DNA of 64,000 bases from Actinomadura sp. DC4 (GTDB lineage: Bacteria > Actinomycetota > Actinomycetes > Streptosporangiales > Streptosporangiaceae), in contig NZ_JAUEQY010000032.1 in NCBI RefSeq assembly GCF_030406325.1, positions 62,001 to 126,000 of the forward strand, read 5' to 3'. Numbering within the stretch: the first letter of the stretch is position 1; each line of letters starts with the position of its first letter. Positions 1-64,000 of this stretch are shown here, one piece after another. The notes beneath the pieces are model-generated. The model did not search any database, had not been told where the DNA came from, and saw only the letters and a list, made by a program, of their open reading frames with translations. The translations under genes and the position numbers were made by a program.

Positions 1-130
1 TCACCAGCTCGACCAGGTGCGCCGAGTCCCACTCGGTGACGTGGTCCAGATGCTTGTCCAGGTCATCGCGGGTGACCGCCATGCCCAGCTCGTCCCGCAG
101 GAGGGCGAGGAAATCGTCGATGTCGTTCAC
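1..130 (-). CDS. Acyl carrier protein, partial (cut by window edge)
   Basis: Reading leftwards from a GTG at 130 gives 43 codons of a typical acyl carrier protein N-terminus, including the DSAHLVELV segment whose serine sits where the phosphopantetheine attachment serine lies in this family. The start overlaps the stop of the FkbH-like gene in a GTGA arrangement, so the two are translationally coupled. FkbH-type proteins are known to load a glycolytic C3 unit onto a dedicated ACP, which makes this the probable partner. The C-terminal half lies outside the window, so the full length and any fusion are unknown. Confidence 0.75.
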   Translation of the reverse strand, partial: MNDIDDFLALLRDELGMAVTRDDLDKHLDHVTEWDSAHLVELV

Positions 131-2073
131 GGGCTCCCGCCGAAGGTCAGCGTGATGTGGTCGGGCGGTGGTGCGATCTCGGCAAGGTCGTGCCGGAACG
201 TCGCGACGTCGTCGCCTCTGTCGACGGCCGCGAAGCCGTGCCGCGGGTAGAACTCCGCGACGTTGGCGTTCTTCGGCGACCGCCGGTACGCCCCGGTCAC
301 GGCCGTGGCACCGCTCGTACGCGCGTGCTCCAGCAGCGCCGACAGGGCGGCCTGCTCCACTCCGCGGCCGAAGACCCGGCAGCTGAGCAGGAAGTTGCGG
401 ATCGCGAGGACGCCGCCCTCCCGGCGCGCCAGAATCGCGCCGGCGATGCCGCTGTCGCCGAACCGGTCGGCCACGTGCACCGCGAGCGTCAGCGCGTCCG
501 GATCGCCGAGGAGCTCCTCCACGTCGGCGGGCAGCAGCCGCTCGGTGGTGAGGTTGAACTGGTTGGTACGCAGCGTCAGCTGCGACAGCCGCCCGGCCTC
601 GCCGGCGACGGCGGGCGCGACGCGTACGGTGATCCGGAGCTCCCGCAGGTAGTCCTGGACCGTGGTGAACGAGCCGAGGAAGTCCCTTCGGGACAACTCG
701 TCCCGGTAGCGCGCCGGGCGCTCCCGGTCCTCCGCCGTCAGCTCCACGCCGTCGAACCAGCCGTCCGCGAGGAGCCGGGACACGTGCCACGCCGGCTCGT
801 CGTCCACCGCGACCACCGCGACCCCGGGCAGCTCGCGGCGGACCAGGCCGGTCTCGTGCGGGCTGTCGTCGACGAACACGATGGCGTCCACGCCGAGCCC
901 CAGGTCCTCGGCCAGCTCGGCGAGGTTCTCGTGCTTGGGCCGCCAGTTCGCGGCGACCCGTACGACGTCGTCCTCGCGCAGCAGGATGTCCGGATGCTCG
1001 CGCAGCATCCGGCGTACGGGCTCCACGTCGTTCTTGCTCACCACGGCGACCAGCACGCCCTGCGCCGCCAGCTGGCGCACCGTCCGCTGGAACGCCTGGT
1101 AGGCCGCGCCCCGGTGGCTCCCGGCGACCTCCAGCCCGTCGGGACCGTCGTCGCCGAGGACACCGCCCCACACCGTGCCGTCCAGGTCGATGGCGAGGAC
1201 CTTCTTCGCCCGCCCGGAGAGGTGCCGGGCCAGGTGCCCGGCCTCGCGGGCGTACGCGGCGAGCAGACCGGGCGTCAGATGGGCTCGGGTGTAGACGCTC
1301 AGGCGCGGGTCGGTGACGGCGACACCCTCCGCGGCGAGGGTGTCCAGGTCGAGCACGACGACCCGCGGATGCGTCTCGGCCAGCCGCAGCAGCCGGGCGT
1401 TCGCCTCGCGCCACAGCGCGCCGAGCGCCGCGCGGGACCGGTGGTCGACCAGCTGGGCGGCCATGAGGCGCGGGAGCGGAATCGTGTTGAGCACGAGCGT
1501 GCCGTGCCCGGTCTCCCCGAACCGCGCCGCCAGGCCGTCGAGCAGCGCGAGCTTGTCCGCGAGGACGCGCTGGACGTCGTCCGGGCGCCAGGGCGAGGGC
1601 ACCTCGTCGAAGACGACCGCCGGGTCGAGCAGGCACAGCGCGAGGTCCGGCTCGGCGGCGTACAGCCGGCTGCCGGGGTCACCGAGGTCGAAGACGTACG
1701 CGTCGAAGTCGCCGATGACGGGCCGCAGGAGTAACCCGTGCCGGGCCGTCTCGGCGGTGAGCGGGGCGACCAGCGCGTCGAGCGTGCCGTGCCCGGTGAT
1801 TGCGATGGTGGTGACCGGGACGTCCGGGTGGGCACGGAGCACCTCGTCCGCATCGAGCCGCGACAGCAGCCGCCCGGCCCGGTGGAGCCGGTCGTCGGGA
1901 AGCCCGTCGAGCAACCGCCGGACCTCGGGGTATTCGGCCAGGAGACGCCCGTCACGGTGCAGCCGGAGTATCGGGTCCTCGGGGTCGGCCGAGGACGAGT
2001 CCAGGGAGGAGGTGCTGCTCATCGCGATGACGCTCACCCGCCGGCCGGTCACTCGACGCCCGTTCTCGATCAT
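127..2073 (-). CDS. FkbH-like HAD-superfamily/GNAT protein
   Basis: The 648-residue protein has the HAD nucleophile motif LAIDLDGTVWGG near residue 293, an FVDDSPHE motif further on, and a C-terminal GNAT-like part (GVEQAALSALLEHAR, KNANVAEFYPRHGF). This is the FkbH layout. Characterised members dephosphorylate 1,3-bisphosphoglycerate and place glycerate on an ACP for methoxymalonyl or tetronate/glyceryl units. The immediately downstream, overlapping ACP gene supports that role. An internal ATG at 2022 (MSSTSS) lies 12 bases after a GGTGAG and may be the true start, because the first ATG has no ribosome binding site. It belongs to a pathway that continues left of the window. Confidence 0.85.
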   Translation of the reverse strand: MIENGRRVTGRRVSVIAMSSTSSLDSSSADPEDPILRLHRDGRLLAEYPEVRRLLDGLPDDRLHRAGRLLSRLDADEVLRAHPDVPVTTIAITGHGTLDALVAPLTAETARHGLLLRPVIGDFDAYVFDLGDPGSRLYAAEPDLALCLLDPAVVFDEVPSPWRPDDVQRVLADKLALLDGLAARFGETGHGTLVLNTIPLPRLMAAQLVDHRSRAALGALWREANARLLRLAETHPRVVVLDLDTLAAEGVAVTDPRLSVYTRAHLTPGLLAAYAREAGHLARHLSGRAKKVLAIDLDGTVWGGVLGDDGPDGLEVAGSHRGAAYQAFQRTVRQLAAQGVLVAVVSKNDVEPVRRMLREHPDILLREDDVVRVAANWRPKHENLAELAEDLGLGVDAIVFVDDSPHETGLVRRELPGVAVVAVDDEPAWHVSRLLADGWFDGVELTAEDRERPARYRDELSRRDFLGSFTTVQDYLRELRITVRVAPAVAGEAGRLSQLTLRTNQFNLTTERLLPADVEELLGDPDALTLAVHVADRFGDSGIAGAILARREGGVLAIRNFLLSCRVFGRGVEQAALSALLEHARTSGATAVTGAYRRSPKNANVAEFYPRHGFAAVDRGDDVATFRHDLAEIAPPPDHITLTFGGSP

Positions 2074-2145
2074 GCAGTTTAGCCCGGCGGGCGCGGCCCG
2101 ATAAGGCCGGCGTGGACAAGACCCTGGAGGACTGCCGCCGTGGGA

Positions 2146-2301
2146 TCAGCGCCGCCCGTCCGGCTGGTCCAGATGTGACGCGACCGGCCTTTCCGACGCC
2201 CGGCCGGCGACGCGGGCGGTAATCCAGTCATCGATCGCGGCGCGGACGGCGGTCAGGTCATAGGCTCGCTGGTCGACGTTGTCGACCCGCAGTTCGAACA
2301 C
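2146..2301 (-). CDS. Possible small ORF, 51 codons, unknown
   Basis: A GTG-started frame just after the esterase gene reads VFELRVDNVDQRAYDLTAVR and continues to QPDGRR. Its residue composition looks protein-like rather than like a GC-rich shadow, and it lies outside the stop of the esterase. There is no clear ribosome binding site and no family I recognise. It could be a remnant of a longer C-terminus or chance. Confidence 0.2.
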   Translation of the reverse strand: MFELRVDNVDQRAYDLTAVRAAIDDWITARVAGRASERPVASHLDQPDGRR

Positions 2302-2315
2302 CAGGTACGAGTTGG

Positions 2316-3455
2316 TCAGGTGCCCGGTTTCAGGTGGGCGCCGAGCCAGCGCAGCGCCGGCGGGAGCTCGCGTTGCCAGGTGGTGAAGTTGTGGCCGCCG
2401 AACGGCAGCGTGATCGAGGCGACGTGGGTGGGCGGGTGCGCGAGGGCCAGGAACTCTCGCGTCTGGCCGTAGTCCTTCTCGCCGGTGCGGCTGGTGGTCA
2501 GCAGGAGGTTCGCCGGCGGCGGTGGCAGGTGCCGGAGTCGCCAGATCAGGTCGCACTCATCCCGGTACGCCCTGCTGTGACCGTAGAGATCCCCGGTGGT
2601 GAAGTCTCGGAGGGCGTGGTAGTAGCCGGCGAGTGACACCGCGGCGGAGTAGCGGTCGGAGTGCCGCATGGCGAGCTTGACCGCACAGTAGCCTCCGGTC
2701 GAGTCGCCCAGCGCGCTCCAGCCGGACGCGCGGTCGGCGGTCCGGTAGACGGCGGCGAGTGCGGCCGGCACATCCTCGGCGAAGAACGTCTCGGCCTGGG
2801 GACCGTGCGGGATGTCGGTGCACTCGGTGTCGCGAGGCGGGGCGACGGTGGGGCGCACCATGACGACGATCGTCGGGGGCATCCGACCTGCGGCGATCTC
2901 CTGGGCGACCGTCTGCGGCAGCCGCAGATGGGTGATGAGGTTCTCGGCGTTGCCCGGGTATCCCGTGAAGGCCACGGTCACCGGGAATCGCCGGGCCTCG
3001 TACGCCGGTGCGAAGTACTGCGGCGGAAGGTAGACGAACGCGGGCTCGCTGATCGCCGTGCGCACTCCGTGGATGACGACGGAGTCGATGCGGCCCTGCC
3101 CTGCCGGAAGCCGGTACCTCGGCGCCGAAGGGTCCGAGGTGACGGGCGCGGTGCGGACCGCCGAGGTGCCGAAACCGCCCGCCCCGGCCGCCATGGGTAC
3201 GCCCGGACCGCTCCGCCCGGCCTGCGCGCCGATGAGGTCGCCCCACGACCCGTAGAAGTCGAAGGTGGCGTTGACCATGGTCAGTACGGCTACGACCAGG
3301 AAGAACTGGCAGCCGGCGACGATGCCGAGGCGCGCCAGCACGTGCGTGGACCGCCGGCCTGCCACCCGCGGGGCGAACCAGATCGCCGCGGCGAGCACGA
3401 TCACCGCCACGATGACGAGCATGACCTGCAGGGGAACTCCGGTGAGTCTGATCAC
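2316..3455 (-). CDS. Membrane-anchored alpha/beta-hydrolase (esterase D-like)
   Basis: The 379-residue protein begins with two hydrophobic segments (about residues 9-29 and 41-62), then a Gly/Ala-rich linker and an extracytoplasmic esterase domain of the esterase D/antigen-85-like type. The nucleophile elbow GDSTGGYCA (Ser252) and a late GGHNFTTW (His355) are intact, so it should be catalytically active on an ester or acyl substrate that I cannot name. The GTG start overlaps the stop of the upstream paralog in GTGA, so the two are co-translated. Known family members act at the cell surface. Confidence 0.75.
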   Translation of the reverse strand: MIRLTGVPLQVMLVIVAVIVLAAAIWFAPRVAGRRSTHVLARLGIVAGCQFFLVVAVLTMVNATFDFYGSWGDLIGAQAGRSGPGVPMAAGAGGFGTSAVRTAPVTSDPSAPRYRLPAGQGRIDSVVIHGVRTAISEPAFVYLPPQYFAPAYEARRFPVTVAFTGYPGNAENLITHLRLPQTVAQEIAAGRMPPTIVVMVRPTVAPPRDTECTDIPHGPQAETFFAEDVPAALAAVYRTADRASGWSALGDSTGGYCAVKLAMRHSDRYSAAVSLAGYYHALRDFTTGDLYGHSRAYRDECDLIWRLRHLPPPPANLLLTTSRTGEKDYGQTREFLALAHPPTHVASITLPFGGHNFTTWQRELPPALRWLGAHLKPGT

Positions 3456-4498
3456 GGCCGGCTCCCCGGCGAGAGGTGGGTGCCCAGCCAGCGCAGGATC
3501 GCGGGAACGTCCTGCGCGGCGGTCACGGGCAGCGGTTCGGCACGCATCGGCGGGCGGGCGTCGGCGGAGAACCCGTCGTCGGCGATGACACCGACACTGA
3601 TCGGCGGAGGCGGCCGGTGCCGGAGCCGCCAGCGCGGGTCGTACTCATCACGGATGGACCGGCTGTCGCCGTACAGCCTCCCGGGAGGCGGCGTGAGGGA
3701 GGGCGCGGCGAAGACCGCCGAGCCGAACCGGTCGGAGTGACGCATCGCGAGCAGCGCCGCGCAGTACCCCGCCGGCCCGCGGATGCCCGGCCCCGCCACC
3801 GACCAGCTCCCCGGGGCGGTGCCGACGCGGTACGCGGCGTCGACCGCGGCGGGCAGATCCTCGCTGAGGAACGTCTCGCCCTGCTTGCCGCCGGGCACGT
3901 CCACGCAGCCGGGGCCGGTCGGCGCGATCACGATCACTTCTGGACGCAGCCGCCCGGCGGCGATCTCACGCGCCGCGAGTTCGGGAAGGCGCCGCCGCAG
4001 GATCGTGTCGCGTGGAGAGGCGAGGAACAGCACGACGGGGAACCGCTGGGACCGATCCTGCGCGTACTGCGGCGGCAGGTACACGTACGCCCGGGTGCCG
4101 ATCCCCGACCGCGAGCCGCGCAGGCTGAGGACGCGCAGCCGTCCCTCGCCGGCCGGCAACCGGCGGGTGAGGGCGTCATGCGACGGCCTGACGCGTGGCG
4201 CGGCCGGGGGCGGCTGCGCCACGGGAGACTGATCGGCGATCCGTACGGTGCCTGAGTCCGCACCGAACAGGTCCTCCCATGAAGAGTAGAACTGCATGTC
4301 GGAGTTGATCACGACCAGCAGCGCCAGCAGGAGCAGCACCTGACTGCCCACCAGCAGCCCCGCCCGTACGGCCGCCTGCCCGAGACCCGTACCGGAGTAT
4401 CTCGGCAGCAGCCGGACGCAGACCACCACCGCCACCAGCGCGATGACGAGCGACGATGCGATGAAACCGGCTTTGGTCAAACCCAACAGCTCGGCCAC
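3452..4498 (-). CDS. Esterase-fold paralog that has lost its catalytic residues
   Basis: The protein aligns with its downstream neighbour along the whole length: two N-terminal membrane segments, FYSSWEDLFG, VYLPPQYA, GETFLSEDLPAA and AMRHSDRF all have counterparts. The nucleophile elbow has become RGPAGYCA, so glycine replaces the serine, and the GGHNF histidine segment is missing. I chose the GTG at 4498 (VAELLGLTKAGF), which starts just before the first membrane segment; an upstream ATG at 4597 would add an arginine-rich extension. It may be a non-catalytic partner or regulator of the active esterase, or a decaying duplicate. The frame is intact, which argues for retained function. Confidence 0.7.
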   Translation of the reverse strand: MAELLGLTKAGFIASSLVIALVAVVVCVRLLPRYSGTGLGQAAVRAGLLVGSQVLLLLALLVVINSDMQFYSSWEDLFGADSGTVRIADQSPVAQPPPAAPRVRPSHDALTRRLPAGEGRLRVLSLRGSRSGIGTRAYVYLPPQYAQDRSQRFPVVLFLASPRDTILRRRLPELAAREIAAGRLRPEVIVIAPTGPGCVDVPGGKQGETFLSEDLPAAVDAAYRVGTAPGSWSVAGPGIRGPAGYCAALLAMRHSDRFGSAVFAAPSLTPPPGRLYGDSRSIRDEYDPRWRLRHRPPPPISVGVIADDGFSADARPPMRAEPLPVTAAQDVPAILRWLGTHLSPGSRP

Positions 4499-4590
4499 AG
4501 GTCCCCTAGCGCGGTGAGGTGATGCCAGCCGCCGGCGCGGTGAGCGGTATCGCGACACTAGAAGAACGCAGGTCAGGGGAACCCTAGCGT

Positions 4591-4648
4591 TAGGCAATTC
4601 CGCCTTTGCCTACGTGTGGGCCCCGCCGTCTGTAGAAGGCAATTGCCT
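4591..4648. promoter_or_regulatory. Two AGGCAA/TTGCCT inverted repeats, candidate operators
   Basis: Positions 4591-4612 hold TAGGCAA and TTGCCTA separated by 8 bases, a perfect 7-base inverted repeat. Positions 4637-4648 hold the perfect 12-base palindrome AGGCAATTGCCT. The same AGGCAA half-site is used in both, and the site centres are 41 bp apart, close to four helical turns. They lie upstream of the esterase pair, so binding of a dimeric regulator there is plausible. The regulator is unknown; the neighbouring response regulator is one candidate. Confidence 0.4.
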
Positions 4649-4775
4649 CTTTTACCTCGCCCGGATGCCTCACGGGGCGATGCGGGTGTCCTCTCGTTCT
4701 GCGTGCCCGGCGCAGAACAGCTCGACCAGGGCATGCAGGGCACCATGCGGTACGGCCTGGGCCTCATGCGGTACG

Positions 4776-4809
4776 CCGGCCCATGTGGGCCGGTGTGGGG
4801 ACACACCGG
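4776..4809 (-). terminator. Two overlapping hairpins downstream of the response regulator
   Basis: CCGGCCCA at 4776-4783 pairs with TGGGCCGG at 4786-4793. CCGGTGTG at 4790-4797 pairs with CACACCGG at 4802-4809. Both stems are perfect 8-mers, and they share CCGG, so only one can form at a time. They lie about 50 bases past the stop of the minus-strand response regulator, with no T-run, as is common for actinomycete terminators. A mutually exclusive pair could also act as an attenuator for the esterase operon. Confidence 0.45.
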
Positions 4810-4857
4810 TGGCAACCAGACGACCAGGAGGTCATGGCGGCAGATCCGGGTGTATCA

Positions 4858-5463
4858 CTAGAGCCATCCTTGCTGACTTGCGATGATGGCCGCGTCGGTG
4901 CGGTTGCGTGCGCCGAGCTTGTCGGTGGCGGAGGCGAGGTAGTTGCGGACCGTGCCATAGGACAGGTACAGCGTGTTCGCGATATCGCGGGGACCGGCGC
5001 CTTGGGCGTGGAGGCGGAGTACGTCGGTCTCGCGTGCGGTGAGCGGGCTGGGCCGGGTTTCGATCGCGGCGATCGCCACTTCCGGGTCGACGACGCGGCC
5101 GCCTGCGGCGATGGTACGGATGGCGGTGATGAGGTCGCGCGCCGAGGTGTCCTTGGCGAGGAACCCCGCGACGTGTGCGTTCAGGGCGGCTCGGAGGTTG
5201 GCGGGCCGGGCGTGAGCGGTCAGGATCAGGACGCTGCAGGCGGGGAGCTCTGCGGACATCTGCCTGGCCGCGGTCAATCCGTCGATACCGGGAAGGTCGA
5301 TGTCGAGCACGGCGACATCCGGGGCGTGCAGGCGGGCCGCGGGCACGATCTCGGTGCCTGTCGCGACATCGGCGACCACGGTCAGGTCGTCTTCGAGGTC
5401 GAGCACCGAGACGAGGGTGTCGCGGAGGATGGCGGAGTCCTCGGCGACCAGGATGCGGATCAT
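4858..5463 (-). CDS. NarL/DesR-type response regulator
   Basis: The 201-residue protein has a receiver domain (residues 1-120) with the acidic pair ED at 8-9, the phospho-acceptor Asp54 in VLDIDLPG and Lys in FLAKDTS. A LuxR-type helix-turn-helix follows (LTARETDVLRL, DIANTLYLSYGTVRNYLAS). It is DesR-like in length and layout. Its ATG overlaps the TGA of the histidine kinase gene by 4 bases, so it is the cognate partner. The regulon is unknown; the membrane esterases downstream are the nearest candidates. Confidence 0.88.
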   Translation of the reverse strand: MIRILVAEDSAILRDTLVSVLDLEDDLTVVADVATGTEIVPAARLHAPDVAVLDIDLPGIDGLTAARQMSAELPACSVLILTAHARPANLRAALNAHVAGFLAKDTSARDLITAIRTIAAGGRVVDPEVAIAAIETRPSPLTARETDVLRLHAQGAGPRDIANTLYLSYGTVRNYLASATDKLGARNRTDAAIIASQQGWL

Positions 5464-7415
5464 GCCGTCGTCCCTCGTCCGGAGGGCACGTAAGTGGCGA
5501 GCACGAACCGGTGCCCGCCGGCTTCGGTGCTCATCGAGCCGCCCATCCGGGCGGCGCGTGCGGCGATGTTGGCCAGCCCATGTCCTTGCGCCGCCTCACG
5601 GCCGGGCGGGGCGCCGTCGTTGTCGATGACGAGGGACACCTGGCCGTCGCCGCAGACGAGCTCGATGCGGCATTCGCGTGCGGCACTGTGCCGGAGGATG
5701 TTGGTGATCGCCTCGCGGAGGACCGCGGCGAGTTCGGATTCGGTGGTCGCGTCCAGCGGGATGTCCGTACGTGTGATCGTGGTCGTCACGCCGGCGGTCG
5801 TGAGCACGTCGCGCGCGGTGGCGATCTCCGCGTCCAGGTCCAGTGCGGGCGCGCTCTGCACGATGGACTCCGCGTCGGAGGCCACCGTCCTTGCGAGGTG
5901 CAGCATGTGCACCATCTCACGGTGCGCGCGAGGGTCGCCGCGGTCGAGGAGCGTCTGGGCAAGATCGCTCTTGAGGGCGATGGTCGACAGGCCGAGGCCG
6001 AGGGTGTCGTGGGCGTCCTGTGCGATCCGGAGCCGCTCGCTTGTGACGGCGACGAGGGCCAGCTGCCGCCGCGCGATGTCGAGCTCTCCGGCGGTCCGGT
6101 TGAACCGCGACAGCCCGTAGACCAACAGTCCCGCTCCGCCGAGGGTGGAGGCGGCGTAGACCGACCACTGGAGCTGGAACGGCAGGCCGGCCAGATCGCC
6201 CGGGTTGAGCAAGGTCAGCATCGGCAGACTGGCCATGATCGCGCCGAAGAGCACCCAGCGGATCGGACGTTCGATCAACAGCAGGATGCTGCCGCCGAGG
6301 AACGCGAGGAACCCCGTGCTCGCCACGCCGAATACCGGGTACGCGACGAAGCTGAGCACGGCCTGCGCCCCGAGCGTCCATGGCCATCCGGGTGGGAGTC
6401 CGCCTCCGGGGCGGAAGCGGGCGTGCCGGAGTTGCAGAAGGACCATCGTCACCGCGACCAGTACGGCCGGCGCCGTCGTCGCGACGCCGGCCGTTGCTCC
6501 ACCGGCGGAGGGGGCGGTCAGGTTCAGCAGGTACTGGACGCCGTACAGGACGACGACAGCGGCGACGATCCGGCGCGCCAGCGCGGGCGTGACCCGTTCT
6601 ATGCCGTCCGCGGTGCCGAGTTCCGGCGGGGCGGGCATCTCGGTGACGATGCGGCGTGCCGAGGCGGCGGCGGCGCGCGCCGCCTCGCCGGCCAGCCGCA
6701 GCTCGGTCCGCTCGGCGGCCGGCCCGTTGGTGAGGGCGTTGCGGACGTGCTCGCCCAGCTGTTCGAGACGTCGCATGATCGTGGATCGGACGTCGTTCGC
6801 CGTCGCGAGCCGCTGTGCCATGACGGCCGCACCCGCGAGAACGTCCTGGGTGGACTCGAGCCGTTCGACCAGGGACGCGAGCCGGGTGAGGCCGAACAAG
6901 CCCATGCTGACGTTGCCGAACGCGTTCAGCACCCACCACGCCGCGTTGACCGGCGGCTGATAGGGCAGCCCGACCACCAGCCACACCGAGATCTCGGCAC
7001 CGGCGAGAAGGCCGAACAGCCACCAGGACCAGGGCGACCGCACCACCAGCAGCACCAGCCCGCCGAGCAACCCGGAAACGCCGCCCACCCAGCGATCCTC
7101 GAAGACGGCGAACCCGAGGTAGGTCACAGCGCACTGCGCGAGCAGCAGCAGCCAGGGCCACCGCAGCCACGGTCCTCGCGCACGTCCGCTCACATACCAG
7201 AACGGCAGCACGAAGCACACGACAACGAACGGGCCGTACCTGAAGTCGGGATGTTCGTTTCCATCGGCGAGCTTGCTGACCAGCACGCAACCGAGATAGG
7301 CGAACACCAGCGTTTTCGTCGCCATGCCAAGACCCGCGACGCGGCGATCGGGGCGTCGTCCACCACCGCACGACGGGTCCCCGCCGAGCGCGACGTGCTG
7401 GGCGATTGTCTGCAC
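5460..7415 (-). CDS. Multi-pass sensor histidine kinase (HisKA_3 type)
   Basis: The 651-residue protein has two blocks of membrane segments, roughly residues 30-165 and 270-415, followed by the phospho-acceptor motif AQDAHDTLG (His469) and an HATPase domain (N-box REAITNILRHS, G-boxes DNDGAPPG and GHGLANIAARA). The doubled membrane part makes it longer than a typical DesK-like kinase of about 400 residues. It looks like a fusion of two such sensor halves, where the first half kept only its membrane and linker part. The start is the GTG at 7415; the ATG at 7325 (MATKTLVF) is an alternative just before the first membrane helix. Confidence 0.82.
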   Translation of the reverse strand: MQTIAQHVALGGDPSCGGGRRPDRRVAGLGMATKTLVFAYLGCVLVSKLADGNEHPDFRYGPFVVVCFVLPFWYVSGRARGPWLRWPWLLLLAQCAVTYLGFAVFEDRWVGGVSGLLGGLVLLVVRSPWSWWLFGLLAGAEISVWLVVGLPYQPPVNAAWWVLNAFGNVSMGLFGLTRLASLVERLESTQDVLAGAAVMAQRLATANDVRSTIMRRLEQLGEHVRNALTNGPAAERTELRLAGEAARAAAASARRIVTEMPAPPELGTADGIERVTPALARRIVAAVVVLYGVQYLLNLTAPSAGGATAGVATTAPAVLVAVTMVLLQLRHARFRPGGGLPPGWPWTLGAQAVLSFVAYPVFGVASTGFLAFLGGSILLLIERPIRWVLFGAIMASLPMLTLLNPGDLAGLPFQLQWSVYAASTLGGAGLLVYGLSRFNRTAGELDIARRQLALVAVTSERLRIAQDAHDTLGLGLSTIALKSDLAQTLLDRGDPRAHREMVHMLHLARTVASDAESIVQSAPALDLDAEIATARDVLTTAGVTTTITRTDIPLDATTESELAAVLREAITNILRHSAARECRIELVCGDGQVSLVIDNDGAPPGREAAQGHGLANIAARAARMGGSMSTEAGGHRFVLATYVPSGRGTTA

Positions 7416-7620
7416 AGGTCGACTCTAAGTGCCCACGTCCACATCGAGGATCGGGCGGGCCGCAGTCATGCAAAGTGCACGGTCGCCGCATGCAGAACCA
7501 CCGGAACCCTCGTGTCGTCGCGCACTACCAGGCGCCCCCGGCACCGGCGGAGAGTGAGGTCGTCATGCACCAACTCAGACCGTCTGAGATATGTCGGATC
7601 ACACCAAATAGGACAACGCT

Positions 7621-8034
7621 GTGAAAATCGCGGTATGGATCGCATCGTCGCTGTTGGCGTTCGCATTCCTCGTCGTCGGCGGAGGCAAATTGCTGGCGCC
7701 GGCAGGCGAGCTCCAGCAAATGGCTGAGGGAGTACCCGTCGCCCTGCTGAAACTCGCCGGCGCCGCTGAGGTACTGGGCGCCATCGGTCTGGTGATTCCT
7801 GCGGCAACGAGGATCATGCCGATTCTGACGCCCATCGCGGCGACCGGCCTCGTTGTGACCATGATCGGCGCAACGATCACCAACGTCGCCATCGGTGAGC
7901 CCGCGAGTGCCGTTCCGACCATCGTTCTCGGCGCCTTCGCGGCCCTCGTGGCCTTCGCCCGTTTCGGGCCCTGTGCCATCGAACCCGGGAGGACCGGCCA
8001 CGACCCCCTGACGTCAAGGGCCGCAAGGTCGTGA
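7621..8034 (+). CDS. DoxX-family membrane protein
   Basis: The 137-residue protein has four predicted membrane helices. It starts MKIAVWIASSLLAFAFLVVG and carries the family's GGGKLLAPAGEL and AGAAEVLGAIGLV segments. DoxX-like proteins are small inner-membrane proteins linked to redox or detoxification functions, but the exact role is usually unknown. The start is GTG at 7621. It leads a plus-strand set with the DHFR-like, PPOX-remnant and YceI genes. Confidence 0.75.
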   Translation: MKIAVWIASSLLAFAFLVVGGGKLLAPAGELQQMAEGVPVALLKLAGAAEVLGAIGLVIPAATRIMPILTPIAATGLVVTMIGATITNVAIGEPASAVPTIVLGAFAALVAFARFGPCAIEPGRTGHDPLTSRAARS

Positions 8035-8076
8035 CGAGCCGGCACGCAATCCACCTTGGGAAATGAGGAGAATCCG

Positions 8077-8688
8077 ATGGGCGCCGTGGTCATGCACAAC
8101 GTGGTGTCGGTGGACGGCTTCATCGCCGATGAGAACGACGATCCCGGACCACTCCACGAGTGGTACTTCAGCGGGGACACCCCGATCGGCGTCGGCGGCG
8201 GTGAGGGGTTCGATCACTCCGGTGTCGGAAGCCGTTTCAAGGTCTCCGGCGCATCCTCGGGCTACGTCCGGTCGACGTGGGACTCACTCGGCACGATCGT
8301 CATGGGCCGCAGACTGTTCGACCTGGTCAACGGGTGGGAAGGCCATCCACCCGCGGGCGACCACGTGGTCGTGGTGTCCCACCGGCCCAAGCCAGAGGGT
8401 TGGCACCCCGAGGCGTCGTACCACTTCGTCGACGGCGTGGCGGCGGGGATCGCCAAGGCCCAGGAACTCGCCGGGGAGCGAACCGTCGCCGTGAACGCCG
8501 GTGACGTGGGCGGCCAGATCCTCGCGGCCGGTCTCGTCGACGAAGTGGCGATGGACGTGGTGCCGGTGGTGTTCGGGTCGGGCAGGCGCTACTTCGGCAC
8601 CATCGACCGGCAGCACCTGCTCGAGGATCCCGACGTGGTCATCCGGGGCGACCGGGTGCTTCACCTGCGATTCAAGGTACGCCGGTGA
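8077..8688 (+). CDS. Dihydrofolate reductase-like / RibD C-terminal domain protein
   Basis: The protein has 203 residues from the ATG at 8077, which has a clear GAGGAG ribosome binding site 7 bases upstream. It shows the DHFR/RibD_C signature: VVSVDGFIADENDD at the N-terminus, TIVMGRRLFD and GEVGGQIL-like repeats (GDVGGQILAAGLVDEV), and a C-terminal VLHLRFKV strand. This family is NADPH-binding, but the substrates are usually unassigned. Its TGA overlaps the GTG of the following broken gene. Confidence 0.85.
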   Translation: MGAVVMHNVVSVDGFIADENDDPGPLHEWYFSGDTPIGVGGGEGFDHSGVGSRFKVSGASSGYVRSTWDSLGTIVMGRRLFDLVNGWEGHPPAGDHVVVVSHRPKPEGWHPEASYHFVDGVAAGIAKAQELAGERTVAVNAGDVGGQILAAGLVDEVAMDVVPVVFGSGRRYFGTIDRQHLLEDPDVVIRGDRVLHLRFKVRR

Positions 8689-8936
8689 ACCGGGGCGATG
8701 AGGCAGCCGGAACGATCGACCGTTCCGCGATCGGCCGTGTTCTCGCGGCGAACCGCTACCTCGTGCCCGGCACGGCCGACGACAAGGGGGACCCGTGGGT
8801 CAGGCCGAGGCGGTCTACGCCGACACCGACGCCGGGCCGGCGGCGCCGGACGAGACCGGGGCGGCACCGCTACGTGCTCCTACGAGGGGGCAACCGCGTG
8901 TTCGGAAACGCCGTCGACATGACGGTGGAGGTCTGA
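8685..8936 (+). pseudogene. Broken PPOX-class (pyridoxamine phosphate oxidase-like) gene
   Basis: The frame starting at GTG 8685 begins like a PPOX-family enzyme (RVLAANRYLVPGTADDKGDPWV). It then becomes an arginine/proline-rich shadow and resumes with RYVLLRGGNRVF to the stop at 8936. The piece expected in between, VGQAEAVYADTDAGPA, is found in another frame from about 8795, and the rest of the FMN-binding core is missing. An internal deletion with frameshifts therefore explains the sequence. An intact homolog would be about 130-170 residues. Confidence 0.5.
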
Positions 8937-8976
8937 AGCCGCAGTTCCAATACCAGCGACGAACAGGAGGACCCCG

Positions 8977-9552
8977 ATGACCACGATCACCGACACCACC
9001 GTCGGCCCGCAGACGCCCGACGGCTGGGCCGCGGGCACCTGGACCATCGATCCCGCCCACACCGTGGTGAGCTTTTCGGTCCGCCACCTGATGAGCCGGG
9101 TACGCGGAACATTCACCGATGTCAGCGGGCAGATCGTCACCGACCTCGACTCCGCCCGCTCGGCCGCCACCGCCGTGATCGCGACCGCCTCGGTCAACAC
9201 CGGCAACCAGACGCGCGACGGCCACCTGCGGTCGGCCGATTTCTTCGACGCCGAGCGGTATCCGCGGATGAGGTTCGCCAGTCGGGCACTGCGCCCGGTG
9301 GCCGGCTCCTGGACGCTGTCGGGTGAGCTGACGATCCGCGACGTCACCCGGCCGGTGGACCTTGAGGTCGAGTTCCTCGGCTCCGACCCGACCGGGCTCC
9401 AAGGCGAGCCGCGGATCGGCTTTTCGGCGCGGGCGACCCTCAGCCGCCGCGACTTCGGCATCACCTTCGGCCTGGTCGCCGACGGCACCAAGATCGTCGT
9501 CGCCGACGAGATCGACATCGCCCTGGACATCGAGGCGTTCCTGAACGCCTGA
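8977..9552 (+). CDS. YceI-family lipocalin-like protein
   Basis: The 191-residue protein starts at ATG 8977, preceded by an AGGAGGA ribosome binding site. It matches the YceI family: TWTIDPAHTVVSFSVRHL, GTFTDVSGQI, TASVNTGNQTRDGHLRSADFFD, YPRMRF and LTIRDVTRPV. YceI proteins form a lipocalin-like beta barrel that binds isoprenoid or other hydrophobic ligands. No signal peptide is visible, so this one is probably cytoplasmic. It ends before a strong bidirectional terminator. Confidence 0.92.
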   Translation: MTTITDTTVGPQTPDGWAAGTWTIDPAHTVVSFSVRHLMSRVRGTFTDVSGQIVTDLDSARSAATAVIATASVNTGNQTRDGHLRSADFFDAERYPRMRFASRALRPVAGSWTLSGELTIRDVTRPVDLEVEFLGSDPTGLQGEPRIGFSARATLSRRDFGITFGLVADGTKIVVADEIDIALDIEAFLNA

Positions 9553-9585
9553 GCCGCCGGTCCCACCGTGGTGAGACGGTGAGTC

Positions 9586-9627
9586 GGAATCGGGCCCGCC
9601 GGGTGGCGCCGGCGGTGCGCCGATTCC
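9586..9627. terminator. Bidirectional hairpin terminator between yceI and lanC1
   Basis: The outer stem is GGAATCGG (9586-9593) with CCGATTCC (9620-9627). The inner stem is CCGCCGG (9596-9602) with CCGGCGG (9609-9615) around a 6-base loop. The hairpin sits between two convergent genes and should end transcription from both sides. It also marks the left edge of the lanthipeptide locus. Confidence 0.75.
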
Positions 9628-9644
9628 GCCCGTGCCGCTCGCCG

Positions 9645-10943
9645 TCAGTTCAGCAGAAGGGCCGTGTCCCAGCCGGTCCTCGAAGGTTCGTCGTTCGCGT
9701 AACCATGCAGCGCGAGGGCGACGCCGGCCGCGCCTTCCAGGAAACCCGCCCGGTCCGGTGCGACCGCCGCGTCGGCCCCCGCGGCGTACCGGAAGCCGAA
9801 CGGCGCGTCGGGGTCGAAACAGCCGATGACCCGGCGAGCGAGCCCATCGGCCGCTTCCAGCAGGTCGGCGGCGTCGCCGTCGGAGGCCATCAGGCGCGTG
9901 ATGTGCAACATGCCCGCCCAGCCATGGCACAGGCCCGCGTCGATCATGTCCCACTCCTCCCAGGGACGCGCCAGCACGCGGCGTAGCACCGAGACCGCCG
10001 TCTCCCGCCATGAGGGCCGGTCGAGCGCGATGCCGGCCAGCTGGAGGGCACGGGCGATCCCCGGCACGCCGTAGCACCAGCTCGGGCGGTCGGGCCGTGC
10101 CGATCCGTCCGGGCCGCGCAGCTGCCGGTGGAGGCTGACGACCGGTGGCCATGAGGCCTCGTGCAGCCATTCCAGCAGCCACGCGACGATCGCCTCGATC
10201 GCCTCCTCGTGTCCCGGCAGGCGCAGCCCGTCACGGTGGGCGATGGCCAGCAGGGCCAGCGGACCCGCGATCCCGTGTGCCAGACCGAGGTTGAAGTGGC
10301 CTTCTCCGTCGGGTGTGTTCTTCAGCGGAGCGTGGGACACCCACCAGCCGGGCACGCGTACGCCCGCGACCTCCACCGGCTCGGTGAGAGCGATGAGGTA
10401 GCTCACCGCCGGCTCGGCATCGCCGGTGCCCAGCAACAGCCGGCCCAGGCCGCTGAGCCCCTGCACGACGTCGTACGCGGCGAAGCCGGTGCCCGGCCGT
10501 CCGGCGGCGATGCGCGCGGTCTCCTCTCGGGCTCGTTCGCCCGCGGCGGCGCGGAGCTCCGGTTCGGCACGGCCGAGCAGGTTCGCGTAGTCGCCGGGCC
10601 GCGTCACCGCCGCCCGCGTGGCGAACACCACGGCGGGCAGGCCGGCGAACAGGCCGCTTCGACCGGGCATCGCGGCTCTGGCCCCCAGGGACAGGTACAC
10701 GTGCGCGGCCGGCCGGTCGCCCAGCTCGGCATGCAGCAGCGCGACCCCGAGACATCCCTCGTTCAGGGCGGCCGGATGCCAGGTCGCGGGTGTACGGCCG
10801 TCCGGGAACCGGTCGACGGCGGCCTCGGTGATCCGGGTGACGGCGGCCGGGTCGGCCAGCCTCCGCGCCACCTCCGCGACGATCGCCGCCGCGTCCGTCC
10901 GCACTGCATGGGCGGCGCCTGTCGTCATCTGCCCCGGCCTCAC
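9645..10943 (-). CDS. lanC: LanC-type lanthipeptide cyclase (first copy)
   Basis: The 432-residue protein is a class I lanthionine cyclase homolog. Zinc ligands are visible as Cys290 in SWCYGVPG and Cys339-His340 in LCHGWAG, with the LAHG motif at 221-224. LanC enzymes add cysteine thiols to dehydroalanine or dehydrobutyrine to close (methyl)lanthionine rings. The GTG start overlaps the LanB stop in GTGA, so the pair is co-translated. A second, shorter LanC copy lies on the opposite strand, so the two may handle different rings or steps. Confidence 0.9.
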   Translation of the reverse strand: MRPGQMTTGAAHAVRTDAAAIVAEVARRLADPAAVTRITEAAVDRFPDGRTPATWHPAALNEGCLGVALLHAELGDRPAAHVYLSLGARAAMPGRSGLFAGLPAVVFATRAAVTRPGDYANLLGRAEPELRAAAGERAREETARIAAGRPGTGFAAYDVVQGLSGLGRLLLGTGDAEPAVSYLIALTEPVEVAGVRVPGWWVSHAPLKNTPDGEGHFNLGLAHGIAGPLALLAIAHRDGLRLPGHEEAIEAIVAWLLEWLHEASWPPVVSLHRQLRGPDGSARPDRPSWCYGVPGIARALQLAGIALDRPSWRETAVSVLRRVLARPWEEWDMIDAGLCHGWAGMLHITRLMASDGDAADLLEAADGLARRVIGCFDPDAPFGFRYAAGADAAVAPDRAGFLEGAAGVALALHGYANDEPSRTGWDTALLLN

Positions 10944-13912
10944 TTCGCGTGCCGTTCTCTGCCCAGCAGAGCCTGGAGAGCACCACGCGCGATCGCGTAC
11001 GAGGCGCCCTCCGCGTCCGGCGCCGCCCCGATGAGCCGGTTGTGGTGCATGTGCAGCAGCGCGTGCAGCGGGGTGCGGTGGTTCAGTGATCGGATGAGAC
11101 GGCCGTACGCGGCCACGGCGGTCCGGCGGCGCCCCCAGATCTCGGTCAGGCGAGCGTCGAGGTCCCGCCCGTCGATGACCTCGATCGCGGTTCGGCGTAT
11201 CGCCTGGAATGCCGGGTGGTGCTCGCCCTTCGGGTAGGCGTGCAGGAACCAGTCTCGCCAGTCCGGGTCGCCGAAGCCGCGTACCAGGTCCACGTAGTTC
11301 GCGGCCGCGAGCAACTCGGGCCGCATGGACAGGCGCAGGCGTAGCTGCTCGATCACGGCCTCGCTGTCCGCCTGGAATACCCGCTCGGCCGCCTCCAGCG
11401 CCTCCGGCCCGCCGTACCGTTCGACCTCGGGCTCATAGGTGTCGAGCACCAGGGTCCGGGCGAGCCCGGACCGGCACAGCTCCGCCGCCCAGTCGTGCAC
11501 CAGCGGCAGGACGTCGGCGTTCAGGCGATCCGGGCTGCCGTGGAACCGGAGTCGAAGATGCGGTTCGGGATCGAAGTACCGGATGAAGAACCACCGATCC
11601 ACCGACGGCGGAAGTGACGCCCGCAACGTCGGCAGCCGCCGGCCGATCAGGTCCGTGTGCCGATCGGCGGAGGCGTACAGCTTGGCGAACAGCCACTCTC
11701 CCCCCGGCCGGTGCGCCGACGGGCGGTCTCGGACCGTCGCGGACGTACGGAGGGCGGGCTCGGGAGAGCCGGTGCTCAGCGTGACGACGATCTCGTTGGC
11801 GCGCCCGTTCGACCATCCGGTGCCGAAGCCCTCCCCACCGGGCGACTCGACGAGCAGCGTGCTCGGGCGGCGGCCGAGCTCATGGCGGAGGATTCGCCGG
11901 TGCAGTGGCGCGTCGAGGTCGAGCCCGATGCGGTTGTCGCCGTTCGTCATGAACACCTCAGCGGGCACGCGCCAGCGCTCGCGCCAGGCGTCGAGGCGCC
12001 GCGACCATTCCGACTCGGTCAGCCCGGCGTCGATGAGGCCAACGTCGGGCCGCCAGGTGGCGGAGGCCAGGATCGTACGGCCATGGCGGACCCGGGGCAG
12101 GAACGGCAGCATCGCGTCGAGTTCGCCCCAGGTCCACGCGTTGCACGCCCGAGCGCGGGCATCGGTGATGTCGTAGAGAAAGCGGGCGACCTCCGGGCCG
12201 ACACGGCTCACGACGAGCATGTGAACGGTCGTCGGAGCGATCTCGGCGTCACGGGCCGGCGAGTATAGGAACAGGCGTCCGTCCGCCGCGCCGACGACCA
12301 GGTCGTCAAGGTCGATCACCGAGGGGCCGCCCGGGTCGGCGAACGTTCCGACCGGCAGGCTGTGGTCGGTCAGCAGCGGCACTCGGGCCACATTGGAGAC
12401 CCGCGTCCAGTTCGCCTGGAACGTGAGCTGTGGCCGGACGGTTCGGTCGTCGTTCAGGATCCGGCGGGTCTGGTCGCGAAGACCGTCGAGGAGGTAAACG
12501 AAGCGGCCGCTCAGCGCGCCCGCCCGGCGCGACAGCGGCATCGTCGCCAGGGCGAGACGGAAGTCGCCGTTCTCCAGCGCGGTCACCGACTCGGCCAGGA
12601 CATGGGCTCCGATCTCCAGCGTCGGCGGTACGCGGCCGTCGTCGGTGCCGGAGAGGCGCTCGATCATCGCCGCGTCGAGTTCGACCTCGTGCACTCCGTC
12701 GAGCAGCGCGCGCTGCGCGAGCTCGCCGAAGACGCGTTCGCGATATCTGTCCGGCTCCGGCCGGGAGACGTTACGGGTCGACGTGCGATAACCGGCCGGG
12801 GTGCCGAGTCCCTTCTCCGAATCCAGGAGCTCCTTCACCGGCACCAACCGGCCGGTCCCGTACCTGTCCATGAAGTCGTCGTAGTAGGCGCGCATGTGGG
12901 GAGCGGCGCGGTCGGGCGGGGTGACGCGAGTCAGTACCGCGGCGACGGACTCGAGTTCTTCGGCCACCGCCCAGGGAAGCGTGACCTCGGCGTCGAGTCC
13001 CACGTCCACGTGGGGGGCGTGCTGCTTGTCACCGAGCCGCCGGGTGGTGCGGAGGACGTCGTTCCACGCCGTCAGCCCCTCGGCCATCGGCGTCGCCGCG
13101 TAGGTGTCCAGCGCGGCGGCCGCCTCTTCGAGCCCGGCCCCCTCACCTGGGGGAAGCCGGTCGAGAACGTGCCGGACGGGGTCGGCGTCGTCGGGGGGTA
13201 TCAGCTCGGTGAGCAGCAGGTACCGCTCGATGAGCTGGAGGAGCACTCGCTCCACGGCATCCGGTGAGCCCTGGGGGAAGACCGCGCGCAGGTGCTCGGC
13301 CAGCTCGGTGAACGGCACCGGGCGGCGGGCTCGTTCGATCACCGCCTCGAGCACCGGCGTACGGCGCACGGACACCTCGATCGCGGGTCCGTCGTCGCCC
13401 ACGGGCAGGTGGGGCAGGACGAGCCGGTCGCCACGGATGAAGCAGAGGTTGTTGCGGACCACCCGCAGGCGCCGTACGACCTCGGGCCGGTGTTCCCAGT
13501 CGCGTACCAGGGCGTGCAGCCAGCCGACGTCCGGCCTCGCGCGCTTACGGTGGTCGTCGCCGAACTCCACCTTGGCGGCGTGGTCGAAGTGCGCCTCGGA
13601 CACCCCGGCCATGACGCCGAAGGGCGTGGCCCGGGTCGCCATGCGAAGGACGTAGCGGGACACCGAGACCACGGCGCGCCGCAGCTTCTTGGGATCGACC
13701 GGGCGCCCCGCCTCCAGCGCGTCGAGCGTGTGCGTCAGCGACGGGCTGGACACCGCGATCGCCTCCCGTACCAGCGGGTCGGCGATCAGCGAGCGGAGAT
13801 ACCCGACCGGGTCATCTCGATCGCTCCGGGTCCGTGCCGCCGAGTCCGCCGACAGAACGCTCATCCGCACCAGCACGCGTTCGGCGGCCTTGAGTCTCGG
13901 CATATCTGTCAT
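10940..13912 (-). CDS. lanB: LanB-type lantibiotic dehydratase, full length
   Basis: The protein has 990 residues from the ATG at 13912, which has a GGAGAG ribosome binding site 8 bases upstream; a longer frame to 14101 lacks one. It has the large N-terminal glutamylation region (RVLVRMSVLSAD, RYVLRMATRATPFGVMAG) and, from about residue 738, the SpaB-type elimination domain (EWLFAKLY, RWFFIRYFDPEPHLRLRF, YEPEVERYGG). LanB enzymes glutamylate Ser/Thr of the precursor using glutamyl-tRNA and then eliminate glutamate to give dehydro residues. The substrate is probably the LanA encoded divergently at 14120. Confidence 0.93.
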   Translation of the reverse strand: MTDMPRLKAAERVLVRMSVLSADSAARTRSDRDDPVGYLRSLIADPLVREAIAVSSPSLTHTLDALEAGRPVDPKKLRRAVVSVSRYVLRMATRATPFGVMAGVSEAHFDHAAKVEFGDDHRKRARPDVGWLHALVRDWEHRPEVVRRLRVVRNNLCFIRGDRLVLPHLPVGDDGPAIEVSVRRTPVLEAVIERARRPVPFTELAEHLRAVFPQGSPDAVERVLLQLIERYLLLTELIPPDDADPVRHVLDRLPPGEGAGLEEAAAALDTYAATPMAEGLTAWNDVLRTTRRLGDKQHAPHVDVGLDAEVTLPWAVAEELESVAAVLTRVTPPDRAAPHMRAYYDDFMDRYGTGRLVPVKELLDSEKGLGTPAGYRTSTRNVSRPEPDRYRERVFGELAQRALLDGVHEVELDAAMIERLSGTDDGRVPPTLEIGAHVLAESVTALENGDFRLALATMPLSRRAGALSGRFVYLLDGLRDQTRRILNDDRTVRPQLTFQANWTRVSNVARVPLLTDHSLPVGTFADPGGPSVIDLDDLVVGAADGRLFLYSPARDAEIAPTTVHMLVVSRVGPEVARFLYDITDARARACNAWTWGELDAMLPFLPRVRHGRTILASATWRPDVGLIDAGLTESEWSRRLDAWRERWRVPAEVFMTNGDNRIGLDLDAPLHRRILRHELGRRPSTLLVESPGGEGFGTGWSNGRANEIVVTLSTGSPEPALRTSATVRDRPSAHRPGGEWLFAKLYASADRHTDLIGRRLPTLRASLPPSVDRWFFIRYFDPEPHLRLRFHGSPDRLNADVLPLVHDWAAELCRSGLARTLVLDTYEPEVERYGGPEALEAAERVFQADSEAVIEQLRLRLSMRPELLAAANYVDLVRGFGDPDWRDWFLHAYPKGEHHPAFQAIRRTAIEVIDGRDLDARLTEIWGRRRTAVAAYGRLIRSLNHRTPLHALLHMHHNRLIGAAPDAEGASYAIARGALQALLGRERHAK

Positions 13913-14119
13913 GCAGCATCTCTCCGTGCACGCTGATTGAACTCTGCCATCTGACCGGGTCGGTAAATTGAATCGACGCCGATATCCGGCCAAGAAGGTA
14001 TCAGGGAATTGGCCGAGAAGGCCCGCATTTGTGAGGTCAGCGATCGGTAAGCGCCGGATGGCAGACTTCTCGACGCGCCGCCACACTGCGGCGTTCTTCA
14101 ATGACTGAAAGGAAATCGA

Positions 14120-14338
14120 ATGCCGCCGGTCGCATCTCCCGATATGGATAAAAGCATTTTCGATCTGGACATCGAATTGCTGATGGAGTCGGACTCCGTC
14201 ACCCCGATTCAGTCCTGTAGCGGTAGTGAGAACACCTGCGGGACGCAGGTGTCCTGGAGCGGTACCTGTGGCGCGACGCAGGACTGCGGGACCTGCAGCC
14301 CCACGTACGGCGCCATGGCTCCCGGCATGTGCATTTGA
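14120..14338 (+). CDS. lanA: Class I lanthipeptide precursor
   Basis: The 72-residue precursor has an AAAGGAAA ribosome binding site before ATG 14120. Residues 14-17 are FDLD, the class I leader recognition motif (FNLD box). The probable core starts around Ser32 after TPIQ, by analogy with a proline close to the cleavage site in nisin-type leaders. The core holds six cysteines (33, 40, 50, 56, 59, 71) and twelve Ser/Thr and ends MCI. Cleavage site and ring topology are inferred. LanC2 starts inside its last codons. Confidence 0.88.
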   Translation: MPPVASPDMDKSIFDLDIELLMESDSVTPIQSCSGSENTCGTQVSWSGTCGATQDCGTCSPTYGAMAPGMCI

Positions 14339-15450
14339 TCGATGCCGTACGGCGAGCCGCCGCCAGGAAGATCGCTACCGAGGTGGCGGCTCGCCTGGCT
14401 CGCCGGGGAACACGCGAAGGCACGGCACCGAGAGGACACCGGCCGGATCACCTCGGATGCGCACAGCTTTATGCGGCGCTGCACCGGCTCGAGCCCGAGG
14501 CCGGTTGGGACGAGATCGGCCAGCGGTTCCTGGAACGCGGGCTCACGCCGGCCGGACCGGCCGGGCTCTTCACCGGCGGCCTCGCCGGCCTCGGCGTCGC
14601 AGCCGCGCTTCTCAAAGGACGGACCGGTCGCTACGGGGGCCTCTTGGCGAAGGTGGACGGGGCGATCGCTCTGGTGGAAGACCATGATCTCATCGAGGGA
14701 GTCACGGGCGTCGGGGTGTACGCGCTGATGCGGCCACTGCCGTCGAAACGGCAGGCCGTGATCCGCGCCCTGGCGGAGGCCGCCGCCGGCGACCCGCCGT
14801 TCCACGTGCCGCCGCATCGGGTTCCTCCGGCCTGGTCCCTGCCCGCGGGCTATGCCGACTGCGGCCTGGCCCATGGCGCCGCGGGCCCGCTCGCGCTCCT
14901 GGCCCTGCTCAGCGAGGAGTGCGCCGACGTACCCGCCCGTACGCTCGTGCGGATCGCGGACTGGCTCGTGGACACGGCGCACACCGATGAGTACGGCCTG
15001 GCGTGGCCGGCCGGAATCGCGGGGCGGGACCGGCTGCCGTCGCCGCGCCGGGCGTCGTGGTGCTACGGCGTCCCCGGGACCGCCCGTGCGCTCTGGCTGG
15101 CCGGACGGGCCCTGAACGAGCCCGCGTACCAGAGCATCGCCCGCGAGGCGATGACGGCGTTGCTCGACCATCCGGAGGCGTGGGGCATCGGCACTTCGCC
15201 GAACCTCTGCCACGGACTCGGCGGGCTGTTGCTGGTCACGGCGGCCTTCGCGGCCGATGACACGCGGTTCGCCACGGCCGCGGACGATCTGCTCGGCCGG
15301 ATCCTCGATGCCTTCGACCCGGACCTGCCGCTCGGCTTCGACACCGACGGCGAGGGCCTGCTGACCGGTGCGGTGGGCGTCGCGCTGACGCTGCTGGCGG
15401 CGACCGGGGACTCACCGGATCCGGCCGCCCGCCCGTTCCTGGTGGCGTGA
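14329..15450 (+). CDS. lanC: LanC-type lanthipeptide cyclase (second copy)
   Basis: The 373-residue protein is shorter than LanC1 but keeps Cys245 in SWCYGVPG, Cys294-His295 in NLCHGLGG and the LAHG motif at 181-184, so it should bind zinc. The GTG at 14329 overlaps the end of lanA by 10 bases. The missing length is in the N-terminal half, before the GLFTGGLAGLG repeat. It may act with LanC1 on the same peptide. Its close link to lanA suggests it is the primary cyclase. Confidence 0.88.
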   Translation: MHLIDAVRRAAARKIATEVAARLARRGTREGTAPRGHRPDHLGCAQLYAALHRLEPEAGWDEIGQRFLERGLTPAGPAGLFTGGLAGLGVAAALLKGRTGRYGGLLAKVDGAIALVEDHDLIEGVTGVGVYALMRPLPSKRQAVIRALAEAAAGDPPFHVPPHRVPPAWSLPAGYADCGLAHGAAGPLALLALLSEECADVPARTLVRIADWLVDTAHTDEYGLAWPAGIAGRDRLPSPRRASWCYGVPGTARALWLAGRALNEPAYQSIAREAMTALLDHPEAWGIGTSPNLCHGLGGLLLVTAAFAADDTRFATAADDLLGRILDAFDPDLPLGFDTDGEGLLTGAVGVALTLLAATGDSPDPAARPFLVA

Positions 15451-17396
15451 TGGGACGCCACCGCACGGGTACCACGGCCGAGGCGGCCCGCGACGAACTC
15501 TTCGGATCCGGCATCCGCCTGTCCATCGGTCAGCTCCGCCATGAAGGTGCCGGTCTGCGGGTCGGCTTCCTCGCGATGGTCCGCGAGCTGCCGCGGCTGA
15601 TGGCCGTCACGATCCGGCTGGGGCGGGCATCCGCACCCGGGGCGCTGGCCGGCATCGTGATCGCGGAACTCGTCGGGGGCGTCGCGACCGCGGTGACGCT
15701 GATGGCGACCTATCGCGTCCTCGTGCCGCTGATGGCCGGCGGGCCGTCCCGGGATCGGCTCCTCGCCGCCGCGCCCGCGTTGGTCGCGATCGCCCTGGCC
15801 GCCGGGACGGCCAGCCTGATGCGCGCGTGCAGCAAGGCCGCGGCGAGCCGCCTCGGCCCACGGGCCGAGCGCCTGGCCTACACGCGGCTGCTGGAGAGGG
15901 CCGCGAACGTGGAAGTCGCCGCCCTGGAGGATGCCGGTTTCCACAACCTGCTGGGAGCGGCCCGGCAGGGCACCCGGGCGACCCGGATCGTCATCACGAA
16001 CGCGGTCGCGCTCCTCACGGGCCTGACGAACCTGGTGGCCTCCGCCGGTGTTCTCGCGGTGCTGCACCCGCTCCTGGTGCCGTTGCTCATGGCGACGATC
16101 GCGCCGAAGGGCTGGAGCGCCGTACGGGCCGCGCGGGCCAGGTTCGCCTCGGCCAAGCGTTACATGGACCTGACACGTCAGCTCGAAGTCCTCGGTGACC
16201 TGCTCAGCAGCCCGAACACCGGCCCGGAGATCCGGGCGCACGGCGCCGCGCCGTACCTGCTCGCGCAGTACGACCGGCTGTCTTCGGTGGCCGAGGAGGA
16301 ACAGGAACGGCTGGGCCGCGCAGAGGCGCGCGGCCTGCTGGCCGGTGACGCGTTGTCGGGGCTGGCGAGTGTGGCGACCTACGCCGCACTCGGCGCGCTC
16401 CTCTTCATGGGGACCGTTCCGCTCGCGGTGGCCGGGGCGGCGGTGATGGCCATCCGGACCGGCCGGACGAGCCTGATCGGTCTCATCATGTCGACCAACC
16501 AGATCTACGAGCAGGGACTGTTCATCCTCGAGTGGGAACGGGCGTGCGGCGAGGCGGAGCAGCGGGCCATGCGCACCGGCGAGCTGGCGCTCCCGCCGCA
16601 TCCGGTCGAGATCCGCGCCAGGAATCTGAGCTTCGTCTATCCGCACAAGACGCGGCCGGCGCTGGACGGTGTCGACGTCGTGATCCGGCCGGGCGAGATC
16701 GTGGCGTTCGTCGGGGAGAACGGTTCGGGCAAAAGCACCCTGGCCAAGCTGCTCTCCGGCCTCTACCTGCCGAACAGCGGGCAGGTGACCTGGGGCGGGG
16801 TGCCCATCGAGCTGCTGGACCGGCGAAGCGTCTTCGAGCGGGTCGCCCTGGCCGCGCAGGACTTCCCCCGCTGGCCCTTCACCGCTCGGGTCAACCTGAC
16901 CATCGGCCGTACCGATCACACCGGCGACCGCGAACGCCTGTGGTGGGCCGGGCTGGCCAGTGGCGCCGCCACCGTGGCCGCGTCGCTGCCCGACGGCTGG
17001 GACACCCTGCTGGCCCGGGAGTTCATGGGGGGCACCGAGCTGTCCGGTGGGCAGTGGCAGCGCATCGCCCTCGGGCGAGCGTGGTTCCGTGACGCGCCCG
17101 TTCTCGTCTTCGACGAGCCGACCTCCTCCCTTGATCCCCGGGCGGAGGCGGAGATCTTCGAAAAGGTCGGGTCCCTGGCCGCGGACGGCCGGGCGGTCAT
17201 CCTCATCACTCATCGGCTGGCATCTGTTCGCCGCGTGGACCGGATCTACGTCCTGCGGCAGGGAAAGGTCATCGAGCACGGCTCGCACGAAAGCCTGATG
17301 GCCGACGACGGCACGTACGCCGAGATGTACCGGCTGCAGGCCGAGCAGTACGCGCCGCTCCCCACAGCCGACGACAAGAAGGAGTTCTCGCAGTGA
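15447..17396 (+). CDS. lanT: ABC transporter with fused membrane and ATPase domains (LanT-like)
   Basis: The 649-residue half-transporter has membrane helices at roughly 70-330, then an ATPase domain with Walker A GENGSGKST, signature LSGGQWQRIALGRA, Walker B VLVFDEPTSSLD and the H-loop ITHRLAS. No N-terminal C39 peptidase is present, so it can export but not trim the leader. It starts within the lanC2 stop (GTG 15447 or ATG 15450) and is followed by an overlapping JmjC gene. It is probably the lanthipeptide exporter. Confidence 0.88.
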   Translation: MMGRHRTGTTAEAARDELFGSGIRLSIGQLRHEGAGLRVGFLAMVRELPRLMAVTIRLGRASAPGALAGIVIAELVGGVATAVTLMATYRVLVPLMAGGPSRDRLLAAAPALVAIALAAGTASLMRACSKAAASRLGPRAERLAYTRLLERAANVEVAALEDAGFHNLLGAARQGTRATRIVITNAVALLTGLTNLVASAGVLAVLHPLLVPLLMATIAPKGWSAVRAARARFASAKRYMDLTRQLEVLGDLLSSPNTGPEIRAHGAAPYLLAQYDRLSSVAEEEQERLGRAEARGLLAGDALSGLASVATYAALGALLFMGTVPLAVAGAAVMAIRTGRTSLIGLIMSTNQIYEQGLFILEWERACGEAEQRAMRTGELALPPHPVEIRARNLSFVYPHKTRPALDGVDVVIRPGEIVAFVGENGSGKSTLAKLLSGLYLPNSGQVTWGGVPIELLDRRSVFERVALAAQDFPRWPFTARVNLTIGRTDHTGDRERLWWAGLASGAATVAASLPDGWDTLLAREFMGGTELSGGQWQRIALGRAWFRDAPVLVFDEPTSSLDPRAEAEIFEKVGSLAADGRAVILITHRLASVRRVDRIYVLRQGKVIEHGSHESLMADDGTYAEMYRLQAEQYAPLPTADDKKEFSQ

Positions 17397-18592
17397 CGGC
17401 ACTCTCCACTCTCATCGGGGACGTCGACGAGTTCTTTTCCCGGCATCTCGGAAAAGCGGTGCTCCACAGACCGGGTGCCGCGTCGAAGCTCCAGAACCTC
17501 GTCTCGGCCGAGGACATCGACCGGGTTCTCACCGGAAGCGCGCTTCGTACGCCTGGCATCCGGATCGCCAAGGACGGGGCCGTCATCCCGGCGGACCGTT
17601 ACGTGTCGAAATCGACGCTCGGGTACGCGGATCTCGGCGACGTCGTCGACCCGGTCAAGGTCGTCCGGTTCTTCCGCAACGGTGCGACCATCGTGCTGGG
17701 TACGGTCAACCTGCTGCTGCCTCACCTGCACGCGCTCTGCAAGGACATCGAGACGGATCTCGGGCACCCGGTGGACGCGAACATCTATGTCGCGCCGCCG
17801 CACGCGCGTGCCTTCGAAGTCCACTGCGACGCCCAGGACATCATCATCATTCAGATCCACGGCGGGAAGCGGTGGGAGCTGTTCGACGCGATCGCGGCGA
17901 ATCCCGGCGGCGGAAAGGTCGTCTCCGATCCGGGCGCCTCGTCGTCACTGTACGAACTCCAGGAAGGCGACGTGCTGTACGTGCCCCGGGGCATGCCGCA
18001 CCTGGTCCGCACGGCCGACTCGTCATCCATTCACCTGACGATCAGTATCAACACGCTGACCTGGGCCGATCTCCTTCGCGGCATGGTGCTGGAGATCCTC
18101 CGGTCCGACGACTTCGCCGGCGCGTTGCCGCTGGGCCGCGACGTCGCCGAACGGGCCGCGCCGATGGTGAAGAAGCATGCGGACCTGCTCTTCGCGGCGG
18201 TGATCGACCGCGCGGACCCGGAGGCCGTGCACCGGATCGTCTACGGCAGGACCGCGTTCGGCGACGGGCTCCAGACCGGCCTGTTCCAGCAGGCGCTGCT
18301 CGACGCACCGATCGCCCTCGCGGACCGGATCTCGTTGCGGCCGGGAACCTGGCCGGTGACCGACGACGACGAGCGAATAACGGTTGGAGACAGCCGATTC
18401 CGCCTGCCGCAGGAAGCCGCCGAGACGTGTCGCCGCCTGGGGAACGGGCCGATGAGGGTCGGCGATATCTCCGCTGTGGCGGACGAGGCGCTCGAAATCG
18501 CGGCCACGCTGGTCACGCTGGGCCTCTGCACGACCTGTCGCCCCTCGGCCGTGGCCGGACAGGAGTCCGGCCGGCACGGCGAACCGACGTGA
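17393..18592 (+). CDS. JmjC/Cupin_4-type iron/2-oxoglutarate oxygenase
   Basis: The 399-residue protein has the JmjC fold signature: iron ligands His144 and Asp146 in EVHCDAQD, the HGGKRWEL segment and a distal His203 in VPRGMPHLV. The C-terminal part resembles the winged-helix tail of ribosomal-oxygenase-like Cupin_4 proteins. The GTG start overlaps the ABC transporter stop by 4 bases, placing it in the lanA operon. A hydroxylase acting on the lanthipeptide is likely. Asp55 or Asn38 of LanA are possible targets, which is inference. Confidence 0.82.
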   Translation: MTALSTLIGDVDEFFSRHLGKAVLHRPGAASKLQNLVSAEDIDRVLTGSALRTPGIRIAKDGAVIPADRYVSKSTLGYADLGDVVDPVKVVRFFRNGATIVLGTVNLLLPHLHALCKDIETDLGHPVDANIYVAPPHARAFEVHCDAQDIIIIQIHGGKRWELFDAIAANPGGGKVVSDPGASSSLYELQEGDVLYVPRGMPHLVRTADSSSIHLTISINTLTWADLLRGMVLEILRSDDFAGALPLGRDVAERAAPMVKKHADLLFAAVIDRADPEAVHRIVYGRTAFGDGLQTGLFQQALLDAPIALADRISLRPGTWPVTDDDERITVGDSRFRLPQEAAETCRRLGNGPMRVGDISAVADEALEIAATLVTLGLCTTCRPSAVAGQESGRHGEPT

Positions 18593-18682
18593 AGCCGATG
18601 TGAAACGGCGGCTTGTTAACTTCCGTCACAGCGAAGGGCAATGGCAACCGGCTGTTGGCCTCGTGGATGGAAGGAGAAACAG

Positions 18683-18763
18683 ATGGACAAGCTCGAGGTG
18701 ACTTCTCTTCCGGAGATCCCACTCTCAGTGCAGGCGTCGTCGGCCACGGTGTTCAGCGGCTGA
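18683..18763 (+). CDS. 26-codon candidate RiPP precursor
   Basis: ATG 18683 is preceded by AAGGAGA with 6-base spacing and opens a 26-codon frame starting MDKLEVTSLP and ending ASSATVFSG. The next gene, 10 bases after its stop, is an HExxH-motif peptide-modification protein, and an MFS exporter follows. The strong ribosome binding site, the operon position and the Ser/Thr-rich tail fit a minimal precursor peptide. It is very short and has no cysteine, so lanthionine chemistry is excluded. It could also be a translational-coupling leader, but that is less likely given the neighbour's own ribosome binding site. Confidence 0.6.
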   Translation: MDKLEVTSLPEIPLSVQASSATVFSG

Positions 18764-18773
18764 GAGGCATCTG

Positions 18774-19697
18774 ATGGAGCTGCATTGGCAGCCCGATCCG
18801 GCGAGAGCGCGGCTCGAACGTGCCGCGCTCTCCCGTTTTCTCGGGACGCAACTACAAGAACTGTTCGGCTGGGAGCCGCTGGAGCTGGAGCAGGAGCTCG
18901 GGGGAGACCTTGTTCATCCGGTGACGACCTCGATCGCGTACGCGAAAAAGAACGGCGTTTCTCTGTCTCTTCCCAGGCAGGCCATGGTCCGCGCCATCGG
19001 CGAAAGCCGCAGTCGGGCAGAGAAGGGCGTGACGGGCGGATCGTTCGCGGTTGATCTCCTTCCTCTGGACGAGACGGTGATGGCGGCCACCCTCGACCGG
19101 CACGTGGACATGGCACGGCGAATGGGCGACGTAGAGACGATCAGCTTTCACCGGCCCGAAGAAATAGAGCCCGACGACGCCCTCCGCGAGGCTCGCCGGC
19201 TGGTCGGCGACTACTGGCCTGCGATGCTGGCGGAAATGTCGGTCACCCTCTCCTGCCTGACGTTCTTCACCGCAGGGAGGGCAATAGGCTTCGCCGACAT
19301 CTATACCCATGGGCTGATAGCACTCCGGGCGATCGAGCTGACGGCGCCGCTGGCCAAACTGGCAGAGGAGATCGTTCACGAATCCTCCCACGTACGCCTG
19401 AACAGCCTCCTCGCCAGCACGCCCTGCCTCCTCGACGACGGAGGCAAGGTCTATGAGACCCCGCTACGGGAAGATCCGCGCCCCGCGGCCGGTCTGCTCC
19501 ACCAGCTGTTCGTCCTCGCGCGACTCTGCGAATGGCATGACCGACTGGGCGAGCGCGCCATTCCCGAGCGGGTGACGGAAGCGCGCGAAGACTTGATCGC
19601 CGCACACGCCGCCGTCTGCGCCGAGCTTCCGTTGACCGAGGCCGGGCGAGCACTCGTATCAACGATCGAACCCCGCCGAGTACCAGAATCGTCATGA
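18774..19697 (+). CDS. HExxH-motif peptide-modification protein
   Basis: The 307-residue protein carries EEIVHESSHVRLN, with the metal-binding HESSH at residues 202-206, in the setting of the RiPP-associated HEXXH family (TIGR04267-like). My recollection is that some members have been described as iron/2-oxoglutarate peptide hydroxylases rather than proteases; I cannot verify that here. The ATG has GAGAGG upstream. The gene lies between the 26-codon ORF and an exporter whose ATG overlaps its stop. It probably modifies the small peptide and could also act on LanA, whose operon ends just upstream. Confidence 0.75.
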   Translation: MELHWQPDPARARLERAALSRFLGTQLQELFGWEPLELEQELGGDLVHPVTTSIAYAKKNGVSLSLPRQAMVRAIGESRSRAEKGVTGGSFAVDLLPLDETVMAATLDRHVDMARRMGDVETISFHRPEEIEPDDALREARRLVGDYWPAMLAEMSVTLSCLTFFTAGRAIGFADIYTHGLIALRAIELTAPLAKLAEEIVHESSHVRLNSLLASTPCLLDDGGKVYETPLREDPRPAAGLLHQLFVLARLCEWHDRLGERAIPERVTEAREDLIAAHAAVCAELPLTEAGRALVSTIEPRRVPESS

Positions 19698-20908
19698 CCC
19701 TCACCCAGGTCGCGACGGCGGCCAGAACGCCACTACCCCGCGACTTCAAGAAGTGGTTCTGCGGCACGATCATCGCCACAACGGGAAACGTCGCCTTCTC
19801 CGTCACCTTGCAGTGGACGGCGACCACTCACGGTGGGATCGTCGCGGGAGTCGTGCTGGCGTGCGGCACCGTCCCGCAGATGATCCTCCTGCCGATCGGA
19901 GGCGCCGTCGCGGACCGGGTGGGCGTGCGCCGTGTCATGCTCATCACCCTGGTGTCAGAGGTATTGGCGTCACTGAGCCTGGCCGCCGTCGTCGTGGCCG
20001 CGGGCCCGGCCGTGTGGGTGCTGATCTCGTACAGCACGATCATCGGAGCCGGCAACGGCTTCCATCTTCCCGCCACGACCTCGATGGTTCGCAGGCTGGT
20101 AGAAAAGGATCAGCTGCCGCGTGCACACGCCACTCAGAAGGCGGGCCAGCAGATGGCCGCGTTCGCCGGTGCCCCGCTGGGCGGCCTCATGGCGACCGCC
20201 GGCGGCCTCGTGGGAGCGGCGCTCATCAATGCGATGGCCTGCGTCCTGGTCATCGTGACCCTGCTGGGCGTCCGGCCGGCACTGACGCCGCCACCATCAG
20301 AACCGCGGGCAAGCCTGGGCCGCGAGGTCCGGGACGGGATACTGCTCGCGGCACGCGACCCGCTGCTGCGGCCTTCGTTGCTCGTCATGGCCGCGACAGC
20401 CGCGTTCTTCGCCCCCGTGGCGCCCCTGCTCACCCCACTGCTCGTGAGGATGCACCACTGGGAGGCGACCGCGGTCGGGTGGCTCATGGCCTCCCAGGGC
20501 ATGGCCTTCTTCCTTCTGGCGATCCTGATCTCGCGCCGCGGTGCGCTGAGACGTCTGGGGCTCACCTCGGCGGCGGGAATCGCCGCGATGGGCGTGGGAG
20601 TCGGCATCATCGCCCTGACGCCCACCTTGGCCGTCGGGATCGCCGGAGCGTCGGTGGCCGGCCTGGGCTACGGCCTCGCCGCCACCCACCTCACCCCACT
20701 GGTGATCAACGCGTCTCCCCACTCGCATCTGTCTCGCACCGCAGCCGCGATGACCCTCGTTCAAAACCTCAGCGTCGTGATGACGTTCGCGCTGGCCGGA
20801 GGGCTCGCTGAGGCGACCGATCCCGGCACGATCGCCCTGATCGACGGGCTCCTCCTCACCGCCATCGGCATCGCGGCGCTTACTTCCCGTTCCTTCCGGC
20901 GAGCCTGA
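19694..20908 (+). CDS. MFS exporter
   Basis: The 404-residue protein has about 12 hydrophobic helices and the MFS loop GGAVADRVGVRRVML. It resembles the MFS_3-type drug exporters. Its ATG overlaps the stop of the HExxH gene (ATGA). In this position it probably exports the modified peptide or provides self-resistance. The gene ends 64 bases from the convergent oxidoreductase gene, with no clear hairpin in between. Confidence 0.82.
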   Translation: MTLTQVATAARTPLPRDFKKWFCGTIIATTGNVAFSVTLQWTATTHGGIVAGVVLACGTVPQMILLPIGGAVADRVGVRRVMLITLVSEVLASLSLAAVVVAAGPAVWVLISYSTIIGAGNGFHLPATTSMVRRLVEKDQLPRAHATQKAGQQMAAFAGAPLGGLMATAGGLVGAALINAMACVLVIVTLLGVRPALTPPPSEPRASLGREVRDGILLAARDPLLRPSLLVMAATAAFFAPVAPLLTPLLVRMHHWEATAVGWLMASQGMAFFLLAILISRRGALRRLGLTSAAGIAAMGVGVGIIALTPTLAVGIAGASVAGLGYGLAATHLTPLVINASPHSHLSRTAAAMTLVQNLSVVMTFALAGGLAEATDPGTIALIDGLLLTAIGIAALTSRSFRRA

Positions 20909-20972
20909 CCTGTCAGATAAGCCATTTGAACGGACCGTCACCGGACTGATCAGCGAGAACCCCAGAGCCGAC

Positions 20973-21917
20973 TCACGAAAGCTGCGGCAGTACCTCCTCG
21001 GCGACGAGCCGGAGGTGATCCAGGTCGGTCAGGTCGAAGAGTTGAAGGTAGACGCGGTCCGCGCCGGCCTCCTTGAAGGCGTGAAGGTGCTCGGCGACCT
21101 GGGCGGGCGTCCCCGTCGCGCCATTGTCGACATGGCCGTCGAAATCGCCACCGCTCTTTGCGGCGATGGCCTTCTTCCGCTGCGCGATCTCCGCTGAGCC
21201 GGTGCCGCAGCAGAGCGTCACCACGGCGGAAAAGGTCATGTCGGCCGGGTCACGGCCGATCTCCTCGCAGGCGGAGCCGACCCTGTCGTACGCCTCGGCG
21301 CATTCCGCAGGAGACACTCCGTCGGTGTTGTATTCGGCGGCGAACCGCGCGGCCAGGGCCGGCGTGCGCTTCCGTCCCTGGCCGCCGACCAGGATCGGCG
21401 GGTGCGGTGACTGCACCGGCCGTACCAGAGCCGGGTAATCGTGGACCACGTGGTACTGCCCGTGAAACGAGTACGGCTCGCCGGGGCAGGCGGTCCACAG
21501 TCCTGTGATCAGGGCGAGCTGTTCTTCCAGGCGCTGGAACCGTTCCCGGGCCGAGGCCAGCGGGATGTCGAGCGCATGGTGTTCGCCGGCGAACGAACCT
21601 GCGCCCAGTCCGAGTTCGACCCGGCCACCGCTCATCGCGTCGACCTGGGCCACCATGAGGGCCAGGTGCCCGGGGTTGCGGAACGTGGAGCAGGTCATGA
21701 GTGTGCCCAGGCGAATCCGGGAGGTCTCCCTGGCAAGACCGGCGAGTGTTATCCACGCATCCGTCGGCCCTGGCAGGCCGTCGGCATTGCCCTCCCGCTG
21801 CAGGTGATCGGTCCGGAAATAGCCGGTGAAGCCGCATTGCTCGGCGAGCTGCGCCATCGCAAGCTGCTGGTAGTAAGTGGCTCCCTGCTGCGGTTCGGTG
21901 AGGACCCGTAACTCCAT
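20973..21917 (-). CDS. LLM-class (luciferase-like) F420-type oxidoreductase
   Basis: The protein has 314 residues from the ATG at 21917. Family features are MELRVLTEPQQGATYYQQLA, GYFRTDHLQREG, TSRIRLGTLMTCSTFRNPG, RVELGLGAGSFAGEH and PPILVGGQGRKRTPALAA. These are typical of F420-dependent members of the luciferase-like monooxygenase family. A longer frame up to 22184 lacks family similarity. The start codon lies 6 bases after a -10-like TACTCT, so the mRNA is probably leaderless. It is divergent from an aldo/keto reductase, and both may be redox tailoring enzymes of the second cluster. Confidence 0.85.
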   Translation of the reverse strand: MELRVLTEPQQGATYYQQLAMAQLAEQCGFTGYFRTDHLQREGNADGLPGPTDAWITLAGLARETSRIRLGTLMTCSTFRNPGHLALMVAQVDAMSGGRVELGLGAGSFAGEHHALDIPLASARERFQRLEEQLALITGLWTACPGEPYSFHGQYHVVHDYPALVRPVQSPHPPILVGGQGRKRTPALAARFAAEYNTDGVSPAECAEAYDRVGSACEEIGRDPADMTFSAVVTLCCGTGSAEIAQRKKAIAAKSGGDFDGHVDNGATGTPAQVAEHLHAFKEAGADRVYLQLFDLTDLDHLRLVAEEVLPQLS

Positions 21918-21953
21918 ACAAGCAGAGTAACGGTTCACCACTTGACCGTAAAG
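21918..21953 (-). promoter_or_regulatory. Promoter of the LLM oxidoreductase gene (leaderless)
   Basis: On the minus strand TTTACG, 17 bases, then TACTCT (plus-strand 21924-21929) are followed 6 bases later by the ATG at 21917. This spacing puts the transcription start at or next to the start codon, so the message would be leaderless. Confidence 0.45.
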
Positions 21954-22112
21954 AATGCGGTAAGTTCTGATACGTCGCCAGGAAACCGTCCTCGCCCGCC
22001 GGGATGGAAGAGGAGGACTTCGGCCCCGATCACCTATTCGATACACCGGAACGGCACGTCCGTTGTGGTGTTGATCGGCCTTTCCGTCCCCACTCCGAAG
22101 AAAGGTGCACCC

Positions 22113-23114
22113 ATGGAATACCGTCACCTCGGCCGAAGCGGCCTGAAAGTCAGTGAGATAATTTACGGGAACTTCCTCACGCATGGTTCACAAATCGAGG
22201 AAGACGCCGCGCTCGGCTGCGTCGCGACCGCCCTCGATGAGGGCATCACCACCTTCGACACCGCGGACGAATACGCGGAGACCAGGGCCGAGGAGGTACT
22301 CGGCAGAGCGCTGCATGGCGTACGCCGTGAATCCGTCGAGATCTGCACCAAGGTCTACTGGCCGACCGGCTCCGGGGCCAACGACCGCGGCCTTTCCCGC
22401 AAGCACATCATGGAGTCCGTGAACGCGTCGCTCAGGCGACTGCAAACCGACTATGTGGACCTTTACCAGGCTCATGCATTTGATCACGAGACGCCGCTTG
22501 AGGAGACACTCCGGGCCTTTGACGACCTGATCAGGCAGGGCAAGGTGCTCTATGTGGGCGTCTCGGAGTGGCGGGCCGAGGAGATCGCGGCGGCACTGAA
22601 GATCGCTGGCGAGCTGGGCCTGGACCGGATCGTCTCCAACCAGCCGGAGTACAACATGATCTGGCGGGTCATCGAGTCCGAGGTCGTGCCGCTGTGCGAG
22701 AGGGAAGGAATCAGCCAGATCGTCTGGGCGCCGATCGCGCAGGGCACGCTCACCGGCAAATACCTGCCCGGCGCCGCGCCGCCTGCCGGCTCACGGGCCA
22801 CCGACGACCGCGGCGGCTCAGAGTGCATTGCGGAGTATCTGACCCACGACATCCTCAGCCGAGTACAGCTGCTGCGACCGGTCGCCGAGGAGGCGGGACT
22901 GACTCTGGCCCAACTCGCCGTGGCGTGGACGCTGCAGAACCCGAATGTCGCCGGCGCGATTGTGGGTGCCAGCCGGCCTGAACAGATCCGGGAGAACGTA
23001 CGGGCCGCCGGGATCCGGCTGGACCAGGAAGCGCTGCGGCGAATAGACGAGATCTTCGCGGGGCAGATCGTCACGGACGGGGCGAAGACCGCCAGCCCGG
23101 CGGTGCGGCCCTGA
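22113..23114 (+). CDS. Aldo/keto reductase
   Basis: The protein has 333 residues from ATG 22113, with GAAAGGTG 7 bases upstream. It is a (beta/alpha)8 aldo/keto reductase of the potassium-channel beta-subunit-like branch: MEYRHLGRSGLKVSEI, TFDTADEYAETRAEEVLGRAL, CTKVYWPTG, DYVDLYQAHAFD, GVSEWRAEEI and QPEYNMIWR. The Asp-Tyr (TADEY), Lys and His (QAHAFD) catalytic residues are visible. It converges on the MFS gene with a 12-base gap. Confidence 0.9.
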   Translation: MEYRHLGRSGLKVSEIIYGNFLTHGSQIEEDAALGCVATALDEGITTFDTADEYAETRAEEVLGRALHGVRRESVEICTKVYWPTGSGANDRGLSRKHIMESVNASLRRLQTDYVDLYQAHAFDHETPLEETLRAFDDLIRQGKVLYVGVSEWRAEEIAAALKIAGELGLDRIVSNQPEYNMIWRVIESEVVPLCEREGISQIVWAPIAQGTLTGKYLPGAAPPAGSRATDDRGGSECIAEYLTHDILSRVQLLRPVAEEAGLTLAQLAVAWTLQNPNVAGAIVGASRPEQIRENVRAAGIRLDQEALRRIDEIFAGQIVTDGAKTASPAVRP

Positions 23115-23126
23115 CCGAACACGCAC

Positions 23127-24365
23127 TCAGACGGATGTCGGGTCCCGGCGGGACCAGTGCTGCCAGCTGAAGAGGATCATCACAGCGGCGATGGGTATCG
23201 CGCCGAACAGCATGGGGGCACGGATTCCCGCGGAGCTCGCCAGCGCGCCGCCGGCCATGGCGCCCACGACCTCCGCGCTGCGGCTGACCGTGAGGTACAG
23301 CCCGGAGACGCGGCCGAGCATCCCCGCGGGTACCTGTCGCTGTCGCATCGTTACCGCCGTGATGTTGAACAGGGCGAAGGCGCCGCTGCTGGTGAACAGC
23401 ATCACTGCGGCGACGACGACGTTGCCGGTGAGGCCGAGCCCGGCCTGGGAGAACGCCATTGCCAGCCCGGCGGTCAGCAGTGTGGGCCAGGACCCGAGGC
23501 GCCGCAGGACACGGGCTCCGGCCGCGCCGATCGCTATCCCGCCGAGTGCTCCAACGACCAGCAGCAAACCGTAGGCACTGGCCCGCTGATGCAGGATCTG
23601 GATCACGTACAGGACGAGCACCGCGAACCAGGCGGCATCCATCGCGCACACTACGGCAGAGGCGATCGTGACGTTCCGCATCTCAGAATGCCGCCACAGC
23701 CACCGCACGCCCTCGCGAAGGTCGCGGCCGATGGCCACCAGGGGTGACACCTGGTCCTGCCCGGCCGGCTTCTGTGACACCGGCTGGAAAACGCTCGGTA
23801 GCGTGAGCAACAAAAGCACGCCGATTCCCAGCGTCCCGGTGTTGATGGCGAAAGGCAGAACAGCGGCCAGGCCGAACAGCCAGCCGCCTGCCGCGGGTCC
23901 CGCCAGTTCGTTACCCACGATCTGCCCGGTGACCACCCGTGCGTTGGCCCATTCGAGGTCGGCGGGCTCGACCAGACGGGGCACGCAAATAATGGCCGCG
24001 GTCCCGCGCAGCGCCGAACCTGTCCCTGTGATGAACGCCGCCAGGTAGATAAGTCCGAGTCCGGCGTGATGCGCAAAGATTGCCACCGCCACACCCGAGA
24101 CGATGACGGCTCGTGCACTGTCCACGATCACCATGAGCAGCCGACTGTCGCTGCGGTCGACAATAACGCCGATCCCCGCGCCCATCAGCAGCCAGGGGAG
24201 TTGCTGGACAGCCGTGACCGCGGCTACCGCCGTTGGTGAGCGGGTGAGCTGGGCGGCAAGAAGGGGAAACGCCGCCAGCCGGATACCGTCGCCGAAATCG
24301 GAAAGAAAGCCCGAGAGCCAGTACCAGGAAAAAGGCTTCGATAATCTGCGTATATACGCAACCAT
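23127..24365 (-). CDS. MFS transporter, paralog of 49638-50882
   Basis: The 412-residue protein has 12 helices and starts with a membrane segment YWLSGFLSDFGDGIRLAAFPLLA that is nearly repeated in the paralog at 49.6 kb. The loop IGVIVDRSDSRLLMVIVDSARA is the MFS_3-type motif. It lies 7 bases after the stop of the ATP-grasp gene in the same operon. The pair probably exports the product or intermediates of the second cluster. Confidence 0.83.
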   Translation of the reverse strand: MVAYIRRLSKPFSWYWLSGFLSDFGDGIRLAAFPLLAAQLTRSPTAVAAVTAVQQLPWLLMGAGIGVIVDRSDSRLLMVIVDSARAVIVSGVAVAIFAHHAGLGLIYLAAFITGTGSALRGTAAIICVPRLVEPADLEWANARVVTGQIVGNELAGPAAGGWLFGLAAVLPFAINTGTLGIGVLLLLTLPSVFQPVSQKPAGQDQVSPLVAIGRDLREGVRWLWRHSEMRNVTIASAVVCAMDAAWFAVLVLYVIQILHQRASAYGLLLVVGALGGIAIGAAGARVLRRLGSWPTLLTAGLAMAFSQAGLGLTGNVVVAAVMLFTSSGAFALFNITAVTMRQRQVPAGMLGRVSGLYLTVSRSAEVVGAMAGGALASSAGIRAPMLFGAIPIAAVMILFSWQHWSRRDPTSV

Positions 24366-24372
24366 CTCGGCA

Positions 24373-25734
24373 TTATGCCACGGCGGGTGCCCACCCGCCG
24401 CCCCATGACGCGCGGAACCGGACGCCGATTATTCCGGGTGCCGCTCCCGATCGCATCCGTACCCACATGCCGGCATATTTTCCGTCTACCTGAAAAATCC
24501 CGACGACCGGTTGCCAGGGTGAGACGGCCACCCGGCCCTCGTCGAGCGAGGGAAACAGGACGGGGCCGGGCACGATGAGGTCCTGGACGACGTGTGTCCG
24601 ATCCTCGCGGGCCGCCTGCTCGGCGGAACTCCAGAAGACCCGCGCCGGTGTGCTGACACCGAGCACGACACCCGCGCCGGAGGAGCCGATGGTCGGCTTG
24701 AGGACGAGTTCGCCGTGATCGCGGCCGCGTAGCTCATCGAGGCCGAGGCAGGGACCGTGCCGTCCGGCACCCTCGCCGTCCAGCAGCCAGGTGGGCGGGA
24801 CCAGGGAGGCCACCACCTCTGAAGCCTCCGGATCGAGCAGCCCGCGCCTCCGCGCGTCATGCAGCATCGCGAACGCCGCCTTGCCCGCCAGCCACTCATC
24901 GCGGAACGTGGATATCAAGACGGTCGCGCCGTCGGCAGCGGCCTCCAGCACCGGCATGGCCGACGCGGGATCGGTGGGGATGTCTTCGAGAAGAAAGGCG
25001 CGATGGACCACATGGATCGGACGCCGGCCGTGCCAGAGTCGTCCGTCCCGGTAGCGGACCTCTCGGTGATGGCAGAGCACCGCATCGAACCCGTGCGCCT
25101 GATAGAAGTCGGCGATTCTCCGCTGTTCTGCCTCTTGGGCGTCCCCGACTCCTTGCCAATCCATCACGGCCACGGCGGGCCGGTCGTCAATGGCAAGGCC
25201 CGCACAACGCTCGGTGGCGGCGCCGGCGAGCATGCTGAGGGGCGAAACGTTGGACAGGCGATGCTCCGCCAGGAAATCGGCGACCAGCGGGTAACGGCGG
25301 ACGACATCGTCATAGTCCTCGACGATGAGCCCGCCGGCCCCGCCGGTCAGGTTGATCTCTCCCATGCGCCAGCCGGCCGGCTCGTGCAGGAAATCGCTCC
25401 GGGCCAGCCGCACGCTCAGCGGTATGTCCTCCTCGACGAAGGGTGCGATGGCCTGCTGCACACGCAGCTCCCGTACGGCCGTCTCCAGATCGCCGAAGAC
25501 CAGCCGCGGCAGAGCGGCGAGTCCCGCGGTGAGAACGTCGGTCCCGCGGCACATCTGGGCGTGGTCATCCGCGTCGACCAGGAAAGGGACCGTAGCCACT
25601 CCCGCCGACGGAAAATACGCGCCCACGACTTTCTGCAGTTCCGCACTCAAGTCCTGAAGGACGGGCGCCGCCGCAGGCCGGCAAGCGGCCAGGTAGTCGA
25701 CCAATGCAGCGTTCAGCCGCACTTTGTTCTCCAT
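24373..25734 (-). CDS. ATP-grasp-like ligase
   Basis: The 453-residue protein has a glycine-rich nucleotide-binding segment ELVLKPTIGSSGAGVVLG, an acidic EINLTGGAGG segment and HVVQDLIVPGP. These fit the ATP-grasp fold, possibly a circularly permuted type in the glutathionylspermidine-synthase-like group. ATP-grasp ligases activate a carboxylate as acyl phosphate and join it to an amine. It sits between an isopenicillin-N-synthase-like oxygenase and an MFS gene in one operon. The substrate is unknown and the assignment to subtype is uncertain. Confidence 0.6.
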   Translation of the reverse strand: MENKVRLNAALVDYLAACRPAAAPVLQDLSAELQKVVGAYFPSAGVATVPFLVDADDHAQMCRGTDVLTAGLAALPRLVFGDLETAVRELRVQQAIAPFVEEDIPLSVRLARSDFLHEPAGWRMGEINLTGGAGGLIVEDYDDVVRRYPLVADFLAEHRLSNVSPLSMLAGAATERCAGLAIDDRPAVAVMDWQGVGDAQEAEQRRIADFYQAHGFDAVLCHHREVRYRDGRLWHGRRPIHVVHRAFLLEDIPTDPASAMPVLEAAADGATVLISTFRDEWLAGKAAFAMLHDARRRGLLDPEASEVVASLVPPTWLLDGEGAGRHGPCLGLDELRGRDHGELVLKPTIGSSGAGVVLGVSTPARVFWSSAEQAAREDRTHVVQDLIVPGPVLFPSLDEGRVAVSPWQPVVGIFQVDGKYAGMWVRMRSGAAPGIIGVRFRASWGGGWAPAVA

Positions 25735-25823
25735 TCCTGTCGGTCTGCGCCGGCCACCGCCTCGGCCGGCCGCTCCCGGTTCGCCAGGGCACGTACGTCT
25801 CGGCCTGGCGCGGCTCGAGCCCG

Positions 25824-26771
25824 TCAGTCCTTGGTGTCTCCCAGCCGGGCCTGCTCGTCCCCGGAGGAGAGAACCTTCTGGCCCCTCATGATGTACTCCG
25901 CCACCTGCAGCGGAGGCAGGGCCTCGCCGGTCCGCGCGACGCAGTTCGGAGCGGGTGTCACGGTCGTGTCCCGCGCGGGGTCGAGGTAGAAGATGGCCGA
26001 CTGGCGCCGCGGGATCGTCGCGCCCGCGTCGGGCGGGTACACCACCCGGTGCTCATTGGCGTGGATCACCCGGTTGGTCCACCTGGCGAGCAGGTCTCCG
26101 GGCTGGATGAACACCGCGTCCGGCGGGAGGACGACGGGCAGCCAGTCGTCCTCGGGCGTGTGCGGGCGCCGGATCTGCAGCCCACCGGGGTCCTTCCTGG
26201 CCGTGAGGATCGTGATGCCGTCTTCGTCGGTGTGCGGGCTGAACCGTACCTGCCCGGGCAGCGGCGCCTGGTTCCTCGCCGGGTAGTTGTTCGCCGCCAG
26301 GCCGCAGTAGGGCCGTTCCGTCCAGGCCGCCACATCCTCCCGGGGGAGGTCCAGCTCGGCGGCGACCATGTCGATCACCCGGGTGGACAGGTCGCGGAAC
26401 AGCAGGAAGACCGCCAGCCACACCGACCGCATCCGGGCCGGCCGCTCGGGCCACAGGCCGAAGGACTCGAACTCATATCCCTGGAACCACTCGACGAGAT
26501 CGGGAACCACCCCGGGCTCGACGAGGTCCGGGTCGCCACGGTAGATCGGCACCCATCCCTGCCACAGGCCCTCCCCGGGCGAGCGGACCTTGGCCTTCTC
26601 CTGCTCGGGCAGGTCGAAGAACTCGGCCGAGACATCGGCCAATTCCTGCTGGAGCTCCTCGGGGATCCCATGGCCGGTGAGCAATACGCACGACCAGTCG
26701 ATCAGGGCCTGGGTCAGCTCGCCGGCGCTGGTCGTGGCCAGGTCGAGGACTGGGACGGTGGCAGCTGTCAT
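25824..26771 (-). CDS. Isopenicillin N synthase-like Fe(II) oxygenase, copy 1
   Basis: The protein has 315 residues from ATG 26771, with a GGGAGAAGGG ribosome binding site. Iron ligands are His180 and Asp182 in SPHTDEDG and His241 in NEHRVVYP. The co-substrate RxS motif is Arg256-Ser258 in PRRQS, so it is probably 2-oxoglutarate-dependent. It is about 75% identical by eye to copies at 41.7 and 51.1 kb over core blocks (FFDLPEQEK, WQGWVPIYRGD). It heads the operon with the ATP-grasp and MFS genes. Confidence 0.88.
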   Translation of the reverse strand: MTAATVPVLDLATTSAGELTQALIDWSCVLLTGHGIPEELQQELADVSAEFFDLPEQEKAKVRSPGEGLWQGWVPIYRGDPDLVEPGVVPDLVEWFQGYEFESFGLWPERPARMRSVWLAVFLLFRDLSTRVIDMVAAELDLPREDVAAWTERPYCGLAANNYPARNQAPLPGQVRFSPHTDEDGITILTARKDPGGLQIRRPHTPEDDWLPVVLPPDAVFIQPGDLLARWTNRVIHANEHRVVYPPDAGATIPRRQSAIFYLDPARDTTVTPAPNCVARTGEALPPLQVAEYIMRGQKVLSSGDEQARLGDTKD

Positions 26772-27102
26772 CTTGCTGGCCCTTCTCCCTTGCCGGTGGC
26801 GAAGCGTGAACGATAGCGAGGAGCCGGCCCGGTGGCTTGTCGATGGTCCGGGCGTTAAATAGAGGCCCATTCAAGGCCGGTCTTACGAATATTTAACTTC
26901 AGTCTTACGAATGGGACAGGAGCCGTCAAGTGGCCCTGAGCTGCCGTAGCGAGGTTGCCCGATCGAACGACGCGGCATCCACCACAACGGCCGACCACTC
27001 CGGTCCTTGGCTCCGGGGAGCCAGCCGTGCATACTTGTGACTGCTGCGCGGGCGGAAGGACGCTGGATCGAGGCCCGCAAGACGGTTTGGAGGACGCCAG
27101 GA
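26772..27102. promoter_or_regulatory. Divergent control region with direct repeats, oxygenase copy 1 / carbamoyltransferase
   Basis: GTCTTACGAAT occurs at 26880-26890 and again at 26902-26912, exactly 22 bp apart, so the two copies lie on the same face of the helix. Tandem repeats with 11 or 22 bp periodicity are the binding-site pattern of SARP activators, but no SARP gene is in the window. A 13-mer CCCGGACCATCGA (minus strand, 26840-26852) recurs upstream of oxygenase copy 3 at 51017-51029. No ORF is credible in this 331-base gap. Confidence 0.5.
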
Positions 27103-28896
27103 GTGTGGATTCTCGGCCTTTCCTGCTTCCGAGATGATGCGACGGCCGCCTTGCTCAAAGATGGCGCGGTGGTGGGCATCTCGGAGGAGGAGCGTTTCCT
27201 GCGTGTGAAGCACGCTGTGGAGCGGCCATCGGGAATTTTCGTGTCCTCGCTCGGCGAATCAGAGGCGCTCGACGGCTTCGAGCTCCGCTACTTTCCGGAA
27301 CAAAGCATCAACTACCTGCTGTCCGAGGCGGAAATCGGACTCACGGACGTCGACATCGTCGCGTACGACTTTGATTTCGACCGGCGGATCAGACAGTGGG
27401 ACCGTTTCCTTCCGGTCAGTGAGTTAGCGTCCGCGCGCCAAAATGAGCAATCCGTGGCGGCGCTGCGGTACTGGCAGCGAATGCTGGCGGATTTCGCCGA
27501 GCGCTGCGGGGCTCGGCTGGAATACGTGCCGCACCACCTGGCGCACGCGAGCGGCACCGTGTTCGGCTCCGGCTACCGGGAAACAGCGTTCCTGGTAATG
27601 GACGCGCTCGGTGAACTCGAATCCAGCACGTTCGGCTACTTCGACGGCGACTTTCACGTCGCCCGGCAGGTCGCGCTTCCGCACTCGCTGGGCATTTTCT
27701 ACGCCGCGGTCACCAGTTTCCTCGGGTTCCGGCCGTTCAGCGACGAGCAGAAGACGATGGGCCTGGCCGCCTACGGTGACCCCGCGGTGTTCGCGGCCGA
27801 CTTCGGGAGGATCCTCCACCCGGCCGCTGATGGATTCGCGACCGACCCGGACGCGATGTGGGGCAGCGACGTGATCGAGATGGACCGCCCGCCCCCGCTG
27901 GCCGGTGTCCTCGGCGTGCCGGCCGGCCCGTCGGCCGCCGAGGTCTGCCGTCCTCCCTACACCCACGTCGCGGCCGCCTCGCAGCAGGTCCTGGAACGCG
28001 TCGTGAACCACCTCGCCGACCAGGCCCTGGCCACCACGCGCAGCCGGCGACTGTGCCTGGCCGGGGGAGTGGCCCTGAACTGCGCGGCCAACGGGACCCT
28101 GTTACGCAGGGGTGACATCGACGAGCTGTACGTCCAGCCACAGGCCGGTGATTCCGGGACGGCGCTGGGGGCGGCCTACTACGCCCATTTCCGCGCGTCC
28201 GGCAGCAGGCCGGAGCCGCTGCCCCACGCGTACTGGGGACCTGGTTACACCGGCGGCGAGGTCCAGGCGCTGCTCGACCGTCTGAAGCTCCCTTACCGGC
28301 GGATCGAGCAGCCCTGGGACGCGGCGGCGGAACTGCTCGCCGACGGCAACATCGTCGGCTGGTTCCAGGGCCGGTCGGAATGCGGTCCACGCGCGCTCGG
28401 CAACCGCAGCATCCTGGCTCACCCCGGGGACGTCGCGAACCGGCACCGCATGAACATGGTCGTCAAGGATCGGGAATGGTGGCGGCCGTTCGCGGCGTCG
28501 GTCCTCGACGAGCAGCGCTCGCGGTACCTGGCCATCGACACGCCATCTCCGTTCATGCTGCTCACCATCCCGCTGACCGAGCTCGGCCGGCGGGACCTGG
28601 CGGCGGCCGCGCACACCGACGGCACCACCCGGCCGCAGACGGTCTCCGCGGCGGCGAACCCGCGCTACCACCGCCTGATCCGGGCGTTCCAGGACCGGAC
28701 GGGTATCGGTGCGGTGCTGAACACCTCGCTGAACGTCAAGAGCGAGCCGATCGCCAACGACCCCGTGCACGCGATCTCCGACCTCTACACCACGGCGATG
28801 GACGCGCTGGTGATCGAGGACTTCGTGCTCGTCAAGCAGCCCTCCCCGGCAGGGCCACCCGAGCACCGGGCGGCCGGGGCCATGGTCCGGCCATGA
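27103..28896 (+). CDS. NodU/CmcH-type O-carbamoyltransferase
   Basis: The protein has 597 residues from GTG 27103, with GGAGG 9 bases upstream. The Kae1-like N-terminal domain starts VWILGLSCFRDDATAALL and holds HHLAHA at 144-149. The C-terminal domain has WFQGRSECGPRALGNRSIL, DREWWRPFAASVL and NTSLNVKSEPI. The family transfers a carbamoyl group from carbamoyl phosphate via carbamoyl-adenylate to a hydroxyl. Two TTA leucine codons (27424 and 28102) suggest bldA-type control. Its stop overlaps the start of the LanB-like gene, so carbamoylation is coupled to this operon. Confidence 0.93.
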   Translation: MWILGLSCFRDDATAALLKDGAVVGISEEERFLRVKHAVERPSGIFVSSLGESEALDGFELRYFPEQSINYLLSEAEIGLTDVDIVAYDFDFDRRIRQWDRFLPVSELASARQNEQSVAALRYWQRMLADFAERCGARLEYVPHHLAHASGTVFGSGYRETAFLVMDALGELESSTFGYFDGDFHVARQVALPHSLGIFYAAVTSFLGFRPFSDEQKTMGLAAYGDPAVFAADFGRILHPAADGFATDPDAMWGSDVIEMDRPPPLAGVLGVPAGPSAAEVCRPPYTHVAAASQQVLERVVNHLADQALATTRSRRLCLAGGVALNCAANGTLLRRGDIDELYVQPQAGDSGTALGAAYYAHFRASGSRPEPLPHAYWGPGYTGGEVQALLDRLKLPYRRIEQPWDAAAELLADGNIVGWFQGRSECGPRALGNRSILAHPGDVANRHRMNMVVKDREWWRPFAASVLDEQRSRYLAIDTPSPFMLLTIPLTELGRRDLAAAAHTDGTTRPQTVSAAANPRYHRLIRAFQDRTGIGAVLNTSLNVKSEPIANDPVHAISDLYTTAMDALVIEDFVLVKQPSPAGPPEHRAAGAMVRP

Positions 28897-31244
28897 CCGG
28901 GCCGCAGTGGTCCTTCAGCAGGCGTGTGGTGGTCCGGATGGCGGGGTTTCCGGTCTCCTGGCTGCTGCGACTCCAGTCGCCGACGGCGACCGGGTGGGTC
29001 CGCGACTTCCTCGCTCTCGAAGCAGACCTGCTCAGCCGCCGGAGCGAGTACCTCGACTGGCTCTTCGAGGAGCGGCGGACAGCGGCCGACGCCCTGGTCC
29101 GCAGCGGGGCCAACCGGGCCGCGCGGCGGGTATGGCGGCTGCAGCCGGTGCCGCCGGACAAGCTGCCCGGCACCTGGCCGGAGCGGCTGGAACCATGGAA
29201 CGCGGTGGCGCGCGAACGCCGGCGGCTGCTCGCCGCGGCGTCGGCCGGATGGCCGGCCGAGCTGGAGCGCCTGGAGGCAGTCCTCCGGTGCACCGCCTCA
29301 TCGCCGGACCTGCAGGAGGCCGTGTTCCTCAACAGCCCCGACGCGCTGACCGGGATCCGCCGCTTCGCCGGCGGGCAGAGGTCCGCGCCACTGCGCCGGT
29401 TGGTCATCCGGTACCTGCAGCGGTTCTGCGTGAAGGTGGAGACCGGGGGCTTCTACGGCCCGATCAACCACGGGCAGCTCGTGCCCGGCTCGCCGGATCC
29501 GGTGTCGCTGGAGGCCGGCGGGGACGGCCGGGCCGGGCGGCGGCGTACTCTCCTCAGCTACTGGACGGCGCAGCAGATCGCGTCCGCGTGGGCCCGCGAC
29601 GAGCGGCTCACCGGCCTGCTGCGGCTGTACCGCGCGGCCCGCAGCGACGAGGGGAGCGGCCCGGCACCCGAGCCCGCGCTGCTGGCGCTGGCCACCGGGG
29701 AGCACACCCTGGAGTCGGTGGCGCGGCGGCTCGGCATGGCGCTGGACGCCCTCCACGCCGTCGTGCTGGACGCGCAGTCCCGCGGATGGCTGCGGACAGG
29801 CATCCGGGTGCCCGCCACCGCCGGCGATCCACTGGCCGCGCTGCGCGGCCTTGTCGAGGACTCCGAGCTCGCGGCCCGCGTGGGCCTGCCCGGCCAGCTC
29901 AGCATGGTGGGCCACCTGCTCGGCGACTTCGAGCAGGCCGACCTGCCTGAGCGTGAACGGTTGCTGGCCGAGGGGAGCAAGCTTCTCACCGACCTGACCG
30001 GAGTACCCCCGGCCCGGGGCGCGGGATCGTTCTACGCGGATCGCTTCTGGTACACCGAGGAGGCCGTCGGCAATCTCGGGCACGTGACCTTCGGGCGGCC
30101 TGTCACAGGAGAACTGGCCGGCGCGCTCGCACCCGCCCTGGAGATCCTGGCCAGCAGCGCCGTGGACGAACGCGAGGCCCAGCACGAGAGCGTACGGGGG
30201 CTCCTTGCCTCGGCCGGCGGCGTGATCGGGGCGGAGCAGCTCCTGGACATGCCCGGTCCCGGGCCGGGAGACGGCACGGCGACATGGCCGGGCGTGCGGC
30301 TGACCGGGGCGCCGCGGCTGGAGCTCACTCCCGATGACCTTCGCGATCTCGGGCTGATCCGCGGCGACCTGGATCAGTGGCCGCTGTTCTGTGCCCCTGA
30401 CGTGATGCTGGTGGCCCGCGACAGCGAGCAGCTCCGCGGCGCGGACTGGCAGGTCGTGCTGTCGGAGGCGCACCACATCTGCCCGCCGACGCAGCTGCCG
30501 TTCGTCACGTTCGACCCGGAGCCGGCCAGGGTGCGGGAAGAGACCTGGGACGCCGTACGATCTCTGGCCGGGACGGCGCGGCCACTGCTGCAGGGGATCG
30601 ACCGGCAGAACAAGGTCCGGGACTACACTCCGGCCGGCCATCCGGTGCTCTGGCTGAACTGGCAGGCCCACGAGCCACGGGCGGACAGCGTGCGCATCGG
30701 CGACTGCCGGGTGGACGAAGGCCCGGACGGCAGGCCGGTCCTGCGAGACGGTGACGGTCGCCGGCTGGCGCTCTTCCCCGAGTACGAAGACGCTTATCCC
30801 GACATGCGCATGCTGCGGGCCGTCGCGCTGCCGGGGGTGGACAAACAGCCGGTCCGGCTGTCGACCATGACGCCGCGGATCACGATCGGCAGGCTGGTCT
30901 ACCAGCGGCAGCGGTGGGACCTGGCCGCGGACGACCTGCCCCGCTGGCAGGTCCCGGCCGGGTCGTTCGAGGAGTATCTGGCCGCGTGGCGGTGGAAGAC
31001 CGAGTGGAAGATGCCCGACCAGATGTTCGCCCGGCTGCCCGGCGAGGAAAAGCCGATGTTCCTGGACTTTCGCAGCCCGCTTTCGGTGGACACGTTCCTG
31101 CGGGCCGCCGCCGGATGCGACCGGCTGGGCCTGGATGAGATGCTGCCGGGCTTCGACGACCTGTGGCTGGAGATCGCGGGGGAGCGGTACTGCTGCGAGC
31201 TGCGGCTCACCGCGTTCAGGGACGGCGGCGGGCAGCCGCGGTGA
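28893..31244 (+). CDS. LanB-like protein with glutamylation region only (PEARL-like)
   Basis: The protein has 783 residues from ATG 28893, overlapping the carbamoyltransferase stop. It has lantibiotic-dehydratase N-terminal features (RRVVVRMAGFPVSWLLRL, VKVETGGFYGPINHG, PRITIGRLVYQRQRW and a C-terminal MFLDFRSPLSVDTFL) but no SpaB-type elimination domain. This is the layout of peptide aminoacyl-tRNA ligases (PEARLs) and split LanB proteins, which use aminoacyl-tRNA to extend or glutamylate a peptide. No scaffold peptide or partner elimination protein was found nearby, so the acceptor may be an unusual one. The sub-family call is inference. Confidence 0.7.
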   Translation: MTGPQWSFSRRVVVRMAGFPVSWLLRLQSPTATGWVRDFLALEADLLSRRSEYLDWLFEERRTAADALVRSGANRAARRVWRLQPVPPDKLPGTWPERLEPWNAVARERRRLLAAASAGWPAELERLEAVLRCTASSPDLQEAVFLNSPDALTGIRRFAGGQRSAPLRRLVIRYLQRFCVKVETGGFYGPINHGQLVPGSPDPVSLEAGGDGRAGRRRTLLSYWTAQQIASAWARDERLTGLLRLYRAARSDEGSGPAPEPALLALATGEHTLESVARRLGMALDALHAVVLDAQSRGWLRTGIRVPATAGDPLAALRGLVEDSELAARVGLPGQLSMVGHLLGDFEQADLPERERLLAEGSKLLTDLTGVPPARGAGSFYADRFWYTEEAVGNLGHVTFGRPVTGELAGALAPALEILASSAVDEREAQHESVRGLLASAGGVIGAEQLLDMPGPGPGDGTATWPGVRLTGAPRLELTPDDLRDLGLIRGDLDQWPLFCAPDVMLVARDSEQLRGADWQVVLSEAHHICPPTQLPFVTFDPEPARVREETWDAVRSLAGTARPLLQGIDRQNKVRDYTPAGHPVLWLNWQAHEPRADSVRIGDCRVDEGPDGRPVLRDGDGRRLALFPEYEDAYPDMRMLRAVALPGVDKQPVRLSTMTPRITIGRLVYQRQRWDLAADDLPRWQVPAGSFEEYLAAWRWKTEWKMPDQMFARLPGEEKPMFLDFRSPLSVDTFLRAAAGCDRLGLDEMLPGFDDLWLEIAGERYCCELRLTAFRDGGGQPR

Positions 31245-32677
31245 GCGGCGACGATCTGGTGAGCCCGCGGTACGAGCCATGGCGCTTCATGCTCACCGTC
31301 GACGACGTCAATGAGAATCCACGCGAGGCGGCGGCGCAGGCCGGTGGCGCAGGCGCACCCGCGATCATCAACCTGTCGTCCGGGATCAACTCCCGTCACC
31401 CGCCGCAGCGGCTGGTGTCGTTCGTGGTCGGTGCGGCTAGTGACCCGCTGTTCTGGGAAGACTATGACGGTCCCTACGGTCACGTGGTCGGCCGGGCGGC
31501 CGTGGCCGCGTGTGAATCACTGCGCGGCGACGGGCGGCTCGAGCTGGGCATCGAGAATGTGATCATCACCGCGGGTGCCGGCGCCGCGTTGAGCGTGGCC
31601 GCTCGCGGGTTGCGCCACGTACGGTCCGCAGGCGCGGACGGGGAGCCGCCGCAGGCCATCGTCCCGGTGCCCGCCTTCCCGATGGCGGCCGCCTGCCTGG
31701 CCCAGGCGGGCTTCGGAATCGCCGAGCTGCCCGCCGCACCGGGGCATCGCTGGCTGCCTTCGGTGGCCGAGGTGATCGCGGCCGCCACACCGCGGACCCG
31801 GGTGCTGTATCTGAGTACGTTCAACGACCCGAGCGGAGAGCGCTACGACGGCACCGAGCTACGTCAGCTGGTGACGTGGGCCAGGGACCAGGACGTCACG
31901 ATTCTGCATGACACCGTCTCGTCCGACATCTCCTGCGCCGAGCCGGTCTCGCATCTGCTCTCGATCGCCGCCGCGGCGGACTACCTGAACGGCGTGGTCA
32001 CGGTCGGCGGCATGTCCCGATCGCGGGCCATTCCGGGCTTCCACGTCGGCTGGCTCATCGCCGGCGCCGCGCTGGCCCGGCAGTTCGCCCGGCTCAATGA
32101 CCTCGTCGCGCCGTCGTCACCCGCGATCGCCTCCCCCGCGTTGTTGATCGACCGGCTGGCCGCCGCCGCCGGGGCGCGGTCCGGCGGCGGCCGGCCTGCG
32201 CCGGACGCTCAGGACCTGGCCACGGCGTGGAGCCAGGTGCTGGAGCTGACCGGCCCGTACCTGCCGGCGTTCCCCGGATTGGAGGAGTTCCTGGGCACGG
32301 CGGCGGCCGAACTGGCCGAGGACGGTGCGGTGAGCGAACTGGCCCGGTGGCGGGCGTCGCTCCGGGAGCTGCTGGGTGGCAATGCCGCGATCCTCCGCGA
32401 GGAGTTCGGCGACCTGGTCGGGGAGGTGCCCGCCTGGCACGGCGACTTCAGTACGTTCGTGGAACTGCCGGCGCTGCGGGGCCGCGACTACCTCGCCACC
32501 ACCCACCGCCTGTTCCGAGACGACCGGCTGCAGACCCTGCCCGCCCCTGTTTTCGGGTGCGACAGCGCGTGGTGGGCTGAACGGGGCTACTTCACCCGTC
32601 TGTCGTTCGCACTCCCGGCGGAGACCTGGGCGGAGGGCCTCCAGCGCCTGCGCCGGGCGGTCACGCGGGTCGGCTAA
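31241..32677 (+). CDS. Fold-type-I aminotransferase paralog lacking the PLP lysine
   Basis: The protein has 478 residues from GTG 31241, which overlaps the PEARL-like stop (GTGA). It has the class I/II aminotransferase framework: INLSSGINS, VVGRAAVAACE, STFNDPSGE (Asn195) and ILHDTVSSD (Asp224). At the expected PLP-lysine position it reads GGMSRSRAIPGF (Arg260, codon CGA), whereas the paralog at 48.2 kb has SMSKARAIPGF. It therefore cannot form the usual internal aldimine. It may be a structural partner of the active paralog, a non-PLP enzyme or in decay. Its last bases overlap the convergent permease gene. Confidence 0.78.
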   Translation: MSGDDLVSPRYEPWRFMLTVDDVNENPREAAAQAGGAGAPAIINLSSGINSRHPPQRLVSFVVGAASDPLFWEDYDGPYGHVVGRAAVAACESLRGDGRLELGIENVIITAGAGAALSVAARGLRHVRSAGADGEPPQAIVPVPAFPMAAACLAQAGFGIAELPAAPGHRWLPSVAEVIAAATPRTRVLYLSTFNDPSGERYDGTELRQLVTWARDQDVTILHDTVSSDISCAEPVSHLLSIAAAADYLNGVVTVGGMSRSRAIPGFHVGWLIAGAALARQFARLNDLVAPSSPAIASPALLIDRLAAAAGARSGGGRPAPDAQDLATAWSQVLELTGPYLPAFPGLEEFLGTAAAELAEDGAVSELARWRASLRELLGGNAAILREEFGDLVGEVPAWHGDFSTFVELPALRGRDYLATTHRLFRDDRLQTLPAPVFGCDSAWWAERGYFTRLSFALPAETWAEGLQRLRRAVTRVG

Positions 32678-33588
32678 CGACGCCGAAGGCGCACGTCGAA
32701 CGAGTCACGCAGGGCGTCGCCGACGAAGTTCAGGGCCATGACCGTGGCCACGATGCAGGCGGCGACCGGGAAGACCAGCCACCAGTAGCCGTCCTGCACG
32801 TCCTCGATGCCGTCGGAGAGCTGGTTTCCCCAGTCGACATTCGGATAGTGCAGCCCGAAACCCAGGAACCCGATGTAGGAGACCAACAGGATCGCGTCCG
32901 CCACCTGGAAGGTGACGCTGACGATTATCACTCCCAGTGAGTTCGGCAGCAGGTGACGGAAGATCAAGCGCCAGTTGCCCGAGCCCGCGCCGCGCGCTGC
33001 CGACACGAAGTCCATGGACCGCAGGGAGAGCGCCTCGCTGCGTATGATCCTGGCGGCGAACAGCCAGGAGAAGGCGCCGATCACGATGCTCAGGGAGAGT
33101 ACGGTCGCGCCGAACTTCACCGCCAGGATGAGCACGACGAATACGATCGGGATGGAGAGGAAGACATCGACGACACGCATCAAGACCGAATCTATGATGC
33201 CGCCGAGAAGTCCGGCCAGCGTGCCCCAGAGGGTGCCCACGGTGATGGCGATGAAGGCTGCCAGGAAGCCGATCTCAAGCGCGGTCTGGCCGCCCTTCAT
33301 TATTCGGCCGAGCTCGTCGAAGCCGTTATTGTCCGCCCCCAGGGGGTGTGCGGCGCTCGGTGGTGCGTAGGAGTCGGACAAGTTGGGGGTGATCTGATCA
33401 GTGTGATACACAAATGGCCCGATAAAGCAGAAAAGCACGAAGAAGACCAGGATCGCCAGGCCGACGACCGCCAGCCTGTTCCTCGCGAACTCGCGCAGCG
33501 CACGTCGCCAGCTGCTCTGAAAGACACCTACCTCGCCGCCCTCGGGGGTCGGCCCCCGCTCAGGTAGTGCCTGGATCTGTCCGGTCAT
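32674..33588 (-). CDS. dppC: Peptide ABC transporter permease (DppC-like)
   Basis: The 304-residue protein has an N-terminal helix, the OppC_N-type region and about five further helices. The permease signature is SAARGAGSGNWRLIFRHLLPNSLG, the EAA-like loop that contacts the ATPase. It follows the DppB gene by 26 bases and the lipoprotein gene before that. The system would move oligopeptides or a peptide-like metabolite. Its ATPase is not adjacent; the likely one is the fused protein at 46.0 kb. Confidence 0.88.
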   Translation of the reverse strand: MTGQIQALPERGPTPEGGEVGVFQSSWRRALREFARNRLAVVGLAILVFFVLFCFIGPFVYHTDQITPNLSDSYAPPSAAHPLGADNNGFDELGRIMKGGQTALEIGFLAAFIAITVGTLWGTLAGLLGGIIDSVLMRVVDVFLSIPIVFVVLILAVKFGATVLSLSIVIGAFSWLFAARIIRSEALSLRSMDFVSAARGAGSGNWRLIFRHLLPNSLGVIIVSVTFQVADAILLVSYIGFLGFGLHYPNVDWGNQLSDGIEDVQDGYWWLVFPVAACIVATVMALNFVGDALRDSFDVRLRRR

Positions 33589-33614
33589 GTCCTGCCTTCC
33601 CTGCTCGGCCGGTG

Positions 33615-34568
33615 TCAGGTCAGCTGAATTCGAGGATCAGTAACGGCGAGAGCGATGTCCGCGAGGAAGTTTCCGGCAATCACCAAAATGGCGCCGAGCA
33701 TGCTGAAGGCCAGCAGCAGGGGATAGTCGGCCTTTTGCAGGCTGTTGAAGAAAAGCAGCCCGAGCCCAGGATAGTTGAACAGATACTCTGTTATCAGGTC
33801 GCCGGTCAGCAGTGTCGGGATGAACAGGCCGATCAACGTGATGATCGGTGCCGAGGCGTTGCGAACGAGATGCCGCAGGAGTACGAGGCGTTCTGGTAGC
33901 CCTTTTGCTCGCGCCACCCTGATGTAGTCCTGGGCGAGTACGTCGAGAGAAGACGAGCGCATATAGCGTGAGAAGGTGGCGACGGAGAGGCCGGTGAGCG
34001 TTGCTATCGGCAGCGTCATCTCGCGCCATGCGCCCATGACGGTCAGCACCGACGATGATTGGCTCGCCTCGAACGAGAAGATGGGCAGCCAGAGTGCGAA
34101 GACTTGTATCAGGATGAGGCCGAGCAAGAACAGCGGCGTCGAGTAGGCGATGAACGCCAGACTGGTTACCACGTTGTCGCCGATGCTGTTCCGTCTTACC
34201 GCCTGATAGATGCCGAGTGGTAGCGCGATGAGCACGGCGAAGAGCAGTGAGATGCCAGAAAGAAAGGCGCTGCGTGCGGCCCGCTGCATGAACAGGGCGG
34301 TAACGGTCTGGTTGGCGGCATACGAAAATCCCAGATTACCGTGCAGGACGTTATTGAGATAGTGAAGGTACTGCACGGCGACCGGGTCGTCATATCCGTT
34401 TGCCTTGTTCCAGGCATTGACTGCCGTCACGCTTGCGCGCAGTCCTATCACGTCTCTGGCGGGCGAGGGGTAGACCGCATGTAACAGGCCGAACATGACA
34501 ATCGAGATGCCGAAGACAACGATGACCGATGCCATCAGTCGGCGAGCCAGGTAAGAGATCAAGGCCAC
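33615..34568 (-). CDS. dppB: Peptide ABC transporter permease (DppB-like)
   Basis: The 317-residue protein begins LARRLMASVIVVFGISIVMF, typical of DppB/OppB, with six helices and the EAA-type loop IRVARAKGLPERLVLLRHLVRNASAP. It lies between the binding-protein and DppC genes on the same strand. Its codon use is somewhat less GC-rich than its neighbours' by eye. Confidence 0.9.
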   Translation of the reverse strand: MALISYLARRLMASVIVVFGISIVMFGLLHAVYPSPARDVIGLRASVTAVNAWNKANGYDDPVAVQYLHYLNNVLHGNLGFSYAANQTVTALFMQRAARSAFLSGISLLFAVLIALPLGIYQAVRRNSIGDNVVTSLAFIAYSTPLFLLGLILIQVFALWLPIFSFEASQSSSVLTVMGAWREMTLPIATLTGLSVATFSRYMRSSSLDVLAQDYIRVARAKGLPERLVLLRHLVRNASAPIITLIGLFIPTLLTGDLITEYLFNYPGLGLLFFNSLQKADYPLLLAFSMLGAILVIAGNFLADIALAVTDPRIQLT

Positions 34569-34635
34569 CCCGGAGTGAGAAGGAGATGACGGACCCGGTC
34601 CAGGCGTGCGGGCCTACCGGGCACTTTGAGTTGAG

Positions 34636-36564
34636 TTAATGCTGGGGGGTGGTGAGATACCAGAATTCCGGTGTCACATAGTATTGACTGAAGTTCTCGA
34701 ACGCGGCGCGAGGCCCTGAGATGCTGTTCTTCCAGGCGAAGATGATATCAGGGATCGGTTGCCACAGGACTGGCTCGTCCAGAGTCAGGAAGGCCGCCTC
34801 CTTCCGCACCGCCTCAGGGTCGTTCCCGTAGATCGAGGCATTGATGAGCTTGTCCGCCGTGGGATTGCTGTAACTGCCGGCCTGGTAAACCCCGCCTGTG
34901 TTCAGAAACCCGAACTGCGTGGGGTAGGGCAGGTTCGGTTCTCCTGGGCGTCCCCAGATCTGCATGGCCCATTTGTTGATGGTGGCCGGTGTGTACGGGT
35001 TGGCGTAATGACTGGCGATGTAGGGGCCGCTCGCGCTGGAAAGGGAGATGGTGATGCCGGCCTGCTTGGCCGTCGCGGCGAGGTTGGCGGATTCCTGCCC
35101 GTACAGCGCAGGGCTGTTGGCGTAGATCAGGTTGAAGGCGAGGCGGGTGCCTGCCGGGATGCCGGCACCGCAGGCGTCCGGACCGGTGCCGGGCCGGGTG
35201 CAGGTGTCGGTGCCGCCGGGCCGGATGGTCCAACCGTGGCTTTTGAGCAGGCGGATGGCCTCGGCCACGTTGAAGGGGTAGGGGTTGGTCTTGGCGACGT
35301 CGGGCACCCAGTGGTTCGGGGGGACGGTGGGGATGGGGCCGAAGTTGGGGACGCCGGCGCCGTGCATGTAGGCCTTGATCCAGCCTTCCTGATCTTGCAG
35401 GTGGGCGAGGGCCTGGCGGAAGTACAGCTGGCTGGCGATGGCGCCGAAGTGGCCGGTGGCGTTCTTGAAGTTGAAGGCGGCCAGCGCGCTGCCGAAGGTG
35501 GGGATGCCGAAGACGTTGTAGCCGCGCCGGCGGACCGAGGGGATCTGCGGGACCGCGGTGTAGTCGATGTAGCCGACGTCGATCTTGCTGGTCTTGAGGG
35601 CGTTCTGCTCGGCGGTGTTGGAAGTGAACGGCACGCCCTGGAAGTTGGACACGCGGGCGGCGTGGGGGCCGCCGTAGGAGGGGTTGGGGACCATCGTGAA
35701 GGCGCCGCTGGTGGGGTTGTAGGCGCTCAGGTGGTAAGGGCCGTCCACGACCTTCCACAGCGGGTTGGTGGCGTACGTCTTGAGCGACTTGTTCTGCGCT
35801 ATCAGAAAGTCGTAGATCTTCTTCGCGTTGGCCGGTTTGGTGAAGTCCAGAATGGAGCCGTCGACCGAGTCTTTCGCCCATGCGTGGCTCGGGAACGGAG
35901 TGCCGGCGGTGGCGAGGATGTCCTCCTCGAACCAGGTGGGGTTGACCGGCTTGGAGAGCTTGAGCACCAGTGTCGACGGGCTCGGCGTGGTGGCGCTTAC
36001 CAGGTTGTCCGGGAAGTATCCGGGAGTGTAATAAACCCAGTTCGCGGGGTTCTCCTTGACCGCGGCCTTCATCAGGTCGAGGTCGAACAGGACGTCCCTG
36101 GAGGTGACCGGCTGCCCGTCGGACCATTTGTAGGCGCTGTTCATGGTGATGGTCAGCGTTTTGTTGTTATCCGACCACACCGGCCGCCGAGCCAGGCTCA
36201 TCGATGGGACGATCTCTGGGACAGCGCCGTTCTGCGTCCAGTACAGAGGCCGCCACATCTGCCACTGGAACGGCTGGACATTGTAGGCTGAGGCGCTGAA
36301 TGAGCTGTTGAGAGGGAAGATCCAGATGGGCACTGAGTTCGGTGCCAGCGCGTAGGTGATCGTGCCGGCGTACTGCTTTCCCGTGGCGGGCTCGGGCACG
36401 GACCCGACCGAGCCTTTCATCGTCGAACTGTCCTTGGCCGTGGGGCCATGGCTCCCGCTGCAAGCGGCGAGGGCTAAGAGCGCTGCGATCGCGATGACGA
36501 GTGCGGGCGTTCGGCGCGCCTTCCCCGGCCGCGCTTCATGAGCCTGGTCGCTGGAGTAGACCAT
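34636..36564 (-). CDS. dppA: Extracellular peptide-binding lipoprotein (DppA-like)
   Basis: The 642-residue protein has a lipoprotein signal (hydrophobic residues 21-34, lipobox LAAC with Cys35) and a family 5 solute-binding domain: MSLARRPVWSDNNKTLTITM, KWSDGQPVTSRDVLFDLD and ATINKWAMQIWGR. It would be anchored outside the membrane and deliver peptides to the DppBC permeases. In an antibiotic cluster such systems can import a signal or recapture product. The first ATG is used because the signal sequence follows directly. Confidence 0.9.
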   Translation of the reverse strand: MVYSSDQAHEARPGKARRTPALVIAIAALLALAACSGSHGPTAKDSSTMKGSVGSVPEPATGKQYAGTITYALAPNSVPIWIFPLNSSFSASAYNVQPFQWQMWRPLYWTQNGAVPEIVPSMSLARRPVWSDNNKTLTITMNSAYKWSDGQPVTSRDVLFDLDLMKAAVKENPANWVYYTPGYFPDNLVSATTPSPSTLVLKLSKPVNPTWFEEDILATAGTPFPSHAWAKDSVDGSILDFTKPANAKKIYDFLIAQNKSLKTYATNPLWKVVDGPYHLSAYNPTSGAFTMVPNPSYGGPHAARVSNFQGVPFTSNTAEQNALKTSKIDVGYIDYTAVPQIPSVRRRGYNVFGIPTFGSALAAFNFKNATGHFGAIASQLYFRQALAHLQDQEGWIKAYMHGAGVPNFGPIPTVPPNHWVPDVAKTNPYPFNVAEAIRLLKSHGWTIRPGGTDTCTRPGTGPDACGAGIPAGTRLAFNLIYANSPALYGQESANLAATAKQAGITISLSSASGPYIASHYANPYTPATINKWAMQIWGRPGEPNLPYPTQFGFLNTGGVYQAGSYSNPTADKLINASIYGNDPEAVRKEAAFLTLDEPVLWQPIPDIIFAWKNSISGPRAAFENFSQYYVTPEFWYLTTPQH

Positions 36565-37026
36565 CGGCTTATCCCTTCAGTTCATCTTTTCCGCATGGCG
36601 CGTCAAACTTCCTAAGACGGGACATTCCGGCGCATCGCTGGCCAGGCCGGCGCGAATCAGGCTCGGTTCCCCTCGTCACCCACGCGACAGTTCCCCATAG
36701 TGACATGTAAGCCTATTTAGGCCTATGCCATAACGCAATCATGCACTGTCCTTGCGTGGATGGATAGCCCCCCGCCCGAAGCGCCGTGGCGGGCCGGGCG
36801 GGGGACCGGAGCATGTCTCGACGGCGGGACTTCAAGGCACGCTCACTTCGAGGTGGGCTCTCGATCGTTGGTGGGATATATATGTGCTGGTCAGTGATCG
36901 TTTGACAGGTGCGTAGATGAGCCAGTTGTGCCGGATAGCGGAACTTAAGGGCCAGGACGCGTTGGTCGACGCGCGGCGGCGGCATCTCTTTGGCCTGCCG
37001 GTGCGGCGATCGGGCACACTGGTGAT
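36565..37026. promoter_or_regulatory. Divergent control region, dppA / phosphotransferase
   Basis: This 462-base gap holds no credible gene. At 36711-36725 three GCCTA half-sites are arranged as two overlapping palindromes, GCCTATTTAGGC (36711-36722) and TAGGCCTA (36718-36725), as expected for a dimeric repressor or activator. Near the right end CACACT at 37015-37020 lies 6 bases before the GTG of the kinase gene, which may mean a leaderless start. Confidence 0.35.
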
Positions 37027-37944
37027 GTGCTGACCCGCCAGTCCCTGTGCGCGTGGTGTGAGTCCGCGCTGGGCGCACGCGTGGTCGACGTGGTCCGGCG
37101 GACCGGCCACCTGTCCCAGGTCCTCGTCGTGGTGCTCGCCGATGGTCGTCAGGTCGTCGTGAAGGTGCGCCCGTTCGAACCGAGGCTGCGGGGATGCGTC
37201 GAAGTGCAGCGGTCGCTCGCGGCGGGCGGCTTCCCGTGCCCTGCTCCGCTCGCCGGTCCCGACCTGATCGACACACTCGCGGTCACCGCGGAGACGCTGG
37301 CCGACGTCGGGGTACAGCACGGCGTGGCGGATGGGGCCGAGGCGTTCGCCGGGCTGCTGGCGAGGCTGGTCGCGGCCGCGCCCGCTCCTGCCGCCGTGCC
37401 GTCGCTCGACCCGTCTCCGCCGTGGAACGGCTGGGACCACGGCGGAGCGGAGCTGTGGCCGGACCGCGATGACGAGGGTCGCAACCTCAACCGCGTCGGT
37501 GGCCCGGCATGGCTCGACCGGGCCGCGGCCGACGTACGGCGCCTGCTCCGCGACCATCGCGCGCCTGACCGCGTGGGACACGGCGATTGGGAGTCACAGA
37601 ACATCCGGTGGCTGGACGACGAGGCGACCGCGGTCCACGACTGGGACAGCGTGATCGCCCAGCCCGAGGCGGCCATCGTGGGATTCGCGTCCGCCGTATG
37701 GACCAAGCAGGGCAAGCCAGACGAGGTCGCGAGTGTGGAGCAGAGCAGTGCCTTTCTCGACGCCTACGAGCGGGCGGCCGGCGTGCGCTGGACCCGGCCC
37801 GCCCGGCGGGCCGCCTGGGCCGCGGGCCTGTGGGTGCGGCTCTTCGACGCCAAGATGGAGGCCGCCTCGGGCGGAGGACCGGAGCTCGACCGGCTCTCCG
37901 GTGAGGTCGCGCGGCGGCTGGAGCGAGCAGGGCTTCCGGCCTGA
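37027..37944 (+). CDS. APH-family phosphotransferase, candidate self-resistance gene
   Basis: The 305-residue protein has the aminoglycoside-phosphotransferase fold: a nucleotide-binding lysine in VVVKVRPF (Lys46), the Brenner motif HGDWESQN (His185, Asp187, Asn192) and the metal site VHDWDS (Asp205). The family also includes viomycin and capreomycin phosphotransferases. Its place in a peptide cluster next to an exporter makes self-protection by phosphorylating the product plausible; a biosynthetic kinase is the alternative. The GTG start has no ribosome binding site. Confidence 0.8.
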   Translation: MLTRQSLCAWCESALGARVVDVVRRTGHLSQVLVVVLADGRQVVVKVRPFEPRLRGCVEVQRSLAAGGFPCPAPLAGPDLIDTLAVTAETLADVGVQHGVADGAEAFAGLLARLVAAAPAPAAVPSLDPSPPWNGWDHGGAELWPDRDDEGRNLNRVGGPAWLDRAAADVRRLLRDHRAPDRVGHGDWESQNIRWLDDEATAVHDWDSVIAQPEAAIVGFASAVWTKQGKPDEVASVEQSSAFLDAYERAAGVRWTRPARRAAWAAGLWVRLFDAKMEAASGGGPELDRLSGEVARRLERAGLPA

Positions 37945-37952
37945 CCCCGCAG

Positions 37953-37974
37953 CTCCCGGACGTCAGGCCGGGAG
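37953..37974. terminator. Bidirectional hairpin between convergent kinase and MFS genes
   Basis: CTCCCGG at 37953-37959 and CCGGGAG at 37968-37974 form a perfect 7-bp stem with an 8-base loop. The hairpin lies between the convergent stops and overlaps the last codons of the MFS gene. Confidence 0.55.
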
Positions 37975-39252
37975 TACGCCGCGGAGTCTGGCGGCGACCG
38001 ACCGCAGGAAGACGACGGCGCCGGCGATCAGTCCGGCGCCGGCGAGCGCGAGCGTCACGCGGAACCCGAGCAGACCGCCGACCGCGCCGCCGGCCAGTGC
38101 GCCGAGCGGCATCGCCCCGTAGGTGATGGTGCGGTAGCCGGCGTTCACGCGGCCCAGCATGTCCGGCGGGACGTGCAGCTGGCGGAGCGTGACCGCGTAG
38201 ATATTGAAGACCACCAGGCCGAGGCCGTAGAGCGCGAATATCGCTCCGAACGCGATGGGCGTCCACAGGCCGATGTCCGCGACGGCCGGCAGTAGCGCAA
38301 GCGACACGGATGCGATGGCCATCCCTCCGCCAAGGGCGAGCCCGGAGCGCAACGTCGGGCCCACCCGGCCGCAGAACACGGTGCCGGCCATCGTTCCGAT
38401 ACCCCCTGCGGCGAGGGCCAGGCCGATGGTCCCGGCGCGCAGGTGCAACACCCGAGACGTGTAGAGGAGAAAGTTGGTCATCACCGCCTGCTCGAAAAAG
38501 TTGAAGGACGCGCTCACCGCGATCAACCCGCGCAGAATCGGATCCTGGAGCGTGCGCCGCGCACCGTCCGCGATGTCGCGAGCCATCTCGCGGACCGTCG
38601 CCCTCGGTGCGTCCGGAGCCGTGGCGCTCGACGCCTCCCTCGCCGGCTCTCGCGAGCGCACGGCGAGCACCGTCCAGCCCGCGACCGCGTACGACACCGC
38701 GTCGAAGAGGATGGCGCCGGGTGCGGTCACGAGTTGGATGAGCACGCCGGCCAGGCCCGGGCCGAGCGTGTCGGCGACCGAAGTGGTGCCTTCGATCGCG
38801 CTGTTGGCGCGGACGAGGGCATCACGATCGACCAGGGTAGGCACGTACGAGAGGTAGGCGATCTCGAAGGCGGCGGAGAAGCCGCCCACGAGCAGCGCGA
38901 CGGCCAGCAACGTCGGCAGGGTGAGCATCGCCGCCCAGGCGAGCAGCGGGATCGCCGCGAGCGTCACCGCACGCGCGATGTGGGCGACCAGCATGAGGGG
39001 GCGCGACCGGTGCCGGTCCACCCAAACGCCCGCGAGCGGAGTCACGATCAGGACGGGCAGCGTCGTGCCCGCCGTCACCAGCCCGACCCAGGCCGACGTG
39101 GCGTGGAGCGTCAGGATCGCCGCCAGGGGGAGCGCGAGGTAGGTGACCTGGGTGCCGAGCGCGGACACCGTCTCGCCGCCCCAGAAGAGCAGGAAGTCCC
39201 TGGTCCGCCACTGCGGGCGCGCGATAGGAGGGTCAGCTGCCATTGGTCTCAT
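37963..39252 (-). CDS. MFS exporter (MFS_3 type)
   Basis: The 429-residue protein has about 12 helices and starts with FLLFWGGETVSALGTQVTYLALPL. The loop PLAGVWVDRHRSRPLMLVAHIARA is the family motif. Its ATG lies inside the end of the upstream FemAB-like gene (20-base overlap), so the two are co-expressed. It is less similar to the MFS pair at 23.1 and 49.6 kb than those are to each other. Export or resistance is likely. Confidence 0.85.
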   Translation of the reverse strand: MRPMAADPPIARPQWRTRDFLLFWGGETVSALGTQVTYLALPLAAILTLHATSAWVGLVTAGTTLPVLIVTPLAGVWVDRHRSRPLMLVAHIARAVTLAAIPLLAWAAMLTLPTLLAVALLVGGFSAAFEIAYLSYVPTLVDRDALVRANSAIEGTTSVADTLGPGLAGVLIQLVTAPGAILFDAVSYAVAGWTVLAVRSREPAREASSATAPDAPRATVREMARDIADGARRTLQDPILRGLIAVSASFNFFEQAVMTNFLLYTSRVLHLRAGTIGLALAAGGIGTMAGTVFCGRVGPTLRSGLALGGGMAIASVSLALLPAVADIGLWTPIAFGAIFALYGLGLVVFNIYAVTLRQLHVPPDMLGRVNAGYRTITYGAMPLGALAGGAVGGLLGFRVTLALAGAGLIAGAVVFLRSVAARLRGVLPA

Positions 39253-40432
39253 GCCGCCTCGTCAGCGGCTGCGGGCATCGCAACGCGGGCAGCAGGGGAT
39301 CGGCCTCGTCGGCGAAGTGCGCCGCCGCCCGCTCACCGATCTCGGCCCGTAACCCGTCAGTGACCCGCCGGACCGCTCCGTCGACGACGTCGTCCGGCCA
39401 CGCCCATCCGATCGGCAGCGCCCACAGCGAGGTCAGCCGGGCGCCGCGCCGTACCTTGGCAAGCAACGAGCTGACGCCCAGATGCAAGGCTCGCGCGCCG
39501 GTGGCGTAGGCGTGGGAAATCGGTGCGTAGTACATGATGTTGAAGTACGCGTAGGCGGCCTCGGGGGCCAGGTCGTAGTTCAAGCCGACCATCCGGATAT
39601 ACAGGGCGTCGCCATGCCGGTACGCGAGCGCGAACGCGCCGATCTGGCCGCGTAGCCGGCCGACGAACGCGATCGCGCGGTCCCCGAAGGCCTGCTCCTG
39701 ACGCGCGAGCAGCCGCGCCAGCGCGCGCGGCTCTCCCCGCGCACCGTGCTTTTCCTGGAGAGCCGCCACCAACGGCACCACGTCGTCGATGACCGCGCCC
39801 AGCGGAACGACCTCCGTGCGCCATCCGCACGCGTCGTACGCCTTGAGCTCACGCCGGATACTCGTCCGCTGCTTCTTCGGCAACTCGCCCAGCCAGTCGG
39901 CGAACGATCCGTCGGGAAGGGCGATCGTCGCGTCGCTGTCGACCGGGGCGCCGCGGCTGCCGACGTCCGCGGCGAGCTGGGAGTAGGCGTTCCCTGGAAC
40001 GTACAGCAGCACCGCCTGCCGGTCATCATGACCGGCGCGCTCCGCGGCCTCGCGCAGGAGACGCGTGCGGACCCCGCTCGTGTCGGCGGGGGCGAGGCGG
40101 TCGCTCACGGGGACGTCGCAGCGATACCCGGACCTGGCCCCGGCGAGCACCAGCGCACGTGAGCGAGGGACGTCGTCACGCTCCAATAACACGCGCAGAT
40201 TGTAACGTTCGTTACCGGCCACCCGTGGCCGGTAATACGGAAGTCCGCCCATGAGGGCGCCATTTCCGTCACGGGCGATTAGATAAGATACGTCCGCGGA
40301 TGGATCTGCCTCATCACTGAGCAGCCATGTGTGCGCGGTGTAGAACCCGGCGGCGGACTTCAGGGCGTCCCACTCGGCCGGCTCGACAGATCGGAGCGAG
40401 GAGGCGACATCGACATGTATCTCGCCAATCAT
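39233..40432 (-). CDS. FemAB/GNAT-like acyltransferase
   Basis: The 399-residue protein has a C-terminal GNAT-like half with LPKKQRTSIRRELKAYDACG, GQIGAFALAYRHGDALYIRM and AYAYFNIMYYAPISHA. These features resemble the FemAB-like, 'peptidoglycan biosynthesis' group of the GNAT superfamily. Relatives in streptothricin-type pathways attach an amino acid from aminoacyl-tRNA, so an amide-forming step is possible here. Acyl-CoA use is equally open. It is divergent from an ATP-grasp ligase, another amide-forming enzyme. Confidence 0.6.
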   Translation of the reverse strand: MIGEIHVDVASSLRSVEPAEWDALKSAAGFYTAHTWLLSDEADPSADVSYLIARDGNGALMGGLPYYRPRVAGNERYNLRVLLERDDVPRSRALVLAGARSGYRCDVPVSDRLAPADTSGVRTRLLREAAERAGHDDRQAVLLYVPGNAYSQLAADVGSRGAPVDSDATIALPDGSFADWLGELPKKQRTSIRRELKAYDACGWRTEVVPLGAVIDDVVPLVAALQEKHGARGEPRALARLLARQEQAFGDRAIAFVGRLRGQIGAFALAYRHGDALYIRMVGLNYDLAPEAAYAYFNIMYYAPISHAYATGARALHLGVSSLLAKVRRGARLTSLWALPIGWAWPDDVVDGAVRRVTDGLRAEIGERAAAHFADEADPLLPALRCPQPLTRRHETNGS

Positions 40433-40446
40433 GCGGACGATGCTAT

Positions 40447-40473
40447 CGAAGGCATTTCGGTAGCCGAAGGCAT
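40447..40473. promoter_or_regulatory. Direct repeats in the FemAB-like / ATP-grasp divergent promoter
   Basis: CGAAGGCAT occurs at 40447-40455 and 40465-40473, with 18 bp between starts, in the 62-base gap between two divergent genes. The second copy leads into CATAAT (40471-40476), a -10-like hexamer for the plus-strand gene. Activator or repressor binding is plausible but unproven. Confidence 0.35.
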
Positions 40474-40494
40474 AATCGCGCCCGAGTTCTGGCG

Positions 40495-41724
40495 GTGACC
40501 ATGTCGCCGAAGCCGCACGGCCCGACGCTGCTGGTCATCGGGGCTGACGCTTTCCGCACGGCCGCGTTTTTGACCTGGGCCAGGCAGGGCCGGCGGGTCG
40601 TGCTGGCCGACGGCAGCTCGCACGCGCGGTACGAGCACGCTGTCAGTGAGTTCCACGCGCTCGATGCCCGAGACGAGAGCAGCGACATCGAGGCGCTCGT
40701 CCGGCTCGGCGCCCGCGCCGACGCGGTGGTGACGCTCTCGGACGGCTCGCAGATCACCGCGGCGACGGTGGCTCACGAGCTCGGCCTGCCCGGAACGGGC
40801 GTCGGCGCGGCCCGGGTCGCGAGGTCGAAGGCCCGCCAGCGAGCGGTGGCCGCCGCTGCCGGCCTCGCCGTCCCGGCCTGGCGCGAGGTCCGCGGCCGGG
40901 ACGACATCAGTGCGTTCTACGGAGGGCGCCGTCGCCCCGCGGTGCTCAAGCCGATTGACGCGGCGGCGAGCACAGCCGTGTACCGGGTGGACGACGAGGC
41001 GTCCGCGCTGGCGCGCTGGGGTGAGGTCCGCCGTTTCTCGCCGAACGCGACCGGCATCGTCGAGGAGTACATACCGGGGCTGGAGATCAGCGTCGAAGCC
41101 GTGTTCGTACGGAGCCGCCTGGAGTTCTCGTCCCTGACGCGGAAGCTGACCGGCGGTCCGTCGGGCTTTTTCGAACTGGGCCATGTCGTCCGCCCGGACG
41201 CGGCCGAGCCCGATGCCGACCGCGCCGCAGCGGAGGTCGAGCGGATCGCGCGGGCGTGGGAGCTCGGGAGCGGGATCATGCACGCCGAGTTCAAGATCGG
41301 GGCGGACCGGTGGACGCTGGTCGAGGCGGCCGTGCGCCCGCCCGGCGACTTCATCCCCGAGCTCGTCCGCCGGACCCACGGCGTCGACCTGTACGCCCTG
41401 CAGTGCGCCGTGGCCGGCGACGCCCAGGAGACCCCGGTGGCCCGCGACAGAGAAGGCGTCACCTCAGCGGTCCGGTTCGCCATCGCCACCGGGACGGCCC
41501 GGCGCCTTGTCCGCCCTGCCGAGGTGCTCGCCGACCTGCCCGACGTGCACGTCGCCAACCAGCTGGTCGAAGCCGGGCAGCGGGTCGGCCGGATCCATGG
41601 CAACTGGGGACGGGTGGCCTACGCGCTCGGCGCGTCCGTGGACGCCGACCGGCTCGACGCTCAGCTGACGAAGGCGATCGACCGGCTGGTCGCCGAGCTG
41701 GGGCTGGTGGCCGACGGCGGATGA
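40495..41724 (+). CDS. ATP-grasp carboxylate-amine ligase
   Basis: The protein has 409 residues from GTG 40495 (ATG 40501 is nearly equivalent). It has an N-terminal preATP-grasp domain (TLLVIGADAFRTAAFLTWARQG), an ATP-grasp core (RPAVLKPIDAAASTAVYRVD, GIVEEYIPGLEISVEAVFV) and metal-binding residues in HAEFKIGADRWTLVEAAVRPPGDF. This is the L-amino-acid ligase/BtrJ-like group, which makes amide bonds between amino acids with ATP. It is a strong candidate for dipeptide formation in the second cluster. It ends 21 bases from the convergent oxygenase copy 2. Confidence 0.85.
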   Translation: MTMSPKPHGPTLLVIGADAFRTAAFLTWARQGRRVVLADGSSHARYEHAVSEFHALDARDESSDIEALVRLGARADAVVTLSDGSQITAATVAHELGLPGTGVGAARVARSKARQRAVAAAAGLAVPAWREVRGRDDISAFYGGRRRPAVLKPIDAAASTAVYRVDDEASALARWGEVRRFSPNATGIVEEYIPGLEISVEAVFVRSRLEFSSLTRKLTGGPSGFFELGHVVRPDAAEPDADRAAAEVERIARAWELGSGIMHAEFKIGADRWTLVEAAVRPPGDFIPELVRRTHGVDLYALQCAVAGDAQETPVARDREGVTSAVRFAIATGTARRLVRPAEVLADLPDVHVANQLVEAGQRVGRIHGNWGRVAYALGASVDADRLDAQLTKAIDRLVAELGLVADGG

Positions 41725-41745
41725 CGCCTCAGGCCGGGCAGGCTC

Positions 41746-42693
41746 TCAGTGCTTCGTGTCCTCCAGAAGCGCCCGCTCGTCCCCGGCCGAGTAGACCTGC
41801 TGGTTCTTCAGGATGTGGTTCCCGACGTGCAGCGGAGGCAGGACCTCGCTGGTCCGCGCGACACAGCTCGGCGCCGGTGTCACGATCGTGTCCCAGGCGG
41901 GGTAGTGGAAGAAGACGATCGACTGGCGTCGCGGGGTCGGCGTGCCCAGGCCGGGAGGGTTCACCACGCGGTGGTGATTGGCGTGGATCACCCGGTTGGT
42001 CCACCTCGCCAGCACGTCCCCGGTCTGGATGAACACGAACCCCGGCGGTATCAGGACCGGCCTCCAGTCATCCTCGGGCGTATGCGGGCGCCGGACCTCC
42101 AGCCCGCCGGTGTCGTTGCTGGACATGACCAGCGTGATGCCGTCCTCGTCGGTGTGCGGGCTGAGACGCACCTGCCCGGGCAGGGGCGCTTCGCGCCTCG
42201 ACGGATAGTTGTTCACCGCCAGGTCGCAGAACGGCCGTTCCGTCCAGGCCGAGACGTCCTCGTGCGGCAGGTCCAGCGCGGTCGCGACCATGTCGATCAC
42301 GCGGCTGGACAGGCCGCGGAACGACTGGAAGGCCTCCAGCCACACCGGCCGCATCCGGGCCGGCCGCCCCGGCCACAGATCGAAGGACTCGATGTCCTGC
42401 ACCTGGAACCACTCGACCAGGTCCGGGACCTGGCCCGGCTCGACGAAGTCGCGGTCGCCGCGGTAGACCGGCGCCCATCCCTGCCACATGCCGTGCGCTC
42501 GCGAGTGAACCCTGCCCTTCTCCTGCTCGGGCAGGTCGAAGAACTCGGCCGAGACGTCGGCCATCTCCTGCTGCAGCTCGTCGGGGATTCCGTGACCGCT
42601 GACCAGCACGCATGACCAGTCGACGAGAGCCTGGGTCAGCTCGTCGGGGCTCGTCACCGCCAGGTCGAGTACCGGGACAGTGGTGGTGCTCAT
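41746..42693 (-). CDS. Isopenicillin N synthase-like Fe(II) oxygenase, copy 2
   Basis: The 315-residue protein starts at ATG 42693, with GGAAAGGA upstream. Iron ligands are in SPHTDEDG and HHRVVNPP, and the co-substrate RxS is in PRRQS. It is the most divergent of the three copies: it has HSRAHGMWQGWAPVY where the others have RSPGEGLWQGWVPIY. It follows the condensation-domain gene by 16 bases, in the operon A-T didomain, C domain, oxygenase, so it may act on a carrier-bound substrate. Confidence 0.88.
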   Translation of the reverse strand: MSTTTVPVLDLAVTSPDELTQALVDWSCVLVSGHGIPDELQQEMADVSAEFFDLPEQEKGRVHSRAHGMWQGWAPVYRGDRDFVEPGQVPDLVEWFQVQDIESFDLWPGRPARMRPVWLEAFQSFRGLSSRVIDMVATALDLPHEDVSAWTERPFCDLAVNNYPSRREAPLPGQVRLSPHTDEDGITLVMSSNDTGGLEVRRPHTPEDDWRPVLIPPGFVFIQTGDVLARWTNRVIHANHHRVVNPPGLGTPTPRRQSIVFFHYPAWDTIVTPAPSCVARTSEVLPPLHVGNHILKNQQVYSAGDERALLEDTKH

Positions 42694-42709
42694 CGCGTAG
42701 TCCTTTCCG

Positions 42710-43969
42710 TCAGGAGGTCGGCCTGATCAGCGTGCTCTTCATGCCGGTCCAGAGCGCGTCGGCCCGTGATCGCGAGTACAGGTCCGCGTCGTAGGTGAGA
42801 TCCCCGATGGCGTGGTCGGACATCATCATCAGCGTCAGCTCGAAGTCGTGGAAGATGGTCCCGTTGTGCACCGGGATCTCTGTCAGGTCGATGCCGGTCA
42901 GGCCGTAGGAGATGTCCTGCGGGGACTCGACGTTGAGGCAGAAGGTCAGCGGCTCCGGATCCGTCAGCCCGTACAGCTCTCGCATCAGCACTTCCGGAGG
43001 CACGCTCGGATAGCGCAGGGCGGCGGCGATGACCGACTTCGCGTAATCCAGGCGATCGTGATCCGTGCCTCGGCGGCTGATGTCGGTCATGGTCATCGGA
43101 AGCATGTTGGCGATGAACCCGACGAGGGGACGCTGCTCGCGTTTCACCCGGTTGTGGAACGGCACACCGACAGTGACCTGGTCGGTGTCTCCGTGCTCGG
43201 CGAGCGTCACCCCGACGGCGTCGAGGATGAGCGTGAAGACCGTGCAGCGTGACGCGCGAGCGTGCCGGTTCATGTACGCCGTCGCGGATGCGTCGAGGAA
43301 CGTGTCCAGCGCGTCGGCGCGCGCCTCGGCCCCGTCGATCCGCTTTCCGTCTCGGGGGAGGTGGAGTTCCGGCGGAGTGGCGGGCAGCAGCTTTCGCCAG
43401 TGCGCCAGGATCTTCGTGAACTTCTCGCTGTCCGAGCGGTACCGCTCCTCGTGGCAGTAGTCGCTGTAGGTGTACGGCAACGGGGCGAGCGAGGGGTCGC
43501 GACCGGATACCGCCTGCCCGTAGGCCTCTCCCAGGTCGGCCAGGAAGACGTACACGGACCAGCCGTCGACGACTATGTGGTGGAACACGAGTCCGAGGAT
43601 GTGGTCGCCGTCAGGGAGCCTGACGAGGCTGATGCGCCACAGCGGCAGCGTGTCCAGGGGGATCCGGGTGTCCGCGTCGGCCCGGATGAGGTCGATGGCC
43701 TCTGCCTCGCCGGCCACCTCGATCGGCTCCAGGCTCGAGGAGACGGAGTCAGAGATCAGCTGGACCGGCTCTTCGTCGACGACCATTCTCGTACGCAGCG
43801 GCTCGTGCCGGGCCACCACGGCGGCCAGCGCACGACCTAAGGCATCGACGTCGAGACGGCCGTGCAGCTTGAAGGCGCAGTAGACGTTCTCACGCGCGGA
43901 CCTCGTGGCCTGTTCGGCGTGCCACATCTCCAGCTGCACCGGTGCCATCGGCACCTTTCGCTCTGCCAT
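42710..43969 (-). CDS. Stand-alone NRPS condensation domain, copy 1
   Basis: The protein has 419 residues from ATG 43969 (MAERKVPM), chosen because the paralog starts at the same place with a good ribosome binding site; a longer frame reaches 44023. The active-site motif HHIVVDG is at 130-136. Later core motifs are GVPFHNR and VGFIANMLPM. Condensation domains form amide (or ester) bonds between carrier-bound acyl groups and acceptors. It carries a TTA codon at codon 44 (43838-43840). The first 200 bases are almost identical to the copy at 53.4 kb. Confidence 0.9.
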   Translation of the reverse strand: MAERKVPMAPVQLEMWHAEQATRSARENVYCAFKLHGRLDVDALGRALAAVVARHEPLRTRMVVDEEPVQLISDSVSSSLEPIEVAGEAEAIDLIRADADTRIPLDTLPLWRISLVRLPDGDHILGLVFHHIVVDGWSVYVFLADLGEAYGQAVSGRDPSLAPLPYTYSDYCHEERYRSDSEKFTKILAHWRKLLPATPPELHLPRDGKRIDGAEARADALDTFLDASATAYMNRHARASRCTVFTLILDAVGVTLAEHGDTDQVTVGVPFHNRVKREQRPLVGFIANMLPMTMTDISRRGTDHDRLDYAKSVIAAALRYPSVPPEVLMRELYGLTDPEPLTFCLNVESPQDISYGLTGIDLTEIPVHNGTIFHDFELTLMMMSDHAIGDLTYDADLYSRSRADALWTGMKSTLIRPTS

Positions 43970-44037
43970 ACCGAGACTGCTCTTTTCTAGGGTCTGAGCC
44001 TGCGAGCAGGCGACTGACATCAATGGCCGGTATCGGG

Positions 44038-45879
44038 TCAGGAGTCGCCGCGTACGCCATTCCAGACCAGCATCGACAGATCTGCCGCACCCGACACCTG
44101 GAAGATGTCCTCGATGGACAGCTCGTATCCGAACTCGTCCTCGATCGTCGCCGCCACTTCGATGGCCGCCAGCGAGTCGCCGCCCAGCTCGAAGAAGTCC
44201 TCGTCCGGAGCAAGCGGCCCCCGGCCGAGGACGGTGCCGAGGATCTCGCTGACGCGGCTGGTGACGTGCCCGGCGGACCGGGCGGTCTGGTCATTGCTCA
44301 TGTCCAATTTTCCATTCGGGCTCATGGGTATCTTTTCGAGGACCGTGATGGCCGACGGCACCACCGGAGCGGGCAGCAGTGCCGCGACGTGTTTCTTGAG
44401 TTCCCGCTCCGTGAGCCCGCTGCCGGGCTCGACCACGACGGTGGCATGGACGGACGGGCCGGCATCGGACGGCGCTGTCGTCGCGGCGGCCAGGACGACT
44501 CCCGGGCAGGACCGGAGGTGGTGCTCGATCTCCTCGAGCTCGACGCGGGCACCGCGGATCGTGACCTGACGGTCTGACCTGCCCGCGAACACCAGGCGGC
44601 CATCGGCGTCACGGTAGGCCAGATCCCCAGTGGCGTACTGAGACCCGAACGGCTCGAGCCGCAGTCGCGCACCGTCCCTGTGCAGGTAGCCCAGCGCGAG
44701 ATGGGGAGTCCGCACCACCAGCTCCCCGCGCTCTCCGGCGGGCACCTCCCGGCCGGTCGCCGAGACGATCTCGACCTCCAGGGCCGGCGCCGGCTCACCG
44801 AGCGGGACCACCGCGGCCGCGTCACCCGCAGGCTCATCGGAGGCGGCCGTGTAGTGCATCGCGACCTGGGGAGTCTCGGTGCAGCCGTAGACGACGGTGA
44901 ACTCGGCCCCCGGCGCGACCTGGGCGAAGGAGCGAAGATCACCGGCATGGACCACCTCGCCGCCGAGGAGCACGCGTCGCAGGTCAGGCAGTGACACCTT
45001 CCCCGGGACGAAGACGCGGCGCGCCATCGTGGGCGTCAGGTGCGTGGCGGAGATCCGGCGCTCGCGCAGCCAGGTCGCCAGTGCCTCCGGACGCGCCCAG
45101 GTGCGCAGGTCCGGGATGAACAGCTGAGCACCCAGGGAGAGCGGGCTGAAGACGTCTCGGATCAACGGGTCGTGGGACAGGCCGGAGAGCATGCTGAAGC
45201 GGTCACCGGCCTGTAAGCCGAACGTCTTCGGAGACCACGTGAGGTAGTGGACGACGGCGGCGTGTCCGCCCTGCACGCACCTCGGCGTTCCCGTCGTGCC
45301 GGACGTGAACGCCAGGTAGGCGGGCGGTCCGGCAGGCGCCGGATCGGGATCCGCGAGGCATGCGCCGTCCTCGGCCCCGGGAGCCTCCGGGGCCCGCTTG
45401 TCCAGCCGGTCGTCCTCCAGCACGGCATGGGGCCGGCACGCGTCCACCATGGCCTGTACCCGGGCACGCGGGTATGTCCGGTCCAGAATCGCGAACTGGC
45501 ACCCGGCCAGCAGCACCCCGAGTAACTGGATCACGAGGCGGGGGTTCCTCCTGGCGAGGATCGCCACCCGGGAACCGGGCGCCAACCCCAGGTCCGTCAG
45601 CGCCACGGCGACACCTCGACCGGACGTGAGGAGCTGGCCGTAGGAGAGACACTCATCGCCGGAGAACAGCCCGGGCCGGTCGGGGCCGGCCTCGGCCAGT
45701 CGTACGAACCGGGAGTGAATGAGCTCAGGCGATGCGCTGATCACCGGTGACGGCGCGGTCAACGAGTCCGCGGCGTCGGCCTTCCGCCACGGATCCTCCG
45801 AGCCCGAGGGCACGCTCGCACCTCCCGTGTCTCGTCGGCTCCGTGTGGCCGGCGACAAGTGCGTCATCCGGCGGCTCAA
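44038..45879 (-). CDS. NRPS adenylation-carrier didomain
   Basis: The 613-residue protein has A3 LAFTSGTTGTP, A5 VVYGCTETPQ, A8 GRSDRQVTIRGARVELEEIE, A10 SPNGKLD and a carrier domain with DFFELGGDS (Ser569). The A4 region reads MLSGLSHDPLIRDVFSPL, which resembles the SGIAHDP.QRD motif of Lys2 alpha-aminoadipate reductases rather than the common FDxS form. It is the only adenylation domain in the window, so it probably primes the chain for the stand-alone C domains. The first codon is TTG; ATG 45867 is an alternative. No thioesterase or reductase domain follows. Confidence 0.92.
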   Translation of the reverse strand: MSRRMTHLSPATRSRRDTGGASVPSGSEDPWRKADAADSLTAPSPVISASPELIHSRFVRLAEAGPDRPGLFSGDECLSYGQLLTSGRGVAVALTDLGLAPGSRVAILARRNPRLVIQLLGVLLAGCQFAILDRTYPRARVQAMVDACRPHAVLEDDRLDKRAPEAPGAEDGACLADPDPAPAGPPAYLAFTSGTTGTPRCVQGGHAAVVHYLTWSPKTFGLQAGDRFSMLSGLSHDPLIRDVFSPLSLGAQLFIPDLRTWARPEALATWLRERRISATHLTPTMARRVFVPGKVSLPDLRRVLLGGEVVHAGDLRSFAQVAPGAEFTVVYGCTETPQVAMHYTAASDEPAGDAAAVVPLGEPAPALEVEIVSATGREVPAGERGELVVRTPHLALGYLHRDGARLRLEPFGSQYATGDLAYRDADGRLVFAGRSDRQVTIRGARVELEEIEHHLRSCPGVVLAAATTAPSDAGPSVHATVVVEPGSGLTERELKKHVAALLPAPVVPSAITVLEKIPMSPNGKLDMSNDQTARSAGHVTSRVSEILGTVLGRGPLAPDEDFFELGGDSLAAIEVAATIEDEFGYELSIEDIFQVSGAADLSMLVWNGVRGDS

Positions 45880-46019
45880 CGATGCAGCGGCAGCCTATAG
45901 CGGGTGCAGTGGTGCCTTCTAGTATATGAACGGATTCGTGGTCATAGGTAGTTGAACTGGCCTCCGAGGCCGGTGACGCACCTGCTCATCGTGATGCGCA
46001 GCTGACTGCCTTCCCACGG
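45880..46019. promoter_or_regulatory. Divergent promoter region, A-T didomain / ABC ATPase
   Basis: This AT-richer gap carries TATAGG (minus strand, 45895-45900), a -10-like element about 15 bases upstream of the didomain start, and CTAGTATATGAAC facing the other way. An ATTCGTG at 45934 resembles part of the ATTCGTA repeats near 26.9 kb. No ORF is seen. Confidence 0.3.
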
Positions 46020-48092
46020 GTGGCAAATTGTGATAGATCTAACCTTAAGATGCGACAAGGGGCGGCGCCTGTCCTTCAGGTCAGCGATCTATCAACACAT
46101 ATTCACCTGACCAGTTCGGTCGTGCACGCGGTCGGCAATGTGGATCTGCGCATTGCGCCGGGTGAGACCCTGGGGCTGGTGGGCGAATCGGGCTGCGGAA
46201 AGTCGATGACGGCCCTTTCCATCATCGGGCTGCTACCGCCCGGCGGAGCGATCGTCGGCGGCTCGGTCAAGCTGGACGGCAGGGAGCTGGTGGGCCTGGC
46301 CGAAAATGAGCTGCGCGGGATCCGCGGCAACGAGATCGCGATGATTTTCCAGGACCCGCTCACCTCACTCGACCCGACGAAGACGATCGGCTATCAGGTG
46401 GCGGAGCCGGTGCGGCTGCACCAGGGCGCGAGCCGGGCGGCCGCCATGACCCGGGCCACCGAGGTGCTCGGCCTGGTCGGCCTGCCCCGGCCGGCCGAGC
46501 GGCTGGGCGACTATCCGCACCAGCTTTCCGGCGGCATGCGACAGCGCGTGATGATCGCGATGGCGCTGAGCTGCGAGCCCAGGCTCCTGATCGCCGACGA
46601 GCCAACAACCGCGCTCGACGTCACCACCCAGGCGCAGATCCTCGCACTGCTGCATGATCTCAAAGACCGCCTGGGCATGGCGATGTTGCTGATCACGCAC
46701 GACATGGGGGTGATCGCCGGCCACGCGGACCGGGTCCAGGTGATGTACGCGGGGCGGATGGTGGAGGTCACCGAGACGCCGGAGCTGTTCGCCGGCATGC
46801 GGCACCCTTACACCCAGGCGCTGCTGGCATCCATCCCGCGGCTGAGCCAGGACAACAGTCGGCAGCTGCTGACGATCGCCGGGCTGCCACCGGACCTGTC
46901 CCGGCCGTCGACGGGCTGCCGGTTCGCTCCGCGCTGCGCCCGGGCCATCGGCAAGTGCGAGGAAAAAGAGCCGCCGCTGACGGGGGAGACCGCCGGGCAC
47001 CTGTACTCATGCTGGCACCCGGTCGAAGGGCCCGCCGATGCCCCGGCGGAGAACGGCGCCGTCGTCCGCGCCCGCCCGGCTGGGCCCGGCGGCGAGACCG
47101 AGGCGCCGGCCGGCCCTCCTCTTCTGGAGGTACGGGACCTGGTCAAGAAGTTCCCGGTCACGGTGGGAGCGATCTTGCAGCGCAAGGCCGCGTTCGCGCA
47201 CGCGGTCTCCGGCGTCTCGTTCACGGTGGCCGCGGGGGAGACGTTCGGCCTGGTCGGGGAGTCGGGTTGCGGCAAGACCACGATCGGGCGCCTGGTCGCG
47301 GCGATGGAGCGCCCGAACGCCGGGTCGGTGCTGTTACACGGCCGGGACGTGGCCACGCTCAGGGGCGGTGCGCTGCGCAGGCAGCGGCGTGACCTGCAGC
47401 TGGTGTTCCAGGACCCGTACTCCTCGCTCGACCCGACCATGCGGGTCGGCCCGATCATCCGCGAGCCGCTCGGCATCCAGGGAATCGGGACCCGCCGGGA
47501 ACAGCGGCAGCGCGTCTTCGAACTGCTCGATGAAGTCGGCCTGCCGCGAAACGCCGTGGAGCGTTACCCGCATGAGTTCTCCGGCGGGCAGCGCCAGCGA
47601 ATCGGGCTGGCCAGAGCACTCACTCTCAGCCCGAAGGTCATCGTCGCCGACGAGCCGGTCAGCGCGCTGGACGTCTCCATCCGGGCTCAGGTGCTCAACC
47701 TGATGAAAAGGCTCCAGGCCGACCACGGCCTCACCTACATCGTCATCTCCCATGACCTCGCCGTGGTCAGGTACATGGCCGACCGGATCGGCGTCATGTA
47801 CTTGGGCAAGCTGGTCGAGGTGGGCCCGACGCAGGACATCTACCAGAACCCGGCACACCCCTATACGGCCAGCCTCATCGCGACCATCCCGGTCCCCGAT
47901 CCGGCCGAGGCGCGGGCGCGGGAAGGCGCAGGGATCAAGGGCGAGCTGCCCAGCGCCATCAACCCGCCGTCAGGCTGCCGGTTTCGGACCCGGTGCCCGT
48001 TCGCCCAGAAGCTGTGTGCCGAACAGGAGCCACAGCCGCGCTCGTTCGGCCCCGGCCACATCGCCGCCTGTCATTTCCCGGTGGCTCTTTGA
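46020..48092 (+). CDS. Fused DppD-DppF-type peptide ABC transporter ATPase
   Basis: The 690-residue protein contains two ATPase domains. The first has [23 protein letters not shown] and [12 protein letters not shown]; the second has [23 protein letters not shown] and [12 protein letters not shown]. Each is followed by the cysteine-rich oligopeptide-transporter tail ([30 protein letters not shown]). It probably energises the DppBC permeases encoded 10 kb away. The start may be GTG 46020 or ATG 46050. A TTA codon lies at 47334-47336. Confidence 0.92.
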
Positions 48093-48152
48093 GCGGGTCG
48101 GTCAGTGCGCCATACTGGTGCGGGCATCACCTTCTCCTGCGGCCGTAATGGG

Positions 48153-49631
48153 GTGGCAGCCCTGGTCTGGACCGATCTCGTAAGCCCCGCCTATGCGCCT
48201 TGGCAATTCATGCTCGCGGTGGACGACGTCAACTACGACACGCAGGAAATCGCCGCACTTTCAGACGACAGAAACACCCCGGCGGTAATAAACCTCTCTT
48301 CCGGTATCAACTCCTGCCGTCCGCCTGAGCAGTTCGTCTCCTTCGTTGTGCGAACGGCCAGTCACCCGTGGTTCTGGGATGACCGCGACGGCCCCAGGGG
48401 ACACGTGATCGGCCGGGCCGCCGTCGCCGCCTGTGAGTCGGTGCGCGGCGATCGGCGGCTCCCGCTCGGGATCGACAATGTGATCGTCACCGCCGGTGCC
48501 AGTGCCGCACTGACCATGGCCGCCCACGGGCTGCGTCGCGTGATGGCCGGAGAAGAAACCGCTGAGACTCCGGAGGCCGTCGTCCCGGTCCCCACGTTCT
48601 CCATGGCCGGTGGGTGCCTGACGCAGGCCGGATTCAAGATCGTTGAACTGGCGTCGGCCGAGGCTCACCGGTGGTTGCCCTCCGTCGATGAAGTCATCGG
48701 AGCCTTGACGCCGGCGACCCGCGTGCTCTACATCAACACCTTCAACAATCCCAGTGGTGAGCTCTACGACGCGACAGAACTGCGCCGGCTGGTGATCTGC
48801 GCGATGGAGCGGGGCATCACCATCCTGCACGACACTGTTTCTTCCGACATCTCCTGCGCGGAACCCATCCCTCACCTGCTGTCGATCGCCGACGCCGAAC
48901 ACTATCTGGACGGGGTGGTGACGGTCGGCAGCATGTCGAAGGCGCGTGCCATTCCCGGATTCCGCGTTGGCTGGCTGATCGCTAAGGCGGGCCTGGTGCG
49001 TCAGTTCGCCCGGCTCAACGACATCGTCGCACCATCGTCGCCGGCGATCGCGTCCCCAGCGCTACTGGTGGACCGGATGGCCACATCCTCGGCCTATCAG
49101 TCGGACACGGTCGAAGACCGGAGCTCGCCCGAGGGGACGAAAAGCATCTCTCCCGATGGCGACGTAACCGGCCTGATCCGCCGGCAGATCGAGCCCTATC
49201 ATGCGGCATTCCCAGGGCTGGAAGCGTTCATGGAAGATGCGGCGGAAAGCATGGCGGCGGGCGGGACCGTCAGCGCCTTGTTACTCTGGAGACGCTCTCT
49301 TCGGGAGACTCTCGCCGCCAACGCCGGCCTGCTGACGGCGGAGTTCTCTGACCTGGTCAGCGATGTGCCGCAATGGCACGGCGACTTCAACACCTTCGTA
49401 CAACTGCCGGCGCTTCACGGATACGACTACTTGAAGACGACCTATCAGCTCTTTCACGACTACGGGCTGCAGACGCTGCCCGCGCCGGCGTTCGGCCACG
49501 ACGCCGCATGGTGGAGCAGGCAAGGCTACTTCACTCGACTGTCATTCGCTCTCCCGGAAGAAGAGTGGGCGGAAGGACTGCAACGCCTGCGTCATGCCTG
49601 CGGCACGGGCATGGCGGCTGGTCGCCGATGA
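48153..49631 (+). CDS. Fold-type-I PLP aminotransferase, paralog of 31241-32677
   Basis: The protein has 492 residues from GTG 48153 (VAALVWTDLVSP); a longer frame begins at 48105. It keeps all class I/II landmarks: INLSSGINS, NTFNNPSGE, ILHDTVSSD and the PLP lysine Lys263 in SMSKARAIPGF. It should therefore be active as an aminotransferase, lyase or cyclase. Capreomycidine synthase VioD is in the same superfamily, but similarity here is only general. A TTA codon is at 49281-49283. The dead paralog may pair with it. Confidence 0.85.
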   Translation: MAALVWTDLVSPAYAPWQFMLAVDDVNYDTQEIAALSDDRNTPAVINLSSGINSCRPPEQFVSFVVRTASHPWFWDDRDGPRGHVIGRAAVAACESVRGDRRLPLGIDNVIVTAGASAALTMAAHGLRRVMAGEETAETPEAVVPVPTFSMAGGCLTQAGFKIVELASAEAHRWLPSVDEVIGALTPATRVLYINTFNNPSGELYDATELRRLVICAMERGITILHDTVSSDISCAEPIPHLLSIADAEHYLDGVVTVGSMSKARAIPGFRVGWLIAKAGLVRQFARLNDIVAPSSPAIASPALLVDRMATSSAYQSDTVEDRSSPEGTKSISPDGDVTGLIRRQIEPYHAAFPGLEAFMEDAAESMAAGGTVSALLLWRRSLRETLAANAGLLTAEFSDLVSDVPQWHGDFNTFVQLPALHGYDYLKTTYQLFHDYGLQTLPAPAFGHDAAWWSRQGYFTRLSFALPEEEWAEGLQRLRHACGTGMAAGRR

Positions 49632-49637
49632 GGTGAC

Positions 49638-50882
49638 TCAGCGGGAGTCGGCACGCGCGCGGTGCCGCCAGGATAAGAGGATCATGACGGCGGCGGTCGG
49701 TACGGCACCAGCCAGCATCGGGGCACGGATTCCGGCGGTGGTGGCGAGTACGCCACCGCCGATCGCGCCCACCGCCTCCGCCCCACGGGTCGCGGTGAGA
49801 TAGATGCCGGTCACCCGGCCGAGCATGCTGACCGGGACCGAGCGCTGAATCATGGTGACGGTCGCGATGTTGAAGAGCGCGAACGCCGCGCTGCCAGCGA
49901 AGATCATCGCTGCGGCGATGACGAGGTCGGCGCTGAGGCCGAGGACGGCCTGGGCTCCCGCCATCGCGATCCCGGAGAGAAGCAAGGAACGCCATGCTCC
50001 CAGCCGCCGGAAGATGCGGGCGCCGACGGCGCCGGTGAGAAGTCCTCCCAGTGCTCCGAGGGCCAGGAGAAGGCCATAGACACCCGGCTGCTGATGCAGA
50101 ATCTGAATCACGTAGAGAATGAGTACCGCGAACCAGGCGGCGTCCAGGAAGCAGATGACGCCGCTGGCGATAATGACATCTCTGATATCAGAGCTGGTGC
50201 GTAACCACCGAAAGCCGTCCCAGAGGTCGCGTCGTAGCGACCTCACCGTTATGAGGACGTCGCGATCGGGCCGGCCTCTCGTCGCCGTCTGAAAGACGCT
50301 CGGCAGCGTGAGCAGCAACAGCGCCGACAGCCCGAGCGCACTCGCGTTTCCCGCGAACGGCATGACCGCGGCCACGCCGAACAGCCAGCTTCCGGCGGCC
50401 GGGCCGGCGAGCTCGTAGCCGACGATGCGGCCGATGACCAGCCGGCTGTTCGCGCGGTCGAGATCGGCGGACTCGGCGATGCGTGGCAGATATGTCATGG
50501 CGGCACTGTCACGAAGCGCTGAGCCGACGCCGGTCGCGAATGCGGCTACGTAGATGATGGCCATGCTGACGGCGTTGACGGCGATCGCCAGTGCCAACGC
50601 GGTGATGATGGCGGCCCGTACAAGGTCCACGATCACCATGAGCCGCCGGCCGTCGGTGCGGTCGACGATGATGCCGGCCCCGGTTCCCAGCAGCCAGGGA
50701 AGGCCCTGGACCGCCACGGCCACGGCCACGGCGGCAGGTGAATGCGAGAGTCGGCTGGCCAGGAGGGGAAACGCGGCAAGCCGGACGCCGTCGCCGAAGT
50801 CAGAGAGGAATGCCGACAGCCAGTATCGGGGAAACTGCGTCCTAAGCCCTGTCGCGAGTGTCACGTTTACCCCGTTGACCAT
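49638..50882 (-). CDS. MFS transporter, paralog of 23127-24365
   Basis: The 414-residue protein has about 12 helices and starts with YWLSAFLSDFGDGVRLAAFPLLA. Shared blocks with the 23.1 kb copy include AGIIVDRTDGRRLMVIVDLVRA and FLDAAWFAVLILYVIQILHQQ. It converges on the aminotransferase gene with a 6-base gap and is divergent from oxygenase copy 3. Two close paralogs in one cluster could serve different products or steps. Confidence 0.83.
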   Translation of the reverse strand: MVNGVNVTLATGLRTQFPRYWLSAFLSDFGDGVRLAAFPLLASRLSHSPAAVAVAVAVQGLPWLLGTGAGIIVDRTDGRRLMVIVDLVRAAIITALALAIAVNAVSMAIIYVAAFATGVGSALRDSAAMTYLPRIAESADLDRANSRLVIGRIVGYELAGPAAGSWLFGVAAVMPFAGNASALGLSALLLLTLPSVFQTATRGRPDRDVLITVRSLRRDLWDGFRWLRTSSDIRDVIIASGVICFLDAAWFAVLILYVIQILHQQPGVYGLLLALGALGGLLTGAVGARIFRRLGAWRSLLLSGIAMAGAQAVLGLSADLVIAAAMIFAGSAAFALFNIATVTMIQRSVPVSMLGRVTGIYLTATRGAEAVGAIGGGVLATTAGIRAPMLAGAVPTAAVMILLSWRHRARADSR

Positions 50883-51016
50883 CAGGCGGAACTGACGGTG
50901 TCATCCTGGCACGAGCGCTCCCCGTATGGAGGTGGGTAACCGCAACGGCTTTGGGCTCTTGACGTCTCCCGCTCAATTCGTAGGATCAGTTTTATATGTC
51001 CCCAACTTTAGTAAGT

Positions 51017-51029
51017 CCCGGACCATCGA
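51017..51029. repeat. 13-mer shared with the oxygenase copy 1 leader
   Basis: CCCGGACCATCGA is identical to the minus-strand 13-mer at 26840-26852. In both places it lies 60-70 bases upstream of an oxygenase start codon, and 38-41 bases after an ATTCGTA element (plus strand near 50976 here). Flanking sequence is much less conserved. Confidence 0.45.
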
Positions 51030-51088
51030 TTATCCGCCGGCCGGTCTTTCGTGACCACTCACGACCGGCATGGGAGAGGACCCGCGAA

Positions 51089-52036
51089 ATGACAGCTGCC
51101 ACCGTCCCAGTCCTTGACCTGGCCACGACGAGCGCCGGCGAGCTGACCCAGGCCCTGGTCGACTGGTCGTGTGTCATGGTCAGCGGCCACGGGATCCCCG
51201 GTGATCTGCAGCAGGAGATGGCCGATGTCTCGGCGGAGTTCTTCGACCTGCCAGAGCAGGAGAAGGACAAGGTCCGCTCGCCGGGGGAGGGCCTGTGGCA
51301 GGGGTGGGTGCCGATCTACCGCGGCGACCCGGAGTTCGTCGAGCCGGGCGTGGTTCCCGATCTGACCGAGTGGTTCCAGGGGCATGACTTCGAGTCCTTC
51401 CCCCTGTGGCCCGAGCGGCCGGCGCGGATGCGGTCGGTGTACCTGGCGTTCTTCCAGGCGTGCCGTGCCCTGTCCACTCGGGTGGTCGACATGATCGCGA
51501 CCGGGCTGGACATGCCCAGAGAGGATGTCCCGGCCTGGACGGAACGGCCGTTCTGCGGCATAGCGGCGAACAACTACCCGGCGAGGAACGAAGCGCCGTT
51601 GCCCGGGCAGGTGCGGTTCAGCCCGCACACCGACGAGGACGGCATCACGATGGTCATGGCCAGGAAGGACCCTGGTGGGTTGCAGATCCGGCGCCCGCAC
51701 TCGCCCGAGGACGACTGGCTGCCCGTCGTCCTGCCGCCGGATGCGGTGTTCATCCAGGTCGGAGACCTGATGGCCAGGTGGACCAACCGGGTGATCCACG
51801 CCAATGAGCACCGGGTGGTGTACCCGCCCGACGCGGGCGCGACGATCCCGCGGCGCCAGTCGGTCATCTTCTTCCTCGACCCCGCGCGGGACGCGACCGT
51901 GACACCCGCTCCGAACTGCGTCGCGCGGTCAGGTGAGGCTCTGCCTCCGCTGCATGTCGGGGAGTACGTCTTGAACAGCCAGAAGGTGTACTCGTCCGGG
52001 GACGAGCAGGCACTGCTGGGAGACATCGAGGACTGA
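51089..52036 (+). CDS. Isopenicillin N synthase-like Fe(II) oxygenase, copy 3
   Basis: The protein has 315 residues from ATG 51089, with a GGGAGAGGA ribosome binding site; the upstream frame extension from 50996 is probably leader. The MTAATVPVLDLATTSAGELTQ start is the same as copy 1, and the SPHTDEDG, NEHRVVYPP and PRRQS motifs are intact. It is closest to copy 1. Retention of three intact copies suggests different substrates or successive oxidations. Confidence 0.9.
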   Translation: MTAATVPVLDLATTSAGELTQALVDWSCVMVSGHGIPGDLQQEMADVSAEFFDLPEQEKDKVRSPGEGLWQGWVPIYRGDPEFVEPGVVPDLTEWFQGHDFESFPLWPERPARMRSVYLAFFQACRALSTRVVDMIATGLDMPREDVPAWTERPFCGIAANNYPARNEAPLPGQVRFSPHTDEDGITMVMARKDPGGLQIRRPHSPEDDWLPVVLPPDAVFIQVGDLMARWTNRVIHANEHRVVYPPDAGATIPRRQSVIFFLDPARDATVTPAPNCVARSGEALPPLHVGEYVLNSQKVYSSGDEQALLGDIED

Positions 52037-52094
52037 GGCTGCCGCCCAGCCCGGCGCACCGCCTCGGAGCGCCGAGCCGGCCGGCACCCCGGGT

Positions 52095-53141
52095 TCAGGT
52101 GTCCCGCGAACCGATCGACCCCTGCATCGCGGCCAAGGACAGAGGGCCGATACGCCGGTCCTCGGCGCTTGACCGGCGCGCCAGCGAGCGCCCGAGATCG
52201 AGCGTGACCATGGCGTGGCGGAGCCACCTGTCGGCGCCGTCGTAGCGTGGCCGGAACGGCCGTCGGCCATGGACTGACCGGTAGTTGTCGACGAGCAGCA
52301 GATCTCCGGGTTCCAGGGCGAGGGTGGTCATCACGGCCTCCATCCGCGAGCGCAGGTCGGCGAGTCCGGCCTGCGCCCGGGTGTCACCGGGCACCGCGTC
52401 GGTGTAGGTCCAATCGAGGCACAGACCTGGTGCGGACCGGCTGCCGTTGAGCACCGGGCGCCTCACGGTCACCTCGTCGGTGATCCCCATGCCCTCCAGA
52501 TGCTCGGAGTCGACCTGAATGAGGAAGCGCGGCTCGAAGAGCACCTCTGTGTCCAGGCCGGAGAGGTCGGCATCGTCGATCGCGGCCAGCATGGTCTCGG
52601 TCCGGTCCGGGTTGCGCATGGCGATCAGGCCGAAGAAGTCACAGCGGTCCTCATCGAAGGGGTCATCGACGTGGAAGTCGAACCCTCCGAGGCTGCTGAG
52701 CCCGAGCTGGGCATCCTCCAGCCCCTCGATCGGCAGGATGTCCTCGACCAGGCTGCCCTCCTGCAGGCTCGTGAAGGAGAAGATCTCGCCCAGTTGCCCG
52801 CACACCAGGGTCAGCCAGAAATCGTGCAGGAGCGTGTCCTCGGGCCGCCACTCCCGCCAGTGTGTCGGGGTCGGCGCGGTCACCTGAAGCGGCATGCCGC
52901 GGATCAGCAGGGCCGCCGTTGAACGCCGATCGCGCAATCGGGCCAGATGATCGGTGAGGTCGGGTGGCAGGAGATCCGCCAAGCGAGGGATCGCGTTCAG
53001 ATAGACAGGGTCGTTTATCTCTGCGTATTTGCTCCCTAGCTGCCTGAGTGATTCCAGGAGGCGCGCTCCATCGGTGGCCGCGATCACATACTCTTGTACG
53101 CTTGACCTATCGTTGGAGTCGTCTAATCTCTTGGCCATCAT
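52095..53141 (-). CDS. Clavaminate synthase-like Fe(II)/2-oxoglutarate oxygenase
   Basis: The 348-residue protein belongs to the TauD/clavaminate-synthase superfamily. Iron ligands His157 and Asp159 are in FDFHVDDPF, and the C-terminal VDNYRSVHGRRPFRPRYDG gives the distal His and 2-oxoglutarate arginine region. Members of this branch hydroxylate free or carrier-bound amino acids at the beta carbon. It starts at ATG 53141 after GGGAG and converges on oxygenase copy 3. It is a paralog of the HxE-type enzyme at 55.8 kb. Confidence 0.85.
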   Translation of the reverse strand: MMAKRLDDSNDRSSVQEYVIAATDGARLLESLRQLGSKYAEINDPVYLNAIPRLADLLPPDLTDHLARLRDRRSTAALLIRGMPLQVTAPTPTHWREWRPEDTLLHDFWLTLVCGQLGEIFSFTSLQEGSLVEDILPIEGLEDAQLGLSSLGGFDFHVDDPFDEDRCDFFGLIAMRNPDRTETMLAAIDDADLSGLDTEVLFEPRFLIQVDSEHLEGMGITDEVTVRRPVLNGSRSAPGLCLDWTYTDAVPGDTRAQAGLADLRSRMEAVMTTLALEPGDLLLVDNYRSVHGRRPFRPRYDGADRWLRHAMVTLDLGRSLARRSSAEDRRIGPLSLAAMQGSIGSRDT

Positions 53142-53398
53142 CGGCTCCCAACCGGCTCGATTTGCAGGCCTGGCAAATACTGTGCGAGGCTCATGAGCAC
53201 AAAGACCACACAGCAGTTAACTCTGCGTTGATTTCATTATTGCATCGGTGATCGAGAGCCCGCAATGGCCTGCCCGGACAGATCAGGGTGCGATTCCCGG
53301 GTGGGCGGAACACTGGCCCGGCGCCCCTGGGAGGCGGACACTATGGTCATGCGCTACCAGGCCGGCAGTGACGGTGTCGCCGAGGAGAGAGTGTTGCT

Positions 53399-54655
53399 AT
53401 GACCGAGCGAAAGGTGCCGATGGCACCGGTGCAGCTGGAGATGTGGCACACCGAGCAGACCACGAGGTCCGCGCGTGAGAACGTCTACTGTGCCTTCAAG
53501 CTGCACGGCCGTCTCGACGTCGATGCCTTAGGTCGTGCGCTGGCCGCCGTGGTGGCCCGGCACGAGCCGCTGCGTACGAGAATGGTCGTCGAGAAAGAGC
53601 CGGTCCAGCTCGTCTCCGACGCCGTGTCGTGCAGTGTGGAGCGGACCGAGATAAACAGCAAGGACGAGGCCGTCGATCTGTTCAGAGCCATTGTGAGCAC
53701 GCGGATTCCGTTGGATGCGATGCACCTGTGGCGTACCAGCCTTATGCGGCTGCCTGACGGCGACCACATCCTCGGATTCGTGTTCCATCACATCATCGTG
53801 GACGGCTGGTCCCTGTGCGTCTTCCTGGCCGACCTGGGCGAGGCCTATGAGCAGGCGGTGTCCGGTCGTGACCCCTCGCTCGCCCCGTTGCCGTACACCT
53901 ACGGCGACTACTGCCACGCAGAGCGGTACCGCTCGGACAGCGAGAAGTTCGACAAGATCCTGGCGCACTGGCGAAAGCTGCTGCCCGCCACCCTGCCCGA
54001 AGTCCGTCTGCCCCGGGACGGAGAACGGAGTGAACGGGCCGAGCCGGCTGGCGGCACGCTGGACACCTCACTCGACGCATCCGCGACGGCCCGGATCGGC
54101 GGGCGCGCTCGGGCGTCGCGCTGCACGATCTTCACGCTTATGCTCGACGCCGTCACGATGACCCTCAGCGAGCATGCGGCCACCGACGACGTCATCGTCG
54201 GCGTGCCGTTCCACAACCGGACCAAACGCCAGTTGCGTTCCCTGGTCGGCTACGTCGTCTATGACGTGCCCATGGTGCTGACCGACATCAGCAGCAGGGG
54301 CTCGGACCAGGATCGGCTGCAGTATGCCAAGTCGGTCAGCGCCGCCGCCCTGCGCTTTCCGAGCACTCGAGGGCTGATGATGCGGGAACTCTACGGGTTG
54401 ACGGATATGGAGCAGTACACCTTCATGCTCAACATCCAAGATCAGCCGGACATCGACTATGGCCTGGCCGGCATCGAAATGACCGAGATCCCGGTCTCCA
54501 ACGGAACGTTCCTCCACGGCTTCGAGCTGATGCTGCAAAGAGTCTCCGGTCAGATCGACGGGCATCTCCTGTACGACGCGGAGTTGTACTCGCGGTCACG
54601 GGCCGACGCCCTCTGGACCGATATAAAGAGCAGGTTGCTCGTGCCCCCTGGCTGA
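53399..54655 (+). CDS. Stand-alone NRPS condensation domain, copy 2
   Basis: The protein has 418 residues from ATG 53399, with GAGGAGAG upstream. The active-site motif HHIIVDG is at residues 130-136, and GVPFHNR is conserved. The first 200 bases match copy 1 almost exactly (six differences by eye) and include the TTA codon at 53528-53530; later parts diverge strongly. It has no adjacent adenylation domain, so it must use the only didomain, or another acyl donor. Confidence 0.9.
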   Translation: MTERKVPMAPVQLEMWHTEQTTRSARENVYCAFKLHGRLDVDALGRALAAVVARHEPLRTRMVVEKEPVQLVSDAVSCSVERTEINSKDEAVDLFRAIVSTRIPLDAMHLWRTSLMRLPDGDHILGFVFHHIIVDGWSLCVFLADLGEAYEQAVSGRDPSLAPLPYTYGDYCHAERYRSDSEKFDKILAHWRKLLPATLPEVRLPRDGERSERAEPAGGTLDTSLDASATARIGGRARASRCTIFTLMLDAVTMTLSEHAATDDVIVGVPFHNRTKRQLRSLVGYVVYDVPMVLTDISSRGSDQDRLQYAKSVSAAALRFPSTRGLMMRELYGLTDMEQYTFMLNIQDQPDIDYGLAGIEMTEIPVSNGTFLHGFELMLQRVSGQIDGHLLYDAELYSRSRADALWTDIKSRLLVPPG

Positions 54656-54682
54656 GGCCGGAGCCGGACCGGCGTGGTCGAG

Positions 54683-55786
54683 TCAGTCGAAATAGCTCTC
54701 CATGGCCCCGTCGCGGACGACGTCCAGGGTGACGCAGTGGAACCCGCCACCAAGTGTTCGCGCGTGCCGCAGCGTCAGCGGCACCGTGTCGATACCGTTC
54801 CGCTCGAGTTCTCGGATGAGTTGATGTTGTGCCGCGTCCACAATGGCCAGCTCAGGGTTGAGCATGAGGAGATTCATCCCGATCCATCGAGAGCTGAGCG
54901 GATACGGCGAGCTCGGCGCCACCGTGTTCATCGGCGGGCACCAGATGACATCCCACTTCCGTAAGACGTCGGGCAGGTTCGCGTCGTTGACCCGCTCGGG
55001 ATTGAGTAGTGCCAGCCCGGGCCGTAGAAGCGCGATCGTGCTGTCGATGTGCGTGAATTCGTAGATCTCCCGCAAGGGGTGGATGGTGAAGTCCCCATAA
55101 GCGCGAAGCGTCCGCTCCAGCCATATCTGGCCGAGCTCGTTGCCGCTCGCCGACACCTGGTAGAACAGGTCTTTCCCGCAGCGCAGCACGTTGGCCGCTT
55201 CGAATGCCGGCTCATGCTCCCCCAGAGACGGGCGTCCCTGTTCGTCGACCTGGAACAGGTCATCGGCCAGTTGCGGTCTGGGCGCGCCGATCCACGCCGA
55301 TCCGTTCAGCATGTAACGCTGGAAGAGATGCCGCATGCCGAACAGCTCGAAGTATCGGGCCCGCATCGGGCTCGCCGTCTCGATGATCACTTGTCCCACG
55401 ATCAGGGCGAGATCGCGGGGACAATAATTGTAGAACCCGTCCGTTCGCCACTGCGGCGTGCCGAACTCCTGTGAGTGATCACCAGCACCGACCTCGTGGA
55501 CCACCACGCCAAGGTTACGCAGCGCGCTGATCAGGACTTGCAGGTCCTCTTTCGTCTCTTCGATCACCCGGGCCGGGAACTCGCCGGTGAGCACGCTTTC
55601 CATCTCGCCGCGCGCCAGGTCGCCGTACAGGTTCAGCCAGGCCGACACGTCCTGCCGGGGAATCCGAGCTCCGGACGGGTTCCCGACGATCACCTCACGG
55701 AGCGGAGAGAACTCATCACACGAGTAAGCCGGCCGACCATCTCGTACGTCGAGCGAGGGTGGTCGAACCATGAAGTCATCGGTCAT
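54683..55786 (-). CDS. Glycine/inosamine-type amidinotransferase
   Basis: The 367-residue protein resembles arginine:glycine and StrB1-type amidinotransferases. It has CDEFSPLREVIVGNP at the N-terminus, YEFTHIDSTIALLRPG with the His/Asp pair, and the catalytic cysteine (Cys351) in GGGFHCVTLD. The reaction moves the amidino group from arginine to an amine, giving a guanidine and ornithine. It overlaps the 3' end of the VioC-like oxygenase gene by 11 bases. This points to a guanidino-containing product. Confidence 0.88.
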   Translation of the reverse strand: MTDDFMVRPPSLDVRDGRPAYSCDEFSPLREVIVGNPSGARIPRQDVSAWLNLYGDLARGEMESVLTGEFPARVIEETKEDLQVLISALRNLGVVVHEVGAGDHSQEFGTPQWRTDGFYNYCPRDLALIVGQVIIETASPMRARYFELFGMRHLFQRYMLNGSAWIGAPRPQLADDLFQVDEQGRPSLGEHEPAFEAANVLRCGKDLFYQVSASGNELGQIWLERTLRAYGDFTIHPLREIYEFTHIDSTIALLRPGLALLNPERVNDANLPDVLRKWDVIWCPPMNTVAPSSPYPLSSRWIGMNLLMLNPELAIVDAAQHQLIRELERNGIDTVPLTLRHARTLGGGFHCVTLDVVRDGAMESYFD

Positions 55787-56810
55787 CGTCGTCCGCGGCG
55801 CCCGATCGGATCGCGCGCAGCGCGCCCCGACGACGATGACGTGGCAGCGATGAGCACACCATGACTCTCAGCAGCCACCTGTCCGAACCATCGAACCGTG
55901 GCCGAAACGGGCTCCGGGCGTGCGCGACCCGGCGGTTGTCGACAACGAGCAGGTCACCCGGCTGGAGGACGTGGCTGACGGCGGCCGCGTCGACCGCCTC
56001 GGTGAGGCACTGGAAGGCGCTCTTCGCCTCATCGTCGGCCGGGTCGGCGGGAACCATGTAGACGGGGTCGAACCGGATCTCCGGTGCCTCGCGGGTGCCG
56101 GTCAGCACCGCCACGCCGGTCCGCGGTTCCGGATTCTCGCCGTGCGCGATGTCCGGGAGAACGGCGTACCGCGGCTGCATCAGTACCTTGCGCGCCTCAT
56201 CGGGCAGCACCAAGGCGCGGGCCGGTGCGAAAATCGTCGCTGCGGTCGGGTCCCCGCGCAGGCACAGCAGGCCGAAGTAGTCGCAGCGATCGCTGCTGAA
56301 CGCGTCCTCGACATGCCACTCCAGGAAGGAATCGCTGCCTTCGCTGGTCTGTGCGCTTTCTTTGCCCTGCGCGGCTACGACGTCCTGGACCAGGCGTCCG
56401 TCGTACAGGTCGCTGAAAGTGAACGGCTCGCCGAACATGTTCATCACGGCCATTAAGCATAAGGCGCACAAGTTCGCTGCCCCGTGTCGCGGCGAGGTGG
56501 CTGTTTCGGGAGTGGGCTCAAGGTCGTAGCCGGCGGGCAGGATGCCGCGCAGTAGCAGAACGTCATGCCGGTTGCCTTGGTTGCGGAATCGGTGGACCTG
56601 CCGGAGTACGGCTTCTGGCAGCATCGCCGCTACGACAGTGCCGAGCTCGGTGAGTTGCTCAGCGTCGTCCAGCTGTTCGATCGGGTGGCCAGACGCAAGC
56701 TGCTGTGCGAACTGCCACAATCGCTGGGAATCCGTCTCCTGAATGCGGACAACTTCGTCGGCCCCCGGAGCACCTAAGCTCACTGGGGTCATCGAACGTG
56801 CGTTGTGCAT
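55776..56810 (-). CDS. VioC/AsnO-like amino-acid beta-hydroxylase
   Basis: The protein has 344 residues from ATG 56810. It has the HxE iron-ligand variant (His166, Glu168 in EWHVEDAFSSDRCDYFGL) found in the L-arginine and L-asparagine beta-hydroxylases VioC, OrfP and AsnO, rather than the HxD form. The C-terminal VDNRRVAHARSPFRPRFDG supplies the distal ligand. Given the neighbouring amidinotransferase, arginine or a guanidino amino acid is the most likely substrate (inference). The start is 7 bases after TACAAT, so the transcript is probably leaderless. Confidence 0.85.
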   Translation of the reverse strand: MHNARSMTPVSLGAPGADEVVRIQETDSQRLWQFAQQLASGHPIEQLDDAEQLTELGTVVAAMLPEAVLRQVHRFRNQGNRHDVLLLRGILPAGYDLEPTPETATSPRHGAANLCALCLMAVMNMFGEPFTFSDLYDGRLVQDVVAAQGKESAQTSEGSDSFLEWHVEDAFSSDRCDYFGLLCLRGDPTAATIFAPARALVLPDEARKVLMQPRYAVLPDIAHGENPEPRTGVAVLTGTREAPEIRFDPVYMVPADPADDEAKSAFQCLTEAVDAAAVSHVLQPGDLLVVDNRRVAHARSPFRPRFDGSDRWLLRVMVCSSLPRHRRRGALRAIRSGAADDDDR

Positions 56811-57136
56811 GTACCTTATTGTATCAGTCAGTTGACCGATAACCACCCTTGCTGAAAGCAAATTCCTCTGCGAAGCTGCACACATCCAGGGTCGGCCGTC
56901 GAAGGAAGGCGTTGCATTAAAGCCCTCTGCGACTCGCCGTTATGGAATCCGAATGTCGCCGCGACGAGCGCGGGCGCCGGCCGGTCTGAACAAATACGTG
57001 AGAACCCGCAGGTGCCCGGCTGGATCCGGTGGTGCTGCGGCGATTAGGCGGGCTTTCCAGGCTACCGATCCGGCGAAAACATCTGTCAGAGACAACGGAC
57101 GATCAAGGCATTAATGCGCATGGTACTATCCCGAAC
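56811..57136. promoter_or_regulatory. Divergent leaderless promoters, VioC-like / class III aminotransferase
   Basis: On the minus strand TACAAT (56818-56823) lies 7 bases before the ATG at 56810. On the plus strand the extended -10 TGGTACTAT (57121-57129) lies 7 bases before the GTG at 57137. Both spacings place transcription start at the start codon. The rest of this 326-base gap has no credible ORF. Confidence 0.55.
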
Positions 57137-58465
57137 GTGACGGCGCTAGGTGACATTGACCGGAACCGGATTCGAGACCTACACGCACATGAGCTGGCAC
57201 GATTCCGGAAGGAGCGCCCCAGGTCCGTGGCCATGATCGGCCGCGCGCGGGGGCACATGCCGGGCGGGGTGCCGATGGTGTGGATGGCCTATGACAACGA
57301 TCTGCCGATCTACATCGATCATGGCCAGGGCGCGAGTTTTACCGACGTGGACGGGTTCACCTACGTGGACTTCAATGCCTCGGGTCTGGCGATGTTCTGC
57401 GGGCACGCGAATCCGCAGATCGTGGCCGCCGTCCAGGCGCAGGCCGCCCGGTCCACCCAGTTCCAACTGCCGACCCAGGCCTCGGTCGAGGTGGCCGAGG
57501 AACTGGCCCGCCGCTATCCCGTCCCGCTGTGGCAGTTCACGCTGGCGGCGACGCAGGCCAACACCGAAGTCATCAGGCTGGCCCGGGCCGCGACCGGACG
57601 GGACGTCATCGTGTTGTTCCAGGGCCACTACCACGGCAACTTCGACGAGGGCCGGGTGGATCTGGAGGACGGCCGGGTCACGGCGATCCAGCGCGGCCTG
57701 GCCAAGGACGTCGCCGGCCGCGTACGGATCGCTCAGTTCAATGACCCCGACACGCTGCGCCGGGCACTCGAGCCCGGCGACGTCGCCCTGGTGCTGACCG
57801 AGCCGGCCATGACCAACGCCAACCTGCTGCTGCCCGAGCCCGGCTGGCACGAGGAACTCCGTGGCCTGACCCGCCAGTACGGCACGTTGCTGGCCATCGA
57901 CGAGACCCACAGCCATATCGTCGGGCCCGGCGGGGCGACCGCGCTGTGGGGACTGCAGCCCGACATGGTCACGATCGGCAAGGCGGTGGCCGGCGGCCTG
58001 CCGATGGGCGTCTACGGGGTCACCGCCGAGCTGGGCGAGCAACTGGAGGGGGAGCGCAACCTCGCGACCGGTGGCACCTTGTTCGGAAACCCGCTGTCCG
58101 CGGCTGCGGCGAAGGCGGCGCTGACCGAGGTTCTGACCCCCGACGCATATGCGCACACCACCGCCCTGGGCAGCGAACTCTCCGACGGGATCGAGCAGGC
58201 CATCCGGTCGGCGGGCCTGCCCTGGACGGTGATCCGGTTCGGCCCCCGGTCCGGGCAGTGGTTCGGACCGAAGCCCCGAACCGGATCCGAGGCGCACGCG
58301 CAGGCCGACGGCGAACTGAACCGCCTCACGCGTATCTGGCTGGCCAATAGGGGCGTGTGGGAAGCGCTACCGGACGCCGGGCCCGCCGTCTCCGTTCCCT
58401 CGACCAGCGCGGACGTGGCGCGGTATCTGGAGGCCTATAACGAGCTGCTCGCCCAGCTCAAGTGA
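57137..58465 (+). CDS. Class III PLP aminotransferase (glutamate-semialdehyde aminomutase-like)
   Basis: The protein has 442 residues from GTG 57137. Features are FTDVDGFTYVDFNASGLAMFCGH, FQGHYHGNFDEG, LLAIDETHSH (Asp255) and the PLP lysine Lys282 in TIGKAVAGGLPMG. This branch includes glutamate-1-semialdehyde aminomutase and amino-mutase or transaminase relatives in antibiotic pathways. It may supply a diamino acid for amidination. It is the last recognisable gene of the second cluster before the IS remnants. Confidence 0.88.
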   Translation: MTALGDIDRNRIRDLHAHELARFRKERPRSVAMIGRARGHMPGGVPMVWMAYDNDLPIYIDHGQGASFTDVDGFTYVDFNASGLAMFCGHANPQIVAAVQAQAARSTQFQLPTQASVEVAEELARRYPVPLWQFTLAATQANTEVIRLARAATGRDVIVLFQGHYHGNFDEGRVDLEDGRVTAIQRGLAKDVAGRVRIAQFNDPDTLRRALEPGDVALVLTEPAMTNANLLLPEPGWHEELRGLTRQYGTLLAIDETHSHIVGPGGATALWGLQPDMVTIGKAVAGGLPMGVYGVTAELGEQLEGERNLATGGTLFGNPLSAAAAKAALTEVLTPDAYAHTTALGSELSDGIEQAIRSAGLPWTVIRFGPRSGQWFGPKPRTGSEAHAQADGELNRLTRIWLANRGVWEALPDAGPAVSVPSTSADVARYLEAYNELLAQLK

Positions 58466-58580
58466 GCGGTCGGCCGGCACGGAGACGATCAAGTAGCTGA
58501 CGGCGGCGCGACAGACCGGAGCGGACCAGAGAGCCAAGATCATCGCCCGGAGGGTTCAGGGCTCGAATACCTCGGTTCGG

Positions 58581-58793
58581 CTACGCGACCTGGGAGTATT
58601 CGTTCTTCAGGCCACTCGGGATCCTCCGGCGGATGATCCGTGCACATTGGACGTCCGCCGCGCGGCGGTGAAATTCTGCTGCGGTTTGCTAGAGCGACCG
58701 GTGGGGGTGGTGCTCGTTGTAGCGCCGGGTGTATTCGGTGAGTACCACCCTGTCCTTGCCGAAAACTTCATCCGGTCTGGTGAGCCGGGGGTC
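58581..58793 (-). pseudogene. IS-type integrase C-terminus, broken by an amber codon
   Basis: The minus-strand frame reads DEVFGKDRVVLTEYTRRYNE and HHPHRSL, then a TAG, and continues in frame through QTAAEFHRR to SGLKNEYSQVA and a stop. The HRPHRS-like and NEY tails are those of rve-type IS transposases. The rest of the gene is missing. Confidence 0.6.
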
Positions 58794-58864
58794 ACGGTGT
58801 TGATCGCCGCTGCGGGGATGGGGGGCCGAGTGCGCGGGTCGACCGTGCGGCATGATGTTGGCCC

Positions 58865-58996
58865 GTGCAGTTGCGACTGGGCTACCTGGTTGTTTCGAAC
58901 GCGTGCGTGGTGCTGCGGATGCTGCAGGTGGGTGACCGGGATAATGACGCGGAGGTCCTCGCTCTCCGGCATCAGATCGCCGTTGTCCCTGCCGAG
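58865..58996 (+). pseudogene. IS-type integrase N-terminus fragment
   Basis: From GTG 58865 the frame reads VQLRLGYLVVSNACVVLRML and DRDNDAEVLALRHQIAV, a typical N-terminus of IS integrases of the rve family. Similarity ends near 58990, where the end of another element begins. Confidence 0.6.
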
Positions 58997-59013
58997 AATC
59001 CCGTCCGTGCAGG

Positions 59014-59337
59014 TCAAGTGACATTTTCGTACTCGTTGAGTATTCCGCCGGGGCGTTGGCGTCTTCGCACGTCCAGGTGGGTGACTGGTCGGTTCGGTGA
59101 TGGGCGGGGGCGGGCGTTCGCGATGCTCTGGTGAGTGCGATGAAGGTGGTAGAAGGTCTCGAACTCGCGCAGCGGATGGAGCAAGTGGTGTCGGTTCCGG
59201 ATCAGAGTCCGGCCCAGGAGCTCGCGGCGGCAGGTCAGCACCCATCGCTCCATGATCGCGTTCATGGGTGGCATCCGGACTCCGGTGAGCACCGCGAACG
59301 TGTTCGTCACTGTCAGGTACGCCAGCCGTAACAACAC
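59014..59337 (-). pseudogene. IS-type integrase with large internal deletion
   Basis: The 107-codon frame joins an integrase N-terminus (VLLRLAYLTVTNTFAVL) directly to its C-terminus (NAIMERWVLTCRRELLGRTL, FYHLHRTHQSIANARP, GGILNEYENVT). An intact gene would be about 350 codons. It is inactive and shows that mobile elements have decayed at this border. Confidence 0.7.
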
Positions 59338-60043
59338 GGCCGACCATCATGCCGCGGCGACCGCGCCCCCGCACCACACTTCCGACGCAATCAGCCGAGC
59401 CTGCGTGGTGGGGCGGCGTCACGGGTGATCAAGGCTCTCACCTGGGCAGATGTAGTTTTCGGCAGGCGCAGGGTCCGACAGCCACCGCCGCAGACCACGG
59501 TGCTGTCCATGCGCCGACGGCGTCTGCGCGGATCGCCATATCTGGCAGCGGCGGCGATGTCTGGTGCCGGCGGCCTCGCAGTACAGAATCCTCGCCCAGC
59601 TGACCAGCAGCGATCGGTCGCCTCCTCAAAACCCAGCACCGATGCTGGGCCGCCTGCTTTGGCAGCCGGCGAGCCCGTCCTCGCCGCGGACGACGCCGCC
59701 GGTGGGCTGGATGTCACATGGGGTTGGCCATCGGCACCGTCTCGTACGGGCGGGCCGCTACCGGCGGATACTGCCGGCGCTTGAAATTCACGGTGCCCAC
59801 GACTGCTTGAGGTGCCTGTCCCTTCCGCGCTTGGAGATATTACTGCAATTAGATTGCAGCAACTAGACCTAAGTATTGGGGTTCCGGTCCAATCCATGCG
59901 GTCATGGCCTCCGAAAGCTCATTGAAGATTCTCGGAGCCACTGGCGTCTCAGATCAAGAAAGGGGGCGATTCTTCCGCTCTTGGGCATGAAACGAGCCCT
60001 TTTGCTCGCTGTCATCGTGGGCAATTGAAAGGAATTCCACGCA
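59338..60043. other. Non-coding stretch after the IS remnants
   Basis: I see no gene I can support in these 706 bases. Frames on both strands are arginine/proline-rich shadows. The last 200 bases are AT-richer and presumably contain the promoter of the DUF4331 operon. Confidence 0.4.
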
Positions 60044-61480
60044 ATGCAGAAAGCTCAAGGGCGTCTCAGAGGGAGACGCCCCACCATGCTCGCCGCCGCC
60101 ACGGCAGTGGCGGCCACCGCCGGTCTGCTGGGCTCCTTCGGCCCGGGCACCGGCAGTGCTTCCAGCCACCGTGAGGCGCCGCTCATCGCCGGCGACCCGC
60201 AGGCGGACAACACCGACGTGTACGCGTTCACCAGTCCGGACGACGCGAACACGGTGTCACTGGTCGCGAACTGGATCCCGTTCGAGGAGCCCAACGGAGG
60301 GCCGAACTTCTATCCGTTCGCGACGAACACGTACTACAACATCAAGATCGACAACGATGGTGACGGCCGGGCCGACATCATCTACCGCTGGACGTTCAGC
60401 AACGAGGACCGGCGGGGCACCAGCACGTTCCTGTACAACAACGGACCGGTCACGTCGCTGAAGGACGCGACCTTGTTGTTCCGTCAGCACTACACACTCC
60501 AGGAGGTCACCAAGTACGGGACGAAGACCCTGGTCAAGGACGCTATCGCGGCTCCGTCGGACGTCGGCAAGGCGTCGATGCCCGACTACGGGGCTCTTCG
60601 CCGCCAGGCCGTGAGCGCGGTCGGTGGAGGCGGCAGGACCTACGCCGGGCAGGCCGACGACTCGTTCTTCCTCGACCTTCGGGCCTTCGACCTGTTGTAC
60701 GGGGCGAACCTGAAGGAGACCGGGCACGACACCCTCAAGGGCTACAACGTGAACACCATCGCGTTGCAGGTACCCAAGAAGGCGCTCGCGCTCAGGGGCG
60801 ATGTCACCCGCAACCCGGTGGTCGGCATCTGGTCCACCACGGATCGCAAGGGTGCCGACGTGAAGCTGGGCGGCATCCAGGCCGGCGGCTACCACCAGGT
60901 GTCCCGGCTGGGGAACCCGCTGGTCAACGAGCTCGTCTCGCCGGCGGGCCTGAAGGACACCTTCAACCGGCTGGACCCGTCGCAGGACCACACGGTCAAG
61001 CCCCTGGTGAACAGGGTGCTGAACCCCGAGGTCCCGCAGCTGATCCAGAAGATCTACGGGGTGCCCGCTCCGGCGACACCGCGTAAGGACCTGTCGGAGA
61101 TCTTCCTGTCCGGCATCTCCAAGAACTCCGGCGGCCCGATTCAGGCCGACCTCAACTCTCAGCTGCTCAACAAGGACGTACGGGCCTCGCGGTTCGTGCC
61201 GGCCGAGGAGCTGCGGTTGAACATGGCCGTCCCGGTGACCGCGGCGCCGAACCGGCTCGGCGTGCTCGCCGGAGACCTGCAGGGCTACCCGAACGGCCGG
61301 CGTCTCGGTGACGACGTCGTCGACATCGGGCTGCAGGCGCTCGAGGGCGCGGCACGGACCGGCAAGCTCGTGCCCGCGCTGGCCAAGGGAGACGGGGTGG
61401 ACGCCAACGAGTCGGCGTTCGGCTCCGCGTTCCCCTACGTCGCGCTGCCGCACGACACCTCGGTCAACCAGGCCGGATGA
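60044..61480 (+). CDS. Secreted DUF4331 protein
   Basis: The 478-residue protein has a Sec/Tat-like signal (RRPTMLAAATAVAATAGLLG, cleavage near SASS) and the DUF4331 domain: SSHREAPLIAGDPQADNTDVYAF, NIKIDNDGDGRADIIYRW, GGGRTYAGQADDSFF and FPYVALP. The function of this family is unknown. It is preceded by GAAAGGAA and followed by TPR and metal-transporter genes. Confidence 0.92.
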   Translation: MQKAQGRLRGRRPTMLAAATAVAATAGLLGSFGPGTGSASSHREAPLIAGDPQADNTDVYAFTSPDDANTVSLVANWIPFEEPNGGPNFYPFATNTYYNIKIDNDGDGRADIIYRWTFSNEDRRGTSTFLYNNGPVTSLKDATLLFRQHYTLQEVTKYGTKTLVKDAIAAPSDVGKASMPDYGALRRQAVSAVGGGGRTYAGQADDSFFLDLRAFDLLYGANLKETGHDTLKGYNVNTIALQVPKKALALRGDVTRNPVVGIWSTTDRKGADVKLGGIQAGGYHQVSRLGNPLVNELVSPAGLKDTFNRLDPSQDHTVKPLVNRVLNPEVPQLIQKIYGVPAPATPRKDLSEIFLSGISKNSGGPIQADLNSQLLNKDVRASRFVPAEELRLNMAVPVTAAPNRLGVLAGDLQGYPNGRRLGDDVVDIGLQALEGAARTGKLVPALAKGDGVDANESAFGSAFPYVALPHDTSVNQAG

Positions 61481-61529
61481 GTTCAGGTGCGGGGAGGGCT
61501 CCGGCACTCCCCGCACCACCGGGACGGAG

Positions 61530-62819
61530 ATGACTGTGACCCATTGGAAGCACATCAAGAGACGCCACGTGGCGTACGCGGCGTCAGTCCTTGCCGTCGC
61601 GCTGGTCGCACTGCTGGCGGGCGGCATCGCGGGCCGCCGCCAGGCCCCGGCGCCTGGTACGCCGGTGGTCGCCGCGACCGGGGCCATCGCGCGCTACCAG
61701 CAGACCCTGCACGACACTCCGGATGACTACCGGACCTGGGCGGACCTGGGCGCCGCCTATGTTCAGCAGGCCCGGATCACCGTCGACCCGACGTACTATC
61801 CGAAGGCCGAGGGTGCGCTATGGCGCTCTCTGCGGCTGAACGACACCGAGAACTATCCGGCGATGGTCGGCATGGCCGCTCTGGCGAACGCCCGGCACGA
61901 CTTCGCCGGTGCCGTCAGCTGGGGTGAACGGGCCAAGAAGATCAACCCCTCGAACCCGGACGTGTTCGGCACCCTGGACGATGCCTACACCCAGCTCGGC
62001 GTCTACCCGGCGGCCACTGCCGCGATCGGCCGGATGACCGCTCTGCAGCCCGGCGTCTCCTCCTTCACCCGCGCTTCCTATGAGCTGGAGCAGCACGGTG
62101 ACGTGGCGGGCGCACGCCGGGTCCTCGGGCAGGCGCTACGGGCCGCCTACACACACTCGGACGTCGCGTTCTGCCGCTACTACCTCGGCGAGCTAGCGCT
62201 GCACGCCGGGGACCTGGGCCAGGCCGCCGAGCAGTACGGCCTCGCGCATACGGCAGACTCGACGTACGTGCCGGCACTGGAGGGCATCGCCAAGACCGAG
62301 GCGCTCCGCGGCGACTCCGGCCCCGCGGTACGGGACTTCCAGACCGTCGTCGGACGGATTCCCCAACCGCAGTATGTCGTCGAATACGCCGAACTGCTCA
62401 CCTCACTGAAACGTACCGACGAGGCGGCCCGGCAACGGCAGGTCATCGACGGCGAGCAGCGGCTGTTCGCCGCCAACGGAGTAACCGACGATCTGACCGC
62501 GTCGGAGTACGCGGCCGACACCGGCGACGCCGACGGCGCACTCACCCACGCGCGCGCCGAATGGGCGCGCCGCCACAGTGTCGTCGTCGCCGACGCTCTC
62601 GCCTGGGCGCTGCATCTGAACGGCAAGGACAGCGAGGCCCTCGGCTACGCCAGGCAGGCCACCCGGCTCGGCTGGCGCAACGCGGTGTTCTACCAGCACA
62701 AGGCCACCATGGAGGACGCTCTGGGCGACACCGGAGCGGCACGCGCGGACCGCGCCACCGCCCGGCGCGCCAACCCGCATCTCGATCCGGCCATCCCTGC
62801 GATCGGCCGGGCGACATGA
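61530..62819 (+). CDS. Membrane-anchored TPR-repeat protein
   Basis: The protein has 429 residues from ATG 61530. One N-terminal membrane helix (YAASVLAVALVALLAGGIAG) is followed by helical TPR-like repeats, for example DDYRTWADLGAAYVQQ, NPDVFGTLDDAYTQLG and EALGYARQATRLGWRNAVFY. It probably acts as a protein-interaction scaffold outside the membrane. Its stop overlaps the ATG of the transporter gene. Confidence 0.8.
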   Translation: MTVTHWKHIKRRHVAYAASVLAVALVALLAGGIAGRRQAPAPGTPVVAATGAIARYQQTLHDTPDDYRTWADLGAAYVQQARITVDPTYYPKAEGALWRSLRLNDTENYPAMVGMAALANARHDFAGAVSWGERAKKINPSNPDVFGTLDDAYTQLGVYPAATAAIGRMTALQPGVSSFTRASYELEQHGDVAGARRVLGQALRAAYTHSDVAFCRYYLGELALHAGDLGQAAEQYGLAHTADSTYVPALEGIAKTEALRGDSGPAVRDFQTVVGRIPQPQYVVEYAELLTSLKRTDEAARQRQVIDGEQRLFAANGVTDDLTASEYAADTGDADGALTHARAEWARRHSVVVADALAWALHLNGKDSEALGYARQATRLGWRNAVFYQHKATMEDALGDTGAARADRATARRANPHLDPAIPAIGRAT

Positions 62820-64000
62820 GGCGGCTCATCGCCGTGGTCCTGCTCGTGGCGGGCGTCCTGTCCGTCACCACCGGCGCGAGTGCCGTGACCACGACCGGGG
62901 CCATGCCCGCCCACCCGCTCGGCAACTTCACCGTCAACCACTACGACGGGCTCACCCTGTTCCCCGATCACATCGCCGACACCGCCGTGGTGGACGCGGC
63001 CGAGATCCCCACACTCCAGGATAAGAGCGCGGTGGACACCGGCCACGACGGCTCGGTCGACGCAGCGGAGATGACCACCTTCGCGCGCGGACAGTGCGCC
63101 GGACTCGCCCGCGCGACCCGGACAACGCTCGCGGGCCGGCCGCTCGGCTGGAGCGTCACCTCGACGTCCTACGCGTACGTGCCGGGCGCCGCCGGGCTGC
63201 GTACGAGCCGGCTGACCTGTCAGCTCACCGCCCGTGCCGACCTCGTACGACCCAGCGAGGTCGGCTTCGCGAACGGGTTCCGAGCCGACCGCATCGGCTG
63301 GCACGAGATCACCGCGACCGGCAGAGGCGTACGCCTGGTCCATTCGCCGGTGCCACGAAGCAGCGTCAGCGACGAGCTCCGGCGCTATCCCGGTGACCTG
63401 CTCACCTCACCGCTGAACGTCCGCTCGGCCACGCTTCGTACGGCACCGGGGGAGGGCTCGTCGGTACGGAACCTGCCCGGAGTCCCATCGGCCGGGATCA
63501 TCTCCCGCGGCCTCAACCGGTTGACCGCCTACTTCGACTCGCTGGTCGGCGCCCGGCACCTGACCGTGCCGGTCGGACTGCTGGCCTTGCTACTCGCGGT
63601 CGCCCTCGGCGCCTCCCACGCCGCTATGCCCGGCCACGGCAAGACCGTGATGGCCGCCTACATCGCCGGCCGCAGCGGCCGGATCCGCGACGCCGTCACC
63701 GTCGGCATGACCGTCACCGTGACCCACACCGGCGGAGTCCTGCTCCTCGGCTTCCTGCTCAGCGTCTCCACCTCACTGGCCGGCGAGTCGCTCCTGTCCT
63801 GGCTCGGCGTGATCAGCGGGCTGCTGGTCATGGCCATCGGCCTGGGCCTACTGCGGTCCGCATGGCGTGCCCGGCGCGTCCCCACTCCCTTCGGGGGCCA
63901 CACCACGGATCCCGGCCGTGTCGAGCACATGGTCGCCGTAGGTCACCTACCGGCACCAAGCGGTGCTCCCCAACCCCACGCCCACGACCAAGAACATGGG
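62816..64000 (+). CDS. NicO/HoxN-like nickel/cobalt transporter, partial
   Basis: The frame opens at ATG 62816, in the TGA of the TPR gene, and runs off the window after 395 codons. After a signal segment comes a roughly 230-residue extracytoplasmic part (AHPLGNFTVNHYDG) and then membrane helices with ALGASHAAMPGHGKTVMAAYIAGR and GMTVTVTHTGGVLLLGF, which are NicO-type metal-transport motifs. A histidine-rich segment (PHAHDQEHG) begins at the window edge. Metal export is likely, but the substrate is unproven. Confidence 0.82.
   Translation, partial: MRRLIAVVLLVAGVLSVTTGASAVTTTGAMPAHPLGNFTVNHYDGLTLFPDHIADTAVVDAAEIPTLQDKSAVDTGHDGSVDAAEMTTFARGQCAGLARATRTTLAGRPLGWSVTSTSYAYVPGAAGLRTSRLTCQLTARADLVRPSEVGFANGFRADRIGWHEITATGRGVRLVHSPVPRSSVSDELRRYPGDLLTSPLNVRSATLRTAPGEGSSVRNLPGVPSAGIISRGLNRLTAYFDSLVGARHLTVPVGLLALLLAVALGASHAAMPGHGKTVMAAYIAGRSGRIRDAVTVGMTVTVTHTGGVLLLGFLLSVSTSLAGESLLSWLGVISGLLVMAIGLGLLRSAWRARRVPTPFGGHTTDPGRVEHMVAVGHLPAPSGAPQPHAHDQEHG

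Follow-up and report, generated by a model that had tools for sequence, protein, structure and literature searches.

A 26-codon open reading frame (ORF) of Actinomadura sp. DC4, found in the 64,000-nucleotide stretch of DNA analysed here (the window), probably belongs to a minimal, self-standing RiPP cluster, which consists of the encoded precursor, one oxygenase that would β-hydroxylate its C-terminal core, and one exporter. The same three-gene unit (peptide, HExxH enzyme, and MFS protein) is found in Actinomadura macra NBRC 14102 and in genome G289, in agreement with the original prediction, in which the peptide had been tied to the two following genes as a RiPP candidate. The coordinates given there for the ORF, its ribosome-binding site (RBS), the 10-base gap, the HExxH gene, and the overlap with the MFS gene were all correct in the sequence (Table 1). 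An encoded precursor thus adjoins a peptide-modifying enzyme and both are conserved together, as in RiPP loci, and the unit appears to be among the most compact gene sets known for making a modified peptide natural product. The observations underlying this reading are a conserved coding ORF, its strict linkage to the enzyme and the exporter in the intact loci, an intact HExxH motif, a conserved operator-like repeat, a conserved hairpin, and a related family of matching plan.

Table 1. Features of the three-gene unit and its control region (positions in the window)
Feature	Position	Strand	Details and basis
SARP-type operator (putative), GTGAAGC + GTGAAAC, 11 bp start to start	18589..18606	+	Pattern GTGAARNNGATGTGAAR, kept in orthologues
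-10-like element GTTAACT, 8 nt after last heptamer	18615..18621	+	By eye; position and partial conservation
RBS AGGAG of precursor ORF	18672..18676	+	Sequence; AGGGGAA at the matching spot in A. macra and G289
RiPP precursor candidate MDKLEVTSLPEIPLSVQASSATVFSG	18683..18763	+	26 codons; ATG 18683, stop 18761-18763; orthologues in frame, enzyme co-occurrence, LPE box
RBS AGAGG of HExxH gene, overlapping precursor stop	18763..18767	+	Sequence
Alpha-KG-HExxH-type peptide beta-hydroxylase (predicted), 307 aa, short stand-alone form	18774..19697	+	TIGR04267
11-bp GC-rich RNA hairpin, putative attenuator or processing stem	18803..18832	+	Inside HExxH codons 10-20; 39 nt after precursor stop
MFS exporter (predicted), 404 aa	19694..20908	+	PF07690, TIGR00900; gene after enzyme in A. 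macra and G289 too

Coding evidence and conservation of the candidate precursor peptide

The orthologous peptides of A. macra (MDKLTVVTLPEIPLSQQRDGTVFGA, also given as MDKLTVVTLPEIPLSQQRDG-TVFGA) and G289 (MDKLTVVTLPEIPLSMQRDGGTVFSA, in frame) are each encoded 8 nt 5' of the orthologous enzyme gene. Start, frame, and stop are retained in the three peptide ORFs, and the sole difference in length is one codon (a 3-nt indel). A DNA pattern for KLxVxxLPEIPL matched three times in 342 family genomes, each time at the precursor locus before the enzyme, with no match of the reversed control pattern in the same genomes; the peptide motif (342 genomes) and the full-length orthologous enzyme (343 genomes) were found in the identical three genomes. 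Within the window, LPE[IFLY]xL is present in only one short ORF (20-45 aa; 901 start/stop combinations). The precursor peptides had no match in NCBIfam. Loci in which the ORF is missing or frame-broken had been named as the finding that would speak against the peptide; the ORF is present and in frame in two of two intact orthologous loci, and a further homologous locus, in genome G247, is a decayed copy from which both the peptide and the 5' half of the enzyme gene have disappeared. This remnant (L043, G247:C1:582591-582986) is 84% identical to the enzyme over residues 176-307, and after it comes the beginning of the MFS gene.

Codon-level conservation, the other check proposed for the ORF, is borne out for the N-terminal part, with pN below pS over codons 1-17 in all three pairs (pN/pS, 0.19/0.36 for window-A. 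macra, 0.15/0.58 for window-G289, and 0.05/0.33 for A. macra-G289), whereas over the whole peptide pN and pS hardly differ between the window and A. macra (0.29/0.32), a pair not clearly constrained because residues 16-21 diverge. A reading-frame test with shuffled alignment columns gave p 0.023, the other two frames being negative and stop-containing. A chance ORF is ruled out by the orthologues and by the co-occurrence with the enzyme. A longer version starting at 18641 (40 aa) is likewise ruled out by an in-frame TAG 12 nt 5' of the equivalent ATG in A. macra, where the longest ORF at the precursor position has 25 aa. Judged from these comparisons of sequence, in which a single genus supplies two of the three intact loci, the 26-aa peptide is a real coding gene, conserved in related soil bacteria and overlooked by normal annotation. 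The remark that it falls below most known precursors in size needs qualification: 26 aa is small but not unusual, as RiPP precursors span roughly 20-110 aa (PMC12707348), with the biarylitide precursors reported as the smallest (PMC12951456).

The N-terminal part of the peptide, containing the LPEIPL box, is a putative leader, and the C-terminal part (Q17...TVF) a putative core. In the C-terminal tails, SVQASSATVFSG in the window, SQQRDG-TVFGA in A. macra, and SMQRDGGTVFSA in G289, the conserved features are Gln17 and a Thr-Val-Phe sequence followed by small residues, which places Phe third from the C-terminus in all three (TVF-SG, TVF-GA, and TVF-SA). The Ser/Thr-rich C-terminus pointed out beforehand is not conserved in this alignment and has to be given up as a feature; the absence of Cys, also pointed out, extends from the window peptide to both orthologues. 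The 26-aa peptide therefore lacks the combination of Ser/Thr and Cys in the core expected of a lanthipeptide, and the ends of the three peptides (VFSG, VFGA, and VFSA) do not conform to an FxSxx C-terminus. An AlphaFold model from two sequences (window and A. macra) had a pLDDT of 43 and was unused for fold searches.

The HExxH enzyme, the exporter, and their orthologous loci

The assignment of the second gene to an HExxH family of peptide-modification enzymes holds up, with a score of 79.3 bits against TIGR04267 (E 3.3e-22; cut-off, 40); Pfam gave no match for the enzyme. The HESSH motif occupies residues 202-206 (19377-19391), and both the P[LW]RxDxRPxxGLL block and HExxH are intact (TPLREDPRPAAGLLHQ / TPLREDPRPAAGLL, aligned to ChlH), so that the protein is not an inactivated form. 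Among solved structures, a profile built from the enzyme and four relatives matches ChlH (8s5f, E 9.4e-16). The orthologous enzymes are 71% (A. macra) and 72% (G289) identical, and in the tree the window-type enzymes, three in all, group in a single clade (96/91). The YcaO-type enzymes described below are placed in another clade of that tree, along with two enzymes that lack YcaO and sit on long branches; long branches make the deeper nodes uncertain. A plasmid search returned distant relatives only, none with >80% coverage. The exporter matches PF07690 (E 1.2e-32) and TIGR00900 (E 5.8e-35). The precursor stop is separated by 10 bases from the HExxH ATG at 18774, and the HExxH and MFS genes overlap by 4 nt.

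No lanthipeptide genes adjoin the unit in A. macra or G289; there, a divergent SARP regulator gene is present instead. The genes common to both flanks are the SARP, peptide, HExxH, and MFS genes and one gene of unknown role; the two genomes also have a 40% pair of AraC-like genes, on different sides of the unit. Neither a second tailoring enzyme nor a protease is encoded among the genes conserved beside the unit in these two genomes, nor is a radical SAM gene, as expected of the FxsA/FxsB type, among those conserved beside the enzyme.

Operator, hairpin, and genomic setting

Upstream of the peptide are heptameric direct repeats with an 11-bp period, located 5' of the putative promoter as in SARP-controlled operons and fitting SARP sites as described in PMC10972967; repeats of the form GTGAAGC-N4-[AG]TGAAA number two in the window, two in A. 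macra, and three in G289. The pattern given in Table 1 has one exact match in the 10.7-Mb genome (window 18589) and one more with one mismatch; with up to two mismatches allowed, it has one match in the window. This SARP-type repeat (18589-18604), with its single exact match in the genome, suggests that the unit has its own promoter. The counterpart of the -10-like element in the alignment with A. macra and G289 is GATACT, and a sigma-70 consensus scan found no promoter. An orthologue of the SARP gene (66-69%) is present in the window's genome at G000 C30:129925, unlinked and in an unrelated context.

The hairpin at the start of the enzyme gene (-30.1 kcal/mol, z -4.4) is the strongest local fold in the operon and is present in 3/3 orthologues (window, A. 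macra, and G289). Synonymous identity of the enzyme gene is 48/56 in codons 1-22 versus 401/601 elsewhere (Fisher p 0.0026), a difference to be read with the proviso that the 5' ends of genes may be otherwise constrained. Precursor is commonly made in excess of enzyme by means of a stem lying between their two genes. The YcaO-type loci also have a strong hairpin immediately 3' of the precursor ORF, which is intergenic there and in which differing sequences form long GC stems.

The upstream neighbour of the unit (to 18592) is a lanthipeptide operon containing LanB, two LanC, an ABC transporter, and a JmjC protein. This class I operon (window 9645-18592) has LanC-like genes at 9645-10943 (minus) and 14329-15450 (plus), LanB at 10940-14101 (minus), and a precursor at 14144-14338 (MDKSIFDLDIELL...CSPTYGAMAPGMCI). 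Since the first SARP heptamer shares bases with the JmjC stop codon, the lanthipeptide operon seems to have come to lie right next to the promoter of a unit that was already there.

On the other side of the unit, window 23000-58500 contains repeated cassettes around a LanB-like gene (28380-31244), including, by eye, 2-oxoglutarate oxygenase-like genes (25824-26870, 41746-42693, and 50996-52036) and MFS-like genes (23127-24365, 37963-39252, and 49638-50882), as well as similar gene pairs (42710-44023/53399-54655 and 31163-32677/48105-49631). This repetition suggests a large duplicated biosynthetic region.

Related short HExxH-YcaO clusters

When 395 class-level and 393 Streptomyces-level genomes were searched by profile, a set of short HExxH enzymes emerged that align over the full length, N-terminal part included; the YcaO-type group of these is inferred to be mostly Streptomyces, the genus name being our own reading. 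A 24-30-aa ORF (e.g. MNEEIEQIPEEELPELALMVDIPS, MEERDDFEVEPVEAELPEFALMVDVPD, and MQEVRELEIEVVGEEELPEFALMVDIPDDD) lies 5' of the enzyme in 19/20 YcaO-bearing loci, its product having the motif ELPE[FLY][AG]LM[VI]D[VIL]P, and the box LPE-[IFLY]-x-L is common to both precursor families. These ORFs are under strong protein-level purifying selection: in the 12-codon block ELPE..LM.D.P of 14 YcaO-type peptides, mean pS is 0.48 and mean pN 0.076, with 166/26/375 substitutions at codon positions 1/2/3. The enzyme gene is followed by one for a SagD-like YcaO, and at L047:1456-3702 the short HExxH enzyme and a YcaO domain make up a single fusion protein of 748 aa, encoded 3' of a 30-aa precursor. A methyltransferase gene then follows in the wider regions examined (daptide-type matches at L044 and L046; a similar gene at L050).

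These HExxH-YcaO clusters are apparently undescribed (L048:1330-1404 with L048:1495-3656; also L002, L039, L047, and L051-L065); neither a YcaO-HExxH-methyltransferase cluster nor the window precursor family was found described in the open-access literature searched. Because the peptides lack Cys, we propose that the YcaO of these clusters may make an amidine or another backbone change. The chances are about even that the window unit and the HExxH-YcaO clusters of Streptomyces represent the two branches of a single undescribed RiPP superfamily, whose 24-30-aa precursors carry an LPE-[IFLY]-x-L recognition box that short alpha-KG-HExxH enzymes read directly through their N-terminal domain; on this view, the window branch is a complete pathway with a single modifying enzyme.

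Proposed maturation and alternative explanations

We infer that the peptide is the substrate of the enzyme, a view strongly supported by gene linkage. In the 26-aa peptide, the N-terminal half, where the LPEIPL box lies, would be the leader recognized by the enzyme, whose Fe(II)/alpha-ketoglutarate HExxH centre would then β-hydroxylate at least one residue of the C-terminal core. Family members hydroxylate RiPP precursors at the β-carbon of Asp, His, Phe, Gln, or Pro; PflC and PosC, which also cut the backbone, require the N-terminal leader part (PMC12636437, PMC13060819). In biphenomycin biosynthesis, BipH is responsible for the β-hydroxy group carried by the C-terminal aromatic residue of a core that is encoded as FRFRS at the precursor end (PMC12707348). 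Because Phe is kept where the target of the biphenomycin HExxH enzyme sits, third from the C-terminus, the conserved Phe24 is tentatively proposed by analogy as the hydroxylation site, with a probability that we put slightly short of even, and Gln17 is the second most likely site. Host peptidases would remove the leader, and the MFS protein would export the small product. A SARP activator presumably switches on the unit from its own promoter, and the hairpin may lower enzyme expression relative to that of the precursor.

Four other explanations were considered. That the enzyme modifies the adjacent class I lanthipeptide, alone or in addition, as had also been suggested originally, is very improbable: the adjacency, with the JmjC gene ending at 18592, is seen in the window only, the orthologous units are without lanthipeptide genes while the unit has its own SARP-type repeat as a putative operator, and such a role is therefore unsupported; in addition, the lanthipeptide precursor lacks the LPE box, and its operon has a JmjC protein of its own. 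The position of the ORF, ending 10 nt before the enzyme gene and followed by the strong hairpin, would also suit a regulatory leader peptide (attenuator uORF) of the HExxH-MFS operon, with the hairpin as attenuator and the peptide not a substrate. We regard this as improbable, since the amino-acid sequence is conserved and contains no stretch of a single repeated residue, the related clusters retain the LPE box though their hairpin sequences differ, Rfam found nothing, and the region around the ORF itself is less stable than shuffles (z +1.9).

The remaining two concern the extent of the chemistry. The precursor may also be modified by enzymes encoded elsewhere (e.g. a radical SAM enzyme or YcaO in trans), making the unit a partial pathway; other alpha-KG-HExxH enzymes do partner a cyclophane-forming or MNIO enzyme (PMC12636437, PMC13060819), the related short HExxH clusters carry YcaO and, where examined, a methyltransferase, and the window's genome has further HExxH loci. 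Against this stands the lack of a second tailoring enzyme conserved beside the unit in A. macra and G289, and we consider a partial pathway rather unlikely. Somewhat less likely again is that the enzyme both hydroxylates and oxidatively cleaves the backbone near the C-terminus, releasing an amidated product without a protease. PflC and PosC of the same family hydroxylate Gln and cut the backbone leaving an amide (PMC12636437), the conserved unit has no protease gene, and the Ser/Gly/Ala residues after Phe24 may be likened to the Ala cut in PflC/PosC; however, the precursor has no ARMD-like motif, is far smaller and without a long NHLP-type leader, and the biphenomycin and PesO enzymes are reported to hydroxylate only.

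The self-standing cluster with a single hydroxylating enzyme is thus preferred. Alpha-KG-HExxH enzymes have only recently been shown to be oxygenases, and the characterized cases covered here all act with other modifying enzymes. If the preferred reading is true, one enzyme and a 25-26-aa precursor would constitute a very simple system for the choice of residue and the reading of the leader. The 24-30-aa ORFs of Streptomyces suggest, moreover, a group of RiPP clusters hidden by precursors below the usual gene-length cut-offs.

Comparison with known systems

The YcaO-bearing relatives resemble the streptamidine family (ami clusters) in that YcaO is accompanied, in actinomycetes, by small precursors with little Ser/Thr/Cys that the usual annotation overlooks, and differ from it in that the streptamidine-type precursors have 31-89 aa with an ALV motif and no HExxH enzyme was found in the available text of PMC8442711. 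ChlH and the fused radical SAM-HExxH enzymes (ChlBH; Fxs-type) share a homologous catalytic domain with the window enzyme, as judged from the match to 8s5f, but are reported to depend on a radical SAM-made cyclophane, whereas the window unit has no radical SAM gene and its peptide no FxSxx C-terminus. A stand-alone alpha-KG-HExxH enzyme is also found in PesO of the nitrilobacillin cluster, which hydroxylates Pro of a RiPP precursor, but PesO acts with an MNIO, a nitrile synthetase, and M16 peptidases. The PflC/PosC clusters of Pseudomonas likewise combine a stand-alone enzyme of this type with a leader-bearing precursor and encode no protease; unlike the window unit, they have a long NHLP-type leader, a poly-Gln core with an ARMD end, an MNIO-nitroreductase partner, and a GNAT. 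The biphenomycin pathway has a 41-aa precursor together with an MNIO, a B12 radical SAM enzyme, an arginase, a JmjC protein, and a TldD protease, in contrast to the conserved unit, which has none of these; its BipH/BpmH nevertheless belongs to the same enzyme family and targets the third-last residue, an aromatic one, of a short precursor that ends in FRFRS.

Follow-up and report, generated by a model that had tools for sequence, protein, structure and literature searches.

A 17-gene core common to Actinomadura sp. DC4 and Actinophytocola algeriensis that may direct synthesis of an arginine-derived pseudopeptide

Described systems and the genes of the window

Clusters of the viomycin/capreomycin type have, besides a multimodular NRPS core, free-standing C domains, A-T genes and genes of the carbamoyl and kinase-like kinds. 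In the BD-12 pathway a FemAB-like ligase is found beside arginine cyclisation chemistry. FemABX-like transferases have several precedents in natural products, BD-12 included (PMC12945691), and in the available text of two reports the known PEARLs work on scaffold peptides (PMC11962472, PMC12945691). LanB-like proteins that are linked to an NRPS and lack precursor genes are a described group; SnaE, a tested member, gives an earlier example of a PEARL-like enzyme whose substrate is non-ribosomal, as far as the accessible part of the paper goes (PMC11212132).

The window analysed here, 64,000 nucleotides of Actinomadura sp. DC4, contains 27 likely genes between 20973 and 58465, all scanned against Pfam (Table 1). 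An unrelated class I lanthipeptide cluster (9645-20908) directly precedes them. Every part named in the initial annotation could be located: the A-T didomain and two free condensation domains with strong domain E values, the carbamoyl and amidino transfer enzymes, a FemAB/GNAT-like transferase and two ATP-grasp proteins, one of LAL type and one probable. It had also seen no PKS, thioesterase domain or multimodular NRPS, and the Pfam scan finds none among the 27 genes. Two GntD/VioC-like, two GntC-like and three DIOX_N-type 2OG enzymes, an Opp importer, MFS genes and an APH-like kinase recognised by eye can be added to its list. The active-site motifs checked are intact, save the lysine of one duplicate PLP enzyme.

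Table 1. Genes of the region 20973-58465, with identity to the A. algeriensis counterpart
Feature	Position	Strand	Identity (%)	Evidence
LLM-class (luciferase-like, F420 type) oxidoreductase	20973..22184	-	81.6 (residues 84-403)	Bac_luciferase E 4.4e-45; TIGR03560 above cut-off
Aldo-keto reductase	21942..23114	+	91.2	Aldo_ket_red E 2.6e-74
MFS exporter MFSa	23127..24365	-	76.7	MFS_3/MFS_1
Probable circularly permuted ATP-grasp amide ligase (P0001)	24373..25734	-	76.8	Family profile A6
2OG-Fe(II) oxygenase, DIOX_N type, copy a	25824..26870	-	84.7	HTD...H...RxS motif
O-carbamoyltransferase, NodU/CmcH type	27007..28896	+	84.8	Carbam_trans_C E 6.9e-62; Carbam_trans_N E 4.4e-41
LanB-like stand-alone protein, PEARL-type ligase (P0009, 783 aa)	28893..31244	+	84	Lant_dehydr_N 62.6 bits (cut-off 28)
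GntC/VioD-like PLP enzyme, copy a	31163..32677	+	80.9	Likely start ~31241
OppC-type permease	32674..33588	-	64.6	
OppB-type permease	33615..34568	-	72.1	
OppA-type solute-binding protein	34636..36564	-	61.0	
APH-like kinase, accessory	37027..37944	+		HGDWESQN ... DWD, by eye
MFS exporter MFSb, accessory	37963..39252	-	33 (paralogous MFS)	
FemAB-like transferase, accessory (P0004)	39233..40432	-		FemAB_like 35.6 bits (cut-off 27); Acetyltransf_6 37.0 (cut-off 22)
L-amino-acid-ligase (LAL) type ATP-grasp, accessory	~40501..41724	+		ATP-grasp_4 E 5.4e-11
2OG-Fe(II) oxygenase, DIOX_N type, copy b	41746..42693	-	73.6	
Free condensation domain Ca	42710..44023	-	67.9	E 2.6e-52; FHHIVVDG
A-T didomain	44038..45879	-	73.9	AMP-binding E 1.3e-57; PP-binding E 3.8e-15; GGDS and NGK motifs
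OppDF fused ATPase	46020..48092	+	66.6	
GntC/VioD-like PLP enzyme, copy b	48105..49631	+	64.8	Lysine intact, AAG codon at 48939
MFS exporter MFSc	49638..50882	-	58.0	
2OG-Fe(II) oxygenase, DIOX_N type, copy c	50996..52036	+	76.4	
VioC/GntD-like arginine-type hydroxylase a	52095..53141	-	73.4	GntD model 276.7 bits (cut-off 345); VioC model 256.9
Free condensation domain Cb	53399..54655	+	71.3	E 8.4e-56; FHHIIVDG
StrB1-like amidinotransferase (P0002)	54683..55786	-	82.0	PDB 1bwd E 2.9e-106
VioC/GntD-like hydroxylase b	55776..56885	-	84.4	GntD model 234.7 bits (cut-off 345)
Class III PLP enzyme, PRK07046 family	57029..58465	+		426.4 bits (cut-off 425)

The F420-type oxidoreductase probably starts further inside its ORF. 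The limits given for the aldo-keto reductase are likewise ORF bounds, its actual start being downstream. The place of the class III PLP enzyme in the cluster is uncertain.

The protein once annotated as a PEARL-like LanB fragment is not a fragment but a stand-alone protein; the elimination domain is absent from it. Its likeness to PEARLs holds. Six positions reported for PEARLs in the accessible text of PMC11962472 are retained, as assigned through other LanB-like proteins and not against TglB itself. Because these positions are kept, the protein probably belongs with SnaE among the tRNA-dependent ligases.

The PDB chain nearest to the amidinotransferase (1bwd) is an inosamine-phosphate amidinotransferase, and GGGFHC and THID, which we take to be motifs supporting a StrB1-like enzyme, are both present. 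For hydroxylases a and b the nearest PDB entry is 6daw (CmnC, VioC-type). Neither reaches the VioC or GntD equivalog cut-off, nor do the PLP proteins reach the cut-offs of GntC or VioD; these enzymes may therefore act on something other than arginine or hydroxylated arginine. The PLP family retains a Glu and a Ser-Ser at about the spacing given for GntC, OrfR and VioD in the available text of PMC10367076. Copy a has an Arg in place of the cofactor lysine (CGA at 32018, which differs from AAG in two bases), and this may point to decay of the window copy.

No Pfam model reaches the single sequence of the ATP-grasp candidate at 24373-25734. CP_ATPgrasp_2 and CP_ATPgrasp_1 are each matched by two of the six members of its family, and the only solved structure that scores below E 0.1 with the family profile is PDB 9cjn ('Ligase Cp1B', E 1.4e-4); these weak profile hits make a circularly permuted ATP-grasp fold probable. 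The LAL-type protein also matches LAL_C2 (E 7.2e-4, below that model's cut-off), and the APH-like kinase is without a Pfam match. Two structure predictions reached mean pLDDT values of only 33.5 and 32.4, too low to be usable.

The core in Actinophytocola algeriensis

Twenty-two of the 27 genes match, at 58-91% identity, 17 genes within 24 kb of A. algeriensis, the only other genome that carries the cluster, so that conservation here means one comparison. Since so many genes match one compact cluster, the core is, judged by sequence, one co-inherited unit. Its ligation and transfer part consists of the A-T didomain, a free C domain, the probable circularly permuted ATP-grasp ligase and the stand-alone LanB-like protein, and its tailoring part of the StrB1-like amidinotransferase, the NodU/CmcH-type carbamoyltransferase, three 2OG oxygenases and a GntC/VioD-like PLP enzyme. 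Two redox enzymes, the Opp importer and an MFS exporter make up the remainder. The window has extra copies of four kinds of gene: three DIOX, two C, two GntC and two core-kind MFS genes.

The two DNAs align in eighteen stretches of 0.9-5.7 kb with 68-88% identity. No intergenic gap of the A. algeriensis core exceeds 144 to 170 bases, a limit that varies with the choice of start codons. Its GC content (0.671) is lower than that of its flanks (0.730 and 0.707), which fits a transferred block, while the contrast is weak in the window (0.676 versus 0.703 on the left and 0.679 on the right).

Among 16 flanking window genes tested, 15 are without a match in the 100 kb of A. algeriensis searched, and the remaining one, an ABC ATPase, gives generic matches of 30-33%. 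The FemAB-like, LAL, kinase-like and class III PLP genes are also without a match in these 100 kb; elsewhere in that genome the best LAL relative is 33% and the best FemAB relative 30% identical. The proposal that the region is one unit thus stands for the carrier (A-T and C), the ATP-grasp gene at 24373-25734 and the LanB-like, carbamoyl and amidino genes, which occur together in A. algeriensis. It is not supported for the four unmatched genes, nor for the one MFS gene with only a paralog there.

A possible pathway and its alternatives

With a probability of about 0.6, the core is one biosynthetic unit making a small, basic, arginine-derived pseudopeptide. Three amide chemistries are predicted for the core and up to five for the window. 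The product, substrates and step order that we infer would be as follows. The VioC/GntD-like oxygenases would hydroxylate arginine or a derivative, and the GntC/VioD-like enzyme would eliminate the hydroxyl to give a cyclic guanidine of the capreomycidine or enduracididine class. Adjustments of oxidation state would fall to the two redox enzymes (F420-type and aldo-keto reductase) and to the third 2OG enzyme. The StrB1-like enzyme would transfer an amidino group from arginine to an amine on a different building block, while a carbamoyl group would be placed on a hydroxyl by the NodU/CmcH-type enzyme. One building block would be loaded as a thioester on the A-T didomain and handed by a free C domain to a soluble amine, giving release without a thioesterase, while the circularly permuted ATP-grasp ligase could form a second amide via an acyl phosphate. 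The LanB-like enzyme, acting as a PEARL, would activate the short product by phosphorylating its free carboxylate and join it to an aminoacyl-tRNA; hydrolysis would then remove the tRNA. The Opp and MFS proteins may transport the product or peptides from its breakdown. The additions in the window, a LAL ATP-grasp, a FemAB-like transferase, an exporter and a kinase-like gene, may serve for elongation at the amino end and for protection of the host. A peptide made by carrier, ATP-grasp and aminoacyl-tRNA was suggested at the outset; genes of the carrier, ATP-grasp and LanB/PEARL-like kinds are in the A. algeriensis core, and the LanB-like protein has residues reported for PEARLs, but the LAL and FemAB-like genes are outside this core.

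A tentative alternative, less probable than even, is that the region holds two overlapping pathways: the guanidine pathway of 17 genes and, lying within it by chance, a small separate cluster at 37027-41724 that makes its own di- or tripeptide. The kinase-like, MFS, FemAB-like and LAL genes are indeed contiguous there, and in the A. algeriensis 100 kb three of them are unmatched and the MFS gene only paralogous. A LAL gene also adjoins a FemAB-like match in L045, and in another genome LAL, C, A-T and FemAB-like genes lie within 8 kb (L043). However, L043 and L044, where LAL, a carrier-like gene, C and a PEARL-like LanB lie within 10 kb, show LAL with the same partners as in the window, and the insert lies inside the core, flanked by OppA and a 2OG gene. 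The module is not common either, since LAL relatives at E <= 1e-35 occur in five of 341 family genomes, the genome studied here among them.

It is unlikely that fusion of two related clusters has left the window with a rearranged or decaying copy that makes nothing, the A. algeriensis copy being the working one. The four gene types with extra copies and the lost lysine of GntC copy a would suit such a fusion, as would weak transposase-like rve_3 matches (58.7-59.3 kb, below cut-off). Against it, GntC copy b keeps its lysine, both C domains have HHxxxDG, all three DIOX copies retain the metal motif, and all 27 genes are open frames.

We consider it distinctly improbable that the LanB-like protein is an ordinary PEARL acting on a ribosomal scaffold, encoded elsewhere or too short or diverged to detect, with A-T and C acting on the excised amino acid. 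The retained residues and the scaffold use of known PEARLs would agree with this, but no convincing conserved free ORF for a precursor peptide was found among 37 small ORFs in core gaps and borders, and SnaE and its group show that precursor-less proteins of this type are already on record. Upstream of the A. algeriensis carbamoyltransferase a 33-aa ORF (186693-186794) does resemble window positions 26886-26936, weakly and over 17 residues (E 0.035), but the window frame has no start codon and ends early, which suggests conserved non-coding DNA. That the LanB-like protein serves as glutamylation partner of the adjoining lanthipeptide cluster, with its full LanB, two LanC-like genes and precursor-like ORF, is highly improbable, as that cluster has its own dehydratase with both domains and none of its genes is specifically matched in the 100 kb of A. 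algeriensis searched, which do contain the LanB-like gene.

Comparison with known systems

The preferred reading is thus of a 17-gene set, common to two bacterial genomes, which seems to build a guanidine-rich peptide by several unrelated kinds of amide-bond enzyme. In the open-access literature and the searches made here, no described pathway with the whole gene set was found. The initial annotation, which could match the combination to no pathway, was right for the whole set within these searches; the principle of NRPS plus PEARL is in print for sna/threopeptin (PMC11212132).

The E-64 ligase Cp1B, the very distant sole structure match of the 24373-25734 family profile, belongs to a fungal pathway described in the accessible text as lacking an NRPS (PMC12568646). 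The streptothricin-type BD-12 pathway shares a FemAB-like tRNA-dependent ligase (FemABX-like Orf11) with the window, according to the available part of PMC12945691, whereas here FemAB is accessory and no glycosyltransferase or amino-sugar gene is matched among the 27 genes. The arginine hydroxylase and PLP cyclase families are those of VioC and of GntC, OrfR and VioD, as in the viomycin/capreomycin clusters (PMC10367076, available text). Gene kinds shared with these clusters further include free C, A-T, carbamoyl and kinase-like genes. Unlike them, the region is without a multimodular NRPS core, its carbamoyltransferase is of NodU/CmcH type, and its PLP proteins of about 500 aa share, along part of the sequence, only 26-36% identity with the non-orthologous matches listed.

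PEARLs with a scaffold (TglB and BhaBC types) likewise have the LanB N-domain without an elimination domain, and residues of the R10/E542/E801/R803 type (TglB numbering) and the Tyr-x-x-Arg pair are recognised here by alignment and spacing, as far as they are given in the accessible text (PMC11962472, PMC12945691); in the core no scaffold gene was found, and the partners are NRPS and ATP-grasp enzymes. Closest is sna (threopeptin) of Stackebrandtia nassauensis, which in the available text also combines NRPS domains, arginine chemistry and a stand-alone LanB-like protein whose presumed role is to attach an amino acid at a free carboxylate, and which likewise has no precursor peptide (PMC11212132). 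It differs by having a PKS, a thioesterase and a multidomain NRPS whose C domain (EHHxxHDG) is of the ureido-forming type (PMC11212132). The ureido signature is absent from both free C domains of the window, which instead has an A-T didomain with C motifs FHHI(V/I)VDG and adds ATP-grasp, amidino and carbamoyl transfer and arginine-type enzymes.

The core shared with Actinophytocola algeriensis

Open reading frames, codon-position GC content and domain matches delineate 27 likely genes in the region 20973-58465 of the Actinomadura sp. DC4 genome (10.67 Mb, 101 contigs). Their products include an A-T didomain, two free C domains, an ATP-grasp protein of the LAL type, a FemAB-like protein, a LanB-like protein and a carbamoyltransferase of the NodU/CmcH type. 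The initial annotation had proposed the A-T didomain, the free C domains, the LanB-like and FemAB-like proteins and both carbamoyl and amidino transfer, and all of these are recovered as domain or PDB matches; of its two ATP-grasp proteins the LAL type is found, while the second, P0001, is probable only and has no Pfam match of its own. As it had also stated, no multimodular NRPS, PKS or thioesterase is matched in the domain scan of the region genes. The window gave no matches when scanned for Rfam families and tRNAs.

When the genome collection was scanned with both GntC-like PLP proteins, 118 pattern stretches yielded three loci, one at 65% identity in Actinophytocola algeriensis and the other two at 26%. 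The LanB-like gene is also found in A. algeriensis, with 84% identity. When 100 kb around this locus was compared with the window genes, 22 of the 27 region genes were matched at 58-91% identity, falling on 17 genes at 170243-194156 of the A. algeriensis contig. No gap in this core exceeds 144 bases with the ORF limits first used, or 170 with tighter starts. Fifteen of the 16 flanking window genes have no match in the 100 kb, and the remaining one, an ABC ATPase, has generic matches. The kinase-like, FemAB-like, LAL and class III PLP genes of the region are likewise without a match there, and the MFS gene of the insert (MFSb) shows only a paralogous one at 33%. Elsewhere in the A. algeriensis genome the best relatives of the LAL and FemAB-like proteins have 33% and 30% identity, respectively. 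Because of these matches and misses, the core is regarded as a single inherited unit that combines three amide chemistries, and the FemAB-like and LAL genes as additions. The earlier claim of one joint cluster thus holds for the A-T/C proteins, the probable ATP-grasp P0001 and the LanB-like protein, which are co-inherited with this one other genome, but not for the FemAB-like and LAL ATP-grasp genes, which are absent from the A. algeriensis core. The GC content is below that of the flanks in the A. algeriensis cluster and only slightly below in the window, which is consistent with transfer without proving it.

A class I lanthipeptide cluster lies directly left of the region. It also contains genes of the ABC transporter, JmjC, MFS and HExxH-type beta-hydroxylase kinds. 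A 72-residue ORF in it is precursor-like, having an FDLDI leader box and a tail rich in Cys, Ser and Thr. Transposase-like remnants at the right cluster border match rve_3 weakly, in two frames and below the cut-off.

Features of the window and their coordinates
Feature	Coordinates	Location
Lanthipeptide cluster	9645-20908	Left of region
LanC	9645-10943	Lanthipeptide cluster
Full LanB, both domains	10940-14101	Lanthipeptide cluster
Precursor-like ORF	14120-14338	Between LanB and LanC-like
Second LanC-like	14329-15450	Lanthipeptide cluster
P0001, probable permuted ATP-grasp	24373-25734	Core
Gap holding conserved DNA block	26871-27006	Divergent gap
LanB-like	28893-31244	Core
GntCa, GntC/VioD-like PLP	31163-32677	
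Insert	37027-41724	
FemAB-like	39233-40432	Insert
LAL ATP-grasp	40501-41724	Insert
GntCb, GntC/VioD-like PLP	48105-49631	
Amidinotransferase	54683-55786	
Transposase-like remnants	58689-59337	Right border

Putative amide-forming proteins

The LanB-like protein (783 aa) matches the N-terminal LanB model only; the glutamylation domain PF04738 scores 62.6 bits in the window and 65.4 in A. algeriensis (cut-off 28). The elimination domain PF14028 is not matched in the LanB-like protein of either genome, nor in any of the 17 core genes, judged by their window counterparts, and is present in the full LanB of the separate lanthipeptide cluster. That the LanB-like gene belongs to this neighbouring cluster was rejected on the comparison with A. 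algeriensis. The protein keeps the Arg in R-x-x-G-F-P, the Tyr-x-x-Arg pair, the Asp and the C-terminal Glu-x-Arg; R15, Y174, R177, D503, E769 and R771 are kept in the LanB-like proteins of the window, of A. algeriensis and of L044, a neighbourhood in another genome of the family. A Kitasatospora plasmid encodes three stand-alone LanB-like proteins with matching residues, except that one of them has Phe for Y174. One report describes residues for ATP/carboxylate and tRNA as important in the PEARLs TglB and BhaBC-Trp (PMC11962472). The six kept positions are taken as these residues, having been assigned by alignment and spacing via other LanB-like proteins rather than TglB itself, and R429 of BhaBC-Trp is not included. 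In a rough alignment that is silent on Glu-x-Arg, neither the G-F-P stretch nor the Asp is present in the neighbouring full LanB. No PDB sequence was matched by the LanB-like protein, whether searched alone or as a pair, and structure prediction of the pair reached a mean pLDDT of 32.4. At E <= 1e-15 the LanB-like profile matched 8 genomes of the 394 in the class, and all matches other than the full-length copy of the genome itself cover 115-278 C-terminal positions only. Three annotated lantibiotic dehydratase genes lie within a single run of hypothetical proteins on a Kitasatospora sp. NBC_00039 plasmid (10798-23815).

A ribosomal precursor was sought in the core gaps and not found. None of the 37 small ORFs screened (20-150 codons, at least half within a core gap or border; tblastn against the window) is a convincing conserved free ORF. 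Of the five with a window match at E <= 0.01, four run over the ends of assigned genes, and the fifth, from a border, has its match outside the cluster. Another ORF, of 33 aa, before the A. algeriensis carbamoyltransferase gene, has a weak match (E 0.035) and its window counterpart has no start codon. A very short or diverged peptide gene may remain in the gaps. The divergent gap between the 2OG oxygenase and carbamoyltransferase genes (A. algeriensis contig 10, 186646-186815) holds a short conserved DNA block which gives no conserved reading frame and is perhaps a regulatory site.

P0001 alone had three matches among PDB sequences, all with E > 0.5, and its predicted structure has a mean pLDDT of 33.5. 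A family profile of six members, built from the window and A. algeriensis copies and relatives from four Streptomyces plasmids, matches the ATP-grasp ligase Cp1B (PDB 9cjn) with E 1.4e-4. CP_ATPgrasp_2 and CP_ATPgrasp_1 are each matched by two of the six members, with a best E of 5.4e-4, and by the window protein not at all. P0001 is thus probably a second ATP-grasp protein, circularly permuted. The FemAB-like gene matches the Pfam FemAB-like domain with 35.6 bits (cut-off 27) and encodes by domain a FemABX-type transferase, for which the use of tRNA is predicted.

Relatives of the LAL protein at E <= 1e-35 occur in five of 341 family genomes, its own included, and the neighbourhoods were inspected in three of the four others. 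In L043 the LAL gene (48%) has a FemAB-like gene, a free C domain and an A-T didomain as neighbours. L044 is a second mixed-ligase cluster: at 9372-19164 a free C domain and a PEARL-like LanB lie together with LAL (44%), PhyH, a PALP enzyme and a gene that is carrier-like at 20.7 bits, just under the cut-off of 20.8. In L045 the LAL gene adjoins a partial FemAB-like match. The Streptomyces plasmid relatives of P0001 have another ATP-grasp gene in the same stretch, by Pfam in L027 and L028 and by annotation in L029 and L030; L030 also has a FemAB-like match, and L027 a VioC-like oxygenase and an OppA-type protein. As these ligases are combined repeatedly, a joint pathway becomes more plausible for the insert too, though it is not proven. 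Judging by the L043 and L044 neighbourhoods, clusters of one family may trade such ligases like parts. L027 (Streptomyces sp. BHT-5-2 plasmid, 1193-16335) carries lysine/ornithine N-oxygenase, cupin and MetRS-like genes, which we take to be hydrazine-type, in the same stretch as its LAL ATP-grasp, OppA-type, VioC-like and permuted ATP-grasp genes.

Arginine-type enzymes and the proposed pathway

The region also encodes two GntD/VioC-like oxygenases, two GntC/VioD-like PLP proteins and three 2OG-Fe(II) oxygenases of the DIOX_N type, all omitted from the initial annotation. This set is the strongest chemical hint, pointing to a modified, perhaps cyclised, arginine. The hydroxylases score 276.7 and 234.7 bits with the GntD model (equivalog cut-off 345) and 256.9 and 198.1 with VioC (418.6), and the PLP proteins 89.9 and 113.3 with GntC (415) and 47.3 and 65.7 with VioD (390.9). 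Since all four are below the equivalog cut-offs, their similarity is at the family level only and their reactions are putative. E48, S65 and S66, assigned by spacing as the N-terminal Glu and the consecutive serines of the PLP arginine cyclases GntC, OrfR and VioD, are invariant in GntCa, GntCb and the A. algeriensis protein. The PLP lysine is kept in GntCb (AAG) and in A. algeriensis, while GntCa has Arg (CGA). A. algeriensis has a single DIOX, C, GntC-like and core-type MFS gene, against three, two, two and two, respectively, in the window, and motifs are intact in both C domains and all three DIOX copies. GntCa is nearer to the A. algeriensis protein (81.5%) than to GntCb (61.8%), so the copies are either old or from another cluster. 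The GntC-like family turned up in its own genome alone among the genomes searched in the genus (8), order (297) and family (341). The PLP query P0008 alone recovered none of 22 stretches in the genome collection, and its plasmid search gave 22 records, all below 60% identity. Pattern scans, such as that of the genome collection, may miss distant relatives.

The amidinotransferase has no Pfam match, and its residues 24-365, almost the full protein, align with inosamine-phosphate amidinotransferase (1bwd, E 2.9e-106). It contains GGGFHC and THID, which we take to be the catalytic Cys and His motifs, and its sequence places it in the inosamine-phosphate/glycine amidinotransferase family. For the A domain, a code read by eye via GrsA positions presumably starts with D-P-R-H. 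This code is reported for aminomalonate in one paper and used to predict 2-aminoadipate in another (PMC12283262, PMC3547906), and the reading is too little for naming the substrate.

Gene content, co-inheritance with one other genome, motifs and the negative precursor search in the core gaps are observations, and from them we infer the substrates, step order and product as follows. Arginine would be hydroxylated and then cyclised, amidino and carbamoyl transfer would precede amide formation, and amides would be formed by the A-T/C proteins, by the permuted ATP-grasp and by the LanB-like protein acting as a PEARL; in the window strain LAL and FemAB could optionally extend the product. The product of the 17-gene cluster is probably an unknown guanidine-rich peptide. 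For the window strain, a tentative reading, to which we give roughly one chance in four, is that five amide-forming chemistries (carrier thioester/free C, permuted ATP-grasp, LAL ATP-grasp, PEARL and FemAB-like transferase) build one small molecule that grows both ways from an arginine-derived cyclic guanidine core. The PEARL would lengthen the carboxyl end and the FemAB-like transferase the amino end, without a modular assembly line or thioesterase.

Relation to known systems

The sna (threopeptin) cluster has a ureido-forming C domain with EHHxxHDG, whereas the two C domains of the region have FHHIVVDG and FHHIIVDG; it also has a PKS module and a thioesterase, neither of which is matched here. 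A sna-like identity was therefore rejected for want of the ureido motif and PKS. Multimodular NRPSs define the tuberactinomycin (viomycin/capreomycin) clusters, and a viomycin-like identity was rejected as the region has none. Streptothricin-type clusters are defined by sugar and glycosyltransferase genes, which are not found among the 27 genes, so that a streptothricin/BD-12-like identity was rejected as well. A saskemycin-like identity was also considered and rejected; together, the grounds for these four rejections were the lack of a multimodular NRPS, of sugar genes, of the ureido motif and of a PKS. The earlier statement that no described pathway matches stands for the whole gene set in the searches made, which covered an open-access library.

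Because no precursor gene was found in the core, SnaE, the PEARL-like protein of the threopeptin pathway, is the closest model for the LanB-like protein. Its report describes SnaE as extending a non-ribosomal product at the free carboxylate, and puts at about two thousand the NRPS/PKS clusters with proteins annotated as lantibiotic dehydratases (PMC11212132); SnaE is the one tested case among them that we found. The compact 17-gene cluster may serve as a test bed for carrier, ATP-grasp and tRNA-dependent ligation sharing one substrate, and SnaE-type clusters are reported to be without a scaffold peptide gene, of which none was found in this core either.
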